The notes under the pieces: model-generated
Told to the model about the DNA's origin: nothing
Databases searched by the model: none
The model's input: the letters and a program-made list of their open reading frames with translations, nothing else
Program-made: the position numbers and the translations under genes
Part shown: piece by piece, positions 1-64,000 of the stretch
Numbering within the stretch: position 1 is the stretch's first letter
Layout: every line of letters starts with the position of its first letter
Assembly (NCBI GenBank): GCA_000769715.1
Contig: JROS01000028.1
Coordinates: 1 to 64,000, forward strand
Length of the DNA: 64,000 nt
Reading direction: 5' to 3'
Source of the DNA: Desulfobulbus sp. Tol-SR
GTDB lineage: Bacteria; Desulfobacterota; Desulfobulbia; Desulfobulbales; Desulfocapsaceae

Positions 1-143
1 GGTTAATTTTTGACGGACCCTAAATCGTTTTCGGAGGATAGTCAAGAAACGCCGGGTCTATCCCCGCACGCCCCGCAGGCCCCCGGCCGGATCCTCGACG
101 GAAAAGGGGTGGACTTGGGCGAAAGGCCGGGTATGATATCGTC

Positions 144-1253
144 ATGATTCTTCACGAACCAGTACATCCCCAGTTCTTCAAGGAACGTCGGCTTCGACTC
201 ACCCTGCTGGCGGTCTTGGTTGCCGCCTTCGTCTTCGGGTTTGCCGACCTGATCTCCAACCGCAATTTCGAACGACTGCACATCTTCCTCTTCAACCTCT
301 GCGGTGGCGGCTTTGTCGTCATGTACCACACCGAAAACACGGCCCAGCCCTCCCCGAGGGCTTACGGGTTCTTCGTCCTCAGTCTCCTCTACGCCGTTTT
401 CGCCTTCTTCGAGATCTACCTGCCGGCGGCTATCATCTCGGTTATCCTGGCGTTCGTGGTCGAATCGATCCGGGTCCAGAAGTTCCCCTTCGTCCCGGTC
501 GACCTCCTCTCCACCCGGACCCCGATCGTCGACAAATTCCACCACGCCTCGATCCTCTGCCTCTCCATCGCCCTGGTCATCGCCGCCTTCGTCGGGGTCA
601 ACAATGACGCCCTGCATTGGATCGCCAACAAGAACCTGACCCTCAACCTCTTCTTTCTCGGCTACTCCTTCCCCCTGTCGCTGTTGTCGATGTCGGTGAT
701 GTTCTCCTTTGTCGAAGAGGCCGCGGAGCCGTTACCGAGGATGCTGTTGAACTTTTTCTTCTGGTTCATCACCCTGGGCGTGGTATTGTTTTTCGTCTTC
801 ATCCTCAAGTCGATGGCGATCGCCAAATTCGCCATCGCTACCGCGCTCTTTGCCGTCGTCGCCCTGATGCTGGTCTTCTTTCTCCGTTACGGCCGGCCGG
901 TGCAGCAGAAACACTTCCTCCTTTCCGGCATGGTTTTTCTGCTCTTCACCGGCATTACCGGTGTCCTCTACATCGTCCTGGCCCACTTTCCCGATCCCTT
1001 TGCCACCTGGGGCCGCTTGCTGCTGAACAGCCACAGCTACCTCGCCCTCTATGGCTGGAGTCTGAGCGGTATGCTCGTTTTGATCCGCTGGAACGATTTC
1101 CCGCTGCGGGTCAATTCGCTGTCGATCATCGGCATGCATTGGATCACGCTCGGGATCATGGCGCCGCTGGGGAAAACCAGCCTGATCGCCGCATTGATCA
1201 CCATATCGTTCTATCTGTACTTCCTTTCCCTCTTCTTCCAGCGTGACCGATGA
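144..1253 (+). CDS. uncharacterised multi-pass inner-membrane protein
   Basis: The 369-residue product is almost entirely hydrophobic, with roughly ten predicted membrane-spanning segments separated by short loops and a basic N-terminus (FFKERRLRL). A histidine-containing stretch (NSHSYLALYGW) and a GMHW motif lie in the last third of the chain. This gives a faint resemblance to haem-copper-oxidase-like or NnrS-like membrane proteins, but I cannot assign it to a family. No clear Shine-Dalgarno sequence precedes the ATG, although a TATGAT hexamer at 132-137 could be a -10 element of a nearly leaderless transcript. It is followed by a 140-base gap and then by a run of envelope lipoproteins, so an envelope role is plausible. 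That role is inference only. Confidence 0.75.
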   Translation: MILHEPVHPQFFKERRLRLTLLAVLVAAFVFGFADLISNRNFERLHIFLFNLCGGGFVVMYHTENTAQPSPRAYGFFVLSLLYAVFAFFEIYLPAAIISVILAFVVESIRVQKFPFVPVDLLSTRTPIVDKFHHASILCLSIALVIAAFVGVNNDALHWIANKNLTLNLFFLGYSFPLSLLSMSVMFSFVEEAAEPLPRMLLNFFFWFITLGVVLFFVFILKSMAIAKFAIATALFAVVALMLVFFLRYGRPVQQKHFLLSGMVFLLFTGITGVLYIVLAHFPDPFATWGRLLLNSHSYLALYGWSLSGMLVLIRWNDFPLRVNSLSIIGMHWITLGIMAPLGKTSLIAALITISFYLYFLSLFFQRDR

Positions 1254-1332
1254 TGGACGGATCAACGAACCGGAACGACGGCCGCCGGAGAGATGGTGAC
1301 GGCGGTCAAATTCCGTCGGTTGCGTTTCTCGG

Positions 1333-1361
1333 TTGATCTTTCAAAATCCAGCGTATACCCT
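1333..1361 (+). promoter_or_regulatory. possible sigma70-type promoter for the lipoprotein-pal cluster
   Basis: TTGATC at 1333-1338 is followed after 17 bases by TACCCT at 1356-1361, in the gap before the first lipoprotein gene. The -10 match is weak, so this is a candidate only. Confidence 0.3.
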
Positions 1362-1394
1362 TTTATCAGATAAACACTTCTACAGGAGTACCCC

Positions 1395-1745
1395 ATGCGA
1401 ATCCTCTTTCATCAGATTCGGCGAGCCATCATCCCGACCGGGATCTGTGTCGCCCTCCTCGCCCTGACCGGCTGTTCCCGAACGATGTACGGCGCCGCCA
1501 ATATCACCAGCGAACCCGAGGGGGCGGCGATCGTCAACCTCCGCGACAATTCCCAGATCGGCACGACTCCGGCCCGAGTCGTCTGGAAAGGCGAGGAAGG
1601 CACCGCCGAACAGGTCACCCTGCAGCTCCGAAAAAACGGCTTTATCGACAAGATATCGACGATCTGGATCAACCACCGGCATCGATCGGAGGCGGAGGCC
1701 AAGGCCAATGCCGTCGACATCACGGTTGAACTTGAACAGCAATGA
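1395..1745 (+). CDS. small PEGA-like lipoprotein
   Basis: The 116-residue protein has a signal peptide ending in a lipobox (LTGC, Cys27), so it should be exported and lipidated. The mature part begins with a short stretch containing SEPEGA, which resembles the start of PEGA-type beta domains. A good Shine-Dalgarno sequence (acaggag) precedes the ATG. Its stop overlaps a possible start of the next lipoprotein gene, and pal follows, so the three genes probably form one envelope operon. The exact function is unknown. The next protein carries the matching SEPEGS motif, suggesting the two are diverged paralogues. Confidence 0.75.
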   Translation: MRILFHQIRRAIIPTGICVALLALTGCSRTMYGAANITSEPEGAAIVNLRDNSQIGTTPARVVWKGEEGTAEQVTLQLRKNGFIDKISTIWINHRHRSEAEAKANAVDITVELEQQ

Positions 1746-1768
1746 TCACCGCAAAGGATACCGACCGC

Positions 1769-2152
1769 ATGCGAACGACCACCTCATTCCCCGTTCCCGT
1801 CCTTCTCGCCTGCCTGCTGCTCTCCCTGCTGCTGCTCGGGGGGTGCAGTTCCCGGGGGTACATCAACCTCAAGATCCACAGCGAACCGGAAGGGTCCTTC
1901 CTGGTATACAAGATCGACAAGCTGAAGACCGACCAGCCGTCCCCCTGGATCTATCTCGGCCAGACGCCCTTCGCCGGGGTCAGCCTGATCGAGGGGGATG
2001 AAATGGATTCCGGGGACCGGGTCAGTTTCAAGGTCATGCGCAACGGCTACCTCGACCAGGTCAAGGAATGGAGCGGTGAGCAGTTTCTCGACGAGTATGA
2101 CGAACAGGGTGTGATCTTCTGGACACCGAGACTCATCAAATCCAATCAGTGA
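1769..2152 (+). CDS. second small PEGA-like lipoprotein
   Basis: A signal peptide with a very hydrophobic core ends in the lipobox LGGC, followed by a mature domain of about 100 residues that opens with IHSEPEGS. That is the same motif as in the gene upstream. I chose the ATG at 1769 because it gives a signal peptide of normal length and has AAAGGA upstream. An in-frame ATG at 1742 overlaps the previous stop and is an alternative start that would add nine residues. pal follows after six bases. The protein is probably periplasmic and outer- or inner-membrane anchored; no enzymatic motif is visible. Confidence 0.72.
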   Translation: MRTTTSFPVPVLLACLLLSLLLLGGCSSRGYINLKIHSEPEGSFLVYKIDKLKTDQPSPWIYLGQTPFAGVSLIEGDEMDSGDRVSFKVMRNGYLDQVKEWSGEQFLDEYDEQGVIFWTPRLIKSNQ

Positions 2153-2158
2153 GCCGCC

Positions 2159-2746
2159 ATGAACACCATTCTACGCACCATCTGCCTGGCCTTCTGTCTC
2201 ATCCTCTCCGTCAGCGTGATCACTTCGTGCAAGAAAGGCACACATCCTCCGGCCACCAAACCGGAGGCCCAGGGCATCGGCACCGGCGGCCAGGCGAGCA
2301 CGGAAATGGAGGGGCTGTCCGAGAACGACCTGCTCGACAATGCCGGCAAGGACGATTTCAGCCTGATGGGGAACCAGGACGACGAATACAAGAAGATGTA
2401 CGGCCGGTCAACCAAGCCGCTGCTGCCGATCTATTTCGATTTTGACCAGTTCACCATCAGTGCCGAACAGGGGGAACGCCTCCAGAAGAACGCCAGGTAC
2501 ATGCTCGACCATCCCGAGGTGAAAGTGGTTGTCGAAGGCAACTGCGACGAACGGGGGACGAGCGAGTACAACCTCGCCCTGGGCGAAAGACGGGCACAGA
2601 GCGCCAGGGAGTATCTCGTGCAGCTGGGCGTCGATGCATCTCGCCTGAGGACCGAGAGCTACGGCGAGGAACGGCCGCTCTTCCCCACCAGGGGCGAGGC
2701 ATCGTGGGCCGAGAACCGCCGGGATGATTTCGTCATCGAGGAATAG
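2159..2746 (+). CDS. pal: peptidoglycan-associated lipoprotein Pal
   Basis: Pal anchors the outer membrane to peptidoglycan as part of the Tol-Pal system. The 195-residue product has a signal peptide ending at a lipidation Cys (SVITSC), a low-complexity linker, and a C-terminal OmpA-like domain from about residue 85. The domain shows YFDFDQ, VVVEGNCDERGTSEYNLALG and the terminal NRRDD segment, which are the residues that contact diaminopimelate in known Pal proteins. Length is normal for the family. The tolQRAB genes usually found next to pal are not present upstream; two small lipoproteins take that place. Confidence 0.9.
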   Translation: MNTILRTICLAFCLILSVSVITSCKKGTHPPATKPEAQGIGTGGQASTEMEGLSENDLLDNAGKDDFSLMGNQDDEYKKMYGRSTKPLLPIYFDFDQFTISAEQGERLQKNARYMLDHPEVKVVVEGNCDERGTSEYNLALGERRAQSAREYLVQLGVDASRLRTESYGEERPLFPTRGEASWAENRRDDFVIEE

Positions 2747-2801
2747 CTTTTCACCGCCGTACCTGGTAATACCGAGATCATCCACTCCGAGGAGAACCGG
2801 T

Positions 2802-3077
2802 ATGGGCAACACCAAAGAACGCACCTTTACCTTCAAGGCCGACGCCGACCTGGCCAATCGACTTGACAGTATCACCAACAAGTCCGAGTTCATCCGGCGG
2901 GCGCTCCTCGCCGCCCTCGATCGGGACTGCCCGCTGTGCCAGGGTACCGGGATCCTCAACGATCAACAGCGCCGGCACTGGGAACATTTTCTCACTATGC
3001 ATACCCTGGAGCGATGCCACGAGTGTCATGCCGTGCATTTCGTCTGCAATGACGGTCATCGAAACGATCTGCAGTAG
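2802..3077 (+). CDS. ribbon-helix-helix protein with CxxC pairs, likely metal-responsive regulator
   Basis: The 91-residue product starts with a CopG/Arc-like ribbon-helix-helix segment (about residues 7-40: a beta strand FTFKAD, then two helices ending in SEFIRRALLAAL). Next come CPLC (Cys43/Cys46) and CHEC (Cys72/Cys75) with nearby histidines, a typical treble-clef or zinc-ribbon spacing. The ATG at 2802 has GAGGAG upstream; a longer reading from 2724 would overlap pal and lacks this signal. It lies 12 bases before znuA in the same direction. I infer a zinc-sensing transcriptional regulator of the transporter, different from the Fur-family Zur. DNA binding and metal binding are not shown by the sequence alone. 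Confidence 0.75.
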   Translation: MGNTKERTFTFKADADLANRLDSITNKSEFIRRALLAALDRDCPLCQGTGILNDQQRRHWEHFLTMHTLERCHECHAVHFVCNDGHRNDLQ

Positions 3078-3089
3078 ACAGGAGACGGC

Positions 3090-3995
3090 ATGACAACACC
3101 GCAGCTGCGAACCGGATTTCTGGTCCTGGCCTTCCTGCTCGCCCTGACCTCGACGGCGATGACGGCCCCGCTTCAGGTCTCCGTCTCGATCCCGCCCCAG
3201 AAATGGTTGAGCGACCAGATCGGCGGCGACCATGTGATCACGACTGTCCTGGTCGCCAGGGGCCAGGATCCCCACACCTTCGAACCGACGCCGAGGCAGA
3301 TTGCAGCCATCTCCCGCTCGAAGATCTATTTCACCATCGGCATGGAGTTCGAGCAGCAGATCACCCGGAGACTCGATGCCGCCGTCGCCGGCCTGACGCT
3401 GATCGATACGACGACCTCGATCGGCAGGATCACGATCGGTGAACATGGGCCGGATAGCGAGGCCGACCATGGCGACCGCCATTACGATGGGGTCGACCCC
3501 CATGTCTGGCTGTCGCCCCCAAACCTGAGCCGGATGGCGGAGATCATGGCCAAGGCGATGAGCGACGCCGATCCCGACCATGCCGCCATCTACCGGGAGA
3601 ACCTGAAGCAGACCGTCGCCACGCTGCAGCAGCTCCATCACGAGCTTTCTCTGGAACTGGCGCCGTTCAGAGGCACCTCGTTCTATGTCTTTCACCCCTC
3701 CTTCGGCTATTTCGCCAAGGAATACGGGCTGCGCCAGGCAGCAGTGGAAGTATCCGGCAAATCACCGACCCCGAAGCAGCTGTCGGCCCTGATCGCCAGG
3801 GCCAGGCAGGACCGGGTGCGGATCATCTTCGTCCAGCCGCAGTTCGACAGCAGGAGCGCCGCCGCCGTGGCTCGAGCCATCGACGGGGTGGTCGAACCGC
3901 TCGACCCCCTCGCCGAGGATGTCGCCGCCAACCTCCGGACCATGGCGGCCCGGATCGCAACCGCACTCAGCCATGACAGCCAGGCCCGGCCATGA
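3090..3995 (+). CDS. znuA: zinc ABC transporter substrate-binding protein ZnuA-like
   Basis: This is a periplasmic metal-binding protein of the cluster A-I family (ZnuA/TroA), 301 residues with an N-terminal signal peptide (about residues 1-25). Metal-ligand motifs are visible: GQDPHTFEP near residue 60, DPHVWLSP near 135 and FHPSFGYFA near 200. An acidic and histidine-bearing loop (EADHGDRHYDG) precedes the second, typical of zinc rather than manganese members. It overlaps the start of znuC by four bases. Together with znuC and znuB it should import Zn2+, and the small zinc-ribbon gene upstream supports the metal assignment. Confidence 0.9.
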   Translation: MTTPQLRTGFLVLAFLLALTSTAMTAPLQVSVSIPPQKWLSDQIGGDHVITTVLVARGQDPHTFEPTPRQIAAISRSKIYFTIGMEFEQQITRRLDAAVAGLTLIDTTTSIGRITIGEHGPDSEADHGDRHYDGVDPHVWLSPPNLSRMAEIMAKAMSDADPDHAAIYRENLKQTVATLQQLHHELSLELAPFRGTSFYVFHPSFGYFAKEYGLRQAAVEVSGKSPTPKQLSALIARARQDRVRIIFVQPQFDSRSAAAVARAIDGVVEPLDPLAEDVAANLRTMAARIATALSHDSQARP

Positions 3996-4753
3996 ACGAC
4001 GAGACCGCCGCCATCGAGATCCGGGACCTGTCCTTCGGCTACGACGATATCCAGATCCTCTGCAACGTCCGCCTCGATATCTGGCGGGGAGACTCGATCT
4101 GCATCGTCGGCCCCAACGGCGGCGGCAAGACCACGCTGATCAAGCTGATCCTCGGTCTCCTCTCCCCGGATCGCGGCACCATCCGCGTCTTCGGCCAGCG
4201 TCCGGAGGCAGCGCGCCAGCGCATCGGCTATGTGCCGCAGTACGCCAAGTATGACCCGCAGTTTCCGATCTCGGTGCTGGACGTGGTGCTGATGGGAAGG
4301 CTGGGGGGAACCCTGCGCAACAGCTACTCGCCGCAGGACCGTGACCGGGCCATGGCCGCCCTCGGTCAGACCGGGCTCACCGATCTGGCGGTGCGGCCCT
4401 TCGCCTCGATCTCCGGCGGCCAACGGCAGCGGACCCTCATCGCCCGGGCCCTGGCCTCCGGCGGCGATATCCTGATCCTCGACGAACCGACCGCCAACAT
4501 CGACCATGAATCGGAACTCCAGTTCCTCGACCTGCTCAGGGGGCTCAACGAGCGGATGACCATCCTGATGGTGACCCACGAGGTCGGTTTCGCCTCGAGT
4601 TTCTTCAAGCGCATCGCCTGCGTCAACCGCCAGGTGGTGGTCCACCCCACCAGCCAATTGACCGGCAAACTGATCCAGGAGATGTACGGCGGCGATCTCC
4701 AGATGATCAGGCACGACCACCGCTGCAGCGAGGAGGGCCACCGCCATGACTGA
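3992..4753 (+). CDS. znuC: zinc ABC transporter ATP-binding protein
   Basis: The 253-residue ABC ATPase has a Walker A motif GPNGGGKTT, the signature ISGGQRQR, and Walker B LILDEPT followed by an H-loop (MVTHE). Length and motifs match ZnuC/MntB-type subunits. The start overlaps the znuA stop (ATGA) and its end overlaps the znuB start by eight bases, indicating translational coupling. The C-terminus is histidine-containing (RHDHRC...HRHD), which may bind metal; that last point is inference. Confidence 0.92.
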   Translation: MNDETAAIEIRDLSFGYDDIQILCNVRLDIWRGDSICIVGPNGGGKTTLIKLILGLLSPDRGTIRVFGQRPEAARQRIGYVPQYAKYDPQFPISVLDVVLMGRLGGTLRNSYSPQDRDRAMAALGQTGLTDLAVRPFASISGGQRQRTLIARALASGGDILILDEPTANIDHESELQFLDLLRGLNERMTILMVTHEVGFASSFFKRIACVNRQVVVHPTSQLTGKLIQEMYGGDLQMIRHDHRCSEEGHRHD

Positions 4754-5591
4754 GTTTCTGGCGGCCCTGGCCGACCCCAGCCTTCCCTTCTTCCGCTACG
4801 CCGTGCTCACCGGGATCTTCGCCTCGATCCCCTTCGGCGTGATCGGCACCTACGTCGTGGTCCGCCGGATCAGCTACATCGCCGGCGCCATCTCCCACTG
4901 CATCCTCGGCGGGGTCGGGGCCGGGCTCTACCTCCAGAACGCCCTCGGCGTCAGTTGGTTCGGCCCGCTGCACGGGGCCGTCGTCGTCGCCCTCATGGCC
5001 TCCCTGATCCTGGCGATGGTCAGCATGCACGCCAAGCAGCGTGAGGACAGCGTCATCGGCGCCCTGTGGTCGGTCGGCATGGCCGCCGGCCTGCTGTTCA
5101 TCGCCAAGACCCCGGGCTACAGCGACCCGATGAGCTACCTTTTCGGCAATATCCTGCTCATCACCCGGACCGATTTTTTCTTCGTTCTCGCCCTCGACGT
5201 CCTGGTTCTCGGCATCATCGGCTTCTTCTACAACACCTTTCTCGCCATCTGCTTCGACGAGGAATACGCCCAGCTGCGCGGCATCCGGACCCATTGGCTG
5301 TACCTGCTGCTGCTCTGCCTGGTGGCGATGACCATCGTCCTGCTGGTCCGGGTCGTCGGCATCGTCATGGTCATCGCCCTGCTGACCCTGCCGGCGGCCA
5401 TCGCCGGCAATTTCGCCCGCAATATCCTGCAGATGATGGTGCTGGCAACCCTGCTCTGCAGCATCTTCATCGTTGTTGGACTGGGGGCCAGCTACAGCCT
5501 CGACCTGCCGAGCGGGCCGGTGATCATCCTCCTGGCTGCGGCGGCCTACCTCCTCGCCCTCCTCGGGCTGAAGGTGACGGGAAAAAAATAA
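4746..5591 (+). CDS. znuB: zinc ABC transporter permease
   Basis: The 281-residue integral membrane protein has about eight hydrophobic segments and the ABC-3 family pattern (RRISYIAGAISHCILGGVG near residues 40-60). This is the permease of the ZnuABC importer. It is the last gene of the cluster and is followed by palindromic sequence that could terminate transcription. Confidence 0.9.
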   Translation: MTEFLAALADPSLPFFRYAVLTGIFASIPFGVIGTYVVVRRISYIAGAISHCILGGVGAGLYLQNALGVSWFGPLHGAVVVALMASLILAMVSMHAKQREDSVIGALWSVGMAAGLLFIAKTPGYSDPMSYLFGNILLITRTDFFFVLALDVLVLGIIGFFYNTFLAICFDEEYAQLRGIRTHWLYLLLLCLVAMTIVLLVRVVGIVMVIALLTLPAAIAGNFARNILQMMVLATLLCSIFIVVGLGASYSLDLPSGPVIILLAAAAYLLALLGLKVTGKK

Positions 5592-5626
5592 AGGGTGAAG
5601 CGGATCAGTCAGCTGAGCCCGGCTGA

Positions 5627-5660
5627 AAGCGGTACCGCTTCCGGAACAATGTTCGGCTTT
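5627..5660 (+). terminator. inverted repeats after znuB, possible terminator
   Basis: AAGCGGTACCGCTT at 5627-5640 is a perfect palindrome. It is followed by a second small hairpin (GAAC-AAT-GTTC) and then CTTTTC. The position between converging znuB and the minus-strand lipoprotein gene suits a terminator, but the T-run is short. Confidence 0.4.
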
Positions 5661-5663
5661 TCT

Positions 5664-6239
5664 CTATTTCGGCAGACGGGGCAATGCCGTATCGATTATT
5701 CTGCGGCTGATCTCAAGTGTCCCCTGCTTGCCCGGACCGGCCGACAGCAGCAACATGTAACGATCGGTAAACACGGTCAACTGCCTGACATCCTCGTTCC
5801 AGCAAGCCTTCCCGCCGATACCCTGAACTTCGGTCATCTCCAGGCCGGCACTCTCTTTCAGGCCTGTGACATACCTTTCATATGCATCTGCCGCACCAGC
5901 ATCACCATGGGATCTCACCAACAGGGAGACGGAAACCATCGCCTCTTTTACGGCCCCGTCAGTTCCCTCGGCACTGACGTAGGTACATATTGCCGATTCT
6001 CCATTTATTTTTTCCTCGGGAATCTGCAACGACCGACCGAAGATCGTCTCCATCTCGGCCTGGGTAACCAGCCCACAGGCCCTGATCCTCCCTCCTTCCG
6101 CCGCCTGTTCACCATTCCCGGAACATCCGGTCAGCACCAGAGAAAAGAAGCAGCACAGGGCAATCATCAGGGTCACAAGCAGCCATGGATGTTCAGGCAA
6201 TTGTCGATATGCACAGTTATCCCGGGTGGTTGATTCCAT
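5664..6239 (-). CDS. lipoprotein of unknown function
   Basis: A signal peptide with the lipobox VLTGC is followed by a serine/glycine-rich linker and a domain of about 140 residues beginning ACGLVTQAEMETIFG. This opening resembles DUF3558-type and related secreted domains that often start with a conserved Cys and 'L(V/L)T..E....G'. The start is uncertain: I give the ATG at 6239, but a TTG at 6290 overlaps the stop of lipA and would add 17 residues. It lies downstream of the lip/gcv genes on the same strand, so it may be cotranscribed with them, but no link to lipoate metabolism is visible. Confidence 0.65.
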   Translation of the reverse strand: MESTTRDNCAYRQLPEHPWLLVTLMIALCCFFSLVLTGCSGNGEQAAEGGRIRACGLVTQAEMETIFGRSLQIPEEKINGESAICTYVSAEGTDGAVKEAMVSVSLLVRSHGDAGAADAYERYVTGLKESAGLEMTEVQGIGGKACWNEDVRQLTVFTDRYMLLLSAGPGKQGTLEISRRIIDTALPRLPK

Positions 6240-6286
6240 ATCGTTCACCAGTGGTTGAGTTGTGGCTTTCTGATTCGCCTTTCCCC

Positions 6287-7177
6287 TCAAAAAAGCGCCA
6301 GGACTCGCCGGTAGAGCGCTTCAGCCTGATACGAACTGCGAACGAAGGGGCCGGCGGCGACGCCGACGAAGCCGCAGGCCAGGGCCTCGTCCTGCAGCAT
6401 GGCGAATTCTTCCGGCGGCAGGAAGCGGGTGACCGGCAGATTGGCGGGCGACGGCTGGAGATACTGGCCCATGGTGAGGATGTCGCAGCCGGCCCGGATC
6501 AGATCGCGCCAGACCTGGCGCAGTTCCACCCCCGTTTCTCCCAGGCCGAGCATCAGCCCGGATTTGCAGATCATCCGCGGCCTCGAACGCTGCACCGCCG
6601 CCAGCACCTCGAGCGAACGGGCGTAGCGGGCCTGGGGCCGGACCAGGGGATAGAGGCGGGGCACCGTCTCGACGTTGTGGTTCAGCACCTGGGGGCCGGC
6701 CGCGAGGATGGTCTCGAGGGCCCGCCGGTCTCCCTGCAGATCCGGGATCAGCACCTCGACCAGGGTTGTCGGCCGCCTCCGCCTGATCGCCCCGATGGTG
6801 GCGGCAAAGACTGAGGCCCCGCCATCGGGAAGATCGTCCCTGGTCACCGAGGTGATCACCGCATAGCGGAGGTCGAGCAGCGCCACCGCCTCGGCCACCC
6901 GCTCCGGTTCATCCGGATCGAGCGGTCCCGGCGGTTCGTGGCGGACGGCGCAGAACCGACAGCTGCGGCTGCAGCGATCGCCCAGGATCATGAAGGTGGC
7001 GGTGCCCCTGGCGTAGCACTCGAACTGGTTCGGACAGTGGGCCTCCTGGCAGACGGTATGGAGATCCCGGGTGCGCAGCAGCTGCCGGACCTGTTCGTAT
7101 TCCGGCCCGGAGGGCAGCCTCCGCCTCAGCCACAACGGTTTCCCGCCCCCGGACCTGTCCTGGCTGCAGGGACTCAT
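6287..7177 (-). CDS. lipA: lipoyl synthase
   Basis: LipA is a radical-SAM enzyme that inserts two sulphur atoms into protein-bound octanoyl groups, here most likely on GcvH. The 296-residue product has both iron-sulphur cluster motifs: the auxiliary cluster CQEAHCPNQFEC (Cys43, 48, 54) and the radical-SAM motif CSRSCRFC (Cys69, 73, 76). It also has the conserved C-terminal RSSY. The ATG at 7177 overlaps the lipB stop (ATGA); the reading frame stays open further upstream, but that part only shadows lipB. Confidence 0.95.
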   Translation of the reverse strand: MSPCSQDRSGGGKPLWLRRRLPSGPEYEQVRQLLRTRDLHTVCQEAHCPNQFECYARGTATFMILGDRCSRSCRFCAVRHEPPGPLDPDEPERVAEAVALLDLRYAVITSVTRDDLPDGGASVFAATIGAIRRRRPTTLVEVLIPDLQGDRRALETILAAGPQVLNHNVETVPRLYPLVRPQARYARSLEVLAAVQRSRPRMICKSGLMLGLGETGVELRQVWRDLIRAGCDILTMGQYLQPSPANLPVTRFLPPEEFAMLQDEALACGFVGVAAGPFVRSSYQAEALYRRVLALF

Positions 7178-7857
7178 CAATCCGCCTCCCGCCAGGGCAG
7201 TCGGTCGCAATCGATCGATTCGACCGGCTGGCCGAACAGGTCCTGCAGATGTTGCGGCAGAGTCCTCGTCACGGCGGCGATGGCAATATCCCTGCCGCAC
7301 TCCCTGGCCAGCGAGGTCATCCGCACCCCGCTCAGGCCGCAGGGATTGATCCAGGTAAAAGGCACGAGGGAAGGATCGACGTTGAGCGCCAGACCGTGGT
7401 AGGCGACACCGTGGCGGACGGCGATGCCGACGCTGCCGAGCTTGGCGCCGCCGCACCAGATCCCGCGCCCACGGCCGTCGCGCCGGGCGGTGACGCCGCA
7501 ATCGGCGGCCAGGCGCAGCATCAACTCCTCAAGCATGGAAACATGTTCGGTCACCGACCGGCGCAGCCGCCGGAGATCGAGCACCGGATAGATGACCAGC
7601 TGGCCCGGACCATGGTAGGTGATGTCGCCGCCCCGCTCGATATGGATCACTTCGATCCCGCGCTCAGCGAGAAAGACCTCGGAGACCAGCAGGTGGTCAC
7701 GGCGGCCGCGCCGGCCGAGGGTGAACACCGCCGGGTGCTCGGTCACCAGTACGGTATCGCCCCGCTGTCCCGCCAGCAGGTCGCCGACCAGGCGCAGCTG
7801 CAGGTCGCGGACAGTCCGATAGTCGATCAGACCCAGGCGGCAGAGCCGGATCGCCAT
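7177..7857 (-). CDS. lipB: octanoyl-[ACP]:protein N-octanoyltransferase
   Basis: LipB transfers octanoate from acyl carrier protein to the lipoyl domain before LipA acts. The 226-residue protein carries RGGDITYHGPGQLVIYP (about residues 75-91), the catalytic Lys region GGAKLGSVGI (Lys139) and the catalytic Cys in NPCGLSG (Cys173). It is coupled to lipA by a four-base overlap and follows gcvPB after two bases. Its place inside the gcv operon indicates that GcvH is the main lipoylation target. Confidence 0.95.
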   Translation of the reverse strand: MAIRLCRLGLIDYRTVRDLQLRLVGDLLAGQRGDTVLVTEHPAVFTLGRRGRRDHLLVSEVFLAERGIEVIHIERGGDITYHGPGQLVIYPVLDLRRLRRSVTEHVSMLEELMLRLAADCGVTARRDGRGRGIWCGGAKLGSVGIAVRHGVAYHGLALNVDPSLVPFTWINPCGLSGVRMTSLARECGRDIAIAAVTRTLPQHLQDLFGQPVESIDCDRLPWREAD

Positions 7858-7859
7858 TG

Positions 7860-9317
7860 CTAGCCGCGGAGGCAGGGATGGCGGGCGGCCCGGGTCTCGT
7901 CGAGCCGCCGGAGCTTGGTGCGAACCGGGGCCTGGCGCAGCAGCTCGGGGTTGTCCCGAGCCTCCTGGACCACGGCCTTCAGCGCCGCGACGAACTGGTC
8001 GAGATCATCCCGGCATTCGGTCTCGGTGGGCTCGATCATGATCGCCCCGGGCACCACCAGCGGGAAATAGATCGTCGGCGGATGATAGCCGTAATCGATC
8101 AGGCGTTTGGCGATATCGAGGGTCGTGACCCCGTCGCCGTGCTGCAGCAGATCGGAGAAGACGCACTCGTGCAGGCTCGGCTGGTCGTAGGGCAGATGCA
8201 GCGTCCCCTTGAGCCGCGCCTTGAGATAATTGGCGTTCAGCACCGCCAGCCGGCTGGCCTGGCGCAGATCCTCCGGCCCCATGCTGCGGATATAGCTCCA
8301 GGCCCGCACCAGGACGCTGAAATTGCCGTGGAAGGCATGGAGCCGGCCGATCGACTCCGGTCCGCCGGCGGCCAGACGGTAGCCGCCCTCGTCTTTGACC
8401 ACCCGCGGCGCCGGCAGAAACGATTCCAGGGCCTTGACCACGCAGACCGGACCGGCCCCCGGCCCGCCGCCGCCATGGGGGGTCGAGAAGGTCTTGTGGA
8501 GGTTGAGGTGCATCACGTCGATGCCGCATTTCCGCGCATCGGCGATGCCCATGATGGCGTTCATGTTGGCGCCGTCGCCGTAGACCAGACCGCCGCCGGC
8601 GTGGACGACAGCGGCGATGGCACCGATGTTGCTCTCGAAGATGCCGAGGGTGTTGGGGTTGGTGAGCATGATGCCGGCGGTCTCGCCGTCCATCGCCGCC
8701 GCCACCGTCTCGACCGCCAGGCGGCCGTCGGCGCCGGACTTGAGCGGCACCGGGGTGAAGCCGCAGAGGGCGGCACTGGCCGGATTGGTGCCATGGGCGG
8801 TATCCGGGATCAGGATCCTGGTCCGGCGCTCACCGCGGCTTTGAAACCAGGCGGCGAAGATCAGCATCCCCGCCAGCTCCCCCTGGGCCCCGGCCGACGG
8901 CTGGAGCGAGACGGCGTCGAGGCCGGTGATCGCCGCCAGGAATTCCTGGAGCTCGAACATGATCCGCAGCACCCCCTGGCAACAGGCATCCTCGAGCATC
9001 GGGTGGACGCAGGCGATCTCCGGGGTAGCCGCCAGTCGGTCGTTGAGCTTGGGGTTGTACTTCATCGTGCAGGAACCGAGAGGATACATGCCGGAATCGA
9101 CGCCGAAGTTCCACTGCGACAGCCGGGTGTAATGGCGCACCACGTCGATCTCGCTGAGGTCGGGGAAATCGGGCCCCTCACCGCAGAGATCGGCATCGAC
9201 CGGCGCGCTCGGCACCTCGGCCGCCACCATGCTCATCCCCCGCCGCCCCTTGCTGCCCTTTTCCCACAGCAGGGGTTCATTGAGTATCAGGCCGCTGGCC
9301 CCGACGATCCCGTTCAT
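7860..9317 (-). CDS. gcvPB: glycine dehydrogenase (decarboxylating) subunit 2
   Basis: This is the PLP-bearing half of the split P-protein that decarboxylates glycine and passes the aminomethyl group to GcvH. At 485 residues it is normal for the split form. The PLP-lysine region is visible as HLNLHKTFSTPHGGGGPG, with the glycine-rich loop after it, and TDTAHGTNPASA-type sequence (here PDTAHGTNPASAA) upstream. Its start overlaps the stop of gcvPA by four bases. The two-subunit architecture is common in deltaproteobacteria, Firmicutes and archaea, unlike the single-chain GcvP of enterobacteria. Confidence 0.95.
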   Translation of the reverse strand: MNGIVGASGLILNEPLLWEKGSKGRRGMSMVAAEVPSAPVDADLCGEGPDFPDLSEIDVVRHYTRLSQWNFGVDSGMYPLGSCTMKYNPKLNDRLAATPEIACVHPMLEDACCQGVLRIMFELQEFLAAITGLDAVSLQPSAGAQGELAGMLIFAAWFQSRGERRTRILIPDTAHGTNPASAALCGFTPVPLKSGADGRLAVETVAAAMDGETAGIMLTNPNTLGIFESNIGAIAAVVHAGGGLVYGDGANMNAIMGIADARKCGIDVMHLNLHKTFSTPHGGGGPGAGPVCVVKALESFLPAPRVVKDEGGYRLAAGGPESIGRLHAFHGNFSVLVRAWSYIRSMGPEDLRQASRLAVLNANYLKARLKGTLHLPYDQPSLHECVFSDLLQHGDGVTTLDIAKRLIDYGYHPPTIYFPLVVPGAIMIEPTETECRDDLDQFVAALKAVVQEARDNPELLRQAPVRTKLRRLDETRAARHPCLRG

Positions 9318-10648
9318 GGCCGCACCTCGCTGATGACCGTGTCCAGATCCTTTTTCGTCGCCTTCTCGGTGACACAGAACAGCCAGCAGCCGGCAAGCTG
9401 CGGATAGGAGCCGCCGAGATCGATTCCGGCGACGATCCCCCGCTCCTGCAGCCGTCGCCGCACCGCGGCGAAATCGCCGCCGAAACGGAGGACGAACTCA
9501 TTGAAGGTCGGACCGCTGAACACCAGTTCGGCCCCGGCCCCGACCAGTCCGGCCTTGAGATATTCGCTCAGGTCGTAGTTGAGCCGGGCCAGCTGCCGCA
9601 GGCCGCTGCCGCCGAGCGAGGCCATGTAGATCGCGGTGGTCAGGGCGCATAGCCCCTGGTTCGAGCAGATGTTCGAGGTCGCCTTCTCCCGGCGGATATG
9701 CTGCTCGCGGGTCGACAGGGTGAGGACGAAACCGCGCCGGCCCTCGAGATCGACGGTCTCGCCGACCAGCCGCCCCGGCAGGCTGCGGACAAACTCGCCG
9801 CGGCAGGCGAACATGCCGAGCGCCGCCCCGCCGAAGGACACCGGCAGGCCGAGGCTCTGGCCCTCGCCGCAGGCGATATCGGCCCCGCCCTGGCCGGGGT
9901 TGCGGTACAGCCCGTAGGCCAGCGGTTCGGTGAAGGCGGCGACCAAGAGCGCCCCGGCATCATGGACGGGCTCGGCGACCCGCTTCAGATCCTCGACCAC
10001 ACCGAAGAAGTTGGGGGACTGGAGCGCCACCGCCGCCAGTCCGTCGACGCCCTGCAGGAGGGAGAGGTCGGTGCGGCCGTCGGCGCCGCATGGCAGGTCG
10101 ATGATCTCGTAGCCGGTCGGCCGCAGGTAGGATTTGACCACCTCGCGATAGTGGGGGTGAACGGCGGTCGACACCGCCACCCGGCGGCTGCGCTTGACGA
10201 TCCTGAGTCCCATCAGCAGTCCTTCGGCCAGGGCCGAGGCGCCGTCATAGAGGGAGGCGTTGGCGACGTCGAGGCCGAGCAATCTGGCGGTCAGGGTCTG
10301 GTACTCGAAGATGCCCTGCAGGGTGCCCTGGGCCATTTCCGGTTGATAGGGGGTGTAGGAGGTGAGGAATTCCGAGCGGCCGGCCAGGGATCGCACGATT
10401 TCCGGAATATAGTGATGGTACCTGCCGGCCCCGACCAGCATGCAGTGGTCCGGACCGACCGTCATCGTCGCGGCGATGTCGCCCATCAGGTCGCCCAGCT
10501 GCCACTCGGTCATCGCCGCCGGGACTCCAATCGCTCCGTCGCAGCGGCAGCCGGCCGGAATCGAGGTGAACAGCTCGTCCAGGTCGGGACGACCGATCAC
10601 CGCCAGCATTTCCCGGATCTCTTCCGGGGTATGGGGCAGATAGCGCAT
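9314..10648 (-). CDS. gcvPA: glycine dehydrogenase (decarboxylating) subunit 1
   Basis: This is the N-terminal half of the split P-protein, 444 residues, the usual length. It begins MRYLPHTPEEIREML and contains the family segment FLTSYTPYQPEMAQGTLQ and the later ATSNICSNQGLCAL. It lacks the PLP lysine, which is in gcvPB, and must pair with that subunit. It is separated from gcvH by three bases, so gcvT-gcvH-gcvPA-gcvPB-lipB-lipA reads as one operon on the minus strand. Confidence 0.95.
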   Translation of the reverse strand: MRYLPHTPEEIREMLAVIGRPDLDELFTSIPAGCRCDGAIGVPAAMTEWQLGDLMGDIAATMTVGPDHCMLVGAGRYHHYIPEIVRSLAGRSEFLTSYTPYQPEMAQGTLQGIFEYQTLTARLLGLDVANASLYDGASALAEGLLMGLRIVKRSRRVAVSTAVHPHYREVVKSYLRPTGYEIIDLPCGADGRTDLSLLQGVDGLAAVALQSPNFFGVVEDLKRVAEPVHDAGALLVAAFTEPLAYGLYRNPGQGGADIACGEGQSLGLPVSFGGAALGMFACRGEFVRSLPGRLVGETVDLEGRRGFVLTLSTREQHIRREKATSNICSNQGLCALTTAIYMASLGGSGLRQLARLNYDLSEYLKAGLVGAGAELVFSGPTFNEFVLRFGGDFAAVRRRLQERGIVAGIDLGGSYPQLAGCWLFCVTEKATKKDLDTVISEVRP

Positions 10649-10651
10649 GGC

Positions 10652-11047
10652 TCAGCCCCTCAGCATCTCGAGATAGTCCTCGGCCGACATCAGCTCGTCG
10701 TACTCGCCGACATCGGTCACCCGGATCTCGACGATCCAGGCGCCGTACGGGTCCTGGTTGATCAGTTCCGGCGTATCGACCAGGGCCTCGTTGACCGCCA
10801 CCACTTCCCCCCCCACCGGCATGTAGATTTCCGACACGGCCTTGACCGACTCCAGGGTGCCGAACTCGTCGCCCTTCTCGAAGATGTCGCCGATCTCCGG
10901 CATCTCGACATAGACAATATCCCCCAGCTGATCCTGGGCGTAGTCGCTGACCCCGATCCGCACCGTCTCGCCATCGACGGCTGCCCATTCGTGGTCTTCG
11001 GTGTAACGCACAGTCTCCGGAAAATCGAGTTCGCTCAGGTCCTTCAT
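10652..11047 (-). CDS. gcvH: glycine cleavage system H protein
   Basis: GcvH carries the lipoyl arm that shuttles the aminomethyl group between P, T and L proteins. The 131-residue protein has the lipoylation motif GTLESVKAVSE with Lys69 as the modified residue, and the typical opening VRYTEDHEWA. It sits between gcvT and gcvPA on the same strand, and the two enzymes that would lipoylate it are encoded downstream in the same operon. Confidence 0.95.
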   Translation of the reverse strand: MKDLSELDFPETVRYTEDHEWAAVDGETVRIGVSDYAQDQLGDIVYVEMPEIGDIFEKGDEFGTLESVKAVSEIYMPVGGEVVAVNEALVDTPELINQDPYGAWIVEIRVTDVGEYDELMSAEDYLEMLRG

Positions 11048-11069
11048 CGTCTCCGTCCTCCCATCGGTT

Positions 11070-12344
11070 TTACAGCATTGACGTTATGGGGTGCCGCGCC
11101 GACCGATGAGGCCGGATATCCGTGCGGATCTCGACCCTGATCTGGCGCCGGCCGTCGGTGATACTGACCGTGGCTCCGGCAGCCAATGGCCGGTTGACCT
11201 TGATGAAACCGCAACTGAGACCGCGCGGCCGGAAGTCGGCCGGCCGGCCCTCGGCGGGTGGAGTCGCCACGCTGACGATCACCTCGCCGACCCGGTCGAT
11301 CGCCATGTCGGTGGCGCAGGTCAGCACCTGGCCTATTGTATCACCTTGCCGATCGGTTACAAAGGTGTCTTTTCCGACCGTGATCTTTCGCGGATCGAAG
11401 CCGGCAAAGGGCAGGGTGTAGGCATCGCCCGGGTCGTCGCGCAGGGCCGAAGCACCGATGAACTCCTTGGTGAAGGCGGTCCCGCCGCCGTCCCACGGCA
11501 GGGTGAACAGCCAGGGATTGTTGACGAAGGGCCACGGGCCGATGTCCTGATGGGACAGGGGCAACACCGCGCCGGTGCGCAGCGAGTCGCGGGCGGCCAG
11601 ACCGCAGGGCAGCAGGCCGAACTCCTCGCCGGCGGCCAGCACCGTCTGCCACAGCGGCACGATCCGGTCGGCGGCGACGAACAGCTCGAAGCCGAACTCG
11701 CCGGTGTAGCCGGTCCGCGACAGCAGCAGCGGCGTGCCGTCGTTCAGTCGTACCGGCACCGGGGTCTGCAGCTCGCCAAAGCCGCCCTTGCAGGAAAAAT
11801 AGACCATGTCGGCCAGGACCGGACCGGGGTCGTGAAGCACTTTGGCGAGGATCCTGGCGGCCAGCGGCCCCTGGATGTCCATCTTGCCGAGTTGGTCGCC
11901 GCAGTCGCTGATCCTGACCCCGGAACCGCCCTGACTCTCGAGATGACCGGCCACCACCGGTCCCATCCCGGCGTTGACCACCACCATCCAGGCCGTCTCG
12001 GCCAGCCGGTAGACGATGGCGTCATCGATGACCGCGCCGGCGGCGGCGAGGAAGACCCCGTAGACGCAGCGGCCGATCGCCAGCGGCCCTTTATCCCGGC
12101 CCTGGCAGCGGTCCAGATCCTTGGTGAAGCAGCGCTGGAGCAGGTCCCTCGCCCCGTCCCCGTCCAGACCGATCACCGCCATGTGGCTGGTATCGAAGAT
12201 CCCGGCCGCCTCGATGACCGCCAGGTGCTCGGCCCTGGCTCCGGCGGGATACCACAGCGGCATGTCGTACGAACCGAAACGGGCCATGTTCGCCCCTTGC
12301 CCGAGATGCCATTGATGCAGCGGCGTCATTCGCAGTTGATCCAT
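11070..12344 (-). CDS. gcvT: aminomethyltransferase (T protein)
   Basis: GcvT releases ammonia and makes methylene-tetrahydrofolate from aminomethyl-GcvH. The 424-residue chain has the family opening TPLHQWHLGQGANMARFGSYDMP, the GIFDTSHM segment near residue 48 and the TGYTGEFGFELF motif in the middle. It is somewhat longer than the 360-375 residues most common in the family. It is the first clearly coding gene of the minus-strand gcv/lip operon. Confidence 0.92.
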   Translation of the reverse strand: MDQLRMTPLHQWHLGQGANMARFGSYDMPLWYPAGARAEHLAVIEAAGIFDTSHMAVIGLDGDGARDLLQRCFTKDLDRCQGRDKGPLAIGRCVYGVFLAAAGAVIDDAIVYRLAETAWMVVVNAGMGPVVAGHLESQGGSGVRISDCGDQLGKMDIQGPLAARILAKVLHDPGPVLADMVYFSCKGGFGELQTPVPVRLNDGTPLLLSRTGYTGEFGFELFVAADRIVPLWQTVLAAGEEFGLLPCGLAARDSLRTGAVLPLSHQDIGPWPFVNNPWLFTLPWDGGGTAFTKEFIGASALRDDPGDAYTLPFAGFDPRKITVGKDTFVTDRQGDTIGQVLTCATDMAIDRVGEVIVSVATPPAEGRPADFRPRGLSCGFIKVNRPLAAGATVSITDGRRQIRVEIRTDIRPHRSARHPITSML

Positions 12345-12387
12345 CGTCTCACCTCGCCTGTTGTCTTCGGCGGCGACCGCGGACCGC

Positions 12388-12573
12388 TCAGCGGGTCAGC
12401 GGCACCTTGAGATTGACACTCCCGTTGACGACAAAGGTCCCGACCGCGGCAACGCCGTCGATCGCCGCCGCCTGCTGGTCCGGGACCGCCTCGGCGACCT
12501 TCTTGAACGGCATCCGGCCATCCTTGATGGTGATTGAGGCTTCGTCCAGGTTGAAACGGCTCTTGCATTTAAT
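12388..12573 (-). pseudogene. coding-like frame lacking ATG/GTG/TTG start, unknown
   Basis: Just upstream of gcvT the minus strand has a frame open for about 61 codons that ends at TGA (12388-12390) and reads like a real small protein (for example FNLDEASITIKDGRMPFKKV near its beginning). The nearest upstream stop leaves only five codons before ATT-AAA-TGC, and no ATG, GTG or TTG start is available except an internal ATG that would give 41 residues. It could be a gene with a rare AUU start, a 3' remnant of a lost gene, or a chance frame. No Shine-Dalgarno sequence is seen. Confidence 0.3.
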
Positions 12574-12626
12574 AAAAAAGCTACGCTATACTGGATATGT
12601 TGTCAATGTCACAACTAAAAATAGAC

Positions 12627-12650
12627 AATATCATCATTTTGGGTGATATT
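12627..12650. repeat. inverted repeat in divergent gcv/lpdA promoter zone
   Basis: AATATCA and TGATATT form perfect 7-bp arms separated by ten bases, just upstream of lpdA and opposite the gcv operon. This is a plausible operator for shared regulation, but no regulator gene is adjacent. Confidence 0.35.
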
Positions 12651-12688
12651 TTATTACGGATTCCGCAACGATCGGGAGGAGACCGCCC

Positions 12689-14101
12689 ATGCAGATCGCC
12701 ATCCTCGGCGCCGGAACGGGCGGTTATGTCGCCGCCATCCGCGCCGCCCAGTCGGGCGCCAGCGTCACCCTGGTTGAAAAAGGCCCCATCGGCGGCACCT
12801 GTCTGAACTGGGGCTGCATTCCCTCGAAGATCTTCAAGCAGACTGCCGACACCCTCGGGGCAATCCGCACCGCCGGAGAATTCGCCATCGCCGCCGGTAC
12901 CGCCGCCCGCTGCGACATGCCGGCCCTGGTCGCCAGAAAGGAGCGGATCATCGACATCCAGGCCGGCGGCATCCGCAACCTGCTGCAAAAGCATGGGGTC
13001 CGGGTCGTTACCGGTACCGGCCGGATCAGCGCCATGCACGAGCTGGCGGTTGCCGCCGCCACCGGAGAAGAGCTCGAGATCGCCTGGGACCGGCTGATCG
13101 TCGCGACCGGCAGCCGTCCAGCCCCGATTGCCGCCTTCCCCTTCGACTCGCGCCGGATCCTGTCGAGCGATGACATCTTTTCCCTCCAGTCCATCCCCGA
13201 GTCGCTGGCCATCGTCGGCGGCGGCGTCATCGGCTGCGAGCTGGCCTGCATCTTCGCCGGCCTCGGCAGCCGGGTGACCCTGATCGAGGCGATGGACCGG
13301 ATCCTGCCCCTGCCGTCAGTGGACGAGGACTGCGGCAAACTGCTGCTGCGGGAGATGAAAAAACAGAAGATCCGGGTGCTGCCCGGCGCCACCGTCCTGT
13401 CGGCAACTCCGGTCGGCGAGCGGATCGAACTGCGCGTCGGCCCGGCCGGCGCCGACTCTTCCGCCAGGCTGCAGCCGGAATCCTGCGACAAGGTGCTGGT
13501 CAGCATCGGCCGGATACCCAACAGCGCCGGTATCGGTTTGGAGAGGATCGGGGTCGACTGCGATGCCCGGGGCTGGGTGGTCGCCGATGCGCAGCTGCGG
13601 ACCAGCAACCCCGAGGTCTACGCTATCGGCGATATCCTCGGCCCGGCCCGGATCATGCTTGCCCATGTCGCCTCGACGGAAGGCGAGATCGCCGCCGCCA
13701 ACTGTCTCGGCGCCGACCGGGAAATGGCATACGATATCGTTCCCGGCGCCATCTTCACCATGCCCGAGATCGCCACCGTCGGCCTGACCGAGACCGAGGC
13801 CGCCGCCCGCGGCTGCCGGTTCCGGGCCGACACCGTCCACTTCCGCACCCTCGGCAAGGCCCATGTCATCGGTGAGATCGCCGGGTTCGCCAAGATCGTC
13901 ACCGACCAGCCCAGCGGCCGGATCCTCGGCGTCCAGATCACCGGTCCCCACGCCACCGACCTGATCGCCGAGGCCGTGCTGGCGATGCGCAGCGGCACCA
14001 CGGTCCGGCAGCTGGCCGAAACCATCCACGCCCACCCGACCCTGGCCGAGATCATGCTGGAGACCGCCTTCAAGGCGGTGGACCGCCCCCTGCACGGCTG
14101 A
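12689..14101 (+). CDS. lpdA: dihydrolipoyl dehydrogenase
   Basis: This FAD flavoprotein reoxidises dihydrolipoyl groups, here most likely serving as the L protein of glycine cleavage. The 470-residue chain has the N-terminal FAD fold (ILGAGTGGYVAA), the redox disulphide GGTCLNWGCIPSK (Cys38, Cys43), a second dinucleotide fold (AIVGGGVIGCELA) and the C-terminal active-site histidine segment HAHPTLAE. A strong Shine-Dalgarno sequence GGGAGGAG precedes the ATG. It is transcribed divergently from gcvT-lipA, and together the clusters supply the complete pathway. Confidence 0.95.
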   Translation: MQIAILGAGTGGYVAAIRAAQSGASVTLVEKGPIGGTCLNWGCIPSKIFKQTADTLGAIRTAGEFAIAAGTAARCDMPALVARKERIIDIQAGGIRNLLQKHGVRVVTGTGRISAMHELAVAAATGEELEIAWDRLIVATGSRPAPIAAFPFDSRRILSSDDIFSLQSIPESLAIVGGGVIGCELACIFAGLGSRVTLIEAMDRILPLPSVDEDCGKLLLREMKKQKIRVLPGATVLSATPVGERIELRVGPAGADSSARLQPESCDKVLVSIGRIPNSAGIGLERIGVDCDARGWVVADAQLRTSNPEVYAIGDILGPARIMLAHVASTEGEIAAANCLGADREMAYDIVPGAIFTMPEIATVGLTETEAAARGCRFRADTVHFRTLGKAHVIGEIAGFAKIVTDQPSGRILGVQITGPHATDLIAEAVLAMRSGTTVRQLAETIHAHPTLAEIMLETAFKAVDRPLHG

Positions 14102-14271
14102 CGGACGACGAACGGCAACGATATCACCGGGAGATTGCGTCCAATACCAGTTGATAAAACCACCCGAAACAGGCACAATACAAAAATCCATCGCGGCCGG
14201 TTCGCCTCCGGCGGCCGATCGCGGCGGAAAATTTTCCATCACCGCCCTCCCTAGGATCAGGAGATTGAATA

Positions 14272-15540
14272 TTGCATCTGGATATTCACACCATCATCGA
14301 TCTCCTGTTCATCGGCAATTTCATCTCCGCCGCGGTCCTCATCGCCTATCAAAGCTCTCGAAGGCTGCAGACACCGTACCTCCAGTTCCTGGCCGGGAAA
14401 ATCCTGCAGACCCTGGCCTGGCTGCTGCTCGGACTTCGCGGCGAGGTCAGCGACCTGCTGTCGGTGCATCTCGGCAACAGCCTGCTCCTTACCGCCTTCT
14501 CCCTCGAGGCGCTGGCCCTGGCCACCGTCAAGAAACCGAACCGTGACTGCACCATCCTCTTTCCCATCCTCGGGGCGTGCAGCATTGCCGCATTCCTGTT
14601 GTTCGCCGGACATCCCGGATCCGTGCGCATCGTCGTGGCCTCTTCGGCGACGATGCTGATCTATGGCGCGATGAACCTGTTCATCCTCCGCGACACAACG
14701 GGGTCGGTCTTGCACAAGACCATCGGCGCCAGCTATCTCCTGTTCAACTTCATCCTGTTTTTCCGAGCCGGATTTGCCTTCATCTTTCCTGATATGATTC
14801 TGATGAGCAATATGCCGATCCAGGAAATGACGTTTCTGCCGCTCTACCTCCTGATGCTGGTCGGCGGCATCGGCTTCATCCTGCTGCTGAAAGAACAGAA
14901 CGATCTGCTCCTGCAGGAGAGTGAGGAAAAATACCGTACCCTGGTCGAAGGGGCGCATGAGGCCATCGCCATCATCCAGGATCAGCTGATCGTCTTCGCC
15001 AATCAGAAATCGGCCGATCTGGTCGGGATGCCCCTCACCGATCTGATCGGCAGACCATTTGTTGATTTCATCTGGCCCGACGATCTGAAAACGGTCATGG
15101 AAAACTATGAAAAACGCATGCGAGGGGGTAAGATTGCCGACAGATACGACATGAGAATAATCGGTCCGGATGACACACCGCTGTGGCTGGCGGTCTCGGC
15201 GAAATGGATCCAGTGGCAGAGCAGGCCGGCCTCACTCGATCTGATGACCGACATCACCAGACGCAAGCAGCTGGAGGAAGAACGCGAACGAATCATCGGT
15301 GATTTGCAGCGGGCGCTGTCGGAGGTCAAGACCCTGAGCGGTCTTCTCCCCATCTGCGCCTCGTGCAAGAAGATCCGTGACGACCAGGGATACTGGAACC
15401 AGATCGAAATCTATATCAAAAACCACTCGCAGGCGACCTTCACCCATGGCATCCGCCCTGAGTGCATGAAGAAGCTGTACCCGGAAGTCTATGAAAAAAT
15501 GCTGCGGACGGAGGATGCCGAAGATCGCCAGGTGGCTTGA
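14272..15540 (+). CDS. membrane-anchored PAS sensor protein with cysteine-rich C-terminus
   Basis: The 422-residue protein starts at TTG (14272), supported by AGGAG eight bases upstream. About seven hydrophobic segments fill residues 10-215. They are followed by a PAS domain (residues about 222-330, beginning EEKYRTLVEGAHEAI), a short coiled coil and the C-terminal module LLPICASCKKIRDDQGYWNQ. No histidine kinase, GGDEF or other output domain is present. The C-terminal module is common in sensor proteins and normally has two CxxC pairs; here the second pair reads RPEC instead of CPxC. The function is signal sensing with unknown output. Confidence 0.75.
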   Translation: MHLDIHTIIDLLFIGNFISAAVLIAYQSSRRLQTPYLQFLAGKILQTLAWLLLGLRGEVSDLLSVHLGNSLLLTAFSLEALALATVKKPNRDCTILFPILGACSIAAFLLFAGHPGSVRIVVASSATMLIYGAMNLFILRDTTGSVLHKTIGASYLLFNFILFFRAGFAFIFPDMILMSNMPIQEMTFLPLYLLMLVGGIGFILLLKEQNDLLLQESEEKYRTLVEGAHEAIAIIQDQLIVFANQKSADLVGMPLTDLIGRPFVDFIWPDDLKTVMENYEKRMRGGKIADRYDMRIIGPDDTPLWLAVSAKWIQWQSRPASLDLMTDITRRKQLEEERERIIGDLQRALSEVKTLSGLLPICASCKKIRDDQGYWNQIEIYIKNHSQATFTHGIRPECMKKLYPEVYEKMLRTEDAEDRQVA

Positions 15541-15625
15541 TCGCTTCTTTCGATGACTCCGCCGATACCAGGCCGATGAAACCTCGCCTTTCCATCAACC
15601 AGCCGGTTCCCTGAAACCCGAGAAT

Positions 15626-16738
15626 ATGCCCAGGCCCGCATCACAACAACCTGCAGCGAACCTACCGCAGACTGCGCGAAAAAAAACACCGCGGAGTGCC
15701 GCCGCCCCAAGGAAAAAAGGCAGGAAAGGGACGCGGGGCAAAAAGAAACCGGCCATCTCCCTGCGCCGTAATGCCCTGCTGTTGAGCATCGAGATCAGCG
15801 GCCTGGCGATCGCCGGGATTGCGGCCATCATCGCTCTGCTCGGCTATTCGGCCAACCGTTTTGCCGGTACCCGGATCTTTTCCAGCCTTCTCCCCTTTGC
15901 CGGCGGCATCTTCGGCTTCATCGTCCTCACCGCCATCCTGCTCATTGGCTGGCGACGGCTGCGCCCCCGGCTGCAGGGCTGGTCGCCCCATCTCCCCGCC
16001 GCCATCGCCTTCGGCCTGGCATTCGCGGCCGGTCTGCTGACAATGCAGGACCATTTTCACCAGGCCTTCGGTTACTACCGGACCCTGGTCGGCGGCAAGG
16101 AAGAGGCTGGTCGTGTCACCCTCGCCCATCAGGTCTTTGCCGCTTACCGCCGCCTGGAGACGCCGGCCCTGGAGAAACTGATCGACCGCGCCCAGCCCTA
16201 CCACCCGGCCATCGAGGAGGCGGCCAGGACCTACGCCATCGATGTCGATCTGCTGCAGGGCCTCGCCGCCACCGAATCCTCGTATCTACCGCGGCAGAGC
16301 CATGACGGCGGCCAGGGACTGTTCCAGATCACCCAGATTCCGGCCGCGGCCAGAGAAAAGGTCGACCGGCTGTTCGCCCCGGAGCTGCGGGTCCTGGACA
16401 ATCCGCGCTACAACGCCCACCTCGGCGCGGCCACCCTCAGACATTATCTCACCGAGATGAAGGATGACCTGTTCCTCGGCCTGCTCGCCTATAACATCGG
16501 CCCGGCCAACGGCGGCCTGCGCTTCATCATGGAACAGTACGGGGCGACCGACTTCGTCACCATCCAGCCTTACCTGCAGCGGCTCCCGCGTGACTATCCG
16601 ATCCGGGTCCTGTCCTACTCCCTCGCCTTCCGCATCCAGCAGCGGGAGGGCCGGCTCCTCGCCTATGAAGAAGGCGGCAACGCCATCCGCATCCAGGGCA
16701 TCGGCATCCCCGGCATAGGTCGGGGATTGTCGCAATGA
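15626..16738 (+). CDS. membrane-anchored lytic transglycosylase (SLT family)
   Basis: This is a peptidoglycan-cleaving enzyme. The 370-residue product has a very basic N-terminal tail (lysine/arginine/proline-rich, about residues 1-47), three hydrophobic segments (about 50-75, 85-110, 120-140) and then a C-terminal goose-lysozyme-like transglycosylase domain. The catalytic glutamate lies in LQGLAATESSYLPRQSHDGG, followed by GLFQIT and the later AYNIGPANG motif, as in Slt70/MltC-type domains. Its stop overlaps the start of the cupin gene. The arrangement suggests it acts in the periplasm while tethered to the inner membrane. Confidence 0.85.
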   Translation: MPRPASQQPAANLPQTARKKTPRSAAAPRKKGRKGTRGKKKPAISLRRNALLLSIEISGLAIAGIAAIIALLGYSANRFAGTRIFSSLLPFAGGIFGFIVLTAILLIGWRRLRPRLQGWSPHLPAAIAFGLAFAAGLLTMQDHFHQAFGYYRTLVGGKEEAGRVTLAHQVFAAYRRLETPALEKLIDRAQPYHPAIEEAARTYAIDVDLLQGLAATESSYLPRQSHDGGQGLFQITQIPAAAREKVDRLFAPELRVLDNPRYNAHLGAATLRHYLTEMKDDLFLGLLAYNIGPANGGLRFIMEQYGATDFVTIQPYLQRLPRDYPIRVLSYSLAFRIQQREGRLLAYEEGGNAIRIQGIGIPGIGRGLSQ

Positions 16739-17118
16739 ACGCCGTGATCAGGCATATCCGGCCGCAATCGGAATGCTTTATCGCCGAAGGCTGCCATATC
16801 ATCGAACTGCTGCAGGCTGACGACGACCCGCAGCTGTCGATCGCCCGCGCCCGGGTCGAACCGGGCCGGACCACCCGCTGGCACCGGCTGCGGGGTACGG
16901 TCGAACGCTATGTCATCCTTGCGGGCGAAGCCCTGGTCGAAATCGGCGGCCTGCCGCCCCGACAGGTCCGCCCCGGCGATGTGATCCTGATCCCACCCGC
17001 CCGCCGCCAGCGGATCACCAACAGCGGCACGGGCGACCTGCTCTTTCTCGCCATCTGCACCCCGCCTTTTCAGCCTGAAAACTACGAGGATATCGAACGA
17101 CTCATTGGACCGGAATGA
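16735..17118 (+). CDS. cupin-domain protein
   Basis: The 127-residue single-domain cupin contains the first cupin motif in diverged form (TTRWHRLRGTVERYVILAGEALVEIGG) and the second (RPGDVILIPPARRQRITNSG). Such proteins bind a metal and may be enzymes or small-molecule sensors; the substrate is not apparent. It overlaps the transglycosylase gene by four bases and is followed immediately by a pirin, itself a bicupin, so the pair may act together. Confidence 0.8.
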   Translation: MNAVIRHIRPQSECFIAEGCHIIELLQADDDPQLSIARARVEPGRTTRWHRLRGTVERYVILAGEALVEIGGLPPRQVRPGDVILIPPARRQRITNSGTGDLLFLAICTPPFQPENYEDIERLIGPE

Positions 17119-17135
17119 AACCCGAGGAGAAAGCC

Positions 17136-17990
17136 ATGACCATTCGCACCCTGCAGCAGATTTCTCAGAGCATCCCCACCCTGGAAGGGGCCGGCGTCCA
17201 TCTCCGCCGCGCCTTCGGCTTCGGCGGCACCGCGCTGTTCGATCCCTTCCTGCTGTTCGACGACTTCCGCTCGGACCATCCCGACCAGTATCTCAAGGGC
17301 TTCCCCTGGCACCCGCATCGGGGCATCGAGACCATCACCTATGTCCTGGCGGGCGATGTCGAGCATGGCGACAGCCTCGGCAACCGGGGCATGATCTCCT
17401 CCGGCGATGTGCAGTGGATGACGGCGGGCAGCGGCATCATCCATCAGGAGATGCCGAAAGGCGATGCCGCCGGCAGTATGCACGGCTTCCAGCTGTGGTG
17501 CAACCTGCCGGCGGCCGAAAAGATGTGCGCGCCCCGCTACCGCGATGTGACGGCGGCAACGATCCCGACCGTAACGACCGCCGCCGGTGCGACCATCAAG
17601 GTCATCTGCGGCATGGTCGACGGCACCAGGGGCCCGGTCGAGGACATCACCATCGACCCGCAGTACCTCGACATCACGGTCCCGGCTGAATCCGGCCTCG
17701 AGCACCCGACCCGACCGGGCGACACGGTGGTCGCCTATGTCATCGGGGGGGAGGCCTCCTTTGCACCGGAAGAGCCGAACCGGCAGGGGAACCGCAGCAT
17801 TCTCGTCTTCTCCGACGGCGACCGGATCGCTGTCCGCACCGCCGCCCAGCCGGTACGATTCCTGCTGATCTCCGGCCGCCCGCTGCGTGAACCCATCGCC
17901 TGGCGCGGCCCTATCGTGATGAATACCGAAGAGGAACTACAGACCGCCTTCCGCGAGTATCACGACGGCACCTTCCTCAAGCATCGCTGA
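17136..17990 (+). CDS. pirin family protein
   Basis: The 284-residue bicupin has the pirin hallmark DPFLLFDDF, the iron-ligand motif WHPHRGIETITYVLAG, and DVQWMTAGSGIIHQEMP. Bacterial pirins bind iron, and some have quercetinase or metabolic-regulator activity. I start it at the ATG at 17136, which has GAGGAGA upstream; an ATG at 17115 that overlaps the cupin stop would add seven residues. The gene ends a transglycosylase-cupin-pirin run. Confidence 0.88.
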   Translation: MTIRTLQQISQSIPTLEGAGVHLRRAFGFGGTALFDPFLLFDDFRSDHPDQYLKGFPWHPHRGIETITYVLAGDVEHGDSLGNRGMISSGDVQWMTAGSGIIHQEMPKGDAAGSMHGFQLWCNLPAAEKMCAPRYRDVTAATIPTVTTAAGATIKVICGMVDGTRGPVEDITIDPQYLDITVPAESGLEHPTRPGDTVVAYVIGGEASFAPEEPNRQGNRSILVFSDGDRIAVRTAAQPVRFLLISGRPLREPIAWRGPIVMNTEEELQTAFREYHDGTFLKHR

Positions 17991-18003
17991 ACAGGCGCGG
18001 GAA

Positions 18004-18447
18004 TCAGCCCCAGGGCCTCCGTTCCTCCTTCGGGCTGAAGATCACCGCCATCGTCCGGACCAGCCCGAGCGCGAAGAGGAGGATGGCGAAGCCGATCAGG
18101 GTCTCCGCCGCCATCGACGCATGAGAGTAGAGCATGACGATCAGCTCCCGGATGATGAAGATGATCGCCGGATCGATCATGCTGTGGAGCCGGATCCGCT
18201 TGACCTTCAGGTACTCGATGAAACTGCGGAAAAGCTCGATCATCACCAGAAAGGTGAGGATGTCGCTGACCGTGCGGGACATGTCGATCGTCCGGAAATA
18301 GTCCTCGAACAGCAGGTTGAGCGGATACAGGACCTTCAGCAGTCCGGCAATCAGCAGAAAGATGATGTAGATGATCAGAACGTTGATGATGGCGTCGACC
18401 GCCCGGTCGAACACCTCCAGCATCGAGGCCTTTCTCTCCATGACCAT
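18004..18447 (-). CDS. PsiE-like phosphate-starvation-inducible membrane protein
   Basis: The 147-residue protein has four hydrophobic helices (beginning with NVLIIYIIFLLIAGLL), and the central MIELFRSFIEYLKVKRIRLHSMID and the later IFIIRELIVMLYS fit the PsiE family. The ATG at 18447 has GGAGGAG upstream; the frame stays open further upstream but only mirrors the glycosyltransferase gene. The function of PsiE is poorly known. The gene is downstream of the GT9 gene on the same strand. Confidence 0.82.
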   Translation of the reverse strand: MVMERKASMLEVFDRAVDAIINVLIIYIIFLLIAGLLKVLYPLNLLFEDYFRTIDMSRTVSDILTFLVMIELFRSFIEYLKVKRIRLHSMIDPAIIFIIRELIVMLYSHASMAAETLIGFAILLFALGLVRTMAVIFSPKEERRPWG

Positions 18448-18511
18448 TTTTCCCTCCTCCGTTGTTTGTCGCAATAAAGCAGGGCGGCGACAGGAGAAGG
18501 TAAGGATCCGA

Positions 18512-19483
18512 TCAGATTTTGGTTTGCCGCGATGAGGAGAGGGCAAGCAGCGGTGCCAGCCGTTGCCAGACGGTGACAACGGCCAGGTCGCGCAGGTCGG
18601 CCTGTTCAATCCAGTCGAAACGACCGTGCTGAATGCCGGAAAAGGTGGGGGGGATATGGTTGCTGAACAGGGCCAACCCCGGCCGCTGCAGGTGGACGGC
18701 AATATGGGTCGGCCCGGTGTCGTTGCCGACCACCAGCGCCGCCCGACGAAGGATCCCTGCCAGCCGAAAGATATCGAGGACACGACCGTCGTCCTCGAGC
18801 AGCACGTGGCCGCCGATGCCCCGGCAGAGCTCGACCTCACCCGGACCGGGAACGGTCGCGATCTGCCAGCCCGCCTGCCGCATTCTCTCCGCCAGCTGCC
18901 GGTAATACGGCCAGCGTTTCTCCGGGTGTTCGGCCGATCCGCCTGGAACCAGGACGGCGAAGGGGCCGGTCAGGCCCGCCCGCCCGAGGATGTCTCCGAC
19001 ATCCTCGGCCATCCAGGAGACGTCACAACGGAGGGTATGCTGAACCGGAACCCCGGCCATGGCCAGGCAGAGGGCGAAATGGTCGGCGGCGCAACGGTCG
19101 GCCGGCCGGCGGCAGCATACCGAGCAGCCCCTGGCTCCGCCCACCCAGGGGGTGCCGCGGAGAAACCAGCGGTAGTAGCAATCGGTGCGGCCCACCTGCT
19201 GCAGGTCGTAGACCAGTTCGAAGGCTTCCCGCCTGAGGCGGCGGCGCAGGGTCAGCATGCAGTCGAGGCGCCAGCGACCGGCCCGTGGATCAATAAAGAT
19301 GCAATCCACCCAGGGGCAGCGCTCCATCAGCCGCCGGTACGGCGGGGTGGTCATCACCGTGATCTCCGCATCCGGATGATGGAGACGGATATCGTGCATC
19401 GCCCCTTCGGCCTGGACGATATCGCCCAGGGCGCTCAGCTTGACGACCAGGACCCGCCGCGGCTGCTCACTTGCCATCGGCAT
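18512..19483 (-). CDS. glycosyltransferase family 9 (heptosyltransferase-like)
   Basis: The product, 323 residues, looks like a lipopolysaccharide heptosyltransferase: a Rossmann-type N-terminus (VLVVKLSALGDIVQAEGAM) and the C-terminal donor-site motif VGNDTGPTHIAVHL. Such enzymes extend LPS core in the cytoplasm. A cysteine-rich stretch in the middle (GGARGCSVCCRRPADRC) is unusual for the family and might bind metal. It overlaps the DUF6165 gene by 17 bases, suggesting coupling. Confidence 0.87.
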   Translation of the reverse strand: MPMASEQPRRVLVVKLSALGDIVQAEGAMHDIRLHHPDAEITVMTTPPYRRLMERCPWVDCIFIDPRAGRWRLDCMLTLRRRLRREAFELVYDLQQVGRTDCYYRWFLRGTPWVGGARGCSVCCRRPADRCAADHFALCLAMAGVPVQHTLRCDVSWMAEDVGDILGRAGLTGPFAVLVPGGSAEHPEKRWPYYRQLAERMRQAGWQIATVPGPGEVELCRGIGGHVLLEDDGRVLDIFRLAGILRRAALVVGNDTGPTHIAVHLQRPGLALFSNHIPPTFSGIQHGRFDWIEQADLRDLAVVTVWQRLAPLLALSSSRQTKI

Positions 19484-19865
19484 AGGCGGTGTAGGATTTC
19501 TCCTCGACCACCTGCGAGCCCATCAGGCTGTTGATCCGGTATTTCAGGTCGGCCCGCCGGTCGTTGGTGAAATAGACCGACCGCGCCAGTTCGATGAACC
19601 GCTCCTCGAAAACCTGCTCCCTCTCGCAATCCCTGATCGCATCCTCGATCTCCCACAGCCTCCCGTTGACCTCGCGCAGGTCCGCAACCAGTTCGGCAAG
19701 CCCATCGGGATCTCCCCCCAGGCGGTCACGGACCTCTTCCAGCAGCTTGAGCTCGCTTCTCACGTTGGCAAGCTTGGCGGCATCCGTCATCCGTTCGCTC
19801 TTGATCTGCAGGATCGTGATCTTGTCGAGGAGTTCTCCCCAGGACACGGGGATCAGCAGGGACAT
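19467..19865 (-). CDS. DUF6165-like small protein
   Basis: The 132-residue product begins MSLLIPVSWGELLDKITIL and is highly charged and helical, matching my recollection of the DUF6165 family (pattern VSWGEL.DKITIL.IK..R). Members commonly sit next to LPS glycosyltransferases, as here. No catalytic motif is visible. Its 3' end overlaps the start of the GT9 gene. Confidence 0.75.
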   Translation of the reverse strand: MSLLIPVSWGELLDKITILQIKSERMTDAAKLANVRSELKLLEEVRDRLGGDPDGLAELVADLREVNGRLWEIEDAIRDCEREQVFEERFIELARSVYFTNDRRADLKYRINSLMGSQVVEEKSYTAYADGK

Positions 19866-20184
19866 GTTCGTTCTCTCTTCCAGGTTTGTCGGTAATGAAA
19901 AGGTTTGGGCGGCTCCCGCCCCACCATATCGGGTTCGGCATTATCGTCAAAAGGCGGCTGAAAGTCAACCACGGCAGCATCCCTGACTGCGCCCCGGGTA
20001 TCAGGACCTTGCCTCCATCAGCCGGGAAAAGAGGAGGGGAATCTTCTCCACATCCTGATTTGACTTTCCCTCCCTGATCACATAACCTCTTAAGAGAAAG
20101 AGACAAAATATCCGGGACGACCGGCTGCCGCACGAATTGCCGTCGGCAGCGGCACACGCGATTACACCTACTCGGAGGACAGTC
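19866..20184. other. intergenic region before the GlsB-like gene
   Basis: The region separates the divergent DUF6165 and GlsB-like genes. It contains the promoter candidate at 20060-20088 and a ribosome-binding site for the downstream gene. I see no further gene or hairpin. Confidence 0.4.
20060..20088 (+). promoter_or_regulatory. sigma70-type promoter candidate for GlsB-like gene
   Basis: TTGACT (20060-20065), a 17-base spacer and TAACCT (20083-20088) lie about 95 bases upstream of the start codon in an otherwise empty region. Confidence 0.45.
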
Positions 20185-20433
20185 ATGGGAATTCTCTCCT
20201 GGATCGTCATGGGGCTGTTGGTCGGGATCGTCGCCAAGTTCATCATGCCGGGCGGGGACTCGGGCGGAATCATCATCACCATCCTGCTGGGCATCGGAGG
20301 CGCCTTCGTCGGCGGCTATGTCGCCTCCTTCCTCGGGATCGGCTCGTTCACCGGCTTCAATCTCGGCAGTTTTCTGATCGCCACCGGCGGCGCCATCCTC
20401 ATCCTGATTCTCTATCGAGCGGTAAGAAGATGA
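20185..20433 (+). CDS. GlsB/YeaQ/YmgE-type transglycosylase-associated membrane protein
   Basis: The 82-residue protein has three hydrophobic helices with glycine-rich faces, opening MGILSWIVMGLLVGIVAK and continuing through GGAFVGGYVA, the typical pattern of this stress-linked family. GGAGGA at 20174-20179 supports the ATG at 20185. The family name is historical; no enzymatic activity is expected. Confidence 0.88.
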   Translation: MGILSWIVMGLLVGIVAKFIMPGGDSGGIIITILLGIGGAFVGGYVASFLGIGSFTGFNLGSFLIATGGAILILILYRAVRR

Positions 20434-20542
20434 TCGTCTCGATCCGGCTCGCCCCCGCCGTTCGGGTTCCCCGTGCCTTCAGCCCCCATGCGGCCGATCG
20501 CCCCTGGCCGGGTACGTGTGACCCGAGCGGCCGGTGACCTCC

Positions 20543-21682
20543 ATGGCAAACAAGAGGGACGCCCGGCAGTGGCGTCTGGCCACGCAACCCCTGGATGCAT
20601 CGACACTGGAGATCACCTTTTCCGGCCGCTGGTGCCTCGACCAGCGGCTCCCCGCACCCGACGACCTGGCATCGACGCTGACAGCCGGCACCTCCCGTCT
20701 GACCTTCAGGACCAACCTGTCGTCCTGGGATTCGGCCTTCCTCGCCTATCTCTCCGTCCTGATCAGGCTGTGCGCCGCCAGGGGCATCCAGGCCGACCAG
20801 GACGGCCTGCCGGAAGGGGTCCGGCACCTGCTGGCGATGGCCGCCGCCGGGCCGGAGCAGAAGATCGCCGGCCGGGGCGAGGGCCGGCACAACTTCCTCC
20901 ATCGGATCGGGGCGGCGGCGGTGGAATTTTTCCATGGCGCCCCGGAGATGCTGCGCTTCCTCGGCGAGGTCATCTTTTCCTTCGGCCATCTGCTGTCCGG
21001 CCGGATCCGCCTGCGGTGGCGCGACCTGTGGTGGGAGATCGAGGAGGTCGGGCCGCGGGCCCTGCTGATCGTCTCGGTCATCAGCTTTCTCGTCGGCCTG
21101 ATCCTCGCCTACCTCGGGGCCGACCAACTGCGGATGGTCGGGGCCCAGATCTTCATCGCCGATCTGGTGGCGATCGGCATGGTGCGGGAGATCGGGGCGC
21201 TGATGACCGGCATCATCATCGCCGGCCGGACCGGCTCGGCCTTCGCCGCCAAGCTCGGGACGATGCAGGTCAACGAGGAGATCGACGCCTTCAGGACCCT
21301 GGGCATCTCACCGATCGACTTTCTGGTGCTGCCCCGGATCATCGCCCTGATGCTGATGGTGCCGCTGCTGACTCTCTATTCCGGCTTCGTCGGCATACTG
21401 GCCGGGCTGCTGATCTCCACCACCATCTTTGACATCGGCCTGTTCGAGTATTACAACGAAACCATCAGCGCCCTGGAGCTCAAGCATTTTGCGGTCGGCC
21501 TGGTCAAGGGCAGCGTCTACGGCGCGATGGTCGCCTATTCCGGCTGCCTGCGGGGCATGCAGTGCGGCCGCAGCGCCGAGGCGGTCGGCGAGGCGGCGAC
21601 GTCGGCGGTCGTGACCAGCATCCTGCTGATCACCATCTCGGCCTCGATTCTGACCATCCTTTTCTACCAGCTGGGGATCTGA
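20543..21682 (+). CDS. mlaE: MlaE-type ABC permease with N-terminal STAS-like extension
   Basis: This is the permease of a phospholipid-transport system that maintains outer-membrane lipid asymmetry. The C-terminal two-thirds (about residue 155 onward) is the conserved MlaE domain, with AIGMVREIGALMTGIIIAGRTGSAFAA as its core. The first 110 residues form a soluble domain resembling STAS/MlaB (beta strands ending FRTNLSSWDSAFLAYL), so the MlaB function may be fused to the permease. The start is ATG 20543 or GTG 20534; neither has a strong ribosome-binding site. mlaF follows after four bases. Confidence 0.9.
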   Translation: MANKRDARQWRLATQPLDASTLEITFSGRWCLDQRLPAPDDLASTLTAGTSRLTFRTNLSSWDSAFLAYLSVLIRLCAARGIQADQDGLPEGVRHLLAMAAAGPEQKIAGRGEGRHNFLHRIGAAAVEFFHGAPEMLRFLGEVIFSFGHLLSGRIRLRWRDLWWEIEEVGPRALLIVSVISFLVGLILAYLGADQLRMVGAQIFIADLVAIGMVREIGALMTGIIIAGRTGSAFAAKLGTMQVNEEIDAFRTLGISPIDFLVLPRIIALMLMVPLLTLYSGFVGILAGLLISTTIFDIGLFEYYNETISALELKHFAVGLVKGSVYGAMVAYSGCLRGMQCGRSAEAVGEAATSAVVTSILLITISASILTILFYQLGI

Positions 21683-21686
21683 CATT

Positions 21687-22436
21687 ATGGCGACGGCGGT
21701 TCCCATCGAAGTCCGCAACCTGACCATGGCCTACGGCGAGTACGTGGTCCAGCATGACATCAACTTCACCGTCAATCGCGGCGAAATCTTCATCATCATG
21801 GGCGGCAACGGCTGCGGCAAATCGACGCTGATGCGGTCGTTGATCGGTCTGCAGCGACCGGCCAAGGGGACGGTGCTGTACGACGGCGAGGATTTCTGGC
21901 ATGTCGAGGCCGCCGAGCACGAGCGCCTCAAACGCCGGCTCGGGGTCATGTTCCAGGGCGGGGCGATGTGGAGTTCGCTCACCCTGGCCGAGAACGTCGC
22001 CCTGCCGCTCGGCGAATATACCGATCTGTCTTCGCATCTGATCGACGAGATCGTCTCCTTCAAGCTCGCCCTGGTCGGGCTGGCCGGCTTCGAGGATTTC
22101 TACCCCGCCGAACTGAGCGGCGGCATGCGCAAGCGAGCCGGCCTGGCCCGGGCGCTGGCGCTCGACCCGGAGATCCTGATCATCGACGAACCCTCCTCCG
22201 GTCTCGACCCCTTGACCGCCCGCCATCTCGATCTCCTGATCCTCGAACTGCGCGAGAACTTCGGCACCACCATCGTCATCATCACCCACGAACTGGCCAG
22301 CATCCTCGGAATCGGCGACAGCTCGGTCTTTCTCGATACCCAGACCCGGACGATGATCGCCACCGGCAACCCGAGAGAGGCCCTGCAGAGCGGCGATCCC
22401 CGGGTCCGTCATTTCCTCACCAGGGGGGAAGCATGA
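21687..22436 (+). CDS. mlaF: MlaF-type ABC ATPase
   Basis: The 249-residue ATPase drives the MlaE permease. Walker A is GGNGCGKST, the signature is LSGGMRKRAGLARA, and Walker B is LIIDEPSSGLDP with the H-loop IITHE. The stop overlaps the mlaD start (ATGA). All four genes of the cluster are tightly packed. Confidence 0.93.
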   Translation: MATAVPIEVRNLTMAYGEYVVQHDINFTVNRGEIFIIMGGNGCGKSTLMRSLIGLQRPAKGTVLYDGEDFWHVEAAEHERLKRRLGVMFQGGAMWSSLTLAENVALPLGEYTDLSSHLIDEIVSFKLALVGLAGFEDFYPAELSGGMRKRAGLARALALDPEILIIDEPSSGLDPLTARHLDLLILELRENFGTTIVIITHELASILGIGDSSVFLDTQTRTMIATGNPREALQSGDPRVRHFLTRGEA

Positions 22437-23452
22437 GCAGAAAGGCCAATCCCACCCTGATCGGCACCTTCGTGCTCGGTGCCCTGATCCTGGCGATCAT
22501 CGCCATTCTGCTGCTGGCCGGTGACGAGTGGTTCCGGGATCGCCAGCAGTACATCATGTATTTCGACGAGACCGGCCAGGGGCTGCAGGCGGGGGCGCCG
22601 GTGGTCTTCCTCGGCGTCAGGGTCGGCACCGTCAAGCACATCCAGATCGGGCTCGAGGAGGAACACCAGCGCTTCAAGGTGCAGGTGACGATCGAGCTCG
22701 ACCTGCAGATGATCAGGACCGGCAGCGGCGAGGTCATCGCCCCCGAAGACCGCCTGACCATCGGCCAACTGGTGGAGAAGGGCATGCGGGCCCGGCTGAA
22801 GATGCAGAGCCTGCTGACCGGCCAGCTCTATATCGATCTGGCGTTCTATCCCGGCAAGCCGGCCCACTTTGTCAACAAGGCCCGGGACGGCAACGAGATC
22901 CCGACCATCCCGACCACCGTCGAGGAACTGGCGTCGATGCTGGAGGATTTCCCGATGAGCGAGTTCCTTGCCGATCTGGCGTCGATCGGGGCCTCGATCA
23001 GCAGACTCCTGTCATCGTCGGCGACGGCCAATATCCCGACCAGGCTGGAGGCCACCCTGGCACATCTGGAATCCGTGGCGGCCCGACTCGATACCAGGGG
23101 CGGACCGCTGCTGGCCGAAGCGGAAACCGCCCTGGCCGACCTGCGCCGCGCGATCGATGCCGTCCAGTCGGCGATGGCCAAGGTCGGCCGGGCCGCCGAT
23201 CAGGTCGGCGCCTTGACCGCCGGCGACTCCGGCATCGCCCGGGATATCACCCGGGCCGGCACGGAACTGGCCAATGCGGCGCAGGCGATACAGCAGCTTG
23301 CCGACGACGAGTCCCCCACTGTCCAGCGCATCAACGCCTCGCTCCAGGAGATTTCCCGGGCCGCCCGGGCGCTGCGCCTGCTGGCCGAAAACCTGGAGCA
23401 GCAGCCGGAGGCCGTTCTCCGCGGCAAAAAATCCGAGGAGGAAACACCATGA
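22433..23452 (+). CDS. mlaD: MlaD/MCE-domain lipid-binding protein
   Basis: The 339-residue protein has one N-terminal membrane helix (GTFVLGALILAIIAILLL) followed by an MCE domain (about residues 40-130: YIMYFDETGQGLQAGAPVVF...GVRVGTV). A long helical C-terminal part rich in alanine follows, typical of PqiB/MlaD-like MCE proteins that form hexameric rings or tubes across the periplasm. The ATG at 22433 is inside the last codons of mlaF; longer readings in this frame only mirror mlaF. Confidence 0.92.
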   Translation: MSRKANPTLIGTFVLGALILAIIAILLLAGDEWFRDRQQYIMYFDETGQGLQAGAPVVFLGVRVGTVKHIQIGLEEEHQRFKVQVTIELDLQMIRTGSGEVIAPEDRLTIGQLVEKGMRARLKMQSLLTGQLYIDLAFYPGKPAHFVNKARDGNEIPTIPTTVEELASMLEDFPMSEFLADLASIGASISRLLSSSATANIPTRLEATLAHLESVAARLDTRGGPLLAEAETALADLRRAIDAVQSAMAKVGRAADQVGALTAGDSGIARDITRAGTELANAAQAIQQLADDESPTVQRINASLQEISRAARALRLLAENLEQQPEAVLRGKKSEEETP

Positions 23453-24075
23453 TGGAGATTGTCTGCCGCTGCCGGCACCGCTTACCGGCCATCCTGGTCG
23501 CCATCGCCCTGCTGCTCCCGGGATGCACCCGTTCCCGACCGGTTGCCTATTACCAGCTCACCGCCATCGACGCCGAACAGACCGTCGTCGAATCGGCAAC
23601 CACCGCCGACCTCGGCATCGGTCTCGGTCCGGTGCGGTTGCCGGAGATGCTGGATCGGCCGCAGATCGTCATCCGCAGCGGGGCCAACCGGATGGAGGTC
23701 ATCGACGGCCGGCGCTGGATCGAACCGCCGGCCGACAACATCTCCCGGGTCCTCAGAGAAAACCTCGCCGTGCTGCTGGCGACCGAGCGGATCGTGGCCT
23801 ATCCCTGGAACCGAACTGCCGCCTTTGAGTACCAGATCTCGATCGAGATCCTCCGTTTCGAGGGGCAAGGGGTGCGTGAGGCGCAACTCGAGGCTGTCTG
23901 GTCGGTACGGGACCGGCAGGGGAAATCGCTTGTCCCCGACCGGCGGGACAAGTTTCAGGTGCCGTCCGCCAGCCCGGACTACGAAGGACTGGTCCGGGCC
24001 CTCAGCGAAACACTGTCGCAGTTGTGCCGGGAAATCTCCCGGGAAATCAGAAATCTGCCCGCCACCGGACAATAG
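23449..24075 (+). CDS. PqiC/ABC-transport auxiliary lipoprotein
   Basis: The 208-residue lipoprotein (signal peptide ending LLPGCTR) has the family opening YYQLTAID and then LGIGLGPVRLPEMLDRPQIV. This matches the PqiC-type lipoproteins that cap MCE systems at the outer membrane. It starts at ATG-ATG 23449/23452, overlapping mlaD. It completes an mlaE-mlaF-mlaD-pqiC operon. Confidence 0.87.
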   Translation: MMEIVCRCRHRLPAILVAIALLLPGCTRSRPVAYYQLTAIDAEQTVVESATTADLGIGLGPVRLPEMLDRPQIVIRSGANRMEVIDGRRWIEPPADNISRVLRENLAVLLATERIVAYPWNRTAAFEYQISIEILRFEGQGVREAQLEAVWSVRDRQGKSLVPDRRDKFQVPSASPDYEGLVRALSETLSQLCREISREIRNLPATGQ

Positions 24076-24077
24076 CC

Positions 24078-24100
24078 GCAACCGGGATGTTCCCGGTTGC
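24078..24100. terminator. hairpin between converging genes
   Basis: A perfect 10-bp stem (GCAACCGGGA / TCCCGGTTGC) with a TGT loop lies exactly between the pqiC stop and the thioesterase stop. It would serve both strands, although no T-run follows. Confidence 0.6.
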
Positions 24101-24538
24101 TCAGGGTTCAAAACCGTCGGCCGGCAGCGGGAAAACCCTCGCCACTTCGGGGGGAATGGTTCGGGGACGACCGCTGGCGGCATCGACGAACACCCATTCC
24201 GTCTCGCCCCGGGCCAGCAGGGCGTTATCGTGTTCGCGGATGAACCGGTAGCGCCGGCGGGATCGCGCCCGTCGAAAATCGACCACCCAGGTCAGCGCCA
24301 CCACCTCGTCGCCGGCAAAGGCCGGAACCAGATATTCGATATTGTGGGATCGCACCACCCAGGTCGCACCAAGCGCCTGGACGATCCGGGTCCCATCGAC
24401 CGAATCGGCGTGGCGGATGGCGACATCCTGCATCCATTGGACATAGACAACATTGTTGACATGACCGTTCTGGTCCAGCGCACTTTCCGGCACGATGAAC
24501 CGATAACGGTAGACGGCATCCGACAGTTCCTGATTCAT
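24101..24538 (-). CDS. acyl-CoA thioesterase (hot-dog fold, 4HBT type)
   Basis: The 145-residue product contains the 4-hydroxybenzoyl-CoA/YbgC-type signature ESALDQNGHVNNVVYVQWMQD with the catalytic Asp, then SHNIEYLVPAFAGDEV. It should hydrolyse acyl-CoA thioesters. Two starts are possible: ATG 24538 (given) and ATG 24556, six codons earlier; neither has an ideally spaced ribosome-binding site. It is the last chromosomal-style gene before the defence operon. Confidence 0.85.
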   Translation of the reverse strand: MNQELSDAVYRYRFIVPESALDQNGHVNNVVYVQWMQDVAIRHADSVDGTRIVQALGATWVVRSHNIEYLVPAFAGDEVVALTWVVDFRRARSRRRYRFIREHDNALLARGETEWVFVDAASGRPRTIPPEVARVFPLPADGFEP

Positions 24539-24875
24539 TTCTCCACGTTTCTCCATAGGTTTGACAGCCCCTCTCCCATCCGATTGTCTCGGTCTTTTTT
24601 GGAATTTGAATGTCAATGATGGCGAGTGACTCTGACCAGCCCGCAGGGTTCGTGCCACTCCTCCATATTGACTCTCTGCCCCGCATTCGGGTGACTAACG
24701 GAATTCAACGCTTTATTCAAGGTTACCATTCTGTAATTGTGACAGCCCTTCACCTACGGTACCCTCTGAACCGGGAAATATTGGAATGATCAATTCACGA
24801 GAAGCTGGAGACCTTCACCGACGCCGGACACGAAAGAATCTCGACATGGATCTCAGTCGGACAAACTCGGTTAAA

Positions 24876-24892
24876 AAGGCAAACATTGCCTT
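24876..24892. promoter_or_regulatory. palindrome overlapping a TTGACA element upstream of BREX
   Basis: AAGGCAA-ACA-TTGCCTT is a perfect 7-bp inverted repeat whose right arm runs into TTGACA (24891-24896). An operator for the HTH protein encoded next is a reasonable guess. Confidence 0.35.
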
Positions 24893-24949
24893 GACATTTC
24901 CCCCTCGGCCTCGTAGTCCTATTGATGATTTAGTCCGACCAAGCCGAAT

Positions 24950-24970
24950 GAGAGTGGGTATAGCCCTCTC
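24950..24970. repeat. hairpin in the BREX leader region
   Basis: GAGAG and GGG pair with CCC and (C)TCTC around a TATAG loop, with one bulged T. It is not followed by a T-run. It might be an operator or part of a leader RNA. Confidence 0.3.
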
Positions 24971-25030
24971 AAATTTCAACTTGTGCTTTATCAGCTTTCG
25001 AGTTGGTAACGAGCACACGGAGTGAAGACA

Positions 25031-25222
25031 ATGGAAGACAGATGGCTATCTGTAGATGAGATCGGGGTTTATCTCGGTGTAAAGCGGGATACGGTCTACA
25101 AGTGGATCAGTGAAAAAGCCATGCCTGCCCACAAAATCGGTCGTCTCTGGAAGTTCAAGAAAGACGAAATCGACGAGTGGGTGCGTAAGGGCGGGACCGT
25201 GACCAGTGATAAGCATGACTGA
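25031..25222 (+). CDS. excisionase-type helix-turn-helix protein at head of BREX operon
   Basis: The 63-residue protein consists of one MerR/excisionase-like winged HTH (WLSVDEIGVYLGVKRDTVYK, then WKFKKDEIDEWV). The start at ATG 25031 has GGAG eight bases upstream; a GTG nine bases earlier is less well placed. Its last codons overlap the start of brxA, so it is the first gene of the operon. It is much smaller than the WYL-domain BrxR regulators described for some BREX loci. A role in controlling the operon is inferred from position and fold. Confidence 0.75.
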   Translation: MEDRWLSVDEIGVYLGVKRDTVYKWISEKAMPAHKIGRLWKFKKDEIDEWVRKGGTVTSDKHD

Positions 25223-26006
25223 AAGGCAAATTCATCTACTTCGGTTCGGGTTCGCCTTTCCGCAAGGCTCTCCCCATGTTTCGCGAACCATGATGTTGAC
25301 CGAATTGACCAGCCTTCTGGAATATATGTCAACCACAGATGCCGCTAAAACAGATTATACTCGCGCAATTGTCGAAGACAACTGCCTGGCGAAACGGACA
25401 GAAAAAAATCGGCAGATATCAAAACGATTTTTGGTCGAGCTCTATTCACTTGACCCAGGCAGACTGCTTTTTCGTTCTTTGCTCTTTTTCTGGCAACGAG
25501 ATCCTGCAGGTCGTCCTCTTCTGGCACTTCTCTGTGTGTATGCACGCGACGGTCTCCTTAGGTCCACCGCTAAATACATATTAAACCTTTCTCAGGGAGC
25601 ATCGGTTTCTCGACACTCAATGGAGGTTTTTTTAGACGGCCTTGATCCGGGGCGATATAGCCCGGCGAAGCTTGCCTCAAACGCCAAGAATTTAAACGCG
25701 ACATGGACCCAATCCGGTCACCTCGATGGGAGGGTCAGAAAAGTACGCTCCCGTGCCAATCCGACAGCCGGAAATGTTTCCTACGCTTTGCTCCTTGGCT
25801 ATCTTACAGGTGTCCGGGGACAGGCACTTTTTCAAACGGAATACACCAAGTTGCTTGATTGCCCCTTCGACAAGGCCACCCAGCTTGCCGAAGAGGCCTC
25901 TCGCAAAGGGTGGATTGTGTTCAAACGTGTAGGCGACGTCATCGAGGTTCTGTTCCCGAACTTGATCAATCAAGAAGAAATGGAGTGGCTTCGTGAGCAG
26001 AGTTAA
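25215..26006 (+). CDS. brxA: BREX protein BrxA (DUF1819)
   Basis: The 263-residue product is basic and helical and opens RQIHLLRFGFAFPQGSPHVSRTM. The length, the RTEKNRQISKRFLVELYSLDP segment and the position immediately before brxB identify it as BrxA of a type 1 BREX system. BrxA is a small DNA-binding protein with winged-helix-like ends whose role in phage exclusion is incompletely understood. The ATG at 25215 overlaps the HTH gene, and its stop overlaps brxB by 14 bases. Base composition is lower in GC than that of the flanking chromosome. Confidence 0.87.
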   Translation: MTERQIHLLRFGFAFPQGSPHVSRTMMLTELTSLLEYMSTTDAAKTDYTRAIVEDNCLAKRTEKNRQISKRFLVELYSLDPGRLLFRSLLFFWQRDPAGRPLLALLCVYARDGLLRSTAKYILNLSQGASVSRHSMEVFLDGLDPGRYSPAKLASNAKNLNATWTQSGHLDGRVRKVRSRANPTAGNVSYALLLGYLTGVRGQALFQTEYTKLLDCPFDKATQLAEEASRKGWIVFKRVGDVIEVLFPNLINQEEMEWLREQS

Positions 26007-26544
26007 ACGGCTTATACAGTCCTACAGCAAATACATTTCCGTCCCGTGGCGCGATGATGCCTCCGCTGCACAGCGCGTGATCTTCTGTGTCTACAACGAA
26101 AATGAAGAACGCTGGTTGCGGGCCAAAGTCGATGAATTTGAAATCGTCACCCGACAGGCAGGCCACGCATGGGCCATGTTCGACCTGACGGATACCTTTG
26201 CCATTTGGCTCGCCTCGCAACGGTATGCCAGAAGTTACTTCCAGAAGCCGCACCTGCTCTCCACGCTGCTGCCGAAATACCTCGCTTTCATCACCGAGGA
26301 GTTCGAGTCATTCCTCCAGAAGAACGATATCGGAGCTGATTCCGTCGTTGCGCTCCAGGGCGTCGGGACACTTTTCGGCTTTCTGAAAGTGAAAGAAGTC
26401 GTCGACAAGTTGGCCCCCATGGTCAAGGGGCGGCTGCTGGTCTTCTTCCCGGGCAGCTATGAAAACAACAACTACAGGCTGCTGGATGGCTATGACGGGT
26501 GGAATTATCTCGCTGTACCGATCACTGCGGACAAGGAATATTGA
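25993..26544 (+). CDS. brxB: BREX protein BrxB (DUF1788)
   Basis: The 183-residue protein fits DUF1788/BrxB: an opening IQSYSKYISVPWRDDASAAQRVIFCVYNE-type segment and the ending GRLLVFFPGSYENNNYRLLDGYDGWNYL. The latter resembles the nucleotide-binding-like end of this family. BrxB is required for phage restriction in type 1 systems and is thought to work with BrxC. It lies between brxA (overlap) and brxC (11-base gap). Confidence 0.88.
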   Translation: MSRVKRLIQSYSKYISVPWRDDASAAQRVIFCVYNENEERWLRAKVDEFEIVTRQAGHAWAMFDLTDTFAIWLASQRYARSYFQKPHLLSTLLPKYLAFITEEFESFLQKNDIGADSVVALQGVGTLFGFLKVKEVVDKLAPMVKGRLLVFFPGSYENNNYRLLDGYDGWNYLAVPITADKEY

Positions 26545-26555
26545 ACGAGGAATTG

Positions 26556-29500
26556 ATGATGAATAATCGTGACATTTACCAAAAAGATCCGGCCACCCGA
26601 AAACTGGTCAACGAGGGTGTGGCAAGCGTCAACGACGAGAAGACCAGCCAGGCGCTGGCGGTACTCCGTTACGAACTGGAGACCTTCGTTTGCGACGGCC
26701 AGTATGAAAAAGGGATGGCCCACATCCTCGAGACCTACTTGCAGAACATCGACCAGGCGCAGCAACCGGCTGTTTGGGTCAGTGGTTTTTACGGTTCAGG
26801 TAAATCGCATCTCGTCAAAATGCTCCGGGCGCTTTGGGTTGACACGGTTTTTGAGGATAGAGCTACTGCTCGAGGCATAGCCAGCCTGCCGCAAAGCATC
26901 CGTGACCACATCAAGGAGTTGAGTACCCAGGCCAAACGCCATGGAGGCTTGCATGCGGTATCTGGGACATTGGGCTCGAGCTCTCGTGACAAGTCGGTTC
27001 GAATGGCGCTGCTGGGATTAATTTTCCGATCCGCTGAGTTACCTGAGCAATACCCGATTGCCCGCTTCGTCATGTGGCTCAAGCACGAAGACATCTATGG
27101 CCAGGTTCGCGCCCATGTTGAGCAGAATGGTTTCAACTGGGACGAGGAGTTGGACAACTTTTATGTGGCAGAGGGCCTTCATGACGCTCTGGTTCAAGCC
27201 AAGCCCAAGCTCTTTTCATCGTCCGTATCCTGCGTCGAGACCCTGAACAATCTCTACCCTTACGTTCAGGACATTTCCAGCGATGACATGCTCAAGGCCA
27301 TTCGGCAGGCGCTGACGAAGGATGGCAAATTCCCGCTGACATTGGTTGTTCTTGATGAGGTTCAACAGTACATCGGCGAAGACAGCCAGCGCTCCATCGA
27401 CGTCCAGGAGGTGGTGGAAGCCTGCTGCAAGAACATTGGCGGCAAACTCCTCTTCATCGGCACCGGCCAGACCGCAGTGTCCGGCACCAGCAACCTGAAA
27501 AAGCTCGAGGGGCGGTTCACCATCCGTGTGGAACTTTCCGATGCCGATGTCGATGCGGTCATTCGCCAGGTCATTCTGGCCAAAAAACCTGAAGCGAAAA
27601 AGCCGATCGAGCAAATCATGCAAACCAACCTGGGCGAGATCTCCCGGCATCTGGCGGGCACGACCATCGGCCACAGGCAGGATGACATTCCTCATTTTCC
27701 CCAGGACTATCCGATCCTGCCGGTGCGCCGCCGTTTCTGGGAGAACACCCTCCGGGTCCTGGATCAGACCGGAACCGACAGCCAGCTTCGTAATCAGCTC
27801 AGCATGGCGCACAAGGTCATCCAGGCCAACCTGAGTGAACCTTTGGGCCATGTTGTCCCGGCCGACTATCTCTATTTCGACTCTGCCGACAAGTTGCTCC
27901 AGTCACGCATTCTGCCGCGCAAGGTTCACGAGAGGACGATGAGTTGGAACAAGGGCTCGGAGGAAGAACAGCTCATGGCGCGGGCCTGCGGCCTGGTGTT
28001 TCTCATCAACAAGCTCGCCGGCCAGAACGACGAAATCGGCATTCGGGCTACCATTGATACCCTCGCCGATCTTCTGGTCGAAAACCTTTCTCACGGCAGC
28101 AGCAGCTTGCGCAGCAAGTTGCCCAGCCTGCTCGATACATGCGAGTTGTTGATGAAGGTCGGTGATGAATACCGTATCCAGACCGAAGAGAGCGCGGCCT
28201 GGAGCGATGAGTTCCTGAGCCAGCGCTCTGCCTTGGGAAGCGAAAGCCACCGTATCGAGGCCGAACGCGACGACCGCATCCGCAAAAAATTCGGTGAGAT
28301 GGTACGCAAGCTCTCCCTGGCCCAGGGTAGCTCGAAGGTCACCCGCGATATCTATCCGGTGTTTGACGCCCAGCTTCCCACCGACGCCGATCAGCGCATT
28401 TGCGTCTGGGTTCGCGACGGATGGAGCATTGACGAAAACTCGGTGCGAGCCGATTCCCGCCAGGCCGGGAACCAATCCCCGACCGTTTTTGTGTTCATCC
28501 CCAAACGCTCGGCCGACGACCTGCGCCACTACCTCATCGATTACAAGGCCGCCAGTGCCACGCTGGATAAGCGCGGTGTTCCCAATACCCCGGAAGGCAC
28601 CGAAGCTCGTGCGGCCATGGAGACCACCAAACAAACCGCGGAAGGCAAGATCCGCGAACTTCTGGAAGAAGCCTTCTCCGGATCCCGAGTCTTTCAGGGC
28701 GGCGGCAATGAGATTATTGGGAACAATCTCCAGGAAATGACTCTCGAAGCGGCAGGAAATTCGCTGCAACGGCTCTTCCCCCAGTTTCATACCGCCGACC
28801 ACGTAGGCTGGTCCAAGGTTTATGAAAAAGCCCAGAAAGGCGCTCCCGATGCGCTCAAGGCCGTAGCTGACGAAGGCGAACCCGCCAAAAATCCGGTGTG
28901 CAAAGCCATTCTCGGTTTCATCGCCGGTGGCAAAAAGGGCGCGGACATCCGCACCCAGTTCGAGTCTTCACCCTACGGGTGGTCGCGTGACGCCGTGGAC
29001 GGCGGCCTGCAAGTGCTGTTGGTGGCCGGACTGATCCGGGCACAAGACGAGCGTGGCCAAACCCTCGACCCAAAGGAACTGGAGCGCAAAACCATTGGCA
29101 AGGTGATGTGCAAGGTGGAATCCGCCACCGTCACCACCGCCCAACGCATCCAGATCCGCAAGCTGCTGCAGAAGGTCGAGCTTTCGGCCAAGCAGGGCGA
29201 GGAGTTGGCCTATGTGCCACTGTTCCTGCAGAAAATGCTGGAGCTCGGCGACCAGGCTGGCGGCGAACCACCGAAACCGGCCCGACCGGACACCGCGTCC
29301 CTCGACGAAATCCGCCTCACAGCCGGCAATGAGCAACTGCTTGCCCTCTACAACCGGCGGGATGAACTGGGTACTCGCATCGATCACTGGACCGATCTCG
29401 TCGAGCGCATCGCCAAGCGCTGGCCGAACTGGACCGTGCTGAAACGTCTGATGGCCCACGCCTCCGGACTCCATAATGCCGAAGTCATCCTGGCCCAGGT

Positions 29501-29999
29501 CAAGACCATCGAGCAGCAGCATCAGCTTCTCGAGGAGCCGGACCTTGTCGCGCCGCTGATCGCCAACCTGACCCAGCTACTGCGCGATGAGCTCAACAAG
29601 CTCGATTGTGAATATGCCCGCCGTCACGAAAAAGGCCTCAAGCGTCTGGCAGACGACAGCAACTGGCAGCAACTGGAACCCGAGCAACGTTACGAACTCA
29701 TGTCTTCCCAGTTCCTGCATGAATCCGCCCGACCCAACGTCAAGGTCCAATCGACGAGTGACGTACTGGCCACGCTGGACCACTGCTCCCTGTCGATGTT
29801 TGCCGACCGCGTGGCGGCCATGCCGGCCCGCTTCGAAAACGTCGCCAGCGGTGCCGCCGAACTCTGCGAGCCCGAGGTTCAGTTCGTTCAGGTGCCACGC
29901 CGCACCCTCAAAACCGATGAGGAGATAGACGCCTGGGTCGAAGACGTGAAACAACAACTTAAGGGTGCCTTACAAGCAGGGCCTGTAGTGATCAGATAA
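26556..29999 (+). CDS. brxC: BREX P-loop ATPase BrxC
   Basis: This is the large P-loop protein of type 1 BREX (BrxC/PglY), 1147 residues, within the usual 1100-1250. It opens with NRDIYQKDPATRKLVNEGVASV, has Walker A GFYGSGKSH (residues 77-85) and Walker B VVLDEVQQY (264-272), followed by a long helical C-terminal part. Start codons ATG 26556 and 26559 are adjacent; GAGG at 26547-26550 suits the second slightly better. BrxC is needed for both host methylation and phage exclusion. The next gene begins 14 bases after the stop with its own strong ribosome-binding site (AAGGAGG). Confidence 0.93.
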   Translation: MMNNRDIYQKDPATRKLVNEGVASVNDEKTSQALAVLRYELETFVCDGQYEKGMAHILETYLQNIDQAQQPAVWVSGFYGSGKSHLVKMLRALWVDTVFEDRATARGIASLPQSIRDHIKELSTQAKRHGGLHAVSGTLGSSSRDKSVRMALLGLIFRSAELPEQYPIARFVMWLKHEDIYGQVRAHVEQNGFNWDEELDNFYVAEGLHDALVQAKPKLFSSSVSCVETLNNLYPYVQDISSDDMLKAIRQALTKDGKFPLTLVVLDEVQQYIGEDSQRSIDVQEVVEACCKNIGGKLLFIGTGQTAVSGTSNLKKLEGRFTIRVELSDADVDAVIRQVILAKKPEAKKPIEQIMQTNLGEISRHLAGTTIGHRQDDIPHFPQDYPILPVRRRFWENTLRVLDQTGTDSQLRNQLSMAHKVIQANLSEPLGHVVPADYLYFDSADKLLQSRILPRKVHERTMSWNKGSEEEQLMARACGLVFLINKLAGQNDEIGIRATIDTLADLLVENLSHGSSSLRSKLPSLLDTCELLMKVGDEYRIQTEESAAWSDEFLSQRSALGSESHRIEAERDDRIRKKFGEMVRKLSLAQGSSKVTRDIYPVFDAQLPTDADQRICVWVRDGWSIDENSVRADSRQAGNQSPTVFVFIPKRSADDLRHYLIDYKAASATLDKRGVPNTPEGTEARAAMETTKQTAEGKIRELLEEAFSGSRVFQGGGNEIIGNNLQEMTLEAAGNSLQRLFPQFHTADHVGWSKVYEKAQKGAPDALKAVADEGEPAKNPVCKAILGFIAGGKKGADIRTQFESSPYGWSRDAVDGGLQVLLVAGLIRAQDERGQTLDPKELERKTIGKVMCKVESATVTTAQRIQIRKLLQKVELSAKQGEELAYVPLFLQKMLELGDQAGGEPPKPARPDTASLDEIRLTAGNEQLLALYNRRDELGTRIDHWTDLVERIAKRWPNWTVLKRLMAHASGLHNAEVILAQVKTIEQQHQLLEEPDLVAPLIANLTQLLRDELNKLDCEYARRHEKGLKRLADDSNWQQLEPEQRYELMSSQFLHESARPNVKVQSTSDVLATLDHCSLSMFADRVAAMPARFENVASGAAELCEPEVQFVQVPRRTLKTDEEIDAWVEDVKQQLKGALQAGPVVIR

Positions 30000-30013
30000 A
30001 AAGGAGGCTCAAC

Positions 30014-31051
30014 ATGTTGGAAAAAATTAAATTTGAAAAATTCACAGCCTTCGAAAAACTCGAAGTGAAATTTTCTCCCGGGGTAAACATTTTCGTCGGC
30101 GAAAACGGCACCGGTAAAACCCACATCTTGAAGGCCGCCTATGCTGCCTGTGACATTGCCAAAAGCAAGGGAGGGTTTGCCGAGAAAATCAATAACGTTT
30201 TTTATCCCTCCGGTAAACAGATAGGCCGCTTGGTCAAGCGATCATCAGTGAGTAGCAATGGATCACTGGAGGTTATACGAAGGCTTGATGATGGCAAAAA
30301 GATTGCCTTGCGGCTCTCCCTTTCCAACCACACCACCAAACCCGACAAGGCAAAAATATCCGGTTCTCCAAAGGCATGGACAGAGAGCCCAATGGAAGCC
30401 GCCTATATCCCTGTCAAGGATATGATGGCAAATGCCCCTGGTTTTCGTTCACTTTATGAGGAGCGTGAAATACATTTCGAAGAAATCTATGTCGACATCA
30501 TCCGTAAAGCATTTCTCCCCTTGCTTAAAGGTCCGACGGATAAGCCTAGGAAACAGTTGCTGGAGAGTCTGCAGGAGGCCATGGATGGCAAGGTTGTCAC
30601 GAAAAATGAAGAGTTTTTTCTGCGCAGCAAGCATGGCGAACTTGAGTTCACCTTACTGGCAGAAGGCTTTCGCAAGATGGGTTTGCTCTGGATTTTGATC
30701 CAGAATGGTACCTTGTTGAATGGATCGGTACTTTTCTGGGATGAACCGGAAACCAACCTCAATCCACGCCTGATGAAAACCGTCGTGGGTATTTTGCTCG
30801 AACTCCAGAGGTTGGGTGTGCAGATATTTCTCACTACCCATGATTATGTGATTCTGAAAGAGTTCGATCTCCAGGCGAAAAAGGACGACAACATTCTCTT
30901 TCATAGCTTGTACCGGACGAAGGATACCGGTGAGATTGAAGTGGCATCGACCGATGACTATTTAAAACTCTCACCGAACGCCATCGACGACACTTTTGGC
31001 AGTATCGTTGATCGAGAAATTGAGAAATCAATGGAGGGACTTGGTAAATGA
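30014..31051 (+). CDS. AAA-type ATPase of an embedded two-gene module
   Basis: The 345-residue ATPase is of the AAA_15/AAA_21 (OLD/SMC-like) type. It shows Walker A GENGTGKT (residues 29-36), a combined Walker B SVLFWDEPETNLNP (238-251) and the switch-histidine motif LTTHDYVI (His276). The insert between the two halves of the ATPase is short and lacks a long coiled coil, and there is no C-terminal TOPRIM nuclease. It is not a core BREX gene. It overlaps the next gene (ATGA), a small protein with a nuclease-like signature, so the two probably form an ATPase-effector pair resembling, but not identical to, PARIS (AriA/AriB) or Septu. Its specific function is unknown. Confidence 0.8.
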   Translation: MLEKIKFEKFTAFEKLEVKFSPGVNIFVGENGTGKTHILKAAYAACDIAKSKGGFAEKINNVFYPSGKQIGRLVKRSSVSSNGSLEVIRRLDDGKKIALRLSLSNHTTKPDKAKISGSPKAWTESPMEAAYIPVKDMMANAPGFRSLYEEREIHFEEIYVDIIRKAFLPLLKGPTDKPRKQLLESLQEAMDGKVVTKNEEFFLRSKHGELEFTLLAEGFRKMGLLWILIQNGTLLNGSVLFWDEPETNLNPRLMKTVVGILLELQRLGVQIFLTTHDYVILKEFDLQAKKDDNILFHSLYRTKDTGEIEVASTDDYLKLSPNAIDDTFGSIVDREIEKSMEGLGK

Positions 31052-31575
31052 AGGTCGATGCCGATGGCTTCTCTTTTGATTTTACCAATGCGCTGGATGC
31101 GTTTGTTTTCGACGAGAAAGACAAGACGAAACCCACCTATCACGGCCAGCCAATGAAGGCCGTGGATATCATTGCCGAGTTCCCGGACGCTTACATCTTT
31201 GTAGAAATGAAGGATTTTAACGATCCGGCAGCCTATGACACGAAAGACTTCTCTACCGAAGAGGAACTGAAGGCCAAAAGGGCAGGCTTTAAGTGGTTGA
31301 AAAATTATCTCAAATACAAGTGCCGAGACACTTACCTTTTTCGCCATGCCGAACAAAAGGCCGAGAAACCGATTCATTACATCTGTCTGCTGACCTTTGA
31401 CAATGCCTTGAACACAGCCGTGCGAAAAACGCTTTCCAAGGAATTACCTGTCGGGCTGGCATCCAAACGATGGAAACAGGAACTCGTTAAAAGTTGCCAG
31501 GTGGTGAACGTGGCCAAATGGAATGAAAATTTTCCCAAATGGCCGGTGAGCCACGCTTCAGCCGAGGGGGCATGA
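31048..31575 (+). CDS. candidate PD-(D/E)XK-like effector, partner of the preceding ATPase
   Basis: I do not recognise this 175-residue protein as a named family. Its N-terminal half shows Asp40 in AVDIIAEFPDAYIFVEMKDF, followed by Glu53-Met-Lys55. Asp, then ExK on a beta strand about 13 residues later, is the core pattern of PD-(D/E)XK nucleases, and the residues around it alternate as expected for strands. A helical segment with conserved-looking basic residues (FKWLKNYLKYK) follows. The gene overlaps the ATPase stop by four bases and its own last codon overlaps the pglX start. A nuclease effector is therefore plausible but rests on the motif alone. Confidence 0.65.
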   Translation: MKVDADGFSFDFTNALDAFVFDEKDKTKPTYHGQPMKAVDIIAEFPDAYIFVEMKDFNDPAAYDTKDFSTEEELKAKRAGFKWLKNYLKYKCRDTYLFRHAEQKAEKPIHYICLLTFDNALNTAVRKTLSKELPVGLASKRWKQELVKSCQVVNVAKWNENFPKWPVSHASAEGA

Positions 31576-34500
31576 TGCAGCCGCTGGACAAAACATTAAG
31601 GAACCGACTCGAGCGCACCATCAGGGAGGCGCGGGATATCGCTGAGGACGCCGCTCGTGCCGCGCTGGAACAGCTTGGTGTCGGTGAAGCCGCGCCCTTT
31701 GTCCACCTGAGCGAACAGGACCGGGAACTGCGCCGTAAGCTGCGCGTCCACGGCCGCCAACTTGGTGATTCCCTGAATGGCGGCAAGATCCAGACCATGG
31801 ACTGCCTGAAAGAAGAGATCGCCTACGAGCACTGGCACCGCATGCTATTCGCCCGCTTCCTGGCGGATAACAACCTGTTGATGTATCCCGACCCGGATGA
31901 CCCCGTGGCGGTCACCCTCGAAGAGTGTGAAGACCTTGCCGCCGATGAAGGCGCGGCCAACGGCTGGGAGCTGGCCGCCCGTTTCGCCGCCCGCATGCTG
32001 CCGCAGATATTCCGGCAGGGTTCCCCGGTCTTCCAACTGGTGCTGCCACCGGAGCATCAGCACAAGCTGGAGCGCCTGGTGGCCGATCTGTCGCTGGAAG
32101 TGTTCACCGCCTCCGACAGCCTCGGCTGGGTCTATCAATTCTGGCAGGCCAAGAAGAAGGACGAGGTCAACGCCTCCGAGGTCAAGATCGGCGCACGGGA
32201 GCTGCCCGCCGTCACCCAGCTCTTCACCGAACCCTACATGGTCAGCTTTCTGCTCGACAACTCCCTGGGGGCCTGGTGGGCGGCACGGCGGCTCATCGAG
32301 ACCGACCTTAAAAACGCCAGCAGCGAAGAGGAACTACGCCGGAAGGCGGCGATCCCCGGTGTGCCGCTGGACTATCTGCGCTTTGTGCAGCAGGAAGACG
32401 GCACCTGGACACCGGCGGCCGGAACCTTCAACGGCTGGCCGAAGCAGCTTGCCGACCTGAAGACCCTCGACCCCTGCTGCGGCTCGGGCCATTTCCTGGT
32501 GGCAGCCTTGCTGATGCTGGTGCCGATGCGCATGGAGCGTGATGGTTTTTCAGCCAGGGAGGCGGTGGACGCAGTGCTGCGGGAAAACATCCATGGCCTG
32601 GAACTGGACCAACGCTGCGTGGAGCTGGCCGCTTTTGCCCTGGCGCTGACCGCATGGAAATACCCGAGCGCTGGCGGCTACCGCGTGTTGCCGGAATTGA
32701 ATGTGGCGTGCTCCGGTTTGTCGATCAGCGCCAAAAAAGAGGACTGGTTGGCGCTGGCTGGAGACAACACCAACCTGCGGATAGCACTCGAAGAGCTTTA
32801 CAAACAGTTCAAGGACGCACCGGTACTCGGCAGCCTGATCAATCCCGAAGCGAGCCTGGGCAAGGGTTCGCTGTTTGAAATGAAATGGGAAGACGTTGGA
32901 CCGCTACTCACGAAAGCGTTAGCCGAAGAGAAAGATGACGTAAAAAATGAGATGGGCGTTGTTGCAAGCGGCATTGCTAAAGCGTCTTTGTTAATGATTA
33001 AGGGTTATGATTTGCTTATTACAAACGTACCTTATCTGGTGCGTGGAAAACATAACGATGAGATAAAAAAATATCTTGAAACTCATTTTTCCGACAGCAA
33101 GCATGATCTTGCGTATGGTTTCTTGATTCGATGCCTCCAGTATTTAAATGAATCTGGAAATGCATCTGTAGTTTTACCTGAGAACTGGCTCTACATAAAC
33201 CCTTGCCAGAATTTCAGAAAACGCCTTATTGATAAATATGAACTAAATTCAATAAATCGGCTTGGCCCAGGCGCATTTCAAACGATTTCAGGAGAAGTCG
33301 TCAAAGGGCTCTTGGTGTCTATATGCAATAAAAAACCACTCCCAAGGCATCAGTTTTTTGGGATTGACGCATGGGCAGCACAAGGGCCTGACAACAAAGC
33401 TCAATCTCTCATTTATGATAGGTTGCTATGGGCTGGTCAAGCTGACCAAAAGAAAAATCCGGATTCCAGAATCAGTCTTGCCGAGATTGACGGCGGCGCT
33501 TTGCTTTCAAAATTCGCAGAAGGCCTTCATGGCCAAGGTACATTTGATAAGAATTGTTATGTATTCCAGTTCTGGGAGGTTCAGTATTTCCATGATATTT
33601 GGGAACCACAACAGTCAACACCAAATAAAAGAGAACTTTCGGATTACGGTGCTTCACAGATATTTCGGTGGGAAAAAGGAAAGGGGCTCCTATACAGTTT
33701 CATTCAACAGAAAAAGGAGACTGGTTATACATCTGGAAAATGGAAAGCAGGTGTTAACATTTGGGGAAGCTCTGGAATTGCTGTATCAGGTATAGGCTAC
33801 TTGTATATTAGACCTTATCTTGGAAAAGCATTTGATGAAAATATCGCCGTAATACATCCTCGAAATCAGATAGACCTCCCTGCAATAAGCCTTTTTGTTG
33901 AATCTGACGACTTTCAGAGGCAACTTAAGCAGATAGATAGTAATCTCAAGGCGAGTTGCAATACGCTTGTAAAGGTCCCGTTTGATTTAGAACATTGGGA
34001 GTCGATTGCAAAAAATGCTTACCCTCAGGGTCTGCCAAAACCATGCTCCCAGGATCCCTCTCAATGGATCTTCCATGGTCACCCCGCTAATAGTAGGGAT
34101 ACTCTCCAAGTCGCCACTGCCCGCCTCCTCGGCTACAGCTGGCCTGCCGAACTGGACCCGAACATGGAACTGGCTGACGAGCAGCGCGAATGGGTCAAGC
34201 GCTGCGCGTCCCTGGCGAGCTACGCCGATGATGACGGCATCGTCTGCATCCCGCCGGTGCGCGGAGAGGCTTCGGCGGCCGACCGTCTGCTGAACCTGCT
34301 GGCCGCCGCCTACGGCGATGCCTGGTCCAATGACACCCTGGCCGCGCTGCTGAAGAGCGCCGATCACGCGGGCAAAACACTGGAGACCTGGCTGCGGGAG
34401 AAGTTCTTCACCCAGCACTGCAAGCTGTTTCAGCACCGTCCCTTCATCTGGCACATCTGGGATGGCCTGCAGGGCGGCTTCGCGGCCCTGGTCAACTACC

Positions 34501-34955
34501 ACAAGCTCGACGCCAAGCTGCTGGAGACCCTCATCTACACCTACCTAGGCGACTGGATCAGCCGCCAGAAGCAGGACATCGCAAGCCACGTGGACGGCGC
34601 CCAGGAGCGTCTGGCTGCCGCCGAGACCCTCAAGAAAAAGCTGGAGCTGATCCTGGAGGGCGAAGCGCCCTACGACATCTTCGTGCGCTGGAAACCACTG
34701 GAACAACAGCCCATCGGCTGGGACCCGGATCTCAACGACGGCGTGCGCCTCAACATCCGCCCGTTCCTCACAGTGCCCGATGTCGGCAAGAAAGGCGCCG
34801 GGTGCTTATGCGACAAACCCAACATCAAGTGGGAGAAAGACCGGGGCAAGGACGTGGAATCCGCCCCCTGGTACCACAAGTTCAATGGCGACCGCATCAA
34901 CGACCACCACCTGACCCTGACCGAGAAACGTGCCGCATTTGAGGCGACGGAATAA
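31572..34955 (+). CDS. pglX: BREX adenine-specific DNA methyltransferase PglX
   Basis: PglX marks host DNA by N6-adenine methylation so that BREX ignores it. The 1127-residue protein has an N-terminal helical domain, SAM-binding motif I DPCCGSG (residues 300-306) and a motif IV of the form TNVPY (484-488) where NPPY is usual. A long target-recognition region and a helical C-terminus complete it. Starts ATG 31572/31575 overlap the previous gene; GAGGGGG lies upstream. The segment from about 32,920 to 34,110 is visibly more AT-rich than the ends of the gene, suggesting that the recognition part was exchanged by recombination. The length is normal for type 1 PglX. Confidence 0.92.
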   Translation: MMQPLDKTLRNRLERTIREARDIAEDAARAALEQLGVGEAAPFVHLSEQDRELRRKLRVHGRQLGDSLNGGKIQTMDCLKEEIAYEHWHRMLFARFLADNNLLMYPDPDDPVAVTLEECEDLAADEGAANGWELAARFAARMLPQIFRQGSPVFQLVLPPEHQHKLERLVADLSLEVFTASDSLGWVYQFWQAKKKDEVNASEVKIGARELPAVTQLFTEPYMVSFLLDNSLGAWWAARRLIETDLKNASSEEELRRKAAIPGVPLDYLRFVQQEDGTWTPAAGTFNGWPKQLADLKTLDPCCGSGHFLVAALLMLVPMRMERDGFSAREAVDAVLRENIHGLELDQRCVELAAFALALTAWKYPSAGGYRVLPELNVACSGLSISAKKEDWLALAGDNTNLRIALEELYKQFKDAPVLGSLINPEASLGKGSLFEMKWEDVGPLLTKALAEEKDDVKNEMGVVASGIAKASLLMIKGYDLLITNVPYLVRGKHNDEIKKYLETHFSDSKHDLAYGFLIRCLQYLNESGNASVVLPENWLYINPCQNFRKRLIDKYELNSINRLGPGAFQTISGEVVKGLLVSICNKKPLPRHQFFGIDAWAAQGPDNKAQSLIYDRLLWAGQADQKKNPDSRISLAEIDGGALLSKFAEGLHGQGTFDKNCYVFQFWEVQYFHDIWEPQQSTPNKRELSDYGASQIFRWEKGKGLLYSFIQQKKETGYTSGKWKAGVNIWGSSGIAVSGIGYLYIRPYLGKAFDENIAVIHPRNQIDLPAISLFVESDDFQRQLKQIDSNLKASCNTLVKVPFDLEHWESIAKNAYPQGLPKPCSQDPSQWIFHGHPANSRDTLQVATARLLGYSWPAELDPNMELADEQREWVKRCASLASYADDDGIVCIPPVRGEASAADRLLNLLAAAYGDAWSNDTLAALLKSADHAGKTLETWLREKFFTQHCKLFQHRPFIWHIWDGLQGGFAALVNYHKLDAKLLETLIYTYLGDWISRQKQDIASHVDGAQERLAAAETLKKKLELILEGEAPYDIFVRWKPLEQQPIGWDPDLNDGVRLNIRPFLTVPDVGKKGAGCLCDKPNIKWEKDRGKDVESAPWYHKFNGDRINDHHLTLTEKRAAFEATE

Positions 34956-34970
34956 CATTAGGGCTTCTCC

Positions 34971-35537
34971 ATGGGCGATTTACAAACAGTGAAAACCCTA
35001 CCCAGCTTCCTGCGCTTCCTCTTCAGCCCGTTCTTTCGTAATTGGTGGGCTGTGCTCACCGGATGCGCGTCGATCCTTGCAATGTATATCACCCCTTCGC
35101 ATGGCATTACGCTGAGTGGCGCTGCGATGATGACTGCCACTTTCGGCGTTCTCTCGCTGATCTTCATAACCCTTTCGGTCCTTGGCCAAGGCTGGCAGCT
35201 TTATATCGGGCAATTGGGCGGGGTGCAGGTAACGTCGTTTGAACGTAATCGCGATATGCCAGAGGGATGGGTCTTTGTTCTTGTCGGTGACATCGATTTT
35301 GCCGTTGGAACTGTAATCGATATCCACAAAAAGACTGGTGCGGCAGAAGTGCCCCTCTCGCTTGTTCGGATTACCTCCCGAAACTCGTGCGGTGCGTACC
35401 AGGCTACCTCCATCGGGAAGATCAATCCAACCCACATTAAAGAACATGCGGCAGGAAGTCTCCGACCGATGGATCTGATCGTTCGCACTTCCATCGACCT
35501 GCAACGCATAAAGGAGGTAGCCAATGACCTCGGGTAA
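34971..35537 (+). CDS. two-helix membrane protein, partner of TIR gene
   Basis: The 188-residue protein has no family that I recognise. Two hydrophobic helices (about residues 26-45 and 48-72, the latter including MMTATFGVLSLIFITLSVLG) form a hairpin near the N-terminus. A soluble, strand-rich domain of about 110 residues follows (GWVFVLVGDIDFAVGTVIDI, then IVRTSIDLQRI). Its final 14 bases overlap the start of the TIR-domain gene, so the two are likely made together. A membrane-disrupting or membrane-tethering role in an abortive defence is a guess. It begins 15 bases after pglX. Confidence 0.7.
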   Translation: MGDLQTVKTLPSFLRFLFSPFFRNWWAVLTGCASILAMYITPSHGITLSGAAMMTATFGVLSLIFITLSVLGQGWQLYIGQLGGVQVTSFERNRDMPEGWVFVLVGDIDFAVGTVIDIHKKTGAAEVPLSLVRITSRNSCGAYQATSIGKINPTHIKEHAAGSLRPMDLIVRTSIDLQRIKEVANDLG

Positions 35538-36480
35538 AAAGGTCTTTCTCAGCCACTCCCACAATGATAGGGAATTCGTGGAGTGCTTAGCCCGTGCCCT
35601 TATAGCCCAGGGACAAGATGTGTGGTTTGACAAGTGGGACATTCAACCAGGTGACTCGATCGTCAGCAAAATCTTCGAGGAGGGTCTCGCCAACGCCGCA
35701 GCCTTTGCCATTGTGCTCTCGAAGGAGAGTGTTCGCTCAAGTTGGGTGCGTGAAGAACTGAACGTGGCGACGATACGGCGCATTGAGGACCTGGTTCGTG
35801 TTGTCCCCATTCTCAAGGAAGATGTAGAAATCCCGACTGCACTTCGCGCCCTCCACTGGGTGGACATGCGGACTGACTTTGACGGTGGAGTGAGGTCTAT
35901 TCTCAATGCGATTGCTGGGATATCGGATAAACCGCCACTAGGCGAAACTCCAGCACACTTGCAGTTGATTGTACAGCCCGTTGCCGGATTATCTCGGCTG
36001 GCTTTGACAGTTGGGCTTTATCTCGTTCGAGCAACAGATGTTGATGAACCATTCATGCGGGCAGTCCGAAATGTAGACCTTGCTGAGGCTCTTCATCTTA
36101 CCCCAACTGAACTCAATGACGCAGTGGATGAATTGGAGTCACAAGGACTCGCTGAAACGAACAAGGAAATAGGTACACACCCCTATGATTTCGGATTTGT
36201 CGAGGCAACATATCTCCTCTTCCATGCCCTCAGTGAATTTCTGGAGTACTCCCCAAGCGAGGACGTAAAGATAGTGCTCAATGCAATAGCCGCCCTTAAG
36301 AACGCGGAGGGGCCAGAGCTCCAAAGCCATACACAGTTGTCAATTGGCCGATTGAACAGAGCGGTGGCGTATATCAAGGATCATGGCTACGCTAAAGTAT
36401 TACTTGCCATTGGAACTGCCCCTTATGGATTCAAGAATGCTTCTGCTACGCGAGAAACACGTCAAGCGTCACTCGAATAA
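35524..36480 (+). CDS. TIR-domain protein with duplicated C-terminal domain
   Basis: The first 130 residues form a TIR domain: KKVFLSHSHNDREFVECLA, the WFDKWDIQPGDSI segment, and SSWVREEL with Trp74 and Glu78 in the position of the catalytic glutamate of TIR NADases. Enzymatic NAD+ cleavage, as in Thoeris and other TIR defences, is thus likely. Residues about 157-229 and 237-309 align without gaps at an offset of exactly 80 (LNDAV/LNRAV, IGTHPY/IGTAPY), forming a tandem repeat with a winged-helix-like look. AAAGGAGG precedes the ATG. The gene overlaps the two-helix membrane protein gene upstream. Confidence 0.82.
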   Translation: MTSGKKVFLSHSHNDREFVECLARALIAQGQDVWFDKWDIQPGDSIVSKIFEEGLANAAAFAIVLSKESVRSSWVREELNVATIRRIEDLVRVVPILKEDVEIPTALRALHWVDMRTDFDGGVRSILNAIAGISDKPPLGETPAHLQLIVQPVAGLSRLALTVGLYLVRATDVDEPFMRAVRNVDLAEALHLTPTELNDAVDELESQGLAETNKEIGTHPYDFGFVEATYLLFHALSEFLEYSPSEDVKIVLNAIAALKNAEGPELQSHTQLSIGRLNRAVAYIKDHGYAKVLLAIGTAPYGFKNASATRETRQASLE

Positions 36481-36521
36481 CCGGTGCTTCGACAAACCGA
36501 GGGAGTGAAGGAGATTATCCC

Positions 36522-37802
36522 ATGATTAAACATTTAAAAATGACCAATGTCGGGCCGGCAGCAAAGATGGAGTTGGAATTCGGCAAGCGACTGAACCTGC
36601 TCACCGGCGATAATGGACTGGGGAAGAGTTTTTTGCTGGATATTGCCTGGTGGGCACTGACACGCAGATGGCCTGCCGAAATTAACCAGAAACTAACCGC
36701 AGGAAAAAAGGCGCTCCCTGCTGCTGAAGGGAGAGCCAAAATCAGTTTCTCTTTTTCTGGCAAGAGCAAGGAAGAGAGTTATGAAAGCAGTTATCTTCGC
36801 AAGGAACAAGCCTGGACCGGACGGCCAGGAAGACCAGCAAATCCTGGATTGGTACTTTATGCTATGTCGGATGGTAGCTTTGCAGTCTGGGATCCAGATC
36901 GTAATTATTGGCGTACACAAGGTGGATTAGATGTTCAAGATAGGGTACCTGCCTATGTGTTTAGTCCTATGGAGGTCTGGGATGGACTTCCTGGGCAGGG
37001 TAGCACTTGGCTCTGCAATGGGCTCATTCGGGACTGGGCCGGTTGGCAGAAGGAGAAAGGAAGACCATTCAGTCAGTTAAAAAGTGTGTTAAAGGTGCTT
37101 TCTCCCTCGACCAAAGAAACCTTGGAGCCTGGCGATTTGACACGGATCAGTTTGGATGATGTGCGTGACATGCCAACCATACGCATGCCCTATCGGCAAG
37201 ATGTGGCTGTTGTGCATGCGTCGTCTGGTATGCGCCGTATCATGGCATTGGCCTACTTTCTAGTATGGGCATGGGAAGAACACAAACAAGCAGCCAAACA
37301 AATCGGTGAACCTGCTACGAAGCAAATCACCTTTCTTATTGACGAAATCGAGTCCCATCTGCATCCGAGCTGGCAGCGAAGCATTGTTCCGGCTCTGCTC
37401 TCTGTCATGGAGAAATTAACAAGAAACGCTGAGGTCCAACTGATCACTGCTACGCATTCTCCCTTGATAATGGCCTCTGTGGAACCAGTTTTCGACTCTC
37501 AAAAAGATGCTTGGTTTGATTTGGATCTCACCAAGGACAAAGTCACCCTCGCTAAGCGGCAGTTTGTACGCCAAGGTGAAGTATCTCGATGGCTAATGAG
37601 CGAAGCGTTTGACTTAGGCAGCGCCCGATCGTTACCGGCTGAAAATTTACTACGGCAAGCAGCTGAAATTTTATCCGAAAAAGTGATTGACCATGAGCGT
37701 GCAAAAGAGCTGGATGCTCAGTTGCGCGGCCTGCTAGGTGATACCGATCCTTTCTGGATTCGCTGGCGATATGTCGGTGAGAAGCAGGGGTGGTTGAAAT
37801 GA
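36522..37802 (+). CDS. Septu-like AAA ATPase (PtuA-like)
   Basis: The 426-residue ATPase of the SMC/OLD-like group has Walker A GDNGLGKS (residues 29-36), a signature-like ASSGMRRIMALAY (233-245), Walker B FLIDEIESHLHP (271-282) and the switch motif TATHSPL (309-315). With the HNH gene that overlaps it, it has the two-gene design of Septu (PtuA ATPase plus PtuB nuclease). Septu ATPases form filament-like or horseshoe complexes that control the nuclease. Here the identification is by architecture, not by alignment. AAGGAG precedes the start, 41 bases after the TIR gene. Confidence 0.75.
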   Translation: MIKHLKMTNVGPAAKMELEFGKRLNLLTGDNGLGKSFLLDIAWWALTRRWPAEINQKLTAGKKALPAAEGRAKISFSFSGKSKEESYESSYLRKEQAWTGRPGRPANPGLVLYAMSDGSFAVWDPDRNYWRTQGGLDVQDRVPAYVFSPMEVWDGLPGQGSTWLCNGLIRDWAGWQKEKGRPFSQLKSVLKVLSPSTKETLEPGDLTRISLDDVRDMPTIRMPYRQDVAVVHASSGMRRIMALAYFLVWAWEEHKQAAKQIGEPATKQITFLIDEIESHLHPSWQRSIVPALLSVMEKLTRNAEVQLITATHSPLIMASVEPVFDSQKDAWFDLDLTKDKVTLAKRQFVRQGEVSRWLMSEAFDLGSARSLPAENLLRQAAEILSEKVIDHERAKELDAQLRGLLGDTDPFWIRWRYVGEKQGWLK

Positions 37803-38398
37803 TACCTGTCGTAGCCCAACCTGAGCCCCGAACATTCGAAACTAAAGTCCGGAGGAAGGGCTTAGCCCATCTTGCCCAAAAAGGATATGCGCTGGATCAA
37901 CCTTTACCTCCAAGGGCAGATATTAACCCATATTGGCGCGACTGTCTAAACGATCTACATAAAGTTTATGGTGGTGTCTGTGCCTATCTCTGCGTTTTTT
38001 TTGAGCGTGTCATGGGAGGTGGTAGCGTTGACCACTTTATTGCCAAGTCAGCACATGCTGGGCTAGCATATGAATGGAATAATTATCGTCTTGTCTGTTC
38101 AACGATGAACAGCCGCAAACGTGATTACGCCGACGTTCTAGACCCTTTTTTTCTTGCTCCCGAGCTGTTTCGGCTTCAGCTTTCCACTGGACATATTTAT
38201 CCAAATCCGAACTTGGATATCAGGGCTATGCGCATCGTTGAAGAAACCATAGATCGACTTGGACTAGATGACCCTCAATGTCGCGAGTTACGTGCGCGAT
38301 GGTATCAGGACTATCTTGAGTATGGATTGCCTGCTGACTATATGAAAAAAAAGTCACCTTTCGTCTGGCAAGAAGCCAACCGTCAGGGGCTGCTATGA
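37799..38398 (+). CDS. HNH-type endonuclease (PtuB-like)
   Basis: The 199-residue product has an HNH-like core, GGVCAYLCVFFERV followed by SVDHFIAKS (Asp78-His79), EWNNYRLVC (Asn94/95) and MNSRKRD (Asn104). The final catalytic position is Asn rather than His. Cys61, Cys65 and Cys100 may hold a structural metal. The ATG at 37799 lies inside the stop of the ATPase gene, and its own stop overlaps the pglZ start (ATGA). It is the probable DNA-cutting effector of the Septu-like module. Confidence 0.78.
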   Translation: MIPVVAQPEPRTFETKVRRKGLAHLAQKGYALDQPLPPRADINPYWRDCLNDLHKVYGGVCAYLCVFFERVMGGGSVDHFIAKSAHAGLAYEWNNYRLVCSTMNSRKRDYADVLDPFFLAPELFRLQLSTGHIYPNPNLDIRAMRIVEETIDRLGLDDPQCRELRARWYQDYLEYGLPADYMKKKSPFVWQEANRQGLL

Positions 38399-40749
38399 GA
38401 ATCTGTGAATGCTTGATTAAAGCCGTCCGCGATGCCGCCGTCTTCAACCCCGAGGTTCAGGTGGCTCCAGCCTGTATTCTGTGGCCGGATCGTGACCGTC
38501 AATGGGAAGCCGTCATACCCATTCTTCAGGCCGAACTGCCTGAACTCATGATCCTGGGCGATTACGCGCCCGATAAGCGTATTGGGCCTGCCATCTGGTT
38601 GCGTTGCGTGATTGCCGGTCGTGCCGGGGATATTTCACTGCCCAAGGACCGGACACCGATTTTTTATCTCCCCGGCGTCAGCCGCCAGGATCTGCGGGCT
38701 ATTGAAACTTGCCCGGATCACCTTAAAGCCCTTGCCGAACTGCAATACCGGGGCGTTATCTGGTCGCAAATCAATGCGAAAGACTGGACGATCCTGGCCT
38801 ACCTGAAATCGGACCAGGGTGGGCTTGGGCTGGATGTGGCACAGGACAACGATACCAAGAATGCCATGCAGCTCGCGTTGTACCGGCTCCTTGACGAGGA
38901 TGTCTCCTTACTGAAAGGTAAGCGTCTTAACAAGGACTATTTCAACACCCTGCTGACCGGCGGCGACCCGATTCGCGACCTGTTGCAATGGCTCAATCAG
39001 GGGGATGCATTCCAGGCGGGTCGTGGCGAGAACGAATGGCAAGCCTTTGTCCAAATCTGCAAATCTCAATTGGCCTTTAACCCGCAGAATGAAGGCATCC
39101 TGGCGGGCAGTGTAAGGCTCGCAGAGCGCGTTGGTCCGTGGCATGCAGTCTGGGAGCGCTACTATGAGGCCCCTCAACGCTACCCCAACATCCCGGCGCA
39201 GATCAGGAAGTGCCGACCTCCGATCGACACTATCTTCTGGCACACGGGAGATGGATCTTTCGACGGCTGGCCACAATGGAATGATGACCAGGAGAGAAAC
39301 CTGCACCGAGATCTGATGGCCCTGGCCAAAGCACCTGCTCACGATGCGAGAGCAAAGATCAAAGAACTTGAAAAGCAGCACGGTCGCAGGCGCACTTTGG
39401 TATGGGCTGAACTGGGCGATGCGCCCCTGGCCTGCGCCTTGGAACATCTGGCTACCATCGCCGAGATCACGACAACCGCCTTTGCGGCGGGGACAGCGGA
39501 AGAACTCGCGACGGGATATTGCAATCATGGATGGCGGGTCGATGACGGACTGGTTCGAGCATTGGCGCAGGTCAATAATTCTGCCGATTTTGAAGCAGTG
39601 ACTACGGCTATCCGATCCGTTTACCTGCCGTGGGTAGAAGAATCAGCCCGTTATCTCCAGAAGTTGGTTGACGGTGCGTCTTACCCCGGGGGCACATGCC
39701 TGACGGCAAAGGCACCGCAGTTCGGCCCCGGTGACTGTATCCTGTTCGTCGACGGCCTTCGGTTCGATGCTGGAAAGCGCTTGGTTGAATCTTTGGAGAC
39801 ATGCGGGCTTGAGGTCTCCGAAGATCCGGCATGGGCAGCCCTGCCCAGCGTAACCGCGACCGGCAAAGCGGCAGTCACCCCGGTCAGAGACAGGATTCGG
39901 GGTGAGTATGGCAGTCCTGATTTTGAGCCGTCTGTAGCAGACACCGGTCAGTCATTAAAGGGTGGCTACCACCTGAAGAAATTGCTGACCGACGCGGGAT
40001 GGTCGATCCTTGAACGCTCTGCTGATGGCGATGGCCAAGGCATGGCTTGGTGTGAATTTGGGGACCTCGACCATGAAGGTCATGACCGTGGGTGGAAACT
40101 TGCCAAGCACATCGACGCCCTGATCCTGGAAATCAGAGACCGTATCACGGAGCTCCTGGCTGCAGGATGGAAGCGTGTTCGGGTTGTGACAGACCATGGC
40201 TGGTTGTTGCTGCCCGGTGGCTTGCCAAAAATCGAACTTCCCAGCGCTTTGGCGGACAACAAGTGGGGACGCTGCGCCTCCTTGAAGCCGGGGGCCACTA
40301 CCGAGGAGCGGCTTTATCCCTGGTATTGGAATCCGAACCAATACTTCGCCCTCGCTGACGGCGTCAGCTGCTTCAAGAACGGCGAAGAGTACAGCCATGG
40401 CGGATTGAGCCTGCAGGAATGCCTGACACTGCATATAACGGTAACACAAGGCGCTTCCGCTCAGGCGGCGACATCCGTCGCATTCACCGATGTGGTGTGG
40501 AAGGGGTTGCGCTGCACTGTCGCCGTGGATGGCAACTTCTCGGGTTTATCACTTGATGTTCGCAGCCAGGCCGGCAATGCCTTGTCCACTGTCGTCGTCG
40601 GCGTCAAACCGCTCAAAGACAACGGAACAGCCTCCGTGGTCGTCGAAGACGAGGACATGGAGGGGCGAGAAGCCTTTGTGGTTTTGATTGATTCCAATGG
40701 ATCGCTGGCCGCGCAAATCGCCACGGTAATTGGTGGAGCTAAACCATGA
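38395..40749 (+). CDS. pglZ: BREX alkaline-phosphatase-like protein PglZ
   Basis: PglZ, the hallmark of all BREX types, is 784 residues here. The C-terminal half has the alkaline-phosphatase-like metal-site motifs: ILFVDGLRFDAG (residues 449-460), VTDHGWLLLPGG (598-609) and YSHGGLSLQEC near 663. The N-terminal half is a helical domain of the type 1 subfamily. It overlaps the HNH gene upstream and brxL downstream by four bases each, so it is translated in register with both. In other systems PglZ is a metal-dependent nuclease/phosphodiesterase; its role in BREX is still being worked out. Confidence 0.93.
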   Translation: MRICECLIKAVRDAAVFNPEVQVAPACILWPDRDRQWEAVIPILQAELPELMILGDYAPDKRIGPAIWLRCVIAGRAGDISLPKDRTPIFYLPGVSRQDLRAIETCPDHLKALAELQYRGVIWSQINAKDWTILAYLKSDQGGLGLDVAQDNDTKNAMQLALYRLLDEDVSLLKGKRLNKDYFNTLLTGGDPIRDLLQWLNQGDAFQAGRGENEWQAFVQICKSQLAFNPQNEGILAGSVRLAERVGPWHAVWERYYEAPQRYPNIPAQIRKCRPPIDTIFWHTGDGSFDGWPQWNDDQERNLHRDLMALAKAPAHDARAKIKELEKQHGRRRTLVWAELGDAPLACALEHLATIAEITTTAFAAGTAEELATGYCNHGWRVDDGLVRALAQVNNSADFEAVTTAIRSVYLPWVEESARYLQKLVDGASYPGGTCLTAKAPQFGPGDCILFVDGLRFDAGKRLVESLETCGLEVSEDPAWAALPSVTATGKAAVTPVRDRIRGEYGSPDFEPSVADTGQSLKGGYHLKKLLTDAGWSILERSADGDGQGMAWCEFGDLDHEGHDRGWKLAKHIDALILEIRDRITELLAAGWKRVRVVTDHGWLLLPGGLPKIELPSALADNKWGRCASLKPGATTEERLYPWYWNPNQYFALADGVSCFKNGEEYSHGGLSLQECLTLHITVTQGASAQAATSVAFTDVVWKGLRCTVAVDGNFSGLSLDVRSQAGNALSTVVVGVKPLKDNGTASVVVEDEDMEGREAFVVLIDSNGSLAAQIATVIGGAKP

Positions 40750-42791
40750 TTGAAATGGACCGGATCGACAAAAAGGCGGCCTCATCGCTGGAGGGGTATT
40801 TGGTCCGGAAGGATCTGGTTCGGACGTTCAGCCGCCAGTTTCCGGTGCCGACGTATGTCGTCGAGTTTCTGCTCGGCCGCTACTGCGCCAGCACCGAGCA
40901 GGACGAGATCGATGAAGGTCTTGAGATCGTCCAGAGACAGCTCAGGTCACGAACGGTCAAAGCCGGAGAAGAAGAGCTCTTCAAGGCACGGGCCAGGGAA
41001 AACGGCGAGGTCAAAATCATCGATCTCATTACCGCTCGCCTGGATGCCAAGACCGACTCCTATATCGCAACACTACCCAGTTTGCGACTGACCGATGTCC
41101 GCATTAGCCCCGAACTGGTGAATGAACATGAACGGATGCTGACGGGCGGATTTTATGCTGAAATTGCGATAGAATATGATTCCGTCATCGCCCAGGAAAA
41201 ACCATCTCGGCCATTTGGGGTGAGGTCTTTGCGGGAGATCCAGTTATCGAAACGGGATGTACTCGACAACCTGGCCGAGGCCCGTAAAGCATTTACCACT
41301 GAAGAATGGAAGGTATTCCTGCTTCGTTCTATAGGGATAGAACCGGCTGGATTGTCTGAGCGACAACGTGATGCCTTGATGTTGCGGATGGTTCCCTTTG
41401 TTGAGCGTAACTACAATCTGGTGGAACTCGGCCCTAGGGGAACTGGCAAAAGCCATCTCTTCCAGCAGGTTTCTCCGTATGCGCATTTGATTTCCGGCGG
41501 TAAGGCAACGGTCGCCCAAATGTTTGTCAACAACGCGTCCGGTCGGCGTGGGTTGGTCTGCCAATACGATGTAGTCTGTTTTGATGAGATTTCCGGTATC
41601 TCCTTTGATCAGAAGGATGGTGTAAACATCATGAAGGGATTCATGGAGTCCGGGGAATTCAGCCGTGGCAAGGAGAGCATCCGCGCCGATGGCAGCATCG
41701 TTCTGGTCGGCAATTTCGATGTCGATGTTGAGCATCAGCAACGTATCGGGCACTTGTTCGGTCCCATGCCGCCGGAGATGCGAGACGACACCGCCTTCAT
41801 GGATCGTATCCATGCGTTTCTGCCTGGATGGGATGTCCCCAAAATCAGTAAAGAACTGTTGACGAATCACTTCGGTCTCGTCAGCGATTTCTTGTCCGAG
41901 TGCTGGAGCCAGCTTCGCAATCAAAGCAGAATAAGCGTACTGCAAAACCGGGTGTTTTTCGGAGGTGCTCTTTCCGGGCGCGATACGAACGCGGTCAATA
42001 AAACCGTGAGCGGCTTGCTTAAACTCCTCTATCCCGGTGAGGTTGAGGCAGCCGACGAGGATGTCGAATGGGCCGTCCATATAGCCATGGAGGCAAGACG
42101 TCGGGTTAAAGAACAACAGAAACGCATCGGCGCCGCCGAATTCCGCAACACCCACTTCAGTTATGTGGTGGGTGCTGATGGCGTCGAGAAGTTTGTTTCG
42201 ACCCCTGAATTACAAAGCGAAAACAACATTGGCTGTGATCCTCTTGAGCCTGGTCAGGTTTGGACCATCTCACCGGGTGGTGGAGAAGAGCATCCCGGAC
42301 TCTACCGCATCGAGATAAATGAAGGCCCTGGTTCGAGCGTCAAAATCCTCAATAAACCGGTGCCACCAGCATTTAAGGAAAGCATGGGATACGCCGAGCA
42401 GAACCTCTACGCTCGGTCTATGCAACTGGTCGGTGACAAAGACCCTCGACACCATGAATTCACCGCGCAACTCCGAGCCTTCGATGCTTCGAAGTCCGGC
42501 GCAAAGCTCGGCATGGCATCACTGATTGCGCTCTGCACAGCCTTATTGAAGAAAAGCGTACGCGGCGGTCTGATTATCGTGGGAGAGATCAATCTAGGCG
42601 GCTCTATCGAGTCGATTCACAACCCAGTCACCATTGCCGAGATTGCGGTTGAGAAAGGTGCTTCGGCGCTGTTGATGCCGGTGGCCTGCCGTCGGCAGCT
42701 CTTTGATCTGTCGGATGATATGGCAACAAGGATCGACATTCAGTTTTATTCCGATGCCAGGGATGCCCTCCTGAAGGCAATGGTAGAGTGA
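40746..42791 (+). CDS. brxL: BREX Lon-like AAA+ protein BrxL
   Basis: The 681-residue protein has an N-terminal domain (about 1-215), an AAA+ core with Walker A GPRGTGKSH (residues 229-237) and Walker B VCFDEISGI, and a C-terminal Lon-protease-like fold (SGAKLGMASLIALCTALL, then GGLIIVGEINLGGSI). The position expected for the Lon catalytic serine reads AKLG rather than PSAG, in line with reports that BrxL is a DNA-binding motor rather than an active protease. It is the last gene of the type 1 BREX operon. Confidence 0.93.
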   Translation: MIEMDRIDKKAASSLEGYLVRKDLVRTFSRQFPVPTYVVEFLLGRYCASTEQDEIDEGLEIVQRQLRSRTVKAGEEELFKARARENGEVKIIDLITARLDAKTDSYIATLPSLRLTDVRISPELVNEHERMLTGGFYAEIAIEYDSVIAQEKPSRPFGVRSLREIQLSKRDVLDNLAEARKAFTTEEWKVFLLRSIGIEPAGLSERQRDALMLRMVPFVERNYNLVELGPRGTGKSHLFQQVSPYAHLISGGKATVAQMFVNNASGRRGLVCQYDVVCFDEISGISFDQKDGVNIMKGFMESGEFSRGKESIRADGSIVLVGNFDVDVEHQQRIGHLFGPMPPEMRDDTAFMDRIHAFLPGWDVPKISKELLTNHFGLVSDFLSECWSQLRNQSRISVLQNRVFFGGALSGRDTNAVNKTVSGLLKLLYPGEVEAADEDVEWAVHIAMEARRRVKEQQKRIGAAEFRNTHFSYVVGADGVEKFVSTPELQSENNIGCDPLEPGQVWTISPGGGEEHPGLYRIEINEGPGSSVKILNKPVPPAFKESMGYAEQNLYARSMQLVGDKDPRHHEFTAQLRAFDASKSGAKLGMASLIALCTALLKKSVRGGLIIVGEINLGGSIESIHNPVTIAEIAVEKGASALLMPVACRRQLFDLSDDMATRIDIQFYSDARDALLKAMVE

Positions 42792-42796
42792 AGCGA

Positions 42797-42874
42797 ATGA
42801 GCATCGAGAGTTCCGTTATACAGAAACGAAAGCAGGTACACAAACTGCACAATGCCAATTACCTTTTCCCTTGA
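42797..42874 (+). pseudogene. 25-codon remnant after brxL
   Basis: Six bases after the brxL stop an ATG opens a frame that reads as a credible protein beginning (MSIESSVIQKRKQVHKLHNA) and then ends at TGA after 25 codons, exactly where the DNA turns from AT-rich to the GC-rich chromosomal style. It may be the truncated first part of a further defence-operon gene, cut at the island junction. It could also be a chance short frame. Confidence 0.35.
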
Positions 42875-42928
42875 AATCGCCCCGCACCACTGGGATGACT
42901 GCCGGGCCGGTACCCGCAACTCGCTCCC

Positions 42929-43867
42929 ATGGTTGCCATGAACGATTATTCCACCCTGGTCCTTGGTGTGGTCTGCGCCGGCATCGGCGGCGAACTCTTC
43001 GTCCGCGGCGTGGTCGGACTCTCACGCTGGGCGCGGATTTCCCCCGGCATCATCGGCGCCACCGTGGCGGCATTCGCCACCTCGAGCCCGGAATTGTCGG
43101 TCTCGGTCCGTGCCGCCCTGGCCGGGACGCCCCAGATCGGGCTGGGGGATGCCCTGGGCAGCAACATCGTCAACATCGCCTTCGTTCTCGGTTTCGCCCT
43201 GGTGTTTGCCGGGATGCAGTCGCCCCGTGACAGCGTCCGCCGCGATTTCCCGATGGCGCTGCTGACCCCGGTCATCACCGGCATCCTGTTTCTCGATGGC
43301 GTACTCTCCAGGCTCGACGGGATCCTGATGCTGCTGATGTTCATCGCCTGGCTGGTGGCGACGAGCATCGAGGCCCGGAAACAGCGGAGTGCCGCGGGGG
43401 CGGTACTCGGTGAATCCCACCTGCCGCTGATGATCCTCTCCTGCGCCGTCGGCCTCGCCTTTCTCGTCACTGCCGGGAAGTTCATTGTCGCCGGGGCCCG
43501 CGGCCTCGCCATCGACTTCGGCATCGACGAGTTCGTCGTCGGCGCCACCATTGTCGCGTTCGGCACCTCGGCGCCGGAAATCGCCACGACGGTCATCGCC
43601 AGGGTCCGCGGTCACGACGAGGTCAGTCTCGGCACGATTCTCGGCAGCAATATCTTCAACGGCCTGGCGATCGTGCCCATCGCGGCGATCATCCACCCCA
43701 TCGTCGTATCGTGGCGCGAAATCGCACTGGCGCTGGTTTTCGGCCTGGTATCCCTGGCCTGCACCTGTCCGACGCCGGCCGGCTCCATCGAACGGTGGCG
43801 CGGCGTGTTATTGTTGATACTCTATGCATTTTATATAACAATAATTATTCAACTTCAGAGCACCTGA
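42929..43867 (+). CDS. Ca2+/cation antiporter (CaCA family, YrbG-like)
   Basis: The 312-residue membrane protein has about ten hydrophobic segments and the two alpha-repeats of sodium/calcium exchangers: GATVAAFATSSPELSVSV...GDALGSNIVNIAFVLG near the start and GATIVAFGTSAPEIATTV...GTILGSNIFNGLAIV in the second half. It should exchange Ca2+ or another cation against Na+, K+ or H+. ATG 42929 or 42938 may be the start; neither has a clear ribosome-binding site. It is the first chromosomal-style gene right of the defence block. Confidence 0.88.
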   Translation: MVAMNDYSTLVLGVVCAGIGGELFVRGVVGLSRWARISPGIIGATVAAFATSSPELSVSVRAALAGTPQIGLGDALGSNIVNIAFVLGFALVFAGMQSPRDSVRRDFPMALLTPVITGILFLDGVLSRLDGILMLLMFIAWLVATSIEARKQRSAAGAVLGESHLPLMILSCAVGLAFLVTAGKFIVAGARGLAIDFGIDEFVVGATIVAFGTSAPEIATTVIARVRGHDEVSLGTILGSNIFNGLAIVPIAAIIHPIVVSWREIALALVFGLVSLACTCPTPAGSIERWRGVLLLILYAFYITIIIQLQST

Positions 43868-44004
43868 CACGGCCCCACGATCGATACTTTTTCCGATTGC
43901 CGCTGTCATTTCCTTCATTCCCACGTTAAGATGACGATGAAATGACGGATACGGTTGCGTTTCACTCCCCTCTCACCCTGTTACCTCAGCTTACAGGAGG
44001 ATCC

Positions 44005-45390
44005 ATGCGCACTGCGGATGAACCCATCTGGGACTGGACCCTGCGACGAATTCGGAGAATCTGGCCCCTTGGTGACTCTGGCAAATTGAAAGACGTGGTC
44101 GAACCGGATCTGCCGACCGGCGATCTCGATAAACTGCGGAAAAAAATCAAGGCCTGCCTCGACGGGCGCGGCGGCGAGATGTCCGCCAGGGCCAGGGCCG
44201 CTGAACTCGGCGAGGCCTACCTGGTCCTCAATCCCCAGGGGCGCCGGCGCTTTCTCGAGCTGCTGGCCACCGACTACGATGTCGACAACGATGCCGTCGA
44301 GGCCGCGATCGAGCGGCTCCGGGCCAGCGAAGGCCCGGAACAGCTGCAGCAGGCGACCAGCGACCTGCGCCGCCAGCTGGAACCGCCGCGGACCAGACTG
44401 CTGCGCCAATTCAACGAACTCCGGGAAGGGGTCAAATTCCTCGTCGACCTGCGGGCCGAGCTGATGCCGTGGGCCCGCGAGGACCCGGCGCTCGCGGCCC
44501 TCGACCAGGACGTCTTCGGTCTCCTGGCATCGTGGTTCGACATCGGCTTTCTCAACCTGCAACAAATTACCTGGAAGACGCCGGCGGCCCTGCTCGAAAA
44601 ACTGATCGAGTACGAAGCGGTCCACGCCATCCGCTCCTGGGACGACCTGAAGAACCGGCTCGGCGACGACCGGTGCTGCTATGCCTTCTTCCATCCACGG
44701 ATGCCGGAGGAGCCGTTGATCTTCGTCGAGGTCGCCCTGGTCAACGGCATTTCGACCAATATCCATGACCTGCTCGACGAGCAGGCTCCGGTGATCAATC
44801 CGAGAAAGGCCGACACGGCGATCTTCTACTCGATTTCCAACTGTCAGAAGGGTCTTGCCGGAGTGAGCTTCGGCAATTTTCTGATCAAGCGGGTGGTCAG
44901 GGACCTGAGCGCCAGGATGCCGAATCTGAAGAACTTCTCGACCCTGTCGCCGATCCCCGGATTCATTCACTGGCTGCGGACCGAGGCCCGCGAATCGGGG
45001 CTCAGCGAGCGCGAGATACGGGTGCTCGATCTGCTGCAGCCGGCCGAAAACGAACCCGGCCTGCTCGATATCATCCGCGGCGGCGATTCCGCCGCGACCA
45101 ACAGCAGGAATGCCCTTCAGGTCCCGCTGCTGAGGCTCTGCGCCCGCTACCTGACCTCGGCGAAAAAAGGCCGGCAGGCACTCGACCGCGTCGCCCATTT
45201 TCACCTCGCCAACGGCGCCCGGATCGAACAGATCAACTGGGCCGCCGATCTTTCCGACAAGGGCCTCCACCAATCGGCCGGGATGATGGTCAATTATCTC
45301 TACAAACTGCCGGATATCGAGAAAAACCACGAATCCTACAGTGGCAAAGGCGGGGTCGCGGTGTCATCGGCAGTCCGGAAACTGCTCTGA
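44005..45390 (+). CDS. malonyl-CoA decarboxylase
   Basis: The enzyme converts malonyl-CoA to acetyl-CoA and CO2. The 461-residue product has the family's blocks CCYAFFHPRMPEEPLIFVEVA, FYSISNCQKGLAGVSFGNFL, FSTLSPIPGFIHWL (carrying the conserved Ser of the active site) and HFHLANGARIEQINWAAD (conserved His). AGGAGG just before the ATG at 44005 decides the start; a frame beginning at 43942 lacks a comparable signal. It stands alone between the antiporter and a converging lipoprotein gene. Confidence 0.92.
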   Translation: MRTADEPIWDWTLRRIRRIWPLGDSGKLKDVVEPDLPTGDLDKLRKKIKACLDGRGGEMSARARAAELGEAYLVLNPQGRRRFLELLATDYDVDNDAVEAAIERLRASEGPEQLQQATSDLRRQLEPPRTRLLRQFNELREGVKFLVDLRAELMPWAREDPALAALDQDVFGLLASWFDIGFLNLQQITWKTPAALLEKLIEYEAVHAIRSWDDLKNRLGDDRCCYAFFHPRMPEEPLIFVEVALVNGISTNIHDLLDEQAPVINPRKADTAIFYSISNCQKGLAGVSFGNFLIKRVVRDLSARMPNLKNFSTLSPIPGFIHWLRTEARESGLSEREIRVLDLLQPAENEPGLLDIIRGGDSAATNSRNALQVPLLRLCARYLTSAKKGRQALDRVAHFHLANGARIEQINWAADLSDKGLHQSAGMMVNYLYKLPDIEKNHESYSGKGGVAVSSAVRKLL

Positions 45391-45398
45391 GCCACTGC

Positions 45399-45450
45399 AA
45401 AAAAAATGGTGGAGACCAGGACGGGGAATTCTCCGTATGAGCTCCACCAT
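45399..45450 (-). terminator. strong intrinsic terminator for the YajG-like gene
   Basis: ATGGTGGAG (45406-45414) pairs with CTCCACCAT (45442-45450), and an inner 16-base palindrome (45421-45436) extends the stem. Read on the minus strand, the hairpin is followed at once by eight T residues, the textbook form. It lies about 50 bases past the lipoprotein stop and also separates the converging malonyl-CoA decarboxylase gene. Confidence 0.85.
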
Positions 45451-45501
45451 TGATCGAAGGCGGCAATCGCAAAGGCAAGTGGCTTCTTGCTGATTGGAGG
45501 C

Positions 45502-46077
45502 TCAGTTTCCGCCCCGGATAGATTCGCGGATCTGGCCGTCGCCAAGGATTCGCTGGAGCACATCCGAAAGCTGGACGTTCAGCATCTTTTCAAGATCGGC
45601 GATGCTCGGCTTGGTCGCCGTTTCCTTGCTCTCCTGGCGATTATAGTCCTTGGTGAGGACCGACCCCCGATTGTTGATCGTCAGTTTGATCCGGCTCCTG
45701 GCAACCGACTTGTACAGCAGCCCGCTCTTGGTCCGGCCGACCGTCACCAGCAGCTCCTCCACCGCAATCGTTACCACCACCGGCGTCTGGCCGCCGCGCA
45801 GGAGCCCCTGCTGGCTGAAACCGTCGGCCAGACGTTCGGCCAGCAGGACATGGGGCGCCACCTGATTGACCAGTATGGGCGGATCGTTAGAGACCGTATA
45901 GATGACGACCTGTTGCTGGGGCCGGTTATCCTTGCCCTCGACGGTGATGAGAATTCCGGGAGGATACACCCCGGCCGGTTGTTCGGCCAGTTCCGGGTTG
46001 AGGTTGGTCTTGTTCGGCCCCGTACCGGCACAGCCGGACAGGATGACAGCCATGAGCACCAGCAGCAGTTTTTTCAT
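45502..46077 (-). CDS. YajG-like lipoprotein
   Basis: The 191-residue lipoprotein (signal peptide ending VILSGCAG) has a strand-rich mature domain that matches the general pattern of the YajG family: an early ITVEGKDNRP, then VAPHVLLAERLADGFSQQG and a terminal amphipathic helix. YajG is an outer-membrane-associated lipoprotein of uncertain role. The gene ends in a strong intrinsic terminator and diverges from the TetR regulator. Confidence 0.68.
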   Translation of the reverse strand: MKKLLLVLMAVILSGCAGTGPNKTNLNPELAEQPAGVYPPGILITVEGKDNRPQQQVVIYTVSNDPPILVNQVAPHVLLAERLADGFSQQGLLRGGQTPVVVTIAVEELLVTVGRTKSGLLYKSVARSRIKLTINNRGSVLTKDYNRQESKETATKPSIADLEKMLNVQLSDVLQRILGDGQIRESIRGGN

Positions 46078-46430
46078 CGGGATTCCTCTCGCATCGTTGT
46101 TTCAGGAACATCCATGACGCCCCTGTTGAGTACCTGTACCCTCGGAAATGACTGCTATGACCCGATCTCGTTATCGCTGTCGCCGCAGCCGAAACCGCCA
46201 AAGGGCCCGGCACCCCCCCATAAGTCGATTCAACTGTTTGTATTCACTAACATAAAATAAATCATCCCTCAAGCCTTATTTACCCTTGCCGTCATTATCG
46301 CTCCTCGATGGTCATGAATACAACTGCAAACGAGCTGACCAGCCGGACTGCCATGACAATTTTTGCTTGCAACGGTTAAACAGTTGTTTTACTCTTCTGT
46401 TTGAATCACTTGTTTAACAAGAGGAGCGCC
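46078..46430. other. divergent intergenic region yajG / tetR
   Basis: The region is AT-rich in its right half. It contains palindromic sites next to the TetR-type gene (46378-46389 and 46409-46421) and no additional gene that I can support. The upstream region of the minus-strand lipoprotein gene has no convincing promoter hexamers. Confidence 0.5.
46378..46421. promoter_or_regulatory. paired palindromes, candidate TetR operators
   Basis: AAACA-GT-TGTTT (46378-46389) and the perfect palindrome CTTGTT-T-AACAAG (46409-46421) share the core TGTTT/AAACA; an outer pair GTTAAACA/TGTTTAAC spans both. They lie directly before the TTG start of the TetR-type gene, the right place for autorepression. 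Confidence 0.5.
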
Positions 46431-47132
46431 TTGACTGGACCATCCACGACAAAAGAGAAAATCCTCGAAGCGGCCGGCGACATCTTTGGCCGCGAAGGGT
46501 TCAAGGCGACGACGATCCGCCGGATCGCCGAGGCCGCCCGGGTCAATGTCGCCGCCATCAACTACCACTTCGGCGACAAGGAAGGGCTGTACGCCGCCGT
46601 TCTCGAGCATGTCTTCCATACCGGCTTCACCCGATTTCCCTCCCATGGCGGGATCGACAGCGACATGCCGGCCGAGCGGCAGTTGTTTGTCTTCATCCGG
46701 TCCATGTTCTACCGGCTGCTGAGCAGCGAGGGATGGGGCGGCCGCCACGGCAAGGGAAGGCTGATCGCCCGCGAACTGCTCGATCCCTCCCCGGCCTTCG
46801 AGGCCGTGCTCGACCAATACATCAAGCCGCACAAGGAACTGTTGCTCACCATCCTCGTCGGTATCATCGGGAAGCATCGAGGGCCGGAGGTCCTGCTCCC
46901 CTGCGCCGTCAGCATCATCGGCCAATGCCTCTACTATGCCCTGGCCGCACCGGTTGTCAAGAGGATCACCGGCAGCGAGATCCCGATCGAGACCCAGCTC
47001 GACCGACTGTCCGATTTCGTCTGGCGTTTTTCGCTCGGAGGTATCGCCGGGATCGTCAGCGGCGGGGGTGCAGGGAGCGTCCCCGACCCGCAGCCCCACT
47101 CCACCCCCTTTTCCCCATCGAATGAGCCATGA
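46431..47132 (+). CDS. TetR-family regulator (CecR-like)
   Basis: The 233-residue repressor has an N-terminal HTH (TTIRRIAEAARVNVAAINYH) after KEKILEAAGDIFGREG, and a ligand-binding domain like that of CecR/YbiH, which controls the ybhGFSR exporter in E. coli. TTG at 46431 is preferred as the start because AGAGGAG precedes it at normal spacing; an earlier TTG at 46401 lacks this. Its stop overlaps the gene for the exporter's fusion protein, and palindromes upstream suggest autoregulation. Confidence 0.85.
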   Translation: MTGPSTTKEKILEAAGDIFGREGFKATTIRRIAEAARVNVAAINYHFGDKEGLYAAVLEHVFHTGFTRFPSHGGIDSDMPAERQLFVFIRSMFYRLLSSEGWGGRHGKGRLIARELLDPSPAFEAVLDQYIKPHKELLLTILVGIIGKHRGPEVLLPCAVSIIGQCLYYALAAPVVKRITGSEIPIETQLDRLSDFVWRFSLGGIAGIVSGGGAGSVPDPQPHSTPFSPSNEP

Positions 47133-48163
47133 ACAAACGGATCCGCATCGTTGCCGTCGTTGTCGTCCTGGTGGTGCTCGCGACCTTCATCTACAACCGC
47201 CTCGATCACCGTGACGATTCCGCTTCCCTCAGGATTTCCGGCAATATCGAGGTGACCGAGGTCCAGATGAGCTTCAGGATCCCCGGCAGGCTGGAACAAC
47301 GTCTGGTGCAGGAAGGAGATGCCGTCACCGCCGGACAGCAGGTTGCCATGCTCGAGGCGACCGACCAGCGGATCGCCGTGGCCCGGGCCGAGGCCGACCT
47401 GGCCTATGCCCGGGCGGTCCTGGCCGAACTCCTGGCCGGCAGCCGGAGCCAGGAGATCCAAACAGCCAAAGCCGAATACGACCGGGCGGTGGCGATGGAA
47501 AAATCGGCCGTCGTCCAGCTCGACCAGGCCCGCCTCGACCACGACCGCTACGCTGCCCTGTACAAAGAAGGCGGAGTCAGCCGCAAGGCCTTCGAGAACT
47601 ACCGCACCCTCCACGAGACCGCGAAAAACGCCCGGGACGAGGCCCGGTCGCGGGTGGCCGCCGCCGCCGAGCAGCTCGATCTGCGGCGGGCGGGGCCGCG
47701 GCCGGAAACGATCGACCAGGCCCGCGCCAAGGTCGCCACGGCGGCGGAGACACTGAAGCAGGCCAGGCAGCAGCTCAGCTATACCGACCTGCTCGCACCG
47801 GTCGACGGCGTTGTCCTCAGCACCTCGGCCGAGGCCGGCGAATACCTCAACCCCGCCGCGCCGGTGCTGACCATCGGCGAGACCGCCCGGCCTTGGCTGC
47901 GGGCCTATATCAACGAGACCGACCTCGGCCGGGTCAAACTCAATCAGGAAGTCAAGGTGACCACCGACTCCTACCCCGACAGGGTCTACACCGGCAGGAT
48001 CAGCTTCATTAACAGCGAGGCCGAATTCACCCCCAAATCGGTCCAGACCTTCGAGGAACGGGTCAAGCTGATGTATCGGATCAAGATCGACCTCGACAAC
48101 CCGGAAGGCCAGCTCAAACCGGGGATGCCGGCCGATGCCCTGATAGAGTTCAGCCAACGATGA
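47129..48163 (+). CDS. membrane fusion (HlyD-like) protein of ABC exporter
   Basis: The 344-residue periplasmic adaptor (YbhG-like) has an N-terminal membrane anchor (VAVVVVLVVLATFIY), a split lipoyl/biotinyl-like domain (FRIPGRLEQRLVQEGDAVTAGQ and APVDGVVLSTSAEAGEYL) around a long coiled coil (about residues 80-225), and a beta-barrel. It should link the ABC-2 pump encoded downstream to the TolC-like channel at the end of the operon. The start overlaps tetR by four bases. Confidence 0.9.
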   Translation: MNKRIRIVAVVVVLVVLATFIYNRLDHRDDSASLRISGNIEVTEVQMSFRIPGRLEQRLVQEGDAVTAGQQVAMLEATDQRIAVARAEADLAYARAVLAELLAGSRSQEIQTAKAEYDRAVAMEKSAVVQLDQARLDHDRYAALYKEGGVSRKAFENYRTLHETAKNARDEARSRVAAAAEQLDLRRAGPRPETIDQARAKVATAAETLKQARQQLSYTDLLAPVDGVVLSTSAEAGEYLNPAAPVLTIGETARPWLRAYINETDLGRVKLNQEVKVTTDSYPDRVYTGRISFINSEAEFTPKSVQTFEERVKLMYRIKIDLDNPEGQLKPGMPADALIEFSQR

Positions 48164-48190
48164 ATCAGCCGCCACGAGCATGAACCGTCA

Positions 48191-50164
48191 ATGGGACCAG
48201 AACCGGTGACACCCCAATCCCTCCCGGCGATCCAGGCCGACGGCTTGAGCAAGGTCTTCGGGCCGCTGACCGCCGTCGACGGCCTCAGCCTGCAGGTCTT
48301 TCCGGGGGAGATCTTCGGCCTGGTCGGCCCGGACGGGGCCGGCAAGTCGACGAGTCTGCGGCTGCTCGCCTCGATCATGGCCCCCTCCGCCGGCTCGGCC
48401 AGGATCGCCGGGTTCGACGTCGCCACCGAGGCCGCGCAGGTCAAGGACCAGCTCGCCTATATGAGCCAGCGCTTCGGGCTGTACCAGGATCTCACCGTCC
48501 TCGAGAATATCGACTTTTACGCCGACATGTACGGCGTAGCCAGAAGGGGCCGGCAGGAGCGCATCGGCGAACTCCTCGATTTCAGCCACATGCGGCCCTT
48601 TCTCCACCGCCGGGCCGGCGACCTGTCGGGCGGGATGAAGCAGAAGCTGCAGCTCGTCCGCGCCCTGATCCACACGCCGAAGGTGCTGCTGCTCGATGAA
48701 CCGACCAACGGCGTCGACCCGGTCAGTCGCCGCGACTTCTGGCGCATCCTCCATAAGCTGCTGCAGGCCGGGGTGGCGATACTGGTCACCACCGCCTACC
48801 TCGACGAGGCCGAACGCTGCGACCGGGTCGCCCTGCTCGATCGGGGCAGGATCCTCGCCACGGGCAGTCCCGACGAGATCAGGCGACTGATGCCGGGCAG
48901 GATCCTCACCATCCGCAGCAGCCGGGCCCGCGAGGTCACCACGATCCTGGAGGGCCGCACCTCCGCCACCGCCGTCAACACCTTCGGCGATTCGGTGCAC
49001 CTGGTCTGTCCCGATATCGACCGGGCCACCGAGGAGGCCCGCCGCCTCCTGGAGCTGGCCGGCGTCGACTGGGATCACATGAAAGAATCGTCCCCCTCGC
49101 TGGAGGATGTCTTCGTCAGCGTCCTCGACCGCACGGACGGCAGCGCCGCCGGACCGGAGCCGACCGCCCTCTTTGCGCCGCCGCCTGCCGCTGCCGCCGG
49201 CGACGGCAGCGTCGTCACGGTCGAGCGCCTGACCCGCCGCTTCGGCGACTTCGTCGCCGTCGACGATATCGGCTTCCAGGTCAAAAGAGGGGAAATCTTC
49301 GGCTTTCTCGGACCCAACGGGGCCGGCAAGAGCACGACCATCCGCATGCTCTGCGGGCTGCTGCGCCCCACCGCCGGCACCGGCACGGTCGCCGGGTTCG
49401 ATATCCGCCGCCAGGCCGAGGAAATCAAGTTGCACATCGGCTACATGAGCCAGAAGTTTTCGCTGTACGAGGATCTCAGGGTCGAGGAGAACATCGATTT
49501 CTACGGCGGCATCTACGGCCTCGCCGGCGACCGGCTCGACCGCCGCAAGTCCTGGGCCCTGGAGATGGCCGGCCTCACCGACCACCGCCGGAGCCTGACC
49601 GCCATCCTCAGCGGTGGCTGGAAGCAGCGTCTGGCCCTGGCCTGCGCCATCCTCCACGAGCCGCCGATCATTTTCCTCGACGAGCCGACCAGCGGCGTCG
49701 ACCCGCTGAGCCGCCGCCGCTTCTGGAATCTGATCTCCACCATGGCCGGCCAGGGGATCACGATCTTCGTCACCACCCACTACATGGAGGAGGCCGAATA
49801 CTGCGACCGGATCGCCCTGATCTACGGCGGGAAAATGATCGCGATCGGATCGCCGCTGGAGCTGAAGACCCGGTTCATGCACGACGAGATCATCGATCTC
49901 CGCTGTCCCGACCCGCTGGGCCTGGTCGCCGCTCTGCGCGCCCTGCCCGAGGTCCGCGACGCCTCGCTGTTCGGCTCCGGCCTCCATATCGTTGCCGCCG
50001 ATGCGGCCGCGGCATCCCGGGCCATCACCCGCCTTCTCGACGACCTGAACATGAAGGATACCTCCCTGACAACGATCCTGCCGAGCATGGAGGATGTCTT
50101 CATCTCGATGATCGAGGAGGTCAACCGCCGCCAGGGCCCCGGCGGACAGGGGGAACGGCCATGA
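48191..50164 (+). CDS. ABC exporter ATPase with two fused ATP-binding domains
   Basis: The 657-residue chain contains two complete ATPase domains, as in YbhF. The first has Walker A GPDGAGKST, signature LSGGMKQK and Walker B LLLDEPTNGVDP. The second has GPNGAGKST, the variant signature LSGGWKQR, and IFLDEPTSGVDP. A linker of about 35 residues (rich in Ala and Pro) joins them. It serves the two permeases that follow; its stop overlaps the first permease by four bases. Confidence 0.92.
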   Translation: MGPEPVTPQSLPAIQADGLSKVFGPLTAVDGLSLQVFPGEIFGLVGPDGAGKSTSLRLLASIMAPSAGSARIAGFDVATEAAQVKDQLAYMSQRFGLYQDLTVLENIDFYADMYGVARRGRQERIGELLDFSHMRPFLHRRAGDLSGGMKQKLQLVRALIHTPKVLLLDEPTNGVDPVSRRDFWRILHKLLQAGVAILVTTAYLDEAERCDRVALLDRGRILATGSPDEIRRLMPGRILTIRSSRAREVTTILEGRTSATAVNTFGDSVHLVCPDIDRATEEARRLLELAGVDWDHMKESSPSLEDVFVSVLDRTDGSAAGPEPTALFAPPPAAAAGDGSVVTVERLTRRFGDFVAVDDIGFQVKRGEIFGFLGPNGAGKSTTIRMLCGLLRPTAGTGTVAGFDIRRQAEEIKLHIGYMSQKFSLYEDLRVEENIDFYGGIYGLAGDRLDRRKSWALEMAGLTDHRRSLTAILSGGWKQRLALACAILHEPPIIFLDEPTSGVDPLSRRRFWNLISTMAGQGITIFVTTHYMEEAEYCDRIALIYGGKMIAIGSPLELKTRFMHDEIIDLRCPDPLGLVAALRALPEVRDASLFGSGLHIVAADAAAASRAITRLLDDLNMKDTSLTTILPSMEDVFISMIEEVNRRQGPGGQGERP

Positions 50165-51294
50165 ATCCGCGCCGTCTGGCCGCCGTAGCCAGAAAGGAGA
50201 CGCTCCACGTCCTGCGCGACTGGCGCAGCCTGTCCCTGGCGCTGGCCATCCCCCTGGTGCTGATCCTGCTCTACGGCTACGCCCTGACCCTCGATCTGCG
50301 GCTGGTGCCGACCGTGGTCTGGGATCAGTCGAAGACCCCGGCCAGCCGTGAGTTGCTCGAGCTCTTCGCCGGTTCGCCCTACTTCTCGATCCGCAGCCAT
50401 CGTGACGGCTATACCGGCCTGCAGCATGACCTCGACAGCGGCGCAGCGATGATCGCCCTCGTCATCCCCGCCGATTTCGCCGCCCGGGTCGACGCCGGGC
50501 GGCCGGTGGCGATCCAGGTCATCGGCGACGGCAGCGACGCCAACACCTCCCGCCTGGCGATGACCTACGCCACCACCCTCGGCGCCATCTACGCCGGCAA
50601 TGTCGCGGCGGAACAGAAGGAACTGCAGGGCCGCGGCCGGTTGCGACCGGCGGTCGTGATGGAGCAGCGGTCATGGTACAACCCCGACCTGCGCAGCCAG
50701 ACCGTCCTCATCCCGGGGATCATCGCCCTGGTCATGGTCGTCGTCGCCGCCATGCTGACCAGCACCACCATCGCCCGCGAGTGGGAGAGCGGGACGATGG
50801 AGCAGCTGATCAGCACCCCGCTCACGGCCCCGGAGCTGATCTTCGGCAAGGTCGTCCCCTACTTCGCCATCGGCATGATCGACGTCGCCCTCGCCGTCTT
50901 CATCGGCCGGTGGGTCTTCGATGTCCCGATCGTCGGCAACGCCGGCCTGCTCTTCGCCCTGGCTGCCCTGTTTCTCACCGGCATCCTGTTCTTCGGCCTG
51001 CTGCTCAGTATCCTCCTCAAGTCCCAGGTGCTGGCCAACCAGATGGCGATCATCACCGGCTTCATGCCGACGCTGCTGCTCAGCGGCTTCGTCTTCGCCA
51101 TCGAGAACATGCCGGTGCCGCTGCAGATCCTGACCTATATCTTTCCGGCCCGCTATTTCATCGCCATCCTGCGGGGGATCTACCTCAAGGGGATCGGTCT
51201 CGACATCCTCTGGCTCGACGCGGTGTTTCTCGGCGTTTACGCCCTGATCATGATCGTTGCCGCCAACCGCGCCTTCGCCTTCAAGCTGGAGTAA
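50161..51294 (+). CDS. ABC-2 type exporter permease (YbhS-like)
   Basis: The 377-residue permease has an N-terminal helix, a large periplasmic domain (about residues 45-170), and five hydrophobic segments in the C-terminal half containing IAREWESGTMEQLISTPLTA, the conserved coupling-helix region of ABC-2 permeases. Together with the following paralogue it should form the membrane channel of the exporter. The substrate is unknown; YbhFSR in E. coli affects drug and cation tolerance. Confidence 0.9.
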   Translation: MNPRRLAAVARKETLHVLRDWRSLSLALAIPLVLILLYGYALTLDLRLVPTVVWDQSKTPASRELLELFAGSPYFSIRSHRDGYTGLQHDLDSGAAMIALVIPADFAARVDAGRPVAIQVIGDGSDANTSRLAMTYATTLGAIYAGNVAAEQKELQGRGRLRPAVVMEQRSWYNPDLRSQTVLIPGIIALVMVVVAAMLTSTTIAREWESGTMEQLISTPLTAPELIFGKVVPYFAIGMIDVALAVFIGRWVFDVPIVGNAGLLFALAALFLTGILFFGLLLSILLKSQVLANQMAIITGFMPTLLLSGFVFAIENMPVPLQILTYIFPARYFIAILRGIYLKGIGLDILWLDAVFLGVYALIMIVAANRAFAFKLE

Positions 51295-51297
51295 GCG

Positions 51298-52425
51298 ATG
51301 TTCAACCGGATCCGGAGAATGCTGATCAAGGAATTCCTGCAGATGCTGCGCGACCCGCGGATGCGGGTGGTCATCTTCGGGGTGCCGGTGATCCAGATGA
51401 CCGTCATGGCCTTCGCCCTGACCACCGACGTGATGAATATCCGCACCGCCGTCCTCGACATGGACAAGACCCCGGCTTCGCGCGAATTGATCAGCGAGTT
51501 CACCGGCGGCAACTATTTCCGCATCGTCCACTATGCTCTGGCGGAACGGGAACTGGCCGAGCTGCTCGACCGGAGCGAGGTGCGGGCGGTGCTGCGGGTG
51601 CCGGCGGGATTTGCCGACGACCTCGCTTCCGACCGCACCGCCAAATTCCAGTTGATCACCGACGGCACCGACAGCAACAGCACCGCCATCGCCCTCGGCT
51701 ACGCCGGCATGATCGTCAGCGCCTTTAACGACCGGAAACAGACCGAGCGCCAGGACCGCAAAGGCCTCACCACCCCGCTGGTCCAACTCGACACGGTCAG
51801 CCGGGCCTGGTTCAACCCCAACCAGGAAAGCCGGTTCTACTACGTCCCGTCGCTGATCGCGGTCATGCTCTTCATCTTCAGCATCATCCTCACCAGCATC
51901 GGGATCGTCCGGGAAAAGGAGATCGGCACGATCGAACAGGTGATGGTCACGCCGATCCGCGGCCTCGAGTTCATTCTCGGTAAGACCATTCCCTACATGA
52001 TCACCGGCTATATCTCGATGTCGATCATGCTCGCCGTCGCCTACGTCGTCTTCGGCGTCCGGATCCAGGGTAGCCTGCCCCTGCTGTACCTGCTGTCCGG
52101 CATCTACCTCGTCGGCAACATGGGCCTGGCGCTGATCATCAGCGGCAGTGCCGCCACCCAGCAGCAGGCCCTGCTCACCAGTTTCCTGGTCCTTATGCCG
52201 TCGGTCATGCTCAGCGGTTTCCTGTTCCCGATCCACAACATGCCCGCCCTTGTCCGCTATGCCACCATGCTCAACCCGATGCGCTGGTATCTCGAGATCC
52301 TGCGCGGCATCGTGATGAAGGATGTCGGCGTCGCCACCCTCTGGCCGAGCATCACCGCCCAGACCGTGCTGGCCGGCGCCTTTGTCGCCATCGCCGCCGC
52401 CGGATTCAAGAAGACCATCTCATGA
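51298..52425 (+). CDS. ABC-2 type exporter permease (YbhR-like)
   Basis: The 375-residue paralogue of the preceding permease has the same layout and the motif IVREKEIGTIEQVMVTPIRG. It starts three bases after the first permease gene. The pair presumably forms a heterodimer. Confidence 0.9.
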   Translation: MFNRIRRMLIKEFLQMLRDPRMRVVIFGVPVIQMTVMAFALTTDVMNIRTAVLDMDKTPASRELISEFTGGNYFRIVHYALAERELAELLDRSEVRAVLRVPAGFADDLASDRTAKFQLITDGTDSNSTAIALGYAGMIVSAFNDRKQTERQDRKGLTTPLVQLDTVSRAWFNPNQESRFYYVPSLIAVMLFIFSIILTSIGIVREKEIGTIEQVMVTPIRGLEFILGKTIPYMITGYISMSIMLAVAYVVFGVRIQGSLPLLYLLSGIYLVGNMGLALIISGSAATQQQALLTSFLVLMPSVMLSGFLFPIHNMPALVRYATMLNPMRWYLEILRGIVMKDVGVATLWPSITAQTVLAGAFVAIAAAGFKKTIS

Positions 52426-52450
52426 CCGGACCCTCTTCAAGGTACAGCCC

Positions 52451-53755
52451 ATGAACCGATTCCTTGCCCTTGTTTTATCCCTCACCCTGCTGCCTGCCGC
52501 CGGCCTTGCCGTGGCGGCCCAGGGACCACTTCTCACCCTCGACGAGGCCCTCGCCATCGCTCTCCAACACAGCCCCCTGATCAGGGAGGCCGCGGCGATC
52601 CGGGACGGCGCCCGCCAAGAGGTCAGGGCGGCCCGGGCCGATCTCCTGCCCAAGGCCTCGGCCCAGTACGGCTATTCGCTGCTGGAGGACGAACCGTACC
52701 AGCGCATCGGCGGGGTCCCGATGGTGGTCGGCGATGACGATGTCCACCGCTGGGACCTGTCCCTGAGCCAGCCCCTGTTCACCGGCTTCGCCGTCACCAG
52801 CCGCCACGAGATGGCGAAGATCGGGGTTGAGATCCGGGAGTTGGAGCGGCAGCAGCAGATCGTCGCGGTGAGTCAGGACCTGCGGGTCGCCTGGTTCGAG
52901 GCCCTGCTGGCGGCCCGGCTCAGCCTGGTCGCCGACGCCAACGTCACCGCGCTGACCGCCCACCGCGATGACGCCGCCGGGTTTTTGGCCCAGGGCCTCA
53001 ACGCCCGCAACGATCTGCTCAAGGCCGAGGCCTCCCTGGCCAACGCCATCCAGGAACGGGAACGGGCCAGGGCAGCGAGCGAGGTGGCCCGCAGCCGCCT
53101 GGGCTGGATCATGGGGCGCGAGATCGAACCGGGCCGGACCCTGGAGGATTTCACCGCCGTCACCACCCGGCTTCTCGAGCTGCAGCCCCTCTACGACGAG
53201 GCCCGGCGCAACAGCCCGGTACTGAAGAGCTACCGGCTGGGGCTCGACAGCCTCGACCACGCCATCACCATCGCCCAAAGCGGCTACTATCCGACCATCG
53301 CCGTCAACGGCAAGTACGAGCGGAACGGCAGCGACTTCGGGGCCGAAACCAACGATTTCGCCAACGATCACAACGCCAGCGTCACCCTGACGGCCAGATG
53401 GGATTTTTTCGAATGGGGCAAGACCGGGGCCACCGTCGCCAAACAGCGGTATTCGAAACAGGCCTTGACCGAAAGGCAGCGGGAGGCGGAGGAGCAGATC
53501 CGGTTGGCCGTGAAGCAGGCCTGGCTCGACCTGCAGGTCGCCGAAAACAGCATCGCCGCCGCCCAACAGGGGAGGAAACAGGCACAGGAGAACTGGCGGA
53601 TCACCAACCTTCAGTACCTCAATCAGGTGATCACCTCGACCGAGGTCCTCGACTCGCGGACCTTGCACAGCCAGGCGGAGAGCAACTACTACCGGGCCCT
53701 GTACGGCTACCGGATCGCCATGGCCCGATTGGAGAAGGCCCTCGGTCGAAAATAG
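52451..53755 (+). CDS. TolC-family outer-membrane channel protein
   Basis: The 434-residue product has a signal peptide (MNRFLALVLSLTLLPAAG...), the TolC opening LTLDEALAIALQHSPLIREA and long amphipathic helices, with a second repeat later (LEKALGRK at the end). It supplies the outer-membrane duct for the exporter encoded upstream, a component that the E. coli ybh operon lacks. ATG 52451 is the first start that gives a signal peptide; the frame continues upstream only as a mirror of the permease gene. Confidence 0.88.
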   Translation: MNRFLALVLSLTLLPAAGLAVAAQGPLLTLDEALAIALQHSPLIREAAAIRDGARQEVRAARADLLPKASAQYGYSLLEDEPYQRIGGVPMVVGDDDVHRWDLSLSQPLFTGFAVTSRHEMAKIGVEIRELERQQQIVAVSQDLRVAWFEALLAARLSLVADANVTALTAHRDDAAGFLAQGLNARNDLLKAEASLANAIQERERARAASEVARSRLGWIMGREIEPGRTLEDFTAVTTRLLELQPLYDEARRNSPVLKSYRLGLDSLDHAITIAQSGYYPTIAVNGKYERNGSDFGAETNDFANDHNASVTLTARWDFFEWGKTGATVAKQRYSKQALTERQREAEEQIRLAVKQAWLDLQVAENSIAAAQQGRKQAQENWRITNLQYLNQVITSTEVLDSRTLHSQAESNYYRALYGYRIAMARLEKALGRK

Positions 53756-53905
53756 TGGTGCCACCCTCATTGCGCTGTATTGTGGCCAGGCAACATCAAA
53801 CTTGCCATCGGCTGGAGGCCATGGTAGGTTCATGCCGTATTCCCGAACCACTCTCACCGGGCACCATCGCCTGATTCCGCAAGCCGACAAGGTCCTTCCC
53901 CGAGC

Positions 53906-54880
53906 ATGACGCCGATCCGCTCTCTCCTTCTCCTGTTCATCTGCGCCGGCCTCTGGCTGGGCAGTCAGCCCCCGGCGACCGCCACCGGCGAGCCTGTCGG
54001 CCAGGCAGCAGTCGGGCCACCGGCGATGAGCGTCGGTCAGGCCGCCATCCTCGGCGTCGTCGAGGGACTGACCGAGTACCTGCCGGTCAGTTCCACCGGT
54101 CATCTTCTCCTCGCCCAACGGATCATGGGCATCGACGGCGATAGCGTGGGCAACGGCGATCAACGTTCCCAGGATGCCGTCGAGGCCTATACCATCTGCA
54201 TCCAGGCCGGCGCCATCATCGCCGTCCTCGGCCTCTATTTTCGCCGGGTCCGCCAGATTTTCGCCGGGTTGGCCGGCAGGGACCCCGTCGGCCTCCGCCT
54301 CCTCGTCAACATCATCGTCGGCTTCCTGCCGGCGGCGGTCATCGGCCTGCTGTTCAACGGCACCATCAAGACCTGGCTGTTCGGCCCCTGGCCGGTGGTG
54401 ACCGCCTGGCTGACGGGAGGTCTGGCGATCCTTGCCGTCCACTGGCACCGGCAATCGCAGCCGCAGACCGCCCGGAACGGGGTGGCCCTGGATGATCTGA
54501 CCTGGAAAATGGCCCTGGTCATCGGCCTCGCCCAGTGCATCGCCATGTGGCCGGGGGTCAGCCGCAGCCTGATCACCATCGTCGGCGGGGTGCTGGTCGG
54601 GATGTCGCTGCCGGCGGCGGTCGAATACAGTTTTCTACTGGGCGTCCTGACCCTGGGTGGGGCGACCGCCTATGACGCGGTCAAACACGGCGAGGAAATG
54701 CTCCAGATCTTCGACCCCCTGTCCCTGACCGTCGGCCTGGTCTTCGCCTTCCTGTCCGCCGTTGCCGCAATCAAATGGATGGTCTCCTACCTCAACCGGC
54801 ACGGTATGGCTATCTTCGGCTACTACCGGGTCTGCCTCGGACTGGCGGTGGCGGTTCTGCTCGCAACCGGGAAAATCTGA
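53906..54880 (+). CDS. uppP: undecaprenyl-diphosphatase
   Basis: UppP (BacA) dephosphorylates undecaprenyl diphosphate to recycle the cell-wall lipid carrier. The 324-residue membrane protein contains the active-site blocks GVVEGLTEYLPVSSTGHLLL and MWPGVSRSLITIVGG. It carries an N-terminal extension of about 40 residues with a signal-like hydrophobic stretch (LLLLFICAGLWLG) that most UppP proteins lack; a start at the internal ATG (about residue 41, MSVGQAAILG) would give the standard form. Confidence 0.92.
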   Translation: MTPIRSLLLLFICAGLWLGSQPPATATGEPVGQAAVGPPAMSVGQAAILGVVEGLTEYLPVSSTGHLLLAQRIMGIDGDSVGNGDQRSQDAVEAYTICIQAGAIIAVLGLYFRRVRQIFAGLAGRDPVGLRLLVNIIVGFLPAAVIGLLFNGTIKTWLFGPWPVVTAWLTGGLAILAVHWHRQSQPQTARNGVALDDLTWKMALVIGLAQCIAMWPGVSRSLITIVGGVLVGMSLPAAVEYSFLLGVLTLGGATAYDAVKHGEEMLQIFDPLSLTVGLVFAFLSAVAAIKWMVSYLNRHGMAIFGYYRVCLGLAVAVLLATGKI

Positions 54881-54934
54881 TTTCTCTGTCCGCAAAGACA
54901 GACAAAGGGGTTTGACGGTTCCCGGGACACCCTG

Positions 54935-54950
54935 TTTGTCAATTGACAAA
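54935..54950. promoter_or_regulatory. 16-bp perfect palindrome over the -35 element
   Basis: TTTGTCAATTGACAAA is a perfect palindrome that covers the TTGACA hexamer, an ideal place for a repressor. No cognate regulator can be named. Confidence 0.45.
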
Positions 54951-54972
54951 ATCAGCTTGAAAACTGTATTCT
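54943..54972 (+). promoter_or_regulatory. sigma70-type promoter for the kinase-regulator operon
   Basis: TTGACA (54943-54948) is followed after 18 bases by TATTCT (54967-54972). This lies about 140 bases before the kinase start. Confidence 0.5.
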
Positions 54973-55106
54973 TCCGTACTGGTTTTCTGGTGCAGATCCG
55001 CCTCTCGGCCCCGGGCTGGACGGTGACCTGCCCCGTCAGCGATAAACCCTCGACGAGGAATACACAGATCCGCAACGGATGTCGCAGAGGCGTTCACTTG
55101 AGGCGT

Positions 55107-56785
55107 ATGGAAAGCAGGCAATACGACATATCTTCATTTCCGCAACCCCAAGATCCCTTAAAACACCAGGAAATCATTAATGATATCCTGAAAATATCGC
55201 TCGAGCCTTCCCAACTGAAGGACCAACTCGGGCACATCCTCGATTATCTCATCTCCCTCGGAGAATTCGAGTTCAACCGCAAGGCAGCCATATTTCTCGT
55301 CGAACCGGATTCCGAGCTCCTTCTGCTGACAGCCGCCAGGGGTTTCAGCGAGGAGCAGGGCCTGGCCTGCAGGAAGGTTCGTTTCGGGCTCTGCCACTGC
55401 GGCCAAACGGCAAGGGACGGCAAAGCCGGGTTTTTTGCCTCCCCGCCACCACTGTCCATGGCGGGGAGCACTTTCCAGTCCGCCGGAGGTCACTACTGTG
55501 TCCCGATCATCAAGGACGGGACACCATCGGGCGTGATGGTTATCTACGGCAATCACCACCATAGTCATACCCCCGCAACCGCACAGCTGCTGGAGTCCAT
55601 CGCCAATATTCTCGCCACGGTCATCGAAAACCAGCGCATGGACCAGCAGTTGATCAACCTCGTCAATGACCTGCGCATCTCGATCATCAACCTGCGGGAA
55701 GAGAAAAAATTCTCCGATTCGATCATCCAGGGGCTCCATCATGGTCTCCTGGTCACCGACCTGCAGGGCCATATCATCAAGAGCAACGCCGTCGCTCAGT
55801 CGATCCTCAACCCATTCGCGGCAACGCTGGACTGCCGGCTGCTGGCTGACATTCTCGGCAGAAAAAAGGCCGCGGAGATCCTGAATGACAAGACACAGCA
55901 GGCCTCGAAAACGGAGAACGAGATTACCCTGATCACCCCGACCGGTGAACAGAAGATCATCAGTTTCTCCACGGTCCCGCGTGAGGATGCCAAAGGCAGC
56001 AAAGTCGGCTATATCATCTCACTCAGTGATATCTCGGAGCTGAAATATGTCCGCAAAGAGATGGAGAAGATGAATCGCCTCTCGACCGTCGCCGAGATCG
56101 CCTCCGCGGTGGCGCACGAAGTCCGCAACCCCCTGGCCGGCATCAAGATCATGGCCCAGTCGATCGAGGAAAATGCCGAGGGCAACGAAGACCAGCTCGA
56201 ATGCTCTCGCCGCATCATCCACCAGGTCAACCGCCTCAATGAGCTGCTCTCGGAGTTCTTCTCCTATGCCAGACCGGTCATTCCCAACAAGTGCCCTACC
56301 TCCCTTGCCGCCATCCTGTCCGAAACCATCCCGCTCATCAACAACAAACTGATGAAGCGGCAGATCAAGCTGATCCAGCTCCTTTCCAAGGATCTGCCGA
56401 ACATCATTGTCGATCCCAACCAGTTGCAGCAGGTTTTTCTCAATCTCATACTCAACGCCATCGACGCCATCCGGGAGCAGGGCAAGATCGAGATCGCGGC
56501 CAAGGTTGTGCCGAAAAACAAGGTCTACGTTCACCGGAAATTTCATCCCAGCCTTCAGACCGATCGCCGCTATGTCATGGTAACCTTCTCCGATAACGGT
56601 ATGGGCATGCCTGCCGCCACCCTCGAAAAGATCTTCGAGCCGTTTTTCACCACCAAGACGACCGGCACCGGACTCGGCCTCTCCATCGTCTACCGGACCC
56701 TGAAGGAAAACGACGCCATCATCACCGTCGACAGCATCGAAGGAAGGATGACGACCTTCACCATGTTCTTCCAGGTGGAGGAGTA

Positions 56786-56786
<1 letters not shown>
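55107..56786 (+). CDS. soluble sensor histidine kinase (GAF-PAS-HisKA-HATPase)
   Basis: The 559-residue kinase without membrane segments has a GAF-like domain (about residues 25-175, with Cys/His-rich GLCHCG and NHHHSH), a PAS domain (about 200-315), the phospho-acceptor H-box with His337 in [15 protein letters not shown], and a catalytic domain with N, G1 and G2 boxes ([28 protein letters not shown]). GAGG before ATG 55107 decides the start. Its stop overlaps the regulator gene (TAATG), so kinase and NtrC-type regulator form a two-component pair. Confidence 0.9.
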
Positions 56787-58088
<1,302 letters not shown>

Positions 58089-58105
<17 letters not shown>

Positions 58106-58130
58106 CCACATGGTCGGATTCTGTCCATTT
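58089..58130 (+). terminator. near-perfect inverted repeat overlapping the regulator's 3' end
   Basis: Two 20-base arms (58089-58108 and 58111-58130) match with a single T.G wobble, the left arm lying inside the last codons. A short ATTT follows. It probably terminates the kinase-regulator operon; the very long stem is unusual. Confidence 0.6.
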
Positions 58131-58226
58131 CGGTCCAGCAGGGCCTGTCCCCCACCAGCTGCAGTTATTCAAATACATTGTTTATCTACAAATAGTTATA
58201 TAGCAAATTTTACCACTTGCTTGCTC

Positions 58227-58242
58227 TGGCATGTCTCTTGCT
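58227..58242 (+). promoter_or_regulatory. sigma54 promoter
   Basis: TGGCATGTCTCTTGCT contains the invariant -24 GG (58228-58229) and -12 GC (58240-58241) at the exact 12-base phase, and close matches to the TGGCAC-N5-TTGC consensus. It lies about 100 bases before the REC-DUF4388-roadblock gene and just after an NtrC-type activator gene. Confidence 0.8.
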
Positions 58243-58343
58243 TCAACGCTATCGATCAGTAATTGGAGCTGTACCGGAGCATCGATGGCTGCCCCGTTCA
58301 GGTTATTTCCCGCGGATCACAGGCGGATACACGAGGAGAGAAA

Positions 58344-59603
58344 ATGAAGACCGTATTGGTAGTAGACGACGAAGAGGATATGCTCTGGATGCTGCAGAGA
58401 AATCTCAACAAGGGGATGAAAGATGTCGAGATTCTCGCCGCCAAATCGGGCGAAGAAGCCCTTGCAATCCTCAGCGACAAGAGTGTCAACCTGGTCATCA
58501 CCGACATCAACATGCCGGGAATGAACGGGCTTGATCTGCTGATCGAGATCAACAACCGCTACCCCCAGACCGGGGTCATCATCATGACCGCCTACCCATC
58601 GAATGCCTATAAAAACGAGGCGATGATGAGCGGCAGTCTCCGTTTTATTGAAAAACCTTTCGACATCAACGATATGAGAAATACCGTCGAGCAGGTTCTC
58701 AGGGAAGCGGAGGGCTTTCAGGGGAGGGTCGATGGAATCGAGCTGATGGACATTGTCCAATTCAACGGGCTTTCGCGGTCGACAGCAGCCCTGAAGGTGA
58801 CGACCACCGACCACGAAGGCATCATCTTCTTCAAGAACGGCGAAGTCGTACATGCGATGTGCGACAATGAAAGCGGCGAGAAGGCCTTTTTTTCGATCCT
58901 CAGGTTCCAGGGGGGTTCACTGCAGAACATCAAAGGGGTGGAACCTCCCGTCGTCACGATCGAAAAGAGCCTCGAGTCCCTCCTCTTTGAAGTGGCGCTG
59001 AAGTCCGATGAAAGCGGTGGGGAGGTGGTCGCAGCACCAGCCGAATCGGCCCTCGAAGACCTGGACAGCGCCATTCTTGAGTCAACATCCGGATCGGTAG
59101 CCCCGTTTGCCGAAGAGAAACAAGTGCCGGTCCCGTCGGCATCGGCAGATCCGGACATCCCCCGGAATGATACACAATCGACTGCCCCCGCAGACAAACC
59201 GGGCAGCCAACCCAACGATCAAACATCTACAGAGGATAACGACATGACCAACATCCAGAAGATCCTGGCTGAATTCACCGGTATTGAAGGCGTTCACACT
59301 GCCTGTCTCGTCGGTCGAGACGGTTTTCTGCTCGACAGCATGGCCAGGTCAGGCATCGATGCCGAAATGATCGGCGCCATCGCCTCGTCGGGATTCGGAT
59401 CAGCAGAGTCGATGGGGATGCAGCTCGGCCAGGGGAATCTGAACATGACAATGCTCGAGTATGCGGAAGGGCCGGTTCTGTTCGCGCCGGTCGGCGAAGA
59501 GGCATTCCTTGTGATTGTCGCCGATAAGGACACCAATCTCGGCTGGATCAGGATTGCGATCAAAAAGAACTCGAAAAGAATCCAGGAAGCCGCTTCCCTG
59601 TAA
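58344..59603 (+). CDS. REC-DUF4388-roadblock fusion protein
   Basis: The 419-residue protein begins with a receiver domain (VLVVDDEEDML; Asp near residue 53 in VNLVITDINMPGMNG). A DUF4388/PATAN domain follows (about 125-215, with GIIFFKNGEVVHAMCDNESGEKA), then an acidic linker and a C-terminal roadblock/LC7-like domain (about 300-400, EGVHTACLVGRDGFLLDSM). GAGGAG before the ATG at 58344 decides the start. Roadblock domains regulate small GTPases in polarity and motility. A sigma54 promoter links the gene to the regulator encoded upstream. Confidence 0.85.
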   Translation: MKTVLVVDDEEDMLWMLQRNLNKGMKDVEILAAKSGEEALAILSDKSVNLVITDINMPGMNGLDLLIEINNRYPQTGVIIMTAYPSNAYKNEAMMSGSLRFIEKPFDINDMRNTVEQVLREAEGFQGRVDGIELMDIVQFNGLSRSTAALKVTTTDHEGIIFFKNGEVVHAMCDNESGEKAFFSILRFQGGSLQNIKGVEPPVVTIEKSLESLLFEVALKSDESGGEVVAAPAESALEDLDSAILESTSGSVAPFAEEKQVPVPSASADPDIPRNDTQSTAPADKPGSQPNDQTSTEDNDMTNIQKILAEFTGIEGVHTACLVGRDGFLLDSMARSGIDAEMIGAIASSGFGSAESMGMQLGQGNLNMTMLEYAEGPVLFAPVGEEAFLVIVADKDTNLGWIRIAIKKNSKRIQEAASL

Positions 59604-59736
59604 ATGGCCATGGGGCCCGGCAGGCGAACAGCCTGGCCCCTCCTGCATGCTGCCCGCGGCTCATGACCCCGGGCACCTCAATCTGCCGGCTCCCGCCTGT
59701 TCCCGGAACACCGCAGCCGACAGCAGTGGCGCCGCT

Positions 59737-60138
59737 TCACTCCTCGCCATAGTTTCTGCGATAGTATTCGGCGAACTGCGCAAACTGCACTTCGTATTTC
59801 CTGATCAGCATCCTCGATTTGGCCAGCCATTCGTCCTTGGTGGTCATGACAAAGATAAAGAATGGCTGTCCCGGCGTATGCCTGATGATGAAATGATAGT
59901 GGCTGGTGGTCACCAGGATGTCATCAACCTCTTCGTCATCGGCAAGCAGACGGATGGCCTTGGCGTTCGATCGGACAATCGAGGCCAGATACGCCGAGGC
60001 GGCATCGGTTTCAATATCCTCGCGACGCCGCACTGCGGCAATCGACATGCCGTCGTCGACCGTGACGACCGCGGCAGCCAGAATGCCAGGCAGCTCCTTT
60101 GACAACCTCTCGATAAGACTTTGTAGTTTTTGTATCAT
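59737..60138 (-). CDS. roadblock/LC7-like protein
   Basis: The 133-residue product has a short coiled N-terminus (MIQKLQSLIERLSKELPGI), then a roadblock-like alternation of strands and helices (AAVVTVDDGMSIAAV, a helix, VDDILVTTSHYHFIIRHTPG, FFIFVMTT). It has no receiver or other domain. It converges on the REC-DUF4388-roadblock gene and may function with it. The family assignment comes from the overall pattern, not from an invariant motif. Confidence 0.65.
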   Translation of the reverse strand: MIQKLQSLIERLSKELPGILAAAVVTVDDGMSIAAVRRREDIETDAASAYLASIVRSNAKAIRLLADDEEVDDILVTTSHYHFIIRHTPGQPFFIFVMTTKDEWLAKSRMLIRKYEVQFAQFAEYYRRNYGEE

Positions 60139-60622
60139 GGATCATCCTTTGGGAAACTGACCATATTGTCTAAAAGTTTGATACATCCAGATTTTTTAAC
60201 ATACCATCTCGAGTTGGCAATGTGAATAGCCATCCTTCACTTTCCTAACCCCGGTGGATACCCGTTGCCCTCCCCGACATTCCCCTCTCCAACCAGACCA
60301 AACCTGCCGGACCAATCCGTCGCTGCCGTTCTTCCCGCTGCTCCGATTCCCGGTTGACAGTGCCGGATCCTGGCAGTATATCCTGTAGTCCTGTGTTTTC
60401 TCAAATCATCAGATCTCTCCCAGCCACCTCCTCATTTTCGTTCAGGTTCGTCATTCCGATGTCCCTTTTGACCTTCCCCGCCTGCCCTGACCATTCAGCT
60501 CCGGGAATTTCCCTTGATCTCGAGCAGGATACCGGTGGAAACGGTTCTGCCCGCCACCGCCGGCAGCCGCAAGCAATCTGTACCGGCAAGCCGCCGGCAG
60601 CACCGGCAGAGGATGGAGTGAG
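60139..60622. other. intergenic region before dtd
   Basis: Apart from the promoter at 60354-60382 I see no gene in this 480-base stretch. The part after the promoter would form a leader of more than 200 bases, pyrimidine-rich in its first half, with no riboswitch core that I recognise. Confidence 0.4.
60354..60382 (+). promoter_or_regulatory. strong sigma70-type promoter for dtd
   Basis: A perfect TTGACA (60354-60359), a 17-base spacer and TATATC (60377-60382) give one of the best promoter matches in the window, about 240 bases before the dtd start. Confidence 0.65.
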
Positions 60623-61072
60623 ATGCGGGCGGTAGTTCAGCGGGTCAGCAGGGCCGTGGTGACGTCTGGGGAAGAGATGCTGGGCTCGATCGGCCCCGGC
60701 CTGGTCGTTTTCCTCGGTATCCATGGCACCGACGGGCCAAATGAGATAAAATGGATGGCCGATAAGATAATCGGCCTGCGGATTTTCGAAGACGAGGGTG
60801 GGAAAATGAATCGCTCCCTGCTGGATATTGACCAGGAGATGCTTATCATTTCTCAGTTTACGCTGTATGGCGACTGCCGCAAGGGCCGACGACCGGGTTT
60901 TGCCGAAGCGGCGGCGCCGACTCTCGCCGAGCCGCTGTATCAGCGCTTTATCGCAGAAATCCGCCAGCGGGGGATCCGAGTCGCCACCGGTCGGTTCCAG
61001 GCCTTTATGGCCGTGGAACTGGTCAACGACGGCCCGGTGACCCTGCTCATCGACTCGGAGAAACAATTTTAG
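60623..61072 (+). CDS. dtd: D-aminoacyl-tRNA deacylase
   Basis: The enzyme removes D-amino acids (and glycine mischarged on tRNA-Ala) from tRNAs. The 149-residue protein is of exact family length and opens MRAVVQRVSRAVV. It has the active-site motif ISQFTLYGDCRKGRRPGF and the C-terminal Gly-Pro motif LVNDGPVTLLIDS. The peptidase gene follows after 40 bases on the same strand. Confidence 0.95.
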   Translation: MRAVVQRVSRAVVTSGEEMLGSIGPGLVVFLGIHGTDGPNEIKWMADKIIGLRIFEDEGGKMNRSLLDIDQEMLIISQFTLYGDCRKGRRPGFAEAAAPTLAEPLYQRFIAEIRQRGIRVATGRFQAFMAVELVNDGPVTLLIDSEKQF

Positions 61073-61112
61073 CCTCAATCCCGCGCAGCCGGGCTGAGCG
61101 CCGAGGATCAAC

Positions 61113-64000
61113 ATGACCTTCACACCAGGCAGCACCTATTCGGGCTTCACCCTGAAGCAACACCTCTTCATCGACGAACTCCATGCCGACGTCTACCTCT
61201 TCGACCACGAGATACTCGGCTGCCCCCTGCTGGCGATCAAGAACGACGACAGCAACAAGACCTTCTCCGTCGCCTTCAATACCGTGCCCACCGACTCGAC
61301 CGGCGTCGCCCACATCCTCGAACACTCGGTGCTGATGGGATCGAAGAAGTATCCGGTCAAGGATGTCTTTGGCGAGATCCACAAGGGCGGCCTGATGACC
61401 TTCCTCAACGCGATGACCGGGGCGGACATCACCTACTACCCCTTCGCCACCCGTAACCTGAAAGAATACTTCAATATCATGGACGTCTACTGCGACGTCG
61501 TGTTCAACCCCCTGCTTCACCGCAGCACCTTCGAACAGGAGGGCTGGCATTACCACCGCGAGGCCCCCGACAGCCCGCTGCAGTTCCAGGGAGTGGTCTA
61601 CAATGAGATGAAGGGCGCCTTCTCCGACCCGATCCGACTGATCTTCTTCCACATCTTTGCCGGATTGATGCCGGGGTCGACCTATGCCCACGAGTCCGGC
61701 GGCGATCCCAGGAATATTCCCGACCTGAGCTACGAGGAATTCTGCGACTTTCACCGGCGTCATTACCACCCTTCGAATGCCATGTTTTTCGTCTATGGGG
61801 ACGCCCCGCTGGCCGACGAGCTCGCCTACCTCCAAGGCAACTTCCTTGCCGCCTATCCCGATAAAAGCACCATCTGCGATATCGTCGAGGGAGCTGAGGT
61901 CACCTCTCCGGTCACCATCGCCGACACCTATGCCGTCGATTCGCCGGACATCGCCGACAAGACCTTCCTTGCCGTCGGCACCTCGGTCGGTTCGGTCGCC
62001 GACCGGGAGCAGAACGCCGCCTTCCAGGTCATCGCCAACATCCTCTTCAACTCCGATGGCTCACCGCTGAAAAAGGCCATCGTCTCCAGCGGCCTGTGCA
62101 AGGATTTCGGCGGCTTCTTCCTCTCCTCGTCCTGCACCAGGACCTTCATGATCACCTACCTGGTCGGCAGCGAGGCCGAGCATCGCGACCGCTTTCTCGA
62201 CCTCTACGCCACCACCCTCAAGGGCATGGTCGACGAGGGACTCGACCGGGACCTGGTGCTGTCGGAACTGAACAAGTTCGAGTTCAATTTCCGCGAGGAA
62301 TCGAGCAAGGCCCAGCGGGGCCTCGACCTCATCGGCAAGGCGATGAACGCCTTCAAGTACGGACTCGATCCCTTCGACAGCCTGCAGGCGGAGGACCTCA
62401 TCGCCACCATCCGGCGCAAGGCCTTGGGCGAGCGCTATTTCGAGGAGCTGATCGACCGCTACCTGCTTGACAATCCCGCCACCGTCGTCCTCACCCTCAC
62501 CCCCGACCCGGAGAAGCCTGCCCGGACGCGAGCGGAGGAAGAGCGGCGGCTCCAGGACCATGCCGCCACCCTGGGTCCGGACCAGGAGGCGGAGCTCATC
62601 CGCCGCACCCGCGAGCTGATGGAGATGCAGCTGACCCCCAACGACGTCGACACCCTCGCCCTGCTGCCCCGGCTCTCTTTGGCCGACCTCACCGCCGATG
62701 TCGATTTCCATGTGGTCCGGCCGGTATCGATGTTCGGCCACGATGTCCTGGTCAGCGAGCTCGACACCAATCATATCTCCTACATCGATCTCGGCTTCGA
62801 TTTCGCCTGTATCCCGCCCGAATACCTGCCCTGGCTCGATCTGTTCGGCACAATCATCACCGAGATCGGCACCAGCCGGCTCGACTACATGCAGTTCGCC
62901 AAGGAGATCGCCACCTGCACCGGCAGTTTCACCCATTCCCTGACCACCTACAGCCGGCGGGGAGAACCGGATCGGGTTCGGCCGGTGCTGTGGCTGAACC
63001 TCAAATGTCTGCCCGAGTACCTGGAGAAGGCCCTGCAGCTCGTCGCTGAGGTCCTGACCGACGTCTCCTTCGCCGACCGCACCCGGATCAGGGAGATCGT
63101 CGGCCGCGAATTCGCCTGGGCCGAGCACGCGGTACAGAGCGAAGGCTACAGTCTGGCCGCCGCCCGGGCGTCCGCCCACCTCGGCCTCGCCGGCCGTTAT
63201 TTCGAAATGTTCAACGGCGCCACCGCCTACCTGGCGGTGAAGAAGCTCACCCTCGGCTATGCCGAGATGGAGGAGGCCTTCCTCGCCGCCCTGCAACAGA
63301 TGGCACGCCTGCTGTTCAACCGCGGCAATCTGATCTTCGCCGTCACCGCCGACGGCAAGGAACTCGAGCGGATCGCCGACCTCGGCAGGGTCATCCCCGA
63401 TGCCCTGGCCGCGGCGCCGGTCACCCGCTTTGACCTCCCTGCCTTGACGCTGCCCGACCACGAGGCCTTCATCACCTCGGCCGAGGTGGTATTCGCCGTG
63501 CAGGGCGGCAGCCTCCTCACCGACAACGGCGGCTACAATGGCCACTTCGAGGTGCTGAAGACCTTCCTCTCCCGCGATTATCTGTGGAACACCGTCCGCC
63601 AGATGGGGGGCGCCTACGGCTGCTTCATCCAGTTCAGCCAGATCACCGGCAATATCGCCCTGATCAGTTACCGCGATCCCCAGGTGCGCAAGACCTATGA
63701 GGCCTACGGCGCCATTCCCGCGGTCGTCTCCCGCCTCGATGTGCCGCCATCGACCATGGAACAGCTGGTGATCGGCACCTACGGCAGCTACAACCCGCTC
63801 CAGAGTCCGGCCTCGCTGGGGGCAACCGCCAGAAACGAATACCTGAGCGGCATCGACCCGGAATACAAGAAGCAGCGGCTGCAGGAGATCATCACCACCA
63901 GTCCGGCCGATCTACGGGCCTTTGCCCCGGCCTTTGCCGCCATGCAGTCCGCCAGCCATCGCGCCGTCATCGGCAACCGGGCTAAAATCGAGACCGACAA
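61113..64000 (+). CDS. M16-family (presequence-protease-like) zinc peptidase, 3' end cut by window
   Basis: The open frame continues to the window edge without a stop (about 962 codons). It has the inverted zinc motif HILEH (residues 67-71) followed by the glutamate-bearing stretch VVYNEMKGAFSDP, and a second, catalytically dead repeat later, as in M16C PreP/CYM1-type peptidases of about 970-1000 residues. So only a few dozen residues are probably missing. These enzymes degrade peptides inside a closed chamber. The start ATG at 61113 has GAGGA upstream. Confidence 0.92.
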   Translation, partial: MTFTPGSTYSGFTLKQHLFIDELHADVYLFDHEILGCPLLAIKNDDSNKTFSVAFNTVPTDSTGVAHILEHSVLMGSKKYPVKDVFGEIHKGGLMTFLNAMTGADITYYPFATRNLKEYFNIMDVYCDVVFNPLLHRSTFEQEGWHYHREAPDSPLQFQGVVYNEMKGAFSDPIRLIFFHIFAGLMPGSTYAHESGGDPRNIPDLSYEEFCDFHRRHYHPSNAMFFVYGDAPLADELAYLQGNFLAAYPDKSTICDIVEGAEVTSPVTIADTYAVDSPDIADKTFLAVGTSVGSVADREQNAAFQVIANILFNSDGSPLKKAIVSSGLCKDFGGFFLSSSCTRTFMITYLVGSEAEHRDRFLDLYATTLKGMVDEGLDRDLVLSELNKFEFNFREESSKAQRGLDLIGKAMNAFKYGLDPFDSLQAEDLIATIRRKALGERYFEELIDRYLLDNPATVVLTLTPDPEKPARTRAEEERRLQDHAATLGPDQEAELIRRTRELMEMQLTPNDVDTLALLPRLSLADLTADVDFHVVRPVSMFGHDVLVSELDTNHISYIDLGFDFACIPPEYLPWLDLFGTIITEIGTSRLDYMQFAKEIATCTGSFTHSLTTYSRRGEPDRVRPVLWLNLKCLPEYLEKALQLVAEVLTDVSFADRTRIREIVGREFAWAEHAVQSEGYSLAAARASAHLGLAGRYFEMFNGATAYLAVKKLTLGYAEMEEAFLAALQQMARLLFNRGNLIFAVTADGKELERIADLGRVIPDALAAAPVTRFDLPALTLPDHEAFITSAEVVFAVQGGSLLTDNGGYNGHFEVLKTFLSRDYLWNTVRQMGGAYGCFIQFSQITGNIALISYRDPQVRKTYEAYGAIPAVVSRLDVPPSTMEQLVIGTYGSYNPLQSPASLGATARNEYLSGIDPEYKKQRLQEIITTSPADLRAFAPAFAAMQSASHRAVIGNRAKIETD

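Follow-up and report, generated by a model that had tools for sequence, protein, structure and literature searches.

A type 1 BREX operon of Desulfobulbus sp. Tol-SR carries three two-gene modules in two internal slots

Type 1 BREX systems methylate a non-palindromic 6-bp site and exclude phage; for the family, it is established that the core methylates host DNA and blocks the replication of unmethylated phage. A locus of this type lies in the window, by which we mean the whole stretch of 64,000 nucleotides analyzed (contig JROS01000028.1). Its genes are listed below with their main matches (E values unless stated otherwise).

25031..25222, + strand: small DNA-binding protein of the HTH_17/excisionase type, 63 aa, candidate regulator (HTH_17, 1.5e-16; NCBIfam MAD1, 81.3 bits against a cut-off of 80)
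25215..26006, + strand: brxA (PADLOC BrxA, 9.5e-108)
25993..26544, + strand: brxB, GTG start (PADLOC BrxB, 1.6e-81)
26559..29999, + strand: brxC (PADLOC BrxC, E = 0, 1680.7 bits; Walker A GFYGSGKS; ORF also open from GTG 26499)
30014..31051, + strand: HEC-02A, AAA_21-type ATPase, module 1 (PADLOC HEC-02A, 7.4e-130; AAA_21, 4.8e-25; Walker A GENGTGKT)
31048..31575, + strand: HEC-02B, candidate PD-(D/E)XK-type nuclease, module 1 (PADLOC HEC-02B, 1.0e-62)
31572..34955, + strand: pglX (brxX), adenine methyltransferase (PADLOC PglX, E = 0, 1705 bits)
34971..35537, + strand: probable membrane protein of 188 aa, module 2 (from hydropathy; matches no known family)
35524..36480, + strand: TIR protein with a C-terminal internal repeat, module 2 (TIR_2, 4.8e-29; WxxxE at W74-E78)
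36522..37802, + strand: PtuA, Septu ATPase, module 3 (PADLOC PtuA, 1.7e-188; solved PtuA 8ee4, 7.7e-6)
37790..38398, + strand: PtuB, Septu HNH-type nuclease, module 3 (PADLOC PtuB, 1.1e-71)
38395..40749, + strand: pglZ, type B (PADLOC PglZ, E = 0, 1082.4 bits; NCBIfam BREX_PglZ_1_B, "BREX-1 system phosphatase PglZ type B," 962.8 bits against a cut-off of 400)
40746..42791, + strand: brxL (PADLOC BrxL, 2.5e-301)

As claimed in the preliminary description, brxA, brxB, brxC, pglX, pglZ, and brxL are all intact and in the canonical order, which classes the locus as type 1 BREX, and the PADLOC models cover the six core proteins over almost their entire length. The core genes contain no internal stops, and the operon (25031-42791) is free of any N. 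This interval stood as the span of the operon, but position 25031 starts the HTH_17 gene, brxA itself starting at 25215; a relative of the HTH_17 gene precedes brxA in L033, L034, L038, L039, L053, L086, and L087. The BrxC profile covers the listed ORF only from residue 21 onward, which makes ATG 26559 the probable start of brxC. PglX reads NVPY where the motif NPPY was sought, but because four relatives also lack NPPY at that place, we do not claim that PglX is inactivated. The GC content is 0.537 in the operon versus 0.637 and 0.616 in the flanks. Overall, we regard the locus as a complete type 1 BREX operon with a PglZ of type B, probably acquired horizontally.

The six additional genes also lie where they had been described, all on the + strand, two in the brxC-pglX gap and four in the pglX-pglZ gap. 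PADLOC, run on the translated genes, called the core, HEC-02A/B, and PtuA/PtuB, none of the six inserted genes scored as a housekeeping family, and the three two-gene modules (HEC-02, membrane-TIR, and Septu) are of a defense or likely defense type.

In the first slot, the adjacent HEC-02A and HEC-02B genes constitute HEC-02, a candidate system of PADLOC. HEC-02B had no Pfam match at E ≤ 10, and its structure prediction gave an unusable model (pLDDT 42). Residues D40, E53, and K55 (D40/E53-x-K55) are invariant in five sequences with identities down to 35%, and this motif, together with the size and position of the protein, suggests a possible PD-(D/E)XK nuclease. Relatives of HEC-02A with at least 80% identity occupy the brxC-pglX junction in L033, L053, and L056, and plasmid pLM6 of Methylomonas koyamae has one with 35% identity in that slot. 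Of 257 genomes from the order, 11 carry HEC-02A at E ≤ 1e-30, and eight of the nine other genomes bearing it had no match to the PglZ of the window, indicating that HEC-02A is not confined to BREX.

The distal part of the second slot holds a type I Septu system, an adjacent PtuA ATPase and HNH-type PtuB. Both match the PADLOC models strongly, as expected of Septu, but the pair lies inside BREX and overlaps pglZ by 4 bp. PtuB matched TIGR02646 at 1.3e-8, although with 35.0 bits it stayed below the cut-off of 52.15, and it matched solved PtuB at E = 0.05 only. PtuAB pairs also occupy the pglX-pglZ slot in L036, L048, L086, and Aeromonas caviae L081.

A plasmid case of BREX with an embedded extra defense gene was reportedly described by Picton in 2021. 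OLD-ABC ATPase-nuclease dyads inside BREX loci have already been catalogued (Rakesh and Krishnan, NAR 2026; PMC12839542), and the window resembles the catalogued cases in carrying, within core loci, an ATPase-HNH pair (PtuAB) and an ATPase-PD-(D/E)XK pair (HEC-02, provided that HEC-02B is a nuclease); the main text of that article contains neither "TIR" nor "Septu," and section 35 of the article gives no account of core-gene remnants. The BREX operon with embedded GmrSD/BrxU likewise has an additional defense gene within it, but this is one type IV enzyme (PMC12373910), compared with three two-gene modules in the window.

Cargo position was mapped at the core-gene junctions of the window and 27 loci from its phylum. 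Counting gaps of more than 300 bp, window included, cargo was concentrated at the same two places, brxC-pglX (9/15) and pglX-pglZ (23/24), as had been stated for BREX loci, and was nearly absent from the other three junctions (1/49; brxA-brxB, 0/13; brxB-brxC, 1/14; pglZ-brxL, 0/22). The portrayal of the locus as "unusually rich" was only partly right and does not hold as worded: slots are commonly filled, and the cargo of the window, 5,017 bp over both slots, ranks fifth by length among the 14 loci with both slots mapped, behind L056 (7,585 bp), L055 (7,555 bp), L060 (6,861 bp), and L033 (5,096 bp). In L036 and L048, whose slot 1 is unmapped, slot 2 alone exceeds the window total (9,272 and 5,579 bp). 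L047, whose core is broken, entered the junction counts but not the ranking, where its 4,876 bp would fall below the window; L042 was left out of the mapping (pglZ-brxL spacing, 17 bp), L051 has no counted slot (pglZ cut), and G148:C197, G630:C141, and G409:C93 were outside the mapped set. The operon resembles type 1 BREX with PglZ type B in its six core genes, their order, and near-full-length matches to curated models, and differs by six cargo genes in two slots, although most mapped relatives also carry cargo. We propose, with a probability of roughly 0.8, that this type 1 BREX operon serves as a chassis with two cargo slots, in which modules would be swapped or added by recombination at core-gene ends.

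Eleven of the 12 gene junctions overlap or are at most 15 bp apart, the exception being the 41 bp before ptuA; overlaps of 4 bp occur at hec2B/pglX (pglX starting at ATG 31572), ptuB/pglZ, and pglZ/brxL. This spacing favors one transcript over 25.0-42.8 kb. A promoter scan of the operon gave 5 sites versus 10.6 ± 3.6 in shuffles, i.e., no excess, and a terminator scan gave 26 versus 21.2 ± 4.0, a slight excess, with no + strand terminator-like site being intergenic. The sole longer gap contains, immediately 5' of ptuA, a weak site resembling a promoter (36489-36518, 9 of 12), and a separate start for Septu is therefore possible.

That site is in line with a reading in which independent, self-regulated systems cluster in a defense island, their insertion being tolerated at the locus without functional coupling to BREX. 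Also in line with it are the HEC-02A relatives found away from this kind of BREX, the AbiE-like pairs of L048 and L043, whose common leader contains GTAAC/GTTAC repeats that might serve as an operator of their own, and the BREX-embedded GmrSD, which works without BREX activity according to PMC12373910. However, both slot edges in the window have overlapping junctions or spacings of at most 15 bp in the same orientation, and the three other junctions are nearly free of cargo. Such clustering is compatible with the chassis architecture and competes with coupling only; we give it slightly less than an even chance.

Compared with L053 DNA in 100-bp steps, identity was 0.72-0.95 in brxC and 0.47-0.85 in the hec2 region; in pglX, it was mostly 0.85-0.94 in the 5' part, 0.46-0.73 in the middle, and mostly 0.84-0.94 in the 3' part, and slot 2 of L053 carries genes other than those of the window. 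The first part of brxA is also divergent (0.55-0.65) without cargo there, so mosaicism is not confined to the slots. In L033, protein identity to the window is 95.7% for HEC-02A versus 82% for brxC and 63% for pglX, although at the DNA level the contrast is modest (hec2A, 0.81-0.89; brxC and the pglX start, both 0.67-0.85). Relatives with alike flanking core segments carry different cargo. Taken together, these data indicate that cargo and core segments have in part evolved separately.

Short truncated ends of core genes (brxC tail, pglX tail, and pglZ head) lie between stacked modules in six related loci, namely, L033, L048, L050, L055, L056, and the held-out L086. Scanning the window for such remnants revealed none, and accretion there is thus argued by analogy. 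Of the 22 loci of relatives that have a gap with cargo, 5 contained remnants, as did 1 of the 5 held-out loci that were scanned. The 9 loci from the plasmid collection contained none, but the scan was less powerful there, most query ends being from the phylum of the window (L079 and L081 contributed no query ends). The held-out set comprised seven loci, L088 and L089 being left out of the scan since the length filter mapped no pglX in them; in L089, there is a gap of roughly 1 kb. At E ≤ 1e-3, the background was 1 match in 20 shuffles for the first set, 2 in 20 shuffles for the held-out set, and one place (1.7e-4) in 45.5 kb of window flanks, which puts the L086 remnant (E = 1.3e-4) within background by E value; 32 of its 33 bases, counted by eye, are identical to the pglX tail of the same locus. 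On assembly grounds, we trust the L050 remnant least, because the pglX tail of L050 has unreadable codons. We set aside matches at the pglX start of L047 and the pglZ start of L050, which we took to be the native ends of these genes, own-end matches in L079 and L081, a pglZ-head-like stretch in L055 (4.1e-4) that contains a stop, and a pglX-tail-like match of 14 residues in L036 (E = 0.02). A Methylomonas brxL DNA query had no match in E. coli genomes.

By analogy, these remnants suggest that modules accrete via recombination anchored in core genes. They could instead have arisen when a core gene was duplicated in tandem and then decayed, without cassette entry by one-sided recombination, and L039 does have two full-length tandem pglX genes (57% identical overall; 0.86 in the first 100 columns). 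However, no module lies between these two copies, and the remnants of L033 and L048 are at a seemingly ancestral junction, as in the window (14-bp spacer to hec2A; 4-bp ptuB overlap); we find duplication rather doubtful. Among the matches listed, open-licence PubMed Central titles and abstract openings describe no entry of cargo into BREX by recombination.

The remaining module pairs the 188-aa protein with the TIR protein. The former is the only operon gene with no PADLOC, Pfam, or NCBIfam family at the limits used; its hydropathy rises above 1.6 over residues 46-74 and, by a small margin, over 100-119. It has one relative (80% identity) and none in plasmids, phages, or viral contigs (exact peptide patterns being used for the last), no chain in the PDB matched at E ≤ 1, PHROG and Pfam matches were only weak, and the predicted structure (pLDDT 45) is an unusable model. 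Motif, size, and position suggest that it may be an effector. The TIR protein matches the NAD+ hydrolase AbTIR (8g83, 5.8e-10) and has the WxxxE glutamate (E78), which makes it a putative TIR NADase; its C-terminal repeat (score 57, reached in 0 of 2000 shuffles) is weakly winged-helix-like (MarR_2, 3.4e-4, under its cut-off). It is unlikely that the pair is a divergent Thoeris-type system, in which the TIR protein makes a signal sensed by the membrane effector: the WxxxE motif, a ThsB_TIR score of 22.8 bits against a cut-off of 21.2, and the overlap of the TIR gene with that of its partner, which it adjoins as in Thoeris, would fit, but the membrane protein and its relative match no ThsA model tried (known types, PADLOC sequence models only) and no Pfam macro-domain at E ≤ 10, and the matches of the TIR protein spread over many kinds of TIR protein, other TIR models scoring better than its best PADLOC ThsB match (6.3e-10). 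No model pair corresponds to this one, which, within the sets searched, turned up in the present locus and a single further BREX locus only. No TIR or membrane module in BREX is described in open-licence PubMed Central titles and abstract openings, among the matches listed.

In the chassis that we propose, core BREX would methylate host DNA and keep unmethylated phage from replicating, the ATPase-nuclease pairs of HEC-02 and Septu would act as backup effectors, and the TIR enzyme would either use up NAD+ or produce a nucleotide signal working through the adjacent membrane protein. Family membership suggests that several of these systems may be abortive, as had been supposed. Core-gene ends would anchor the recombination that swaps or adds modules, the other side sometimes being joined illegitimately, and an addition could leave a scar consisting of a short core-gene end, from which the order of acquisition would be readable. 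The fuller claim, that type 1 BREX is a modular chassis, its two slots being filled through recombination at brxC, pglX, and pglZ ends with scars, and that the TIR-membrane module is undescribed and so far found only in BREX, is held tentatively.

New here are the membrane-TIR pair, the partly separate histories of cargo and core, and the core-end remnants in related loci. Modules stacked in one BREX operon would allow one to test whether backup effectors need the core or merely share its promoter, and the membrane-TIR pair offers a compact candidate defense module amenable to testing. If core-gene scars prove general, one could read from sequence how defense modules enter the interior of an operon and leave it intact.

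All genes of the operon at 25031-42791 run on the + strand: one HTH gene, the six core genes of type 1 BREX and six genes that are cargo. No core gene contains an internal stop and no N occurs across the operon, which bears out the preliminary description of six intact core genes and six codirectional extra genes. Successive genes are spaced as follows.

Junctions in the operon (25031-42791, + strand)
HTH-brxA: -8 bp
brxA-brxB: -14 bp
brxB-brxC: 14 bp (counted from ATG 26559)
brxC-hec2A: 14 bp
hec2A-hec2B: -4 bp
hec2B-pglX: -4 bp
pglX-membrane protein: 15 bp
membrane protein-TIR: -14 bp
TIR-ptuA: 41 bp
ptuA-ptuB: -13 bp
ptuB-pglZ: -4 bp
pglZ-brxL: -4 bp

We observed 5 promoter-like sites versus 10.6 ± 3.6 in shuffles and 26 terminator-like sites versus 21.2 ± 4.0; the terminator-like scan placed none on the + strand in intergenic spaces, and a weak promoter-like site lies in the 41-bp gap ahead of ptuA. 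The GC content of the operon (0.537, versus 0.637 and 0.616 in the flanks) fits acquisition from elsewhere. To its left (21968-24072) are an MlaD-domain gene and an ABC_trans_aux lipoprotein gene, and to its right (42929-45387) a sodium/calcium exchanger gene and a malonyl-CoA decarboxylase gene; the source assembly measures 4.21 Mb in 203 contigs. The HTH gene (25031-25222) barely passed the NCBIfam MAD1 model (81.3 versus 80 bits), hinting that it may share a regulator type with the methylation-associated defence system.

Module 1, HEC-02A/B, is one of PADLOC's candidate systems; the label HEC is absent from the available text of PMC8565338. HEC-02A is an AAA_21 ATPase. HEC-02B (175 aa) had no Pfam match, and its D40 and E53-x-K55, invariant across five sequences with identity down to 35%, are compatible with a putative PD-(D/E)XK nuclease. 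A Methylomonas koyamae (Gammaproteobacteria) plasmid carries HEC-02A/B at 16001-17616 of its locus, L085, in a BREX system with PglZ type A and in the same brxC-pglX slot as in the window, though the host is distant. Module 3 is Septu (PtuA, 1.7e-188; PtuB, 1.1e-71). PtuAB also lies between pglX and pglZ in the BREX locus of an Aeromonas caviae record, listed as a plasmid, whose 4.94 Mb suggest a chromosome.

Module 2 pairs a 188-aa probable membrane protein with a TIR protein. Hydropathy of the former peaks at residues 46-74 and marginally at 100-119, and a low-confidence model predicts a helix at about 20-38. The TIR protein has a WxxxE motif (W74-E78); its C-terminal region contains an internal repeat (score 57; best of 2000 shuffles, 46) and is weakly winged-helix-like (MarR_2, 3.4e-4, under its cut-off). 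Among the 395 genomes of the phylum sample, the membrane protein turned up in one, that of the window itself, and among 257 of the class in two; the TIR C-terminal region was found in 2 of 257 of the order and in no plasmid record. The second carrier, a Deltaproteobacteria MAG (MGTD01000018.1), was matched in the contig collection, where single-protein searches used exact peptide patterns reaching only close relatives. Both loci share the order pglX, membrane protein, TIR, ptuA, ptuB. The pair is uncatalogued and worth pursuing.

The window locus as a whole is real, intact and of a well-described kind. The catalogue by Rakesh and Krishnan of backup nucleases from BREX and related loci spans at least 4363 taxa and lists OLD-ABC ATPases paired with HNH or PD-(D/E)XK proteins; its main text contains neither "TIR" nor "Septu" (PMC12839542). 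A GmrSD enzyme embedded in BREX has been shown to act without BREX activity (PMC12373910), and BREX clusters with extraneous antiphage genes are mentioned elsewhere (PMC12707154).

Of 257 genomes from the order, 21 had a PglZ match at E<=0.001; in the phylum sample, 12 of 395 had one at E<=1e-60. From fetched regions, 27 loci were oriented and mapped along with the window. With gap length taken as the distance between match ends and the window counted, gaps above 300 bp occurred in 0/13 loci at brxA-brxB, 1/14 at brxB-brxC, 9/15 at brxC-pglX, 23/24 at pglX-pglZ and 0/22 at pglZ-brxL. In 21/24 loci the pglX-pglZ slot contained an ORF of 100 aa or more on the operon strand; the slot exceeded 300 bp in all seven mapped loci of the plasmid collection and is also occupied by a gene in an annotated Methylomonas locus. 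Cargo, typed by scanning one representative per kind, included Schlafen/AlbA_2 proteins, an AIPR/AbiU-like protein, AAA+DUF4276 pairs (HEC-01B), SMC-like ATPases, HEC-02, Septu and a two-gene pair without a family match, here called AbiE-like. In L048 (4128-4200) and at the pglX end of L043, the latter pair is preceded by similar leaders, which contain GTAAC/GTTAC repeats and may serve as the pair's own operator. The operon had been called unusually rich: the window's 5,017 bp of cargo exceed those of most mapped relatives but are not exceptional, ranking fifth of the 14 loci for which both slots were mapped, a ranking that leaves out L047 as broken. In L047 (4614-7170), brxC and a pglX fragment are separated by opposite-strand genes. 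A brxA match overlaps the pglX C-terminal match in L091 (11056-12351), whose fetched stretch gave no brxB or brxC match; L091 is a decayed or rearranged BREX locus.

The histories of core and cargo segments are partly separate. The closest PglZ found (85%) belongs to L053, from another order. DNA identity to L053 is 0.72-0.95 in brxC and 0.70-0.92 in pglZ, versus a fall to 0.47-0.85 in hec2A/B; it has climbed to about 0.9 by some 100 bp into pglX, drops to 0.46-0.73 in the pglX middle, presumably the recognition region, and then recovers. The pglX-pglZ slot of L053 holds different genes. The first part of brxA also drops to 0.55-0.65 without cargo there, so exchange is not confined to the slots. 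Compared with L033, of the same family, protein identity is 95.7% for HEC-02A versus 82% for brxC, 63% for pglX and 73% for pglZ; the contrast in DNA is modest (hec2A 0.81-0.89, both sides 0.67-0.85).

Searching 33 gaps with terminal 50-residue core-gene pieces revealed short copies of core-gene ends in five relatives.

Core-gene remnants in related loci (operon strand; E value)
L033: brxC tail, 31 aa, 7.9e-8
L048: pglZ head, 32 aa, 7.3e-16
L050: pglX tail, 5.8e-11
L055: pglX tail, 6.5e-9
L056: pglX tail, 9.1e-6

Each of the five sits at a module border and reads in the operon's direction. The L033 remnant lies 14 bp ahead of hec2A, equal to the brxC-hec2A spacing of the window, and the L048 remnant overlaps the ptuB stop, as the window's pglZ does. 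One reversed and three shuffled sets gave no match, 20 further shuffles gave one, and 45.5 kb of window flanks contained one place at 1.7e-4. Seven held-out loci were then fetched, five of them scannable; in L086 a pglX tail separates ptuB from an AAA-type pair similar to the AAA+DUF4276 pairs. This tail has E=1.3e-4, by itself within background (2 matches in 20 shuffles of this set), and 32/33 of its bases are identical to the pglX of its own locus. No remnant was found in the window or in nine plasmid-collection loci.

A rival explanation is duplication of a core gene followed by decay, as could be suggested by L039, where a tandem pair of full-length pglX genes, 57% identical, lies within one BREX operon (5960-12860). 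Copying during assembly is unlikely, since the five remnants are 45-77% identical to the gene ends of their own loci (understated for L050, which has unreadable codons). The simplest reading is an origin by one-sided homologous recombination combined with an illegitimate join: a new module would enter by recombination within the core gene on one side and be joined illegitimately on the other, and the old core-gene end would stay beside the old module. These remnants in relatives of the window locus are a point worth pursuing.

Follow-up and report, generated by a model that had tools for sequence, protein, structure and literature searches.

A TIR-Winged-Helix Protein Coupled to a Two-Helix Membrane Protein between pglX and pglZ of a BREX Operon, a Possible Thoeris-Like Signaling Pair

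Introduction

Type II Thoeris systems are comprised of TIR proteins and a two-helix TM-macro effector (PMC11204291; PMC12847820). His-ADPR activates the TM-macro effectors, which perturb membranes, and type IV Thoeris relies on a caspase (PMC12847820; PMC11204291). In TM-macro ThsA the first transmembrane helix is less hydrophobic than the second (PMC11204291), a layout that matches that of the membrane protein described here. A published parallel for the location of the genes described here is PARIS, which is embedded in a Salmonella BREX locus (PMC11341690). A 2026 NAR survey of effectors accessory to BREX has no mention of TIR in its main text.

The DNA analyzed, referred to as the window, is a stretch of 64,000 nucleotides from Desulfobulbus sp. 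Tol-SR (contig JROS01000028.1, positions 1 to 64,000). It contains a gene for a small membrane protein directly followed by a gene for a TIR protein. An initial annotation of the window regarded this combination as unlike any Thoeris design. That view is not sustained, because type II Thoeris has the TM-macro design and a relative of the window TIR protein adjoins such a system.

Results and Discussion

A cargo site within a type I BREX operon

The pair is located in a plus-strand operon of type I BREX, with the order BrxA, BrxB, BrxC, HEC-02A/B, PglX, membrane protein, TIR protein, PtuA/PtuB, PglZ, and BrxL. The features that surround the pair are:

25206 to 31575, plus strand: BrxA, BrxB, and BrxC with embedded HEC-02A/B (PADLOC for BrxA, BrxB, and HEC-02)
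31539 to 34955, plus strand: PglX, the BREX methyltransferase and upstream neighbor (Eco57I/N6_Mtase; homologous PglX in related BREX loci)
36522 to 38398, plus strand: embedded Septu, with PtuA at 36522-37802 (PADLOC E 1.7e-188) and PtuB at 37790-38398 (E 1.1e-71)
38395 to 42791, plus strand: PglZ (38395-40749; PADLOC E 0) and BrxL (40746-42791; E 2.5e-301), the downstream end of BREX

BrxC was assigned from its size, its position, and its match to related BREX loci, and the real start of PglX is probably near 31572. Short gene overlaps are usual throughout this operon, in which HEC-02 and Septu are embedded as two modules beyond the pair.

Wherever the pglX-pglZ gap could be read in other BREX loci of this order, the pair was absent and the site had other cargo or nothing. 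For example, the gap encodes Schlafen/AlbA_2-type proteins in locus L059 (with L060 and L067 similar in appearance), other gene pairs of ATPase type in L062 and L063, and a DUF3644/helicase group plus Septu in L061; Pfam scans of this cargo covered L059 and L061. Locus L066 (G406:C2) has no sizeable gene in the gap and is a natural empty cargo site. The search match to pglZ in L066 reads through one in-frame TAA. In L002, the one other locus with the pair, the cargo differs beyond the pair, with a further gene pair before pglZ. Because the cargo in this gap varies among related BREX loci, the pair is, as judged from this comparison, removable cargo that lies outside BREX proper and not a BREX core component. 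The initial annotation had placed the pair inside BREX, which agrees with its location between pglX and pglZ.

The other embedded modules recur elsewhere. Septu (PtuA/PtuB) is also found directly before pglZ in L061 and L002. HEC-02A/B (30014-31575) is a candidate defense pair embedded between BrxC and PglX. HEC-02A of genome G357 (L059) is 96% identical to that of the window versus only 63% for PglX, and this far higher identity suggests that the HEC-02A/B pair spread recently.

The two genes as a unit

The features of the pair are:

34971 to 35537, plus strand: two-helix membrane protein gene, 188 amino acids (open reading frame; purifying selection versus the L002 homologue)
35043 to 35102, plus strand: predicted membrane helix 1, residues ~25-44 (hydropathy; helix in a low-confidence AF2 model)
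35118 to 35204, plus strand: predicted membrane helix 2, residues ~50-78 (Kyte-Doolittle, GES)
35214 to 35534, plus strand: soluble C-terminal domain, residues 82-188, a candidate receptor domain (dN/dS; no sequence match)
35511 to 35518, plus strand: Shine-Dalgarno sequence AAGGAGGT of the TIR gene, inside the membrane gene (sequence; kept in L002)
35524 to 36480, plus strand: TIR-tandem winged-helix protein, 318 amino acids (open reading frame, Pfam, AF2, structural matches)
35536 to 35925, plus strand: TIR domain, residues 5-134 (PF13676, VIA-align)
35755 to 35757, plus strand: codon of Glu78, the catalytic-type glutamate in SSWVREEL (alignment to AbTir and relatives)
35995 to 36477, plus strand: two winged-helix domains, residues ~158-231 and ~244-318 (AF2, structural match, repeat)

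Between the pglX stop and the start of the membrane gene are 15 bases. The initial description of a 188-residue protein with two adjacent N-terminal helices, whose gene overlaps the TIR gene by 14 bases, agrees with both the coordinates and the hydropathy. The TIR gene begins inside the final 14 bases of the membrane gene, with the strong Shine-Dalgarno sequence 5 bases 5' of the start codon.

Only two of the 258 genomes of the order carry the membrane gene, that of the window and G451 (MAG RIFOXYD12_FULL_56_24; L002). In the latter the same TIR gene directly follows the membrane gene, and the location, order, 14-base overlap, and Shine-Dalgarno sequence are all as in the window, so that the association of the membrane protein with TIR, which the initial annotation had put up for checking, recurs in the only other carrier. 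Searches of plasmids, phages, and viral contigs gave zero matches to the membrane protein, and searches of 395 genomes of the phylum gave, the window itself aside, only chance-level matches. A match in L040/L070 (E 0.0017) was rejected as a relative; it is compositional, to a Bax1-I membrane protein.

The membrane gene is 80% identical to its L002 homologue, with 24, 18, and 60 differences at codon positions 1, 2, and 3 and an overall dN/dS of 0.19. An antisense open reading frame (34998-35642, 214 amino acids) is broken in L002 and was rejected as a gene. The bias of differences toward third positions, the dN/dS, and the broken antisense frame indicate that the membrane gene is truly coding. 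Both genes of the pair are under purifying selection between the window and L002, and on this comparative evidence they are a conserved, translationally coupled unit. No RNA family or tRNA is involved at the locus, both of which were scanned for.

Nucleotide identity between the window and L002 is ~68-86% as one block from the 3' end of pglX through both genes of the pair, versus mostly 50-74% in ptuAB and pglZ. The two genes of the pair have diverged by 0.6 and 1.1 at synonymous sites, whereas ptuAB and pglZ are saturated. The higher identity and unsaturated divergence suggest that the pair and the end of pglX share a more recent history than the rest of the locus.

The membrane protein

The membrane protein has two N-terminal membrane-type helices followed by a soluble part of ~105 amino acids. 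Helix 1 is only moderately hydrophobic (best Kyte-Doolittle means of 1.23 over 19 residues and 1.78 over 15 residues) and weaker than helix 2, which is strongly hydrophobic over residues about 46-78 (best 19-residue mean of 2.09; GES 45.8). On the GES scale, helix 1 is prominent as well (about 29). The loop between the helices has zero charges and the flanks on both sides have some, a pattern that suggests a cytoplasmic location for both ends of the protein.

The soluble domain is the most conserved part of the protein (dN/dS 0.11 versus L002). Profile scans of the membrane protein gave no Pfam, NCBIfam, or PADLOC family matches, and the best match of its profile to PDB sequences had an E value of 0.9, about 1. 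The AlphaFold2 model from two sequences had a pLDDT of 45 and a pTM of 0.24, with pLDDT below 50 in the soluble domain. Comparisons by hhalign with the ThsA TM-macro, Cap15, and two-helix L015 proteins yielded nothing, and these comparisons are weak with so few sequences. Two close homologues give neither a usable structure nor a sensitive profile, and the domain may have a known receptor fold.

The TIR-winged-helix protein

The TIR domain matched PF13676 (TIR_2; E 4.8e-29), and matches to PF01582 and ThsB_TIR were also above the cutoff. Its fold is nearest to those of the bacterial proteins BtTir (Z 14.3), PdTIR (14.2), and AbTir (13.8) in VIA-align. The claim that the TIR domain keeps the glutamate expected for NAD+ hydrolysis holds up: a phmmer alignment pairs Glu78 with the catalytic glutamate of AbTir, and none of the 13 aligned sequences that cover this site deviates from it. 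Phe8 is present in 12 of the 13 TIR-winged-helix sequences that cover this site, including that of the window, with L005 alone having tyrosine. Phenylalanine at this position is usual in TIR NADases (PMC11204291). Judged from these residues, the TIR domain is of the canonical NADase type. The nearest PADLOC models were PDC-S66 (E 1.6e-18) and bSEFIR (4.9e-14), with matches within or near the TIR domain.

The helix-helix-helix-strand-strand pattern of a winged helix occurs twice in the C-terminal region of the AF2 model (mean pLDDT 70). The second winged helix resembles that of the MarR-family structure 6pco (Z 11.7; rmsd 1.9 over 69 residues), and a chain of the ScpAB complex is included in the Foldseek list; these matches come from the model of the TIR protein, in which the winged-helix part was searched with the rest. 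The two C-terminal halves resemble each other in a profile comparison, consistent with an internal repeat, and Pfam MarR_2 matched the region below the cutoff (E 3.4e-4). The protein therefore belongs, on the basis of modeled structure, to a family of TIR-tandem winged-helix proteins, for which we found no name of its own in the literature searched. Neither the winged helices nor the embedded HEC-02 and Septu modules figured in the initial annotation.

Relatives of the TIR-winged-helix protein

Relatives were traced in plasmids, viral contigs, and genomes; most of the plasmid and viral contexts are represented by one example each. In L072 the relative is directly after genes for a ThsB TIR protein, which has tyrosine at the active site, and a ThsA TM-macro protein (PF20016 E 6.8e-44; PADLOC ThsA 2.1e-66). 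The C-terminal halves of the L072 relative and the window protein are related (hhalign probability 96.6%, E 6.7e-10). On a Sinorhizobium plasmid (L004) the order is TIR, caspase, TIR, and TIR-winged-helix protein. In genome G296 (L015/L071) a different two-helix membrane protein is directly upstream. No obvious effector partner accompanies the relatives in L003, L006, L074, and L075.

Several contexts deserve mention in their own right. A Methylorubrum plasmid (L007, 2563-6951) has genes for a TIR protein, a SLOG cluster 2 protein, another TIR protein, and a TIR-winged-helix protein in that order, possibly a further Thoeris variant. The L071 operon (G296:C27, 4221-9464), which encodes an LmuA/MBL-like protein, an E2-E1-JAB fusion, the two-helix membrane protein, and the TIR-winged-helix protein, has the appearance of an undescribed defense operon that combines ubiquitin-like and TIR parts. 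On a viral contig (L076, 3716-6918) a CD-NTase-like gene and a patatin-like gene, as judged by eye, diverge from a TIR-winged-helix gene whose product has an N-terminal extension of ~95 amino acids.

Possible function of the pair

The best explanation, which we consider quite possible while stopping short of calling it probable, is that the two proteins are a Thoeris-like signaling pair, in which the TIR protein would derive a signal from NAD for an effector, the membrane protein, with an unrecognized receptor domain. The pair would then be a self-contained antiphage cargo module. Infection would be sensed by the TIR protein, probably via its tandem winged-helix tail, and the TIR domain would convert NAD+ to a nucleotide signal. 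The small protein, presumably an inner-membrane protein whose ends face the cytoplasm, would bind the signal with its soluble domain and cluster, and its two-helix part would breach the membrane, stopping the infected cell. An effector is the most likely role for the membrane protein by analogy with the TM-macro effectors of type II Thoeris, the caspase of type IV, and the contexts of the TIR-winged-helix relatives. The sequence features consistent with this explanation are the intact TIR domain with its catalytic-type glutamate, the tandem winged helices, the membrane-type helices, the tight coupling, the conservation, and the cargo position. Supporting context comes from the relatives, whose neighbors include a TM-macro effector, a SLOG protein, a caspase, and a different two-helix membrane protein. 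Against it, the soluble domain had no sequence resemblance to known nucleotide receptors in Pfam, PADLOC, NCBIfam, and PDB sequence scans, and the pair was found in two genomes only. Furthermore, the TIR-winged-helix protein of L072 is a third gene beside an apparently complete Thoeris pair and may be extra there.

The relatives that have no obvious effector gene suggest that the TIR protein may act alone, and its canonical NADase-type active site, with Phe8 and the catalytic-type glutamate, would suit an effector that kills by depleting NAD+. The membrane protein would then be a sensor of infection at the membrane, or an anchor or gate that releases or clusters TIR. Although NAD+-depleting TIR effectors are well known (PMC12847820), we regard this as rather unlikely because relatives adjoin effectors of nucleotide-activated kinds, such as TM-macro proteins and caspases. 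It is improbable that the membrane protein is instead an antitoxin-like immunity partner, made first and keeping the coupled TIR protein inactive at the membrane until infection. An upstream partner gene with overlap or coupling is a layout common in toxin-antitoxin pairs, and the upstream position, 14-base overlap, and translational coupling are found in both genomes. However, short overlaps are ordinary across this operon, and other TIR-winged-helix relatives are without this membrane protein, which indicates that such TIR proteins do not generally need it as an inhibitor. The extreme rarity of the membrane protein and the varied cargo of the pglX-pglZ gap would fit two separate passengers, adjacent in a cargo hotspot by history and not working together. 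Yet both genomes keep the order and overlap of the pair while other cargo differs, and both genes are under purifying selection, making this the least probable of the explanations considered.

A more specific version of the signaling-pair explanation, which must be considered doubtful, is that the pair represents a new Thoeris type, with an effector that receives a TIR-made nucleotide through a receptor domain not yet described, a TIR protein controlled by tandem winged helices, and a role as a BREX-embedded backup. If the signaling-pair explanation is right, TIR nucleotide signaling in bacteria would gain another effector and, probably, another receptor domain, TIR-tandem winged-helix proteins would be interchangeable alarm enzymes that recur next to different effectors, and the pglX-pglZ gap of BREX would hold abortive modules that can act once BREX is blocked.

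Comparison with known systems

Among described systems, the pair shares with type II Thoeris a TIR enzyme and a partner that has two membrane helices at its N terminus and a C-terminal domain in the cytoplasm, and the L072 Thoeris locus includes a TIR-winged-helix relative. The window TIR is a ThsB-type TIR with the catalytic glutamate, and both the window membrane protein and its L002 homologue have two N-terminal membrane helices, the first of them weak. However, the window membrane protein has no PF20016 or PADLOC ThsA match in scans identical to those that detect the ThsA of L072, and its soluble part is ~105 amino acids versus the 183 positions of the PF20016 model. The window TIR also differs in its tandem winged helices and in having Phe8 where the main subfamily of type II ThsB typically has tyrosine. 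With the macro domain missing, the pair is, from its sequence, not a member of type II Thoeris.

The ten proteins scanned with Pfam around the TIR protein had no match to SIR2 or SLOG, the domains that mark the ThsA of type I Thoeris, and the scanned neighbors had no match to Peptidase_C14, the caspase-like effector of type IV. The L004 locus, with TIR, caspase, and TIR genes, has a TIR-winged-helix relative, whereas the window has no caspase and its effector would be the membrane protein. On these scans the pair is neither type I nor type IV Thoeris.

The 2TM-beta (Cap15-like) effectors of CBASS and Panoptes resemble the membrane protein in size, two N-terminal helices, and a small C-terminal domain. 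No sequence or profile similarity of the membrane protein to Cap15_CD_rec examples was seen, with no PF18153 match and an hhalign probability of 0.5% against two Cap15 proteins, a weak comparison from a query of two close sequences. Pfam and PADLOC found no CD-NTase among the scanned genes of the locus. The models nearest to the window TIR in PADLOC are those of bSEFIR and PDC-S66, for which we know of no membrane partner. PARIS (ariAB) of Salmonella D23580 is likewise an independent defense module embedded in type I BREX (PMC11341690), whereas the cargo in the window is a TIR-membrane protein pair followed by Septu.
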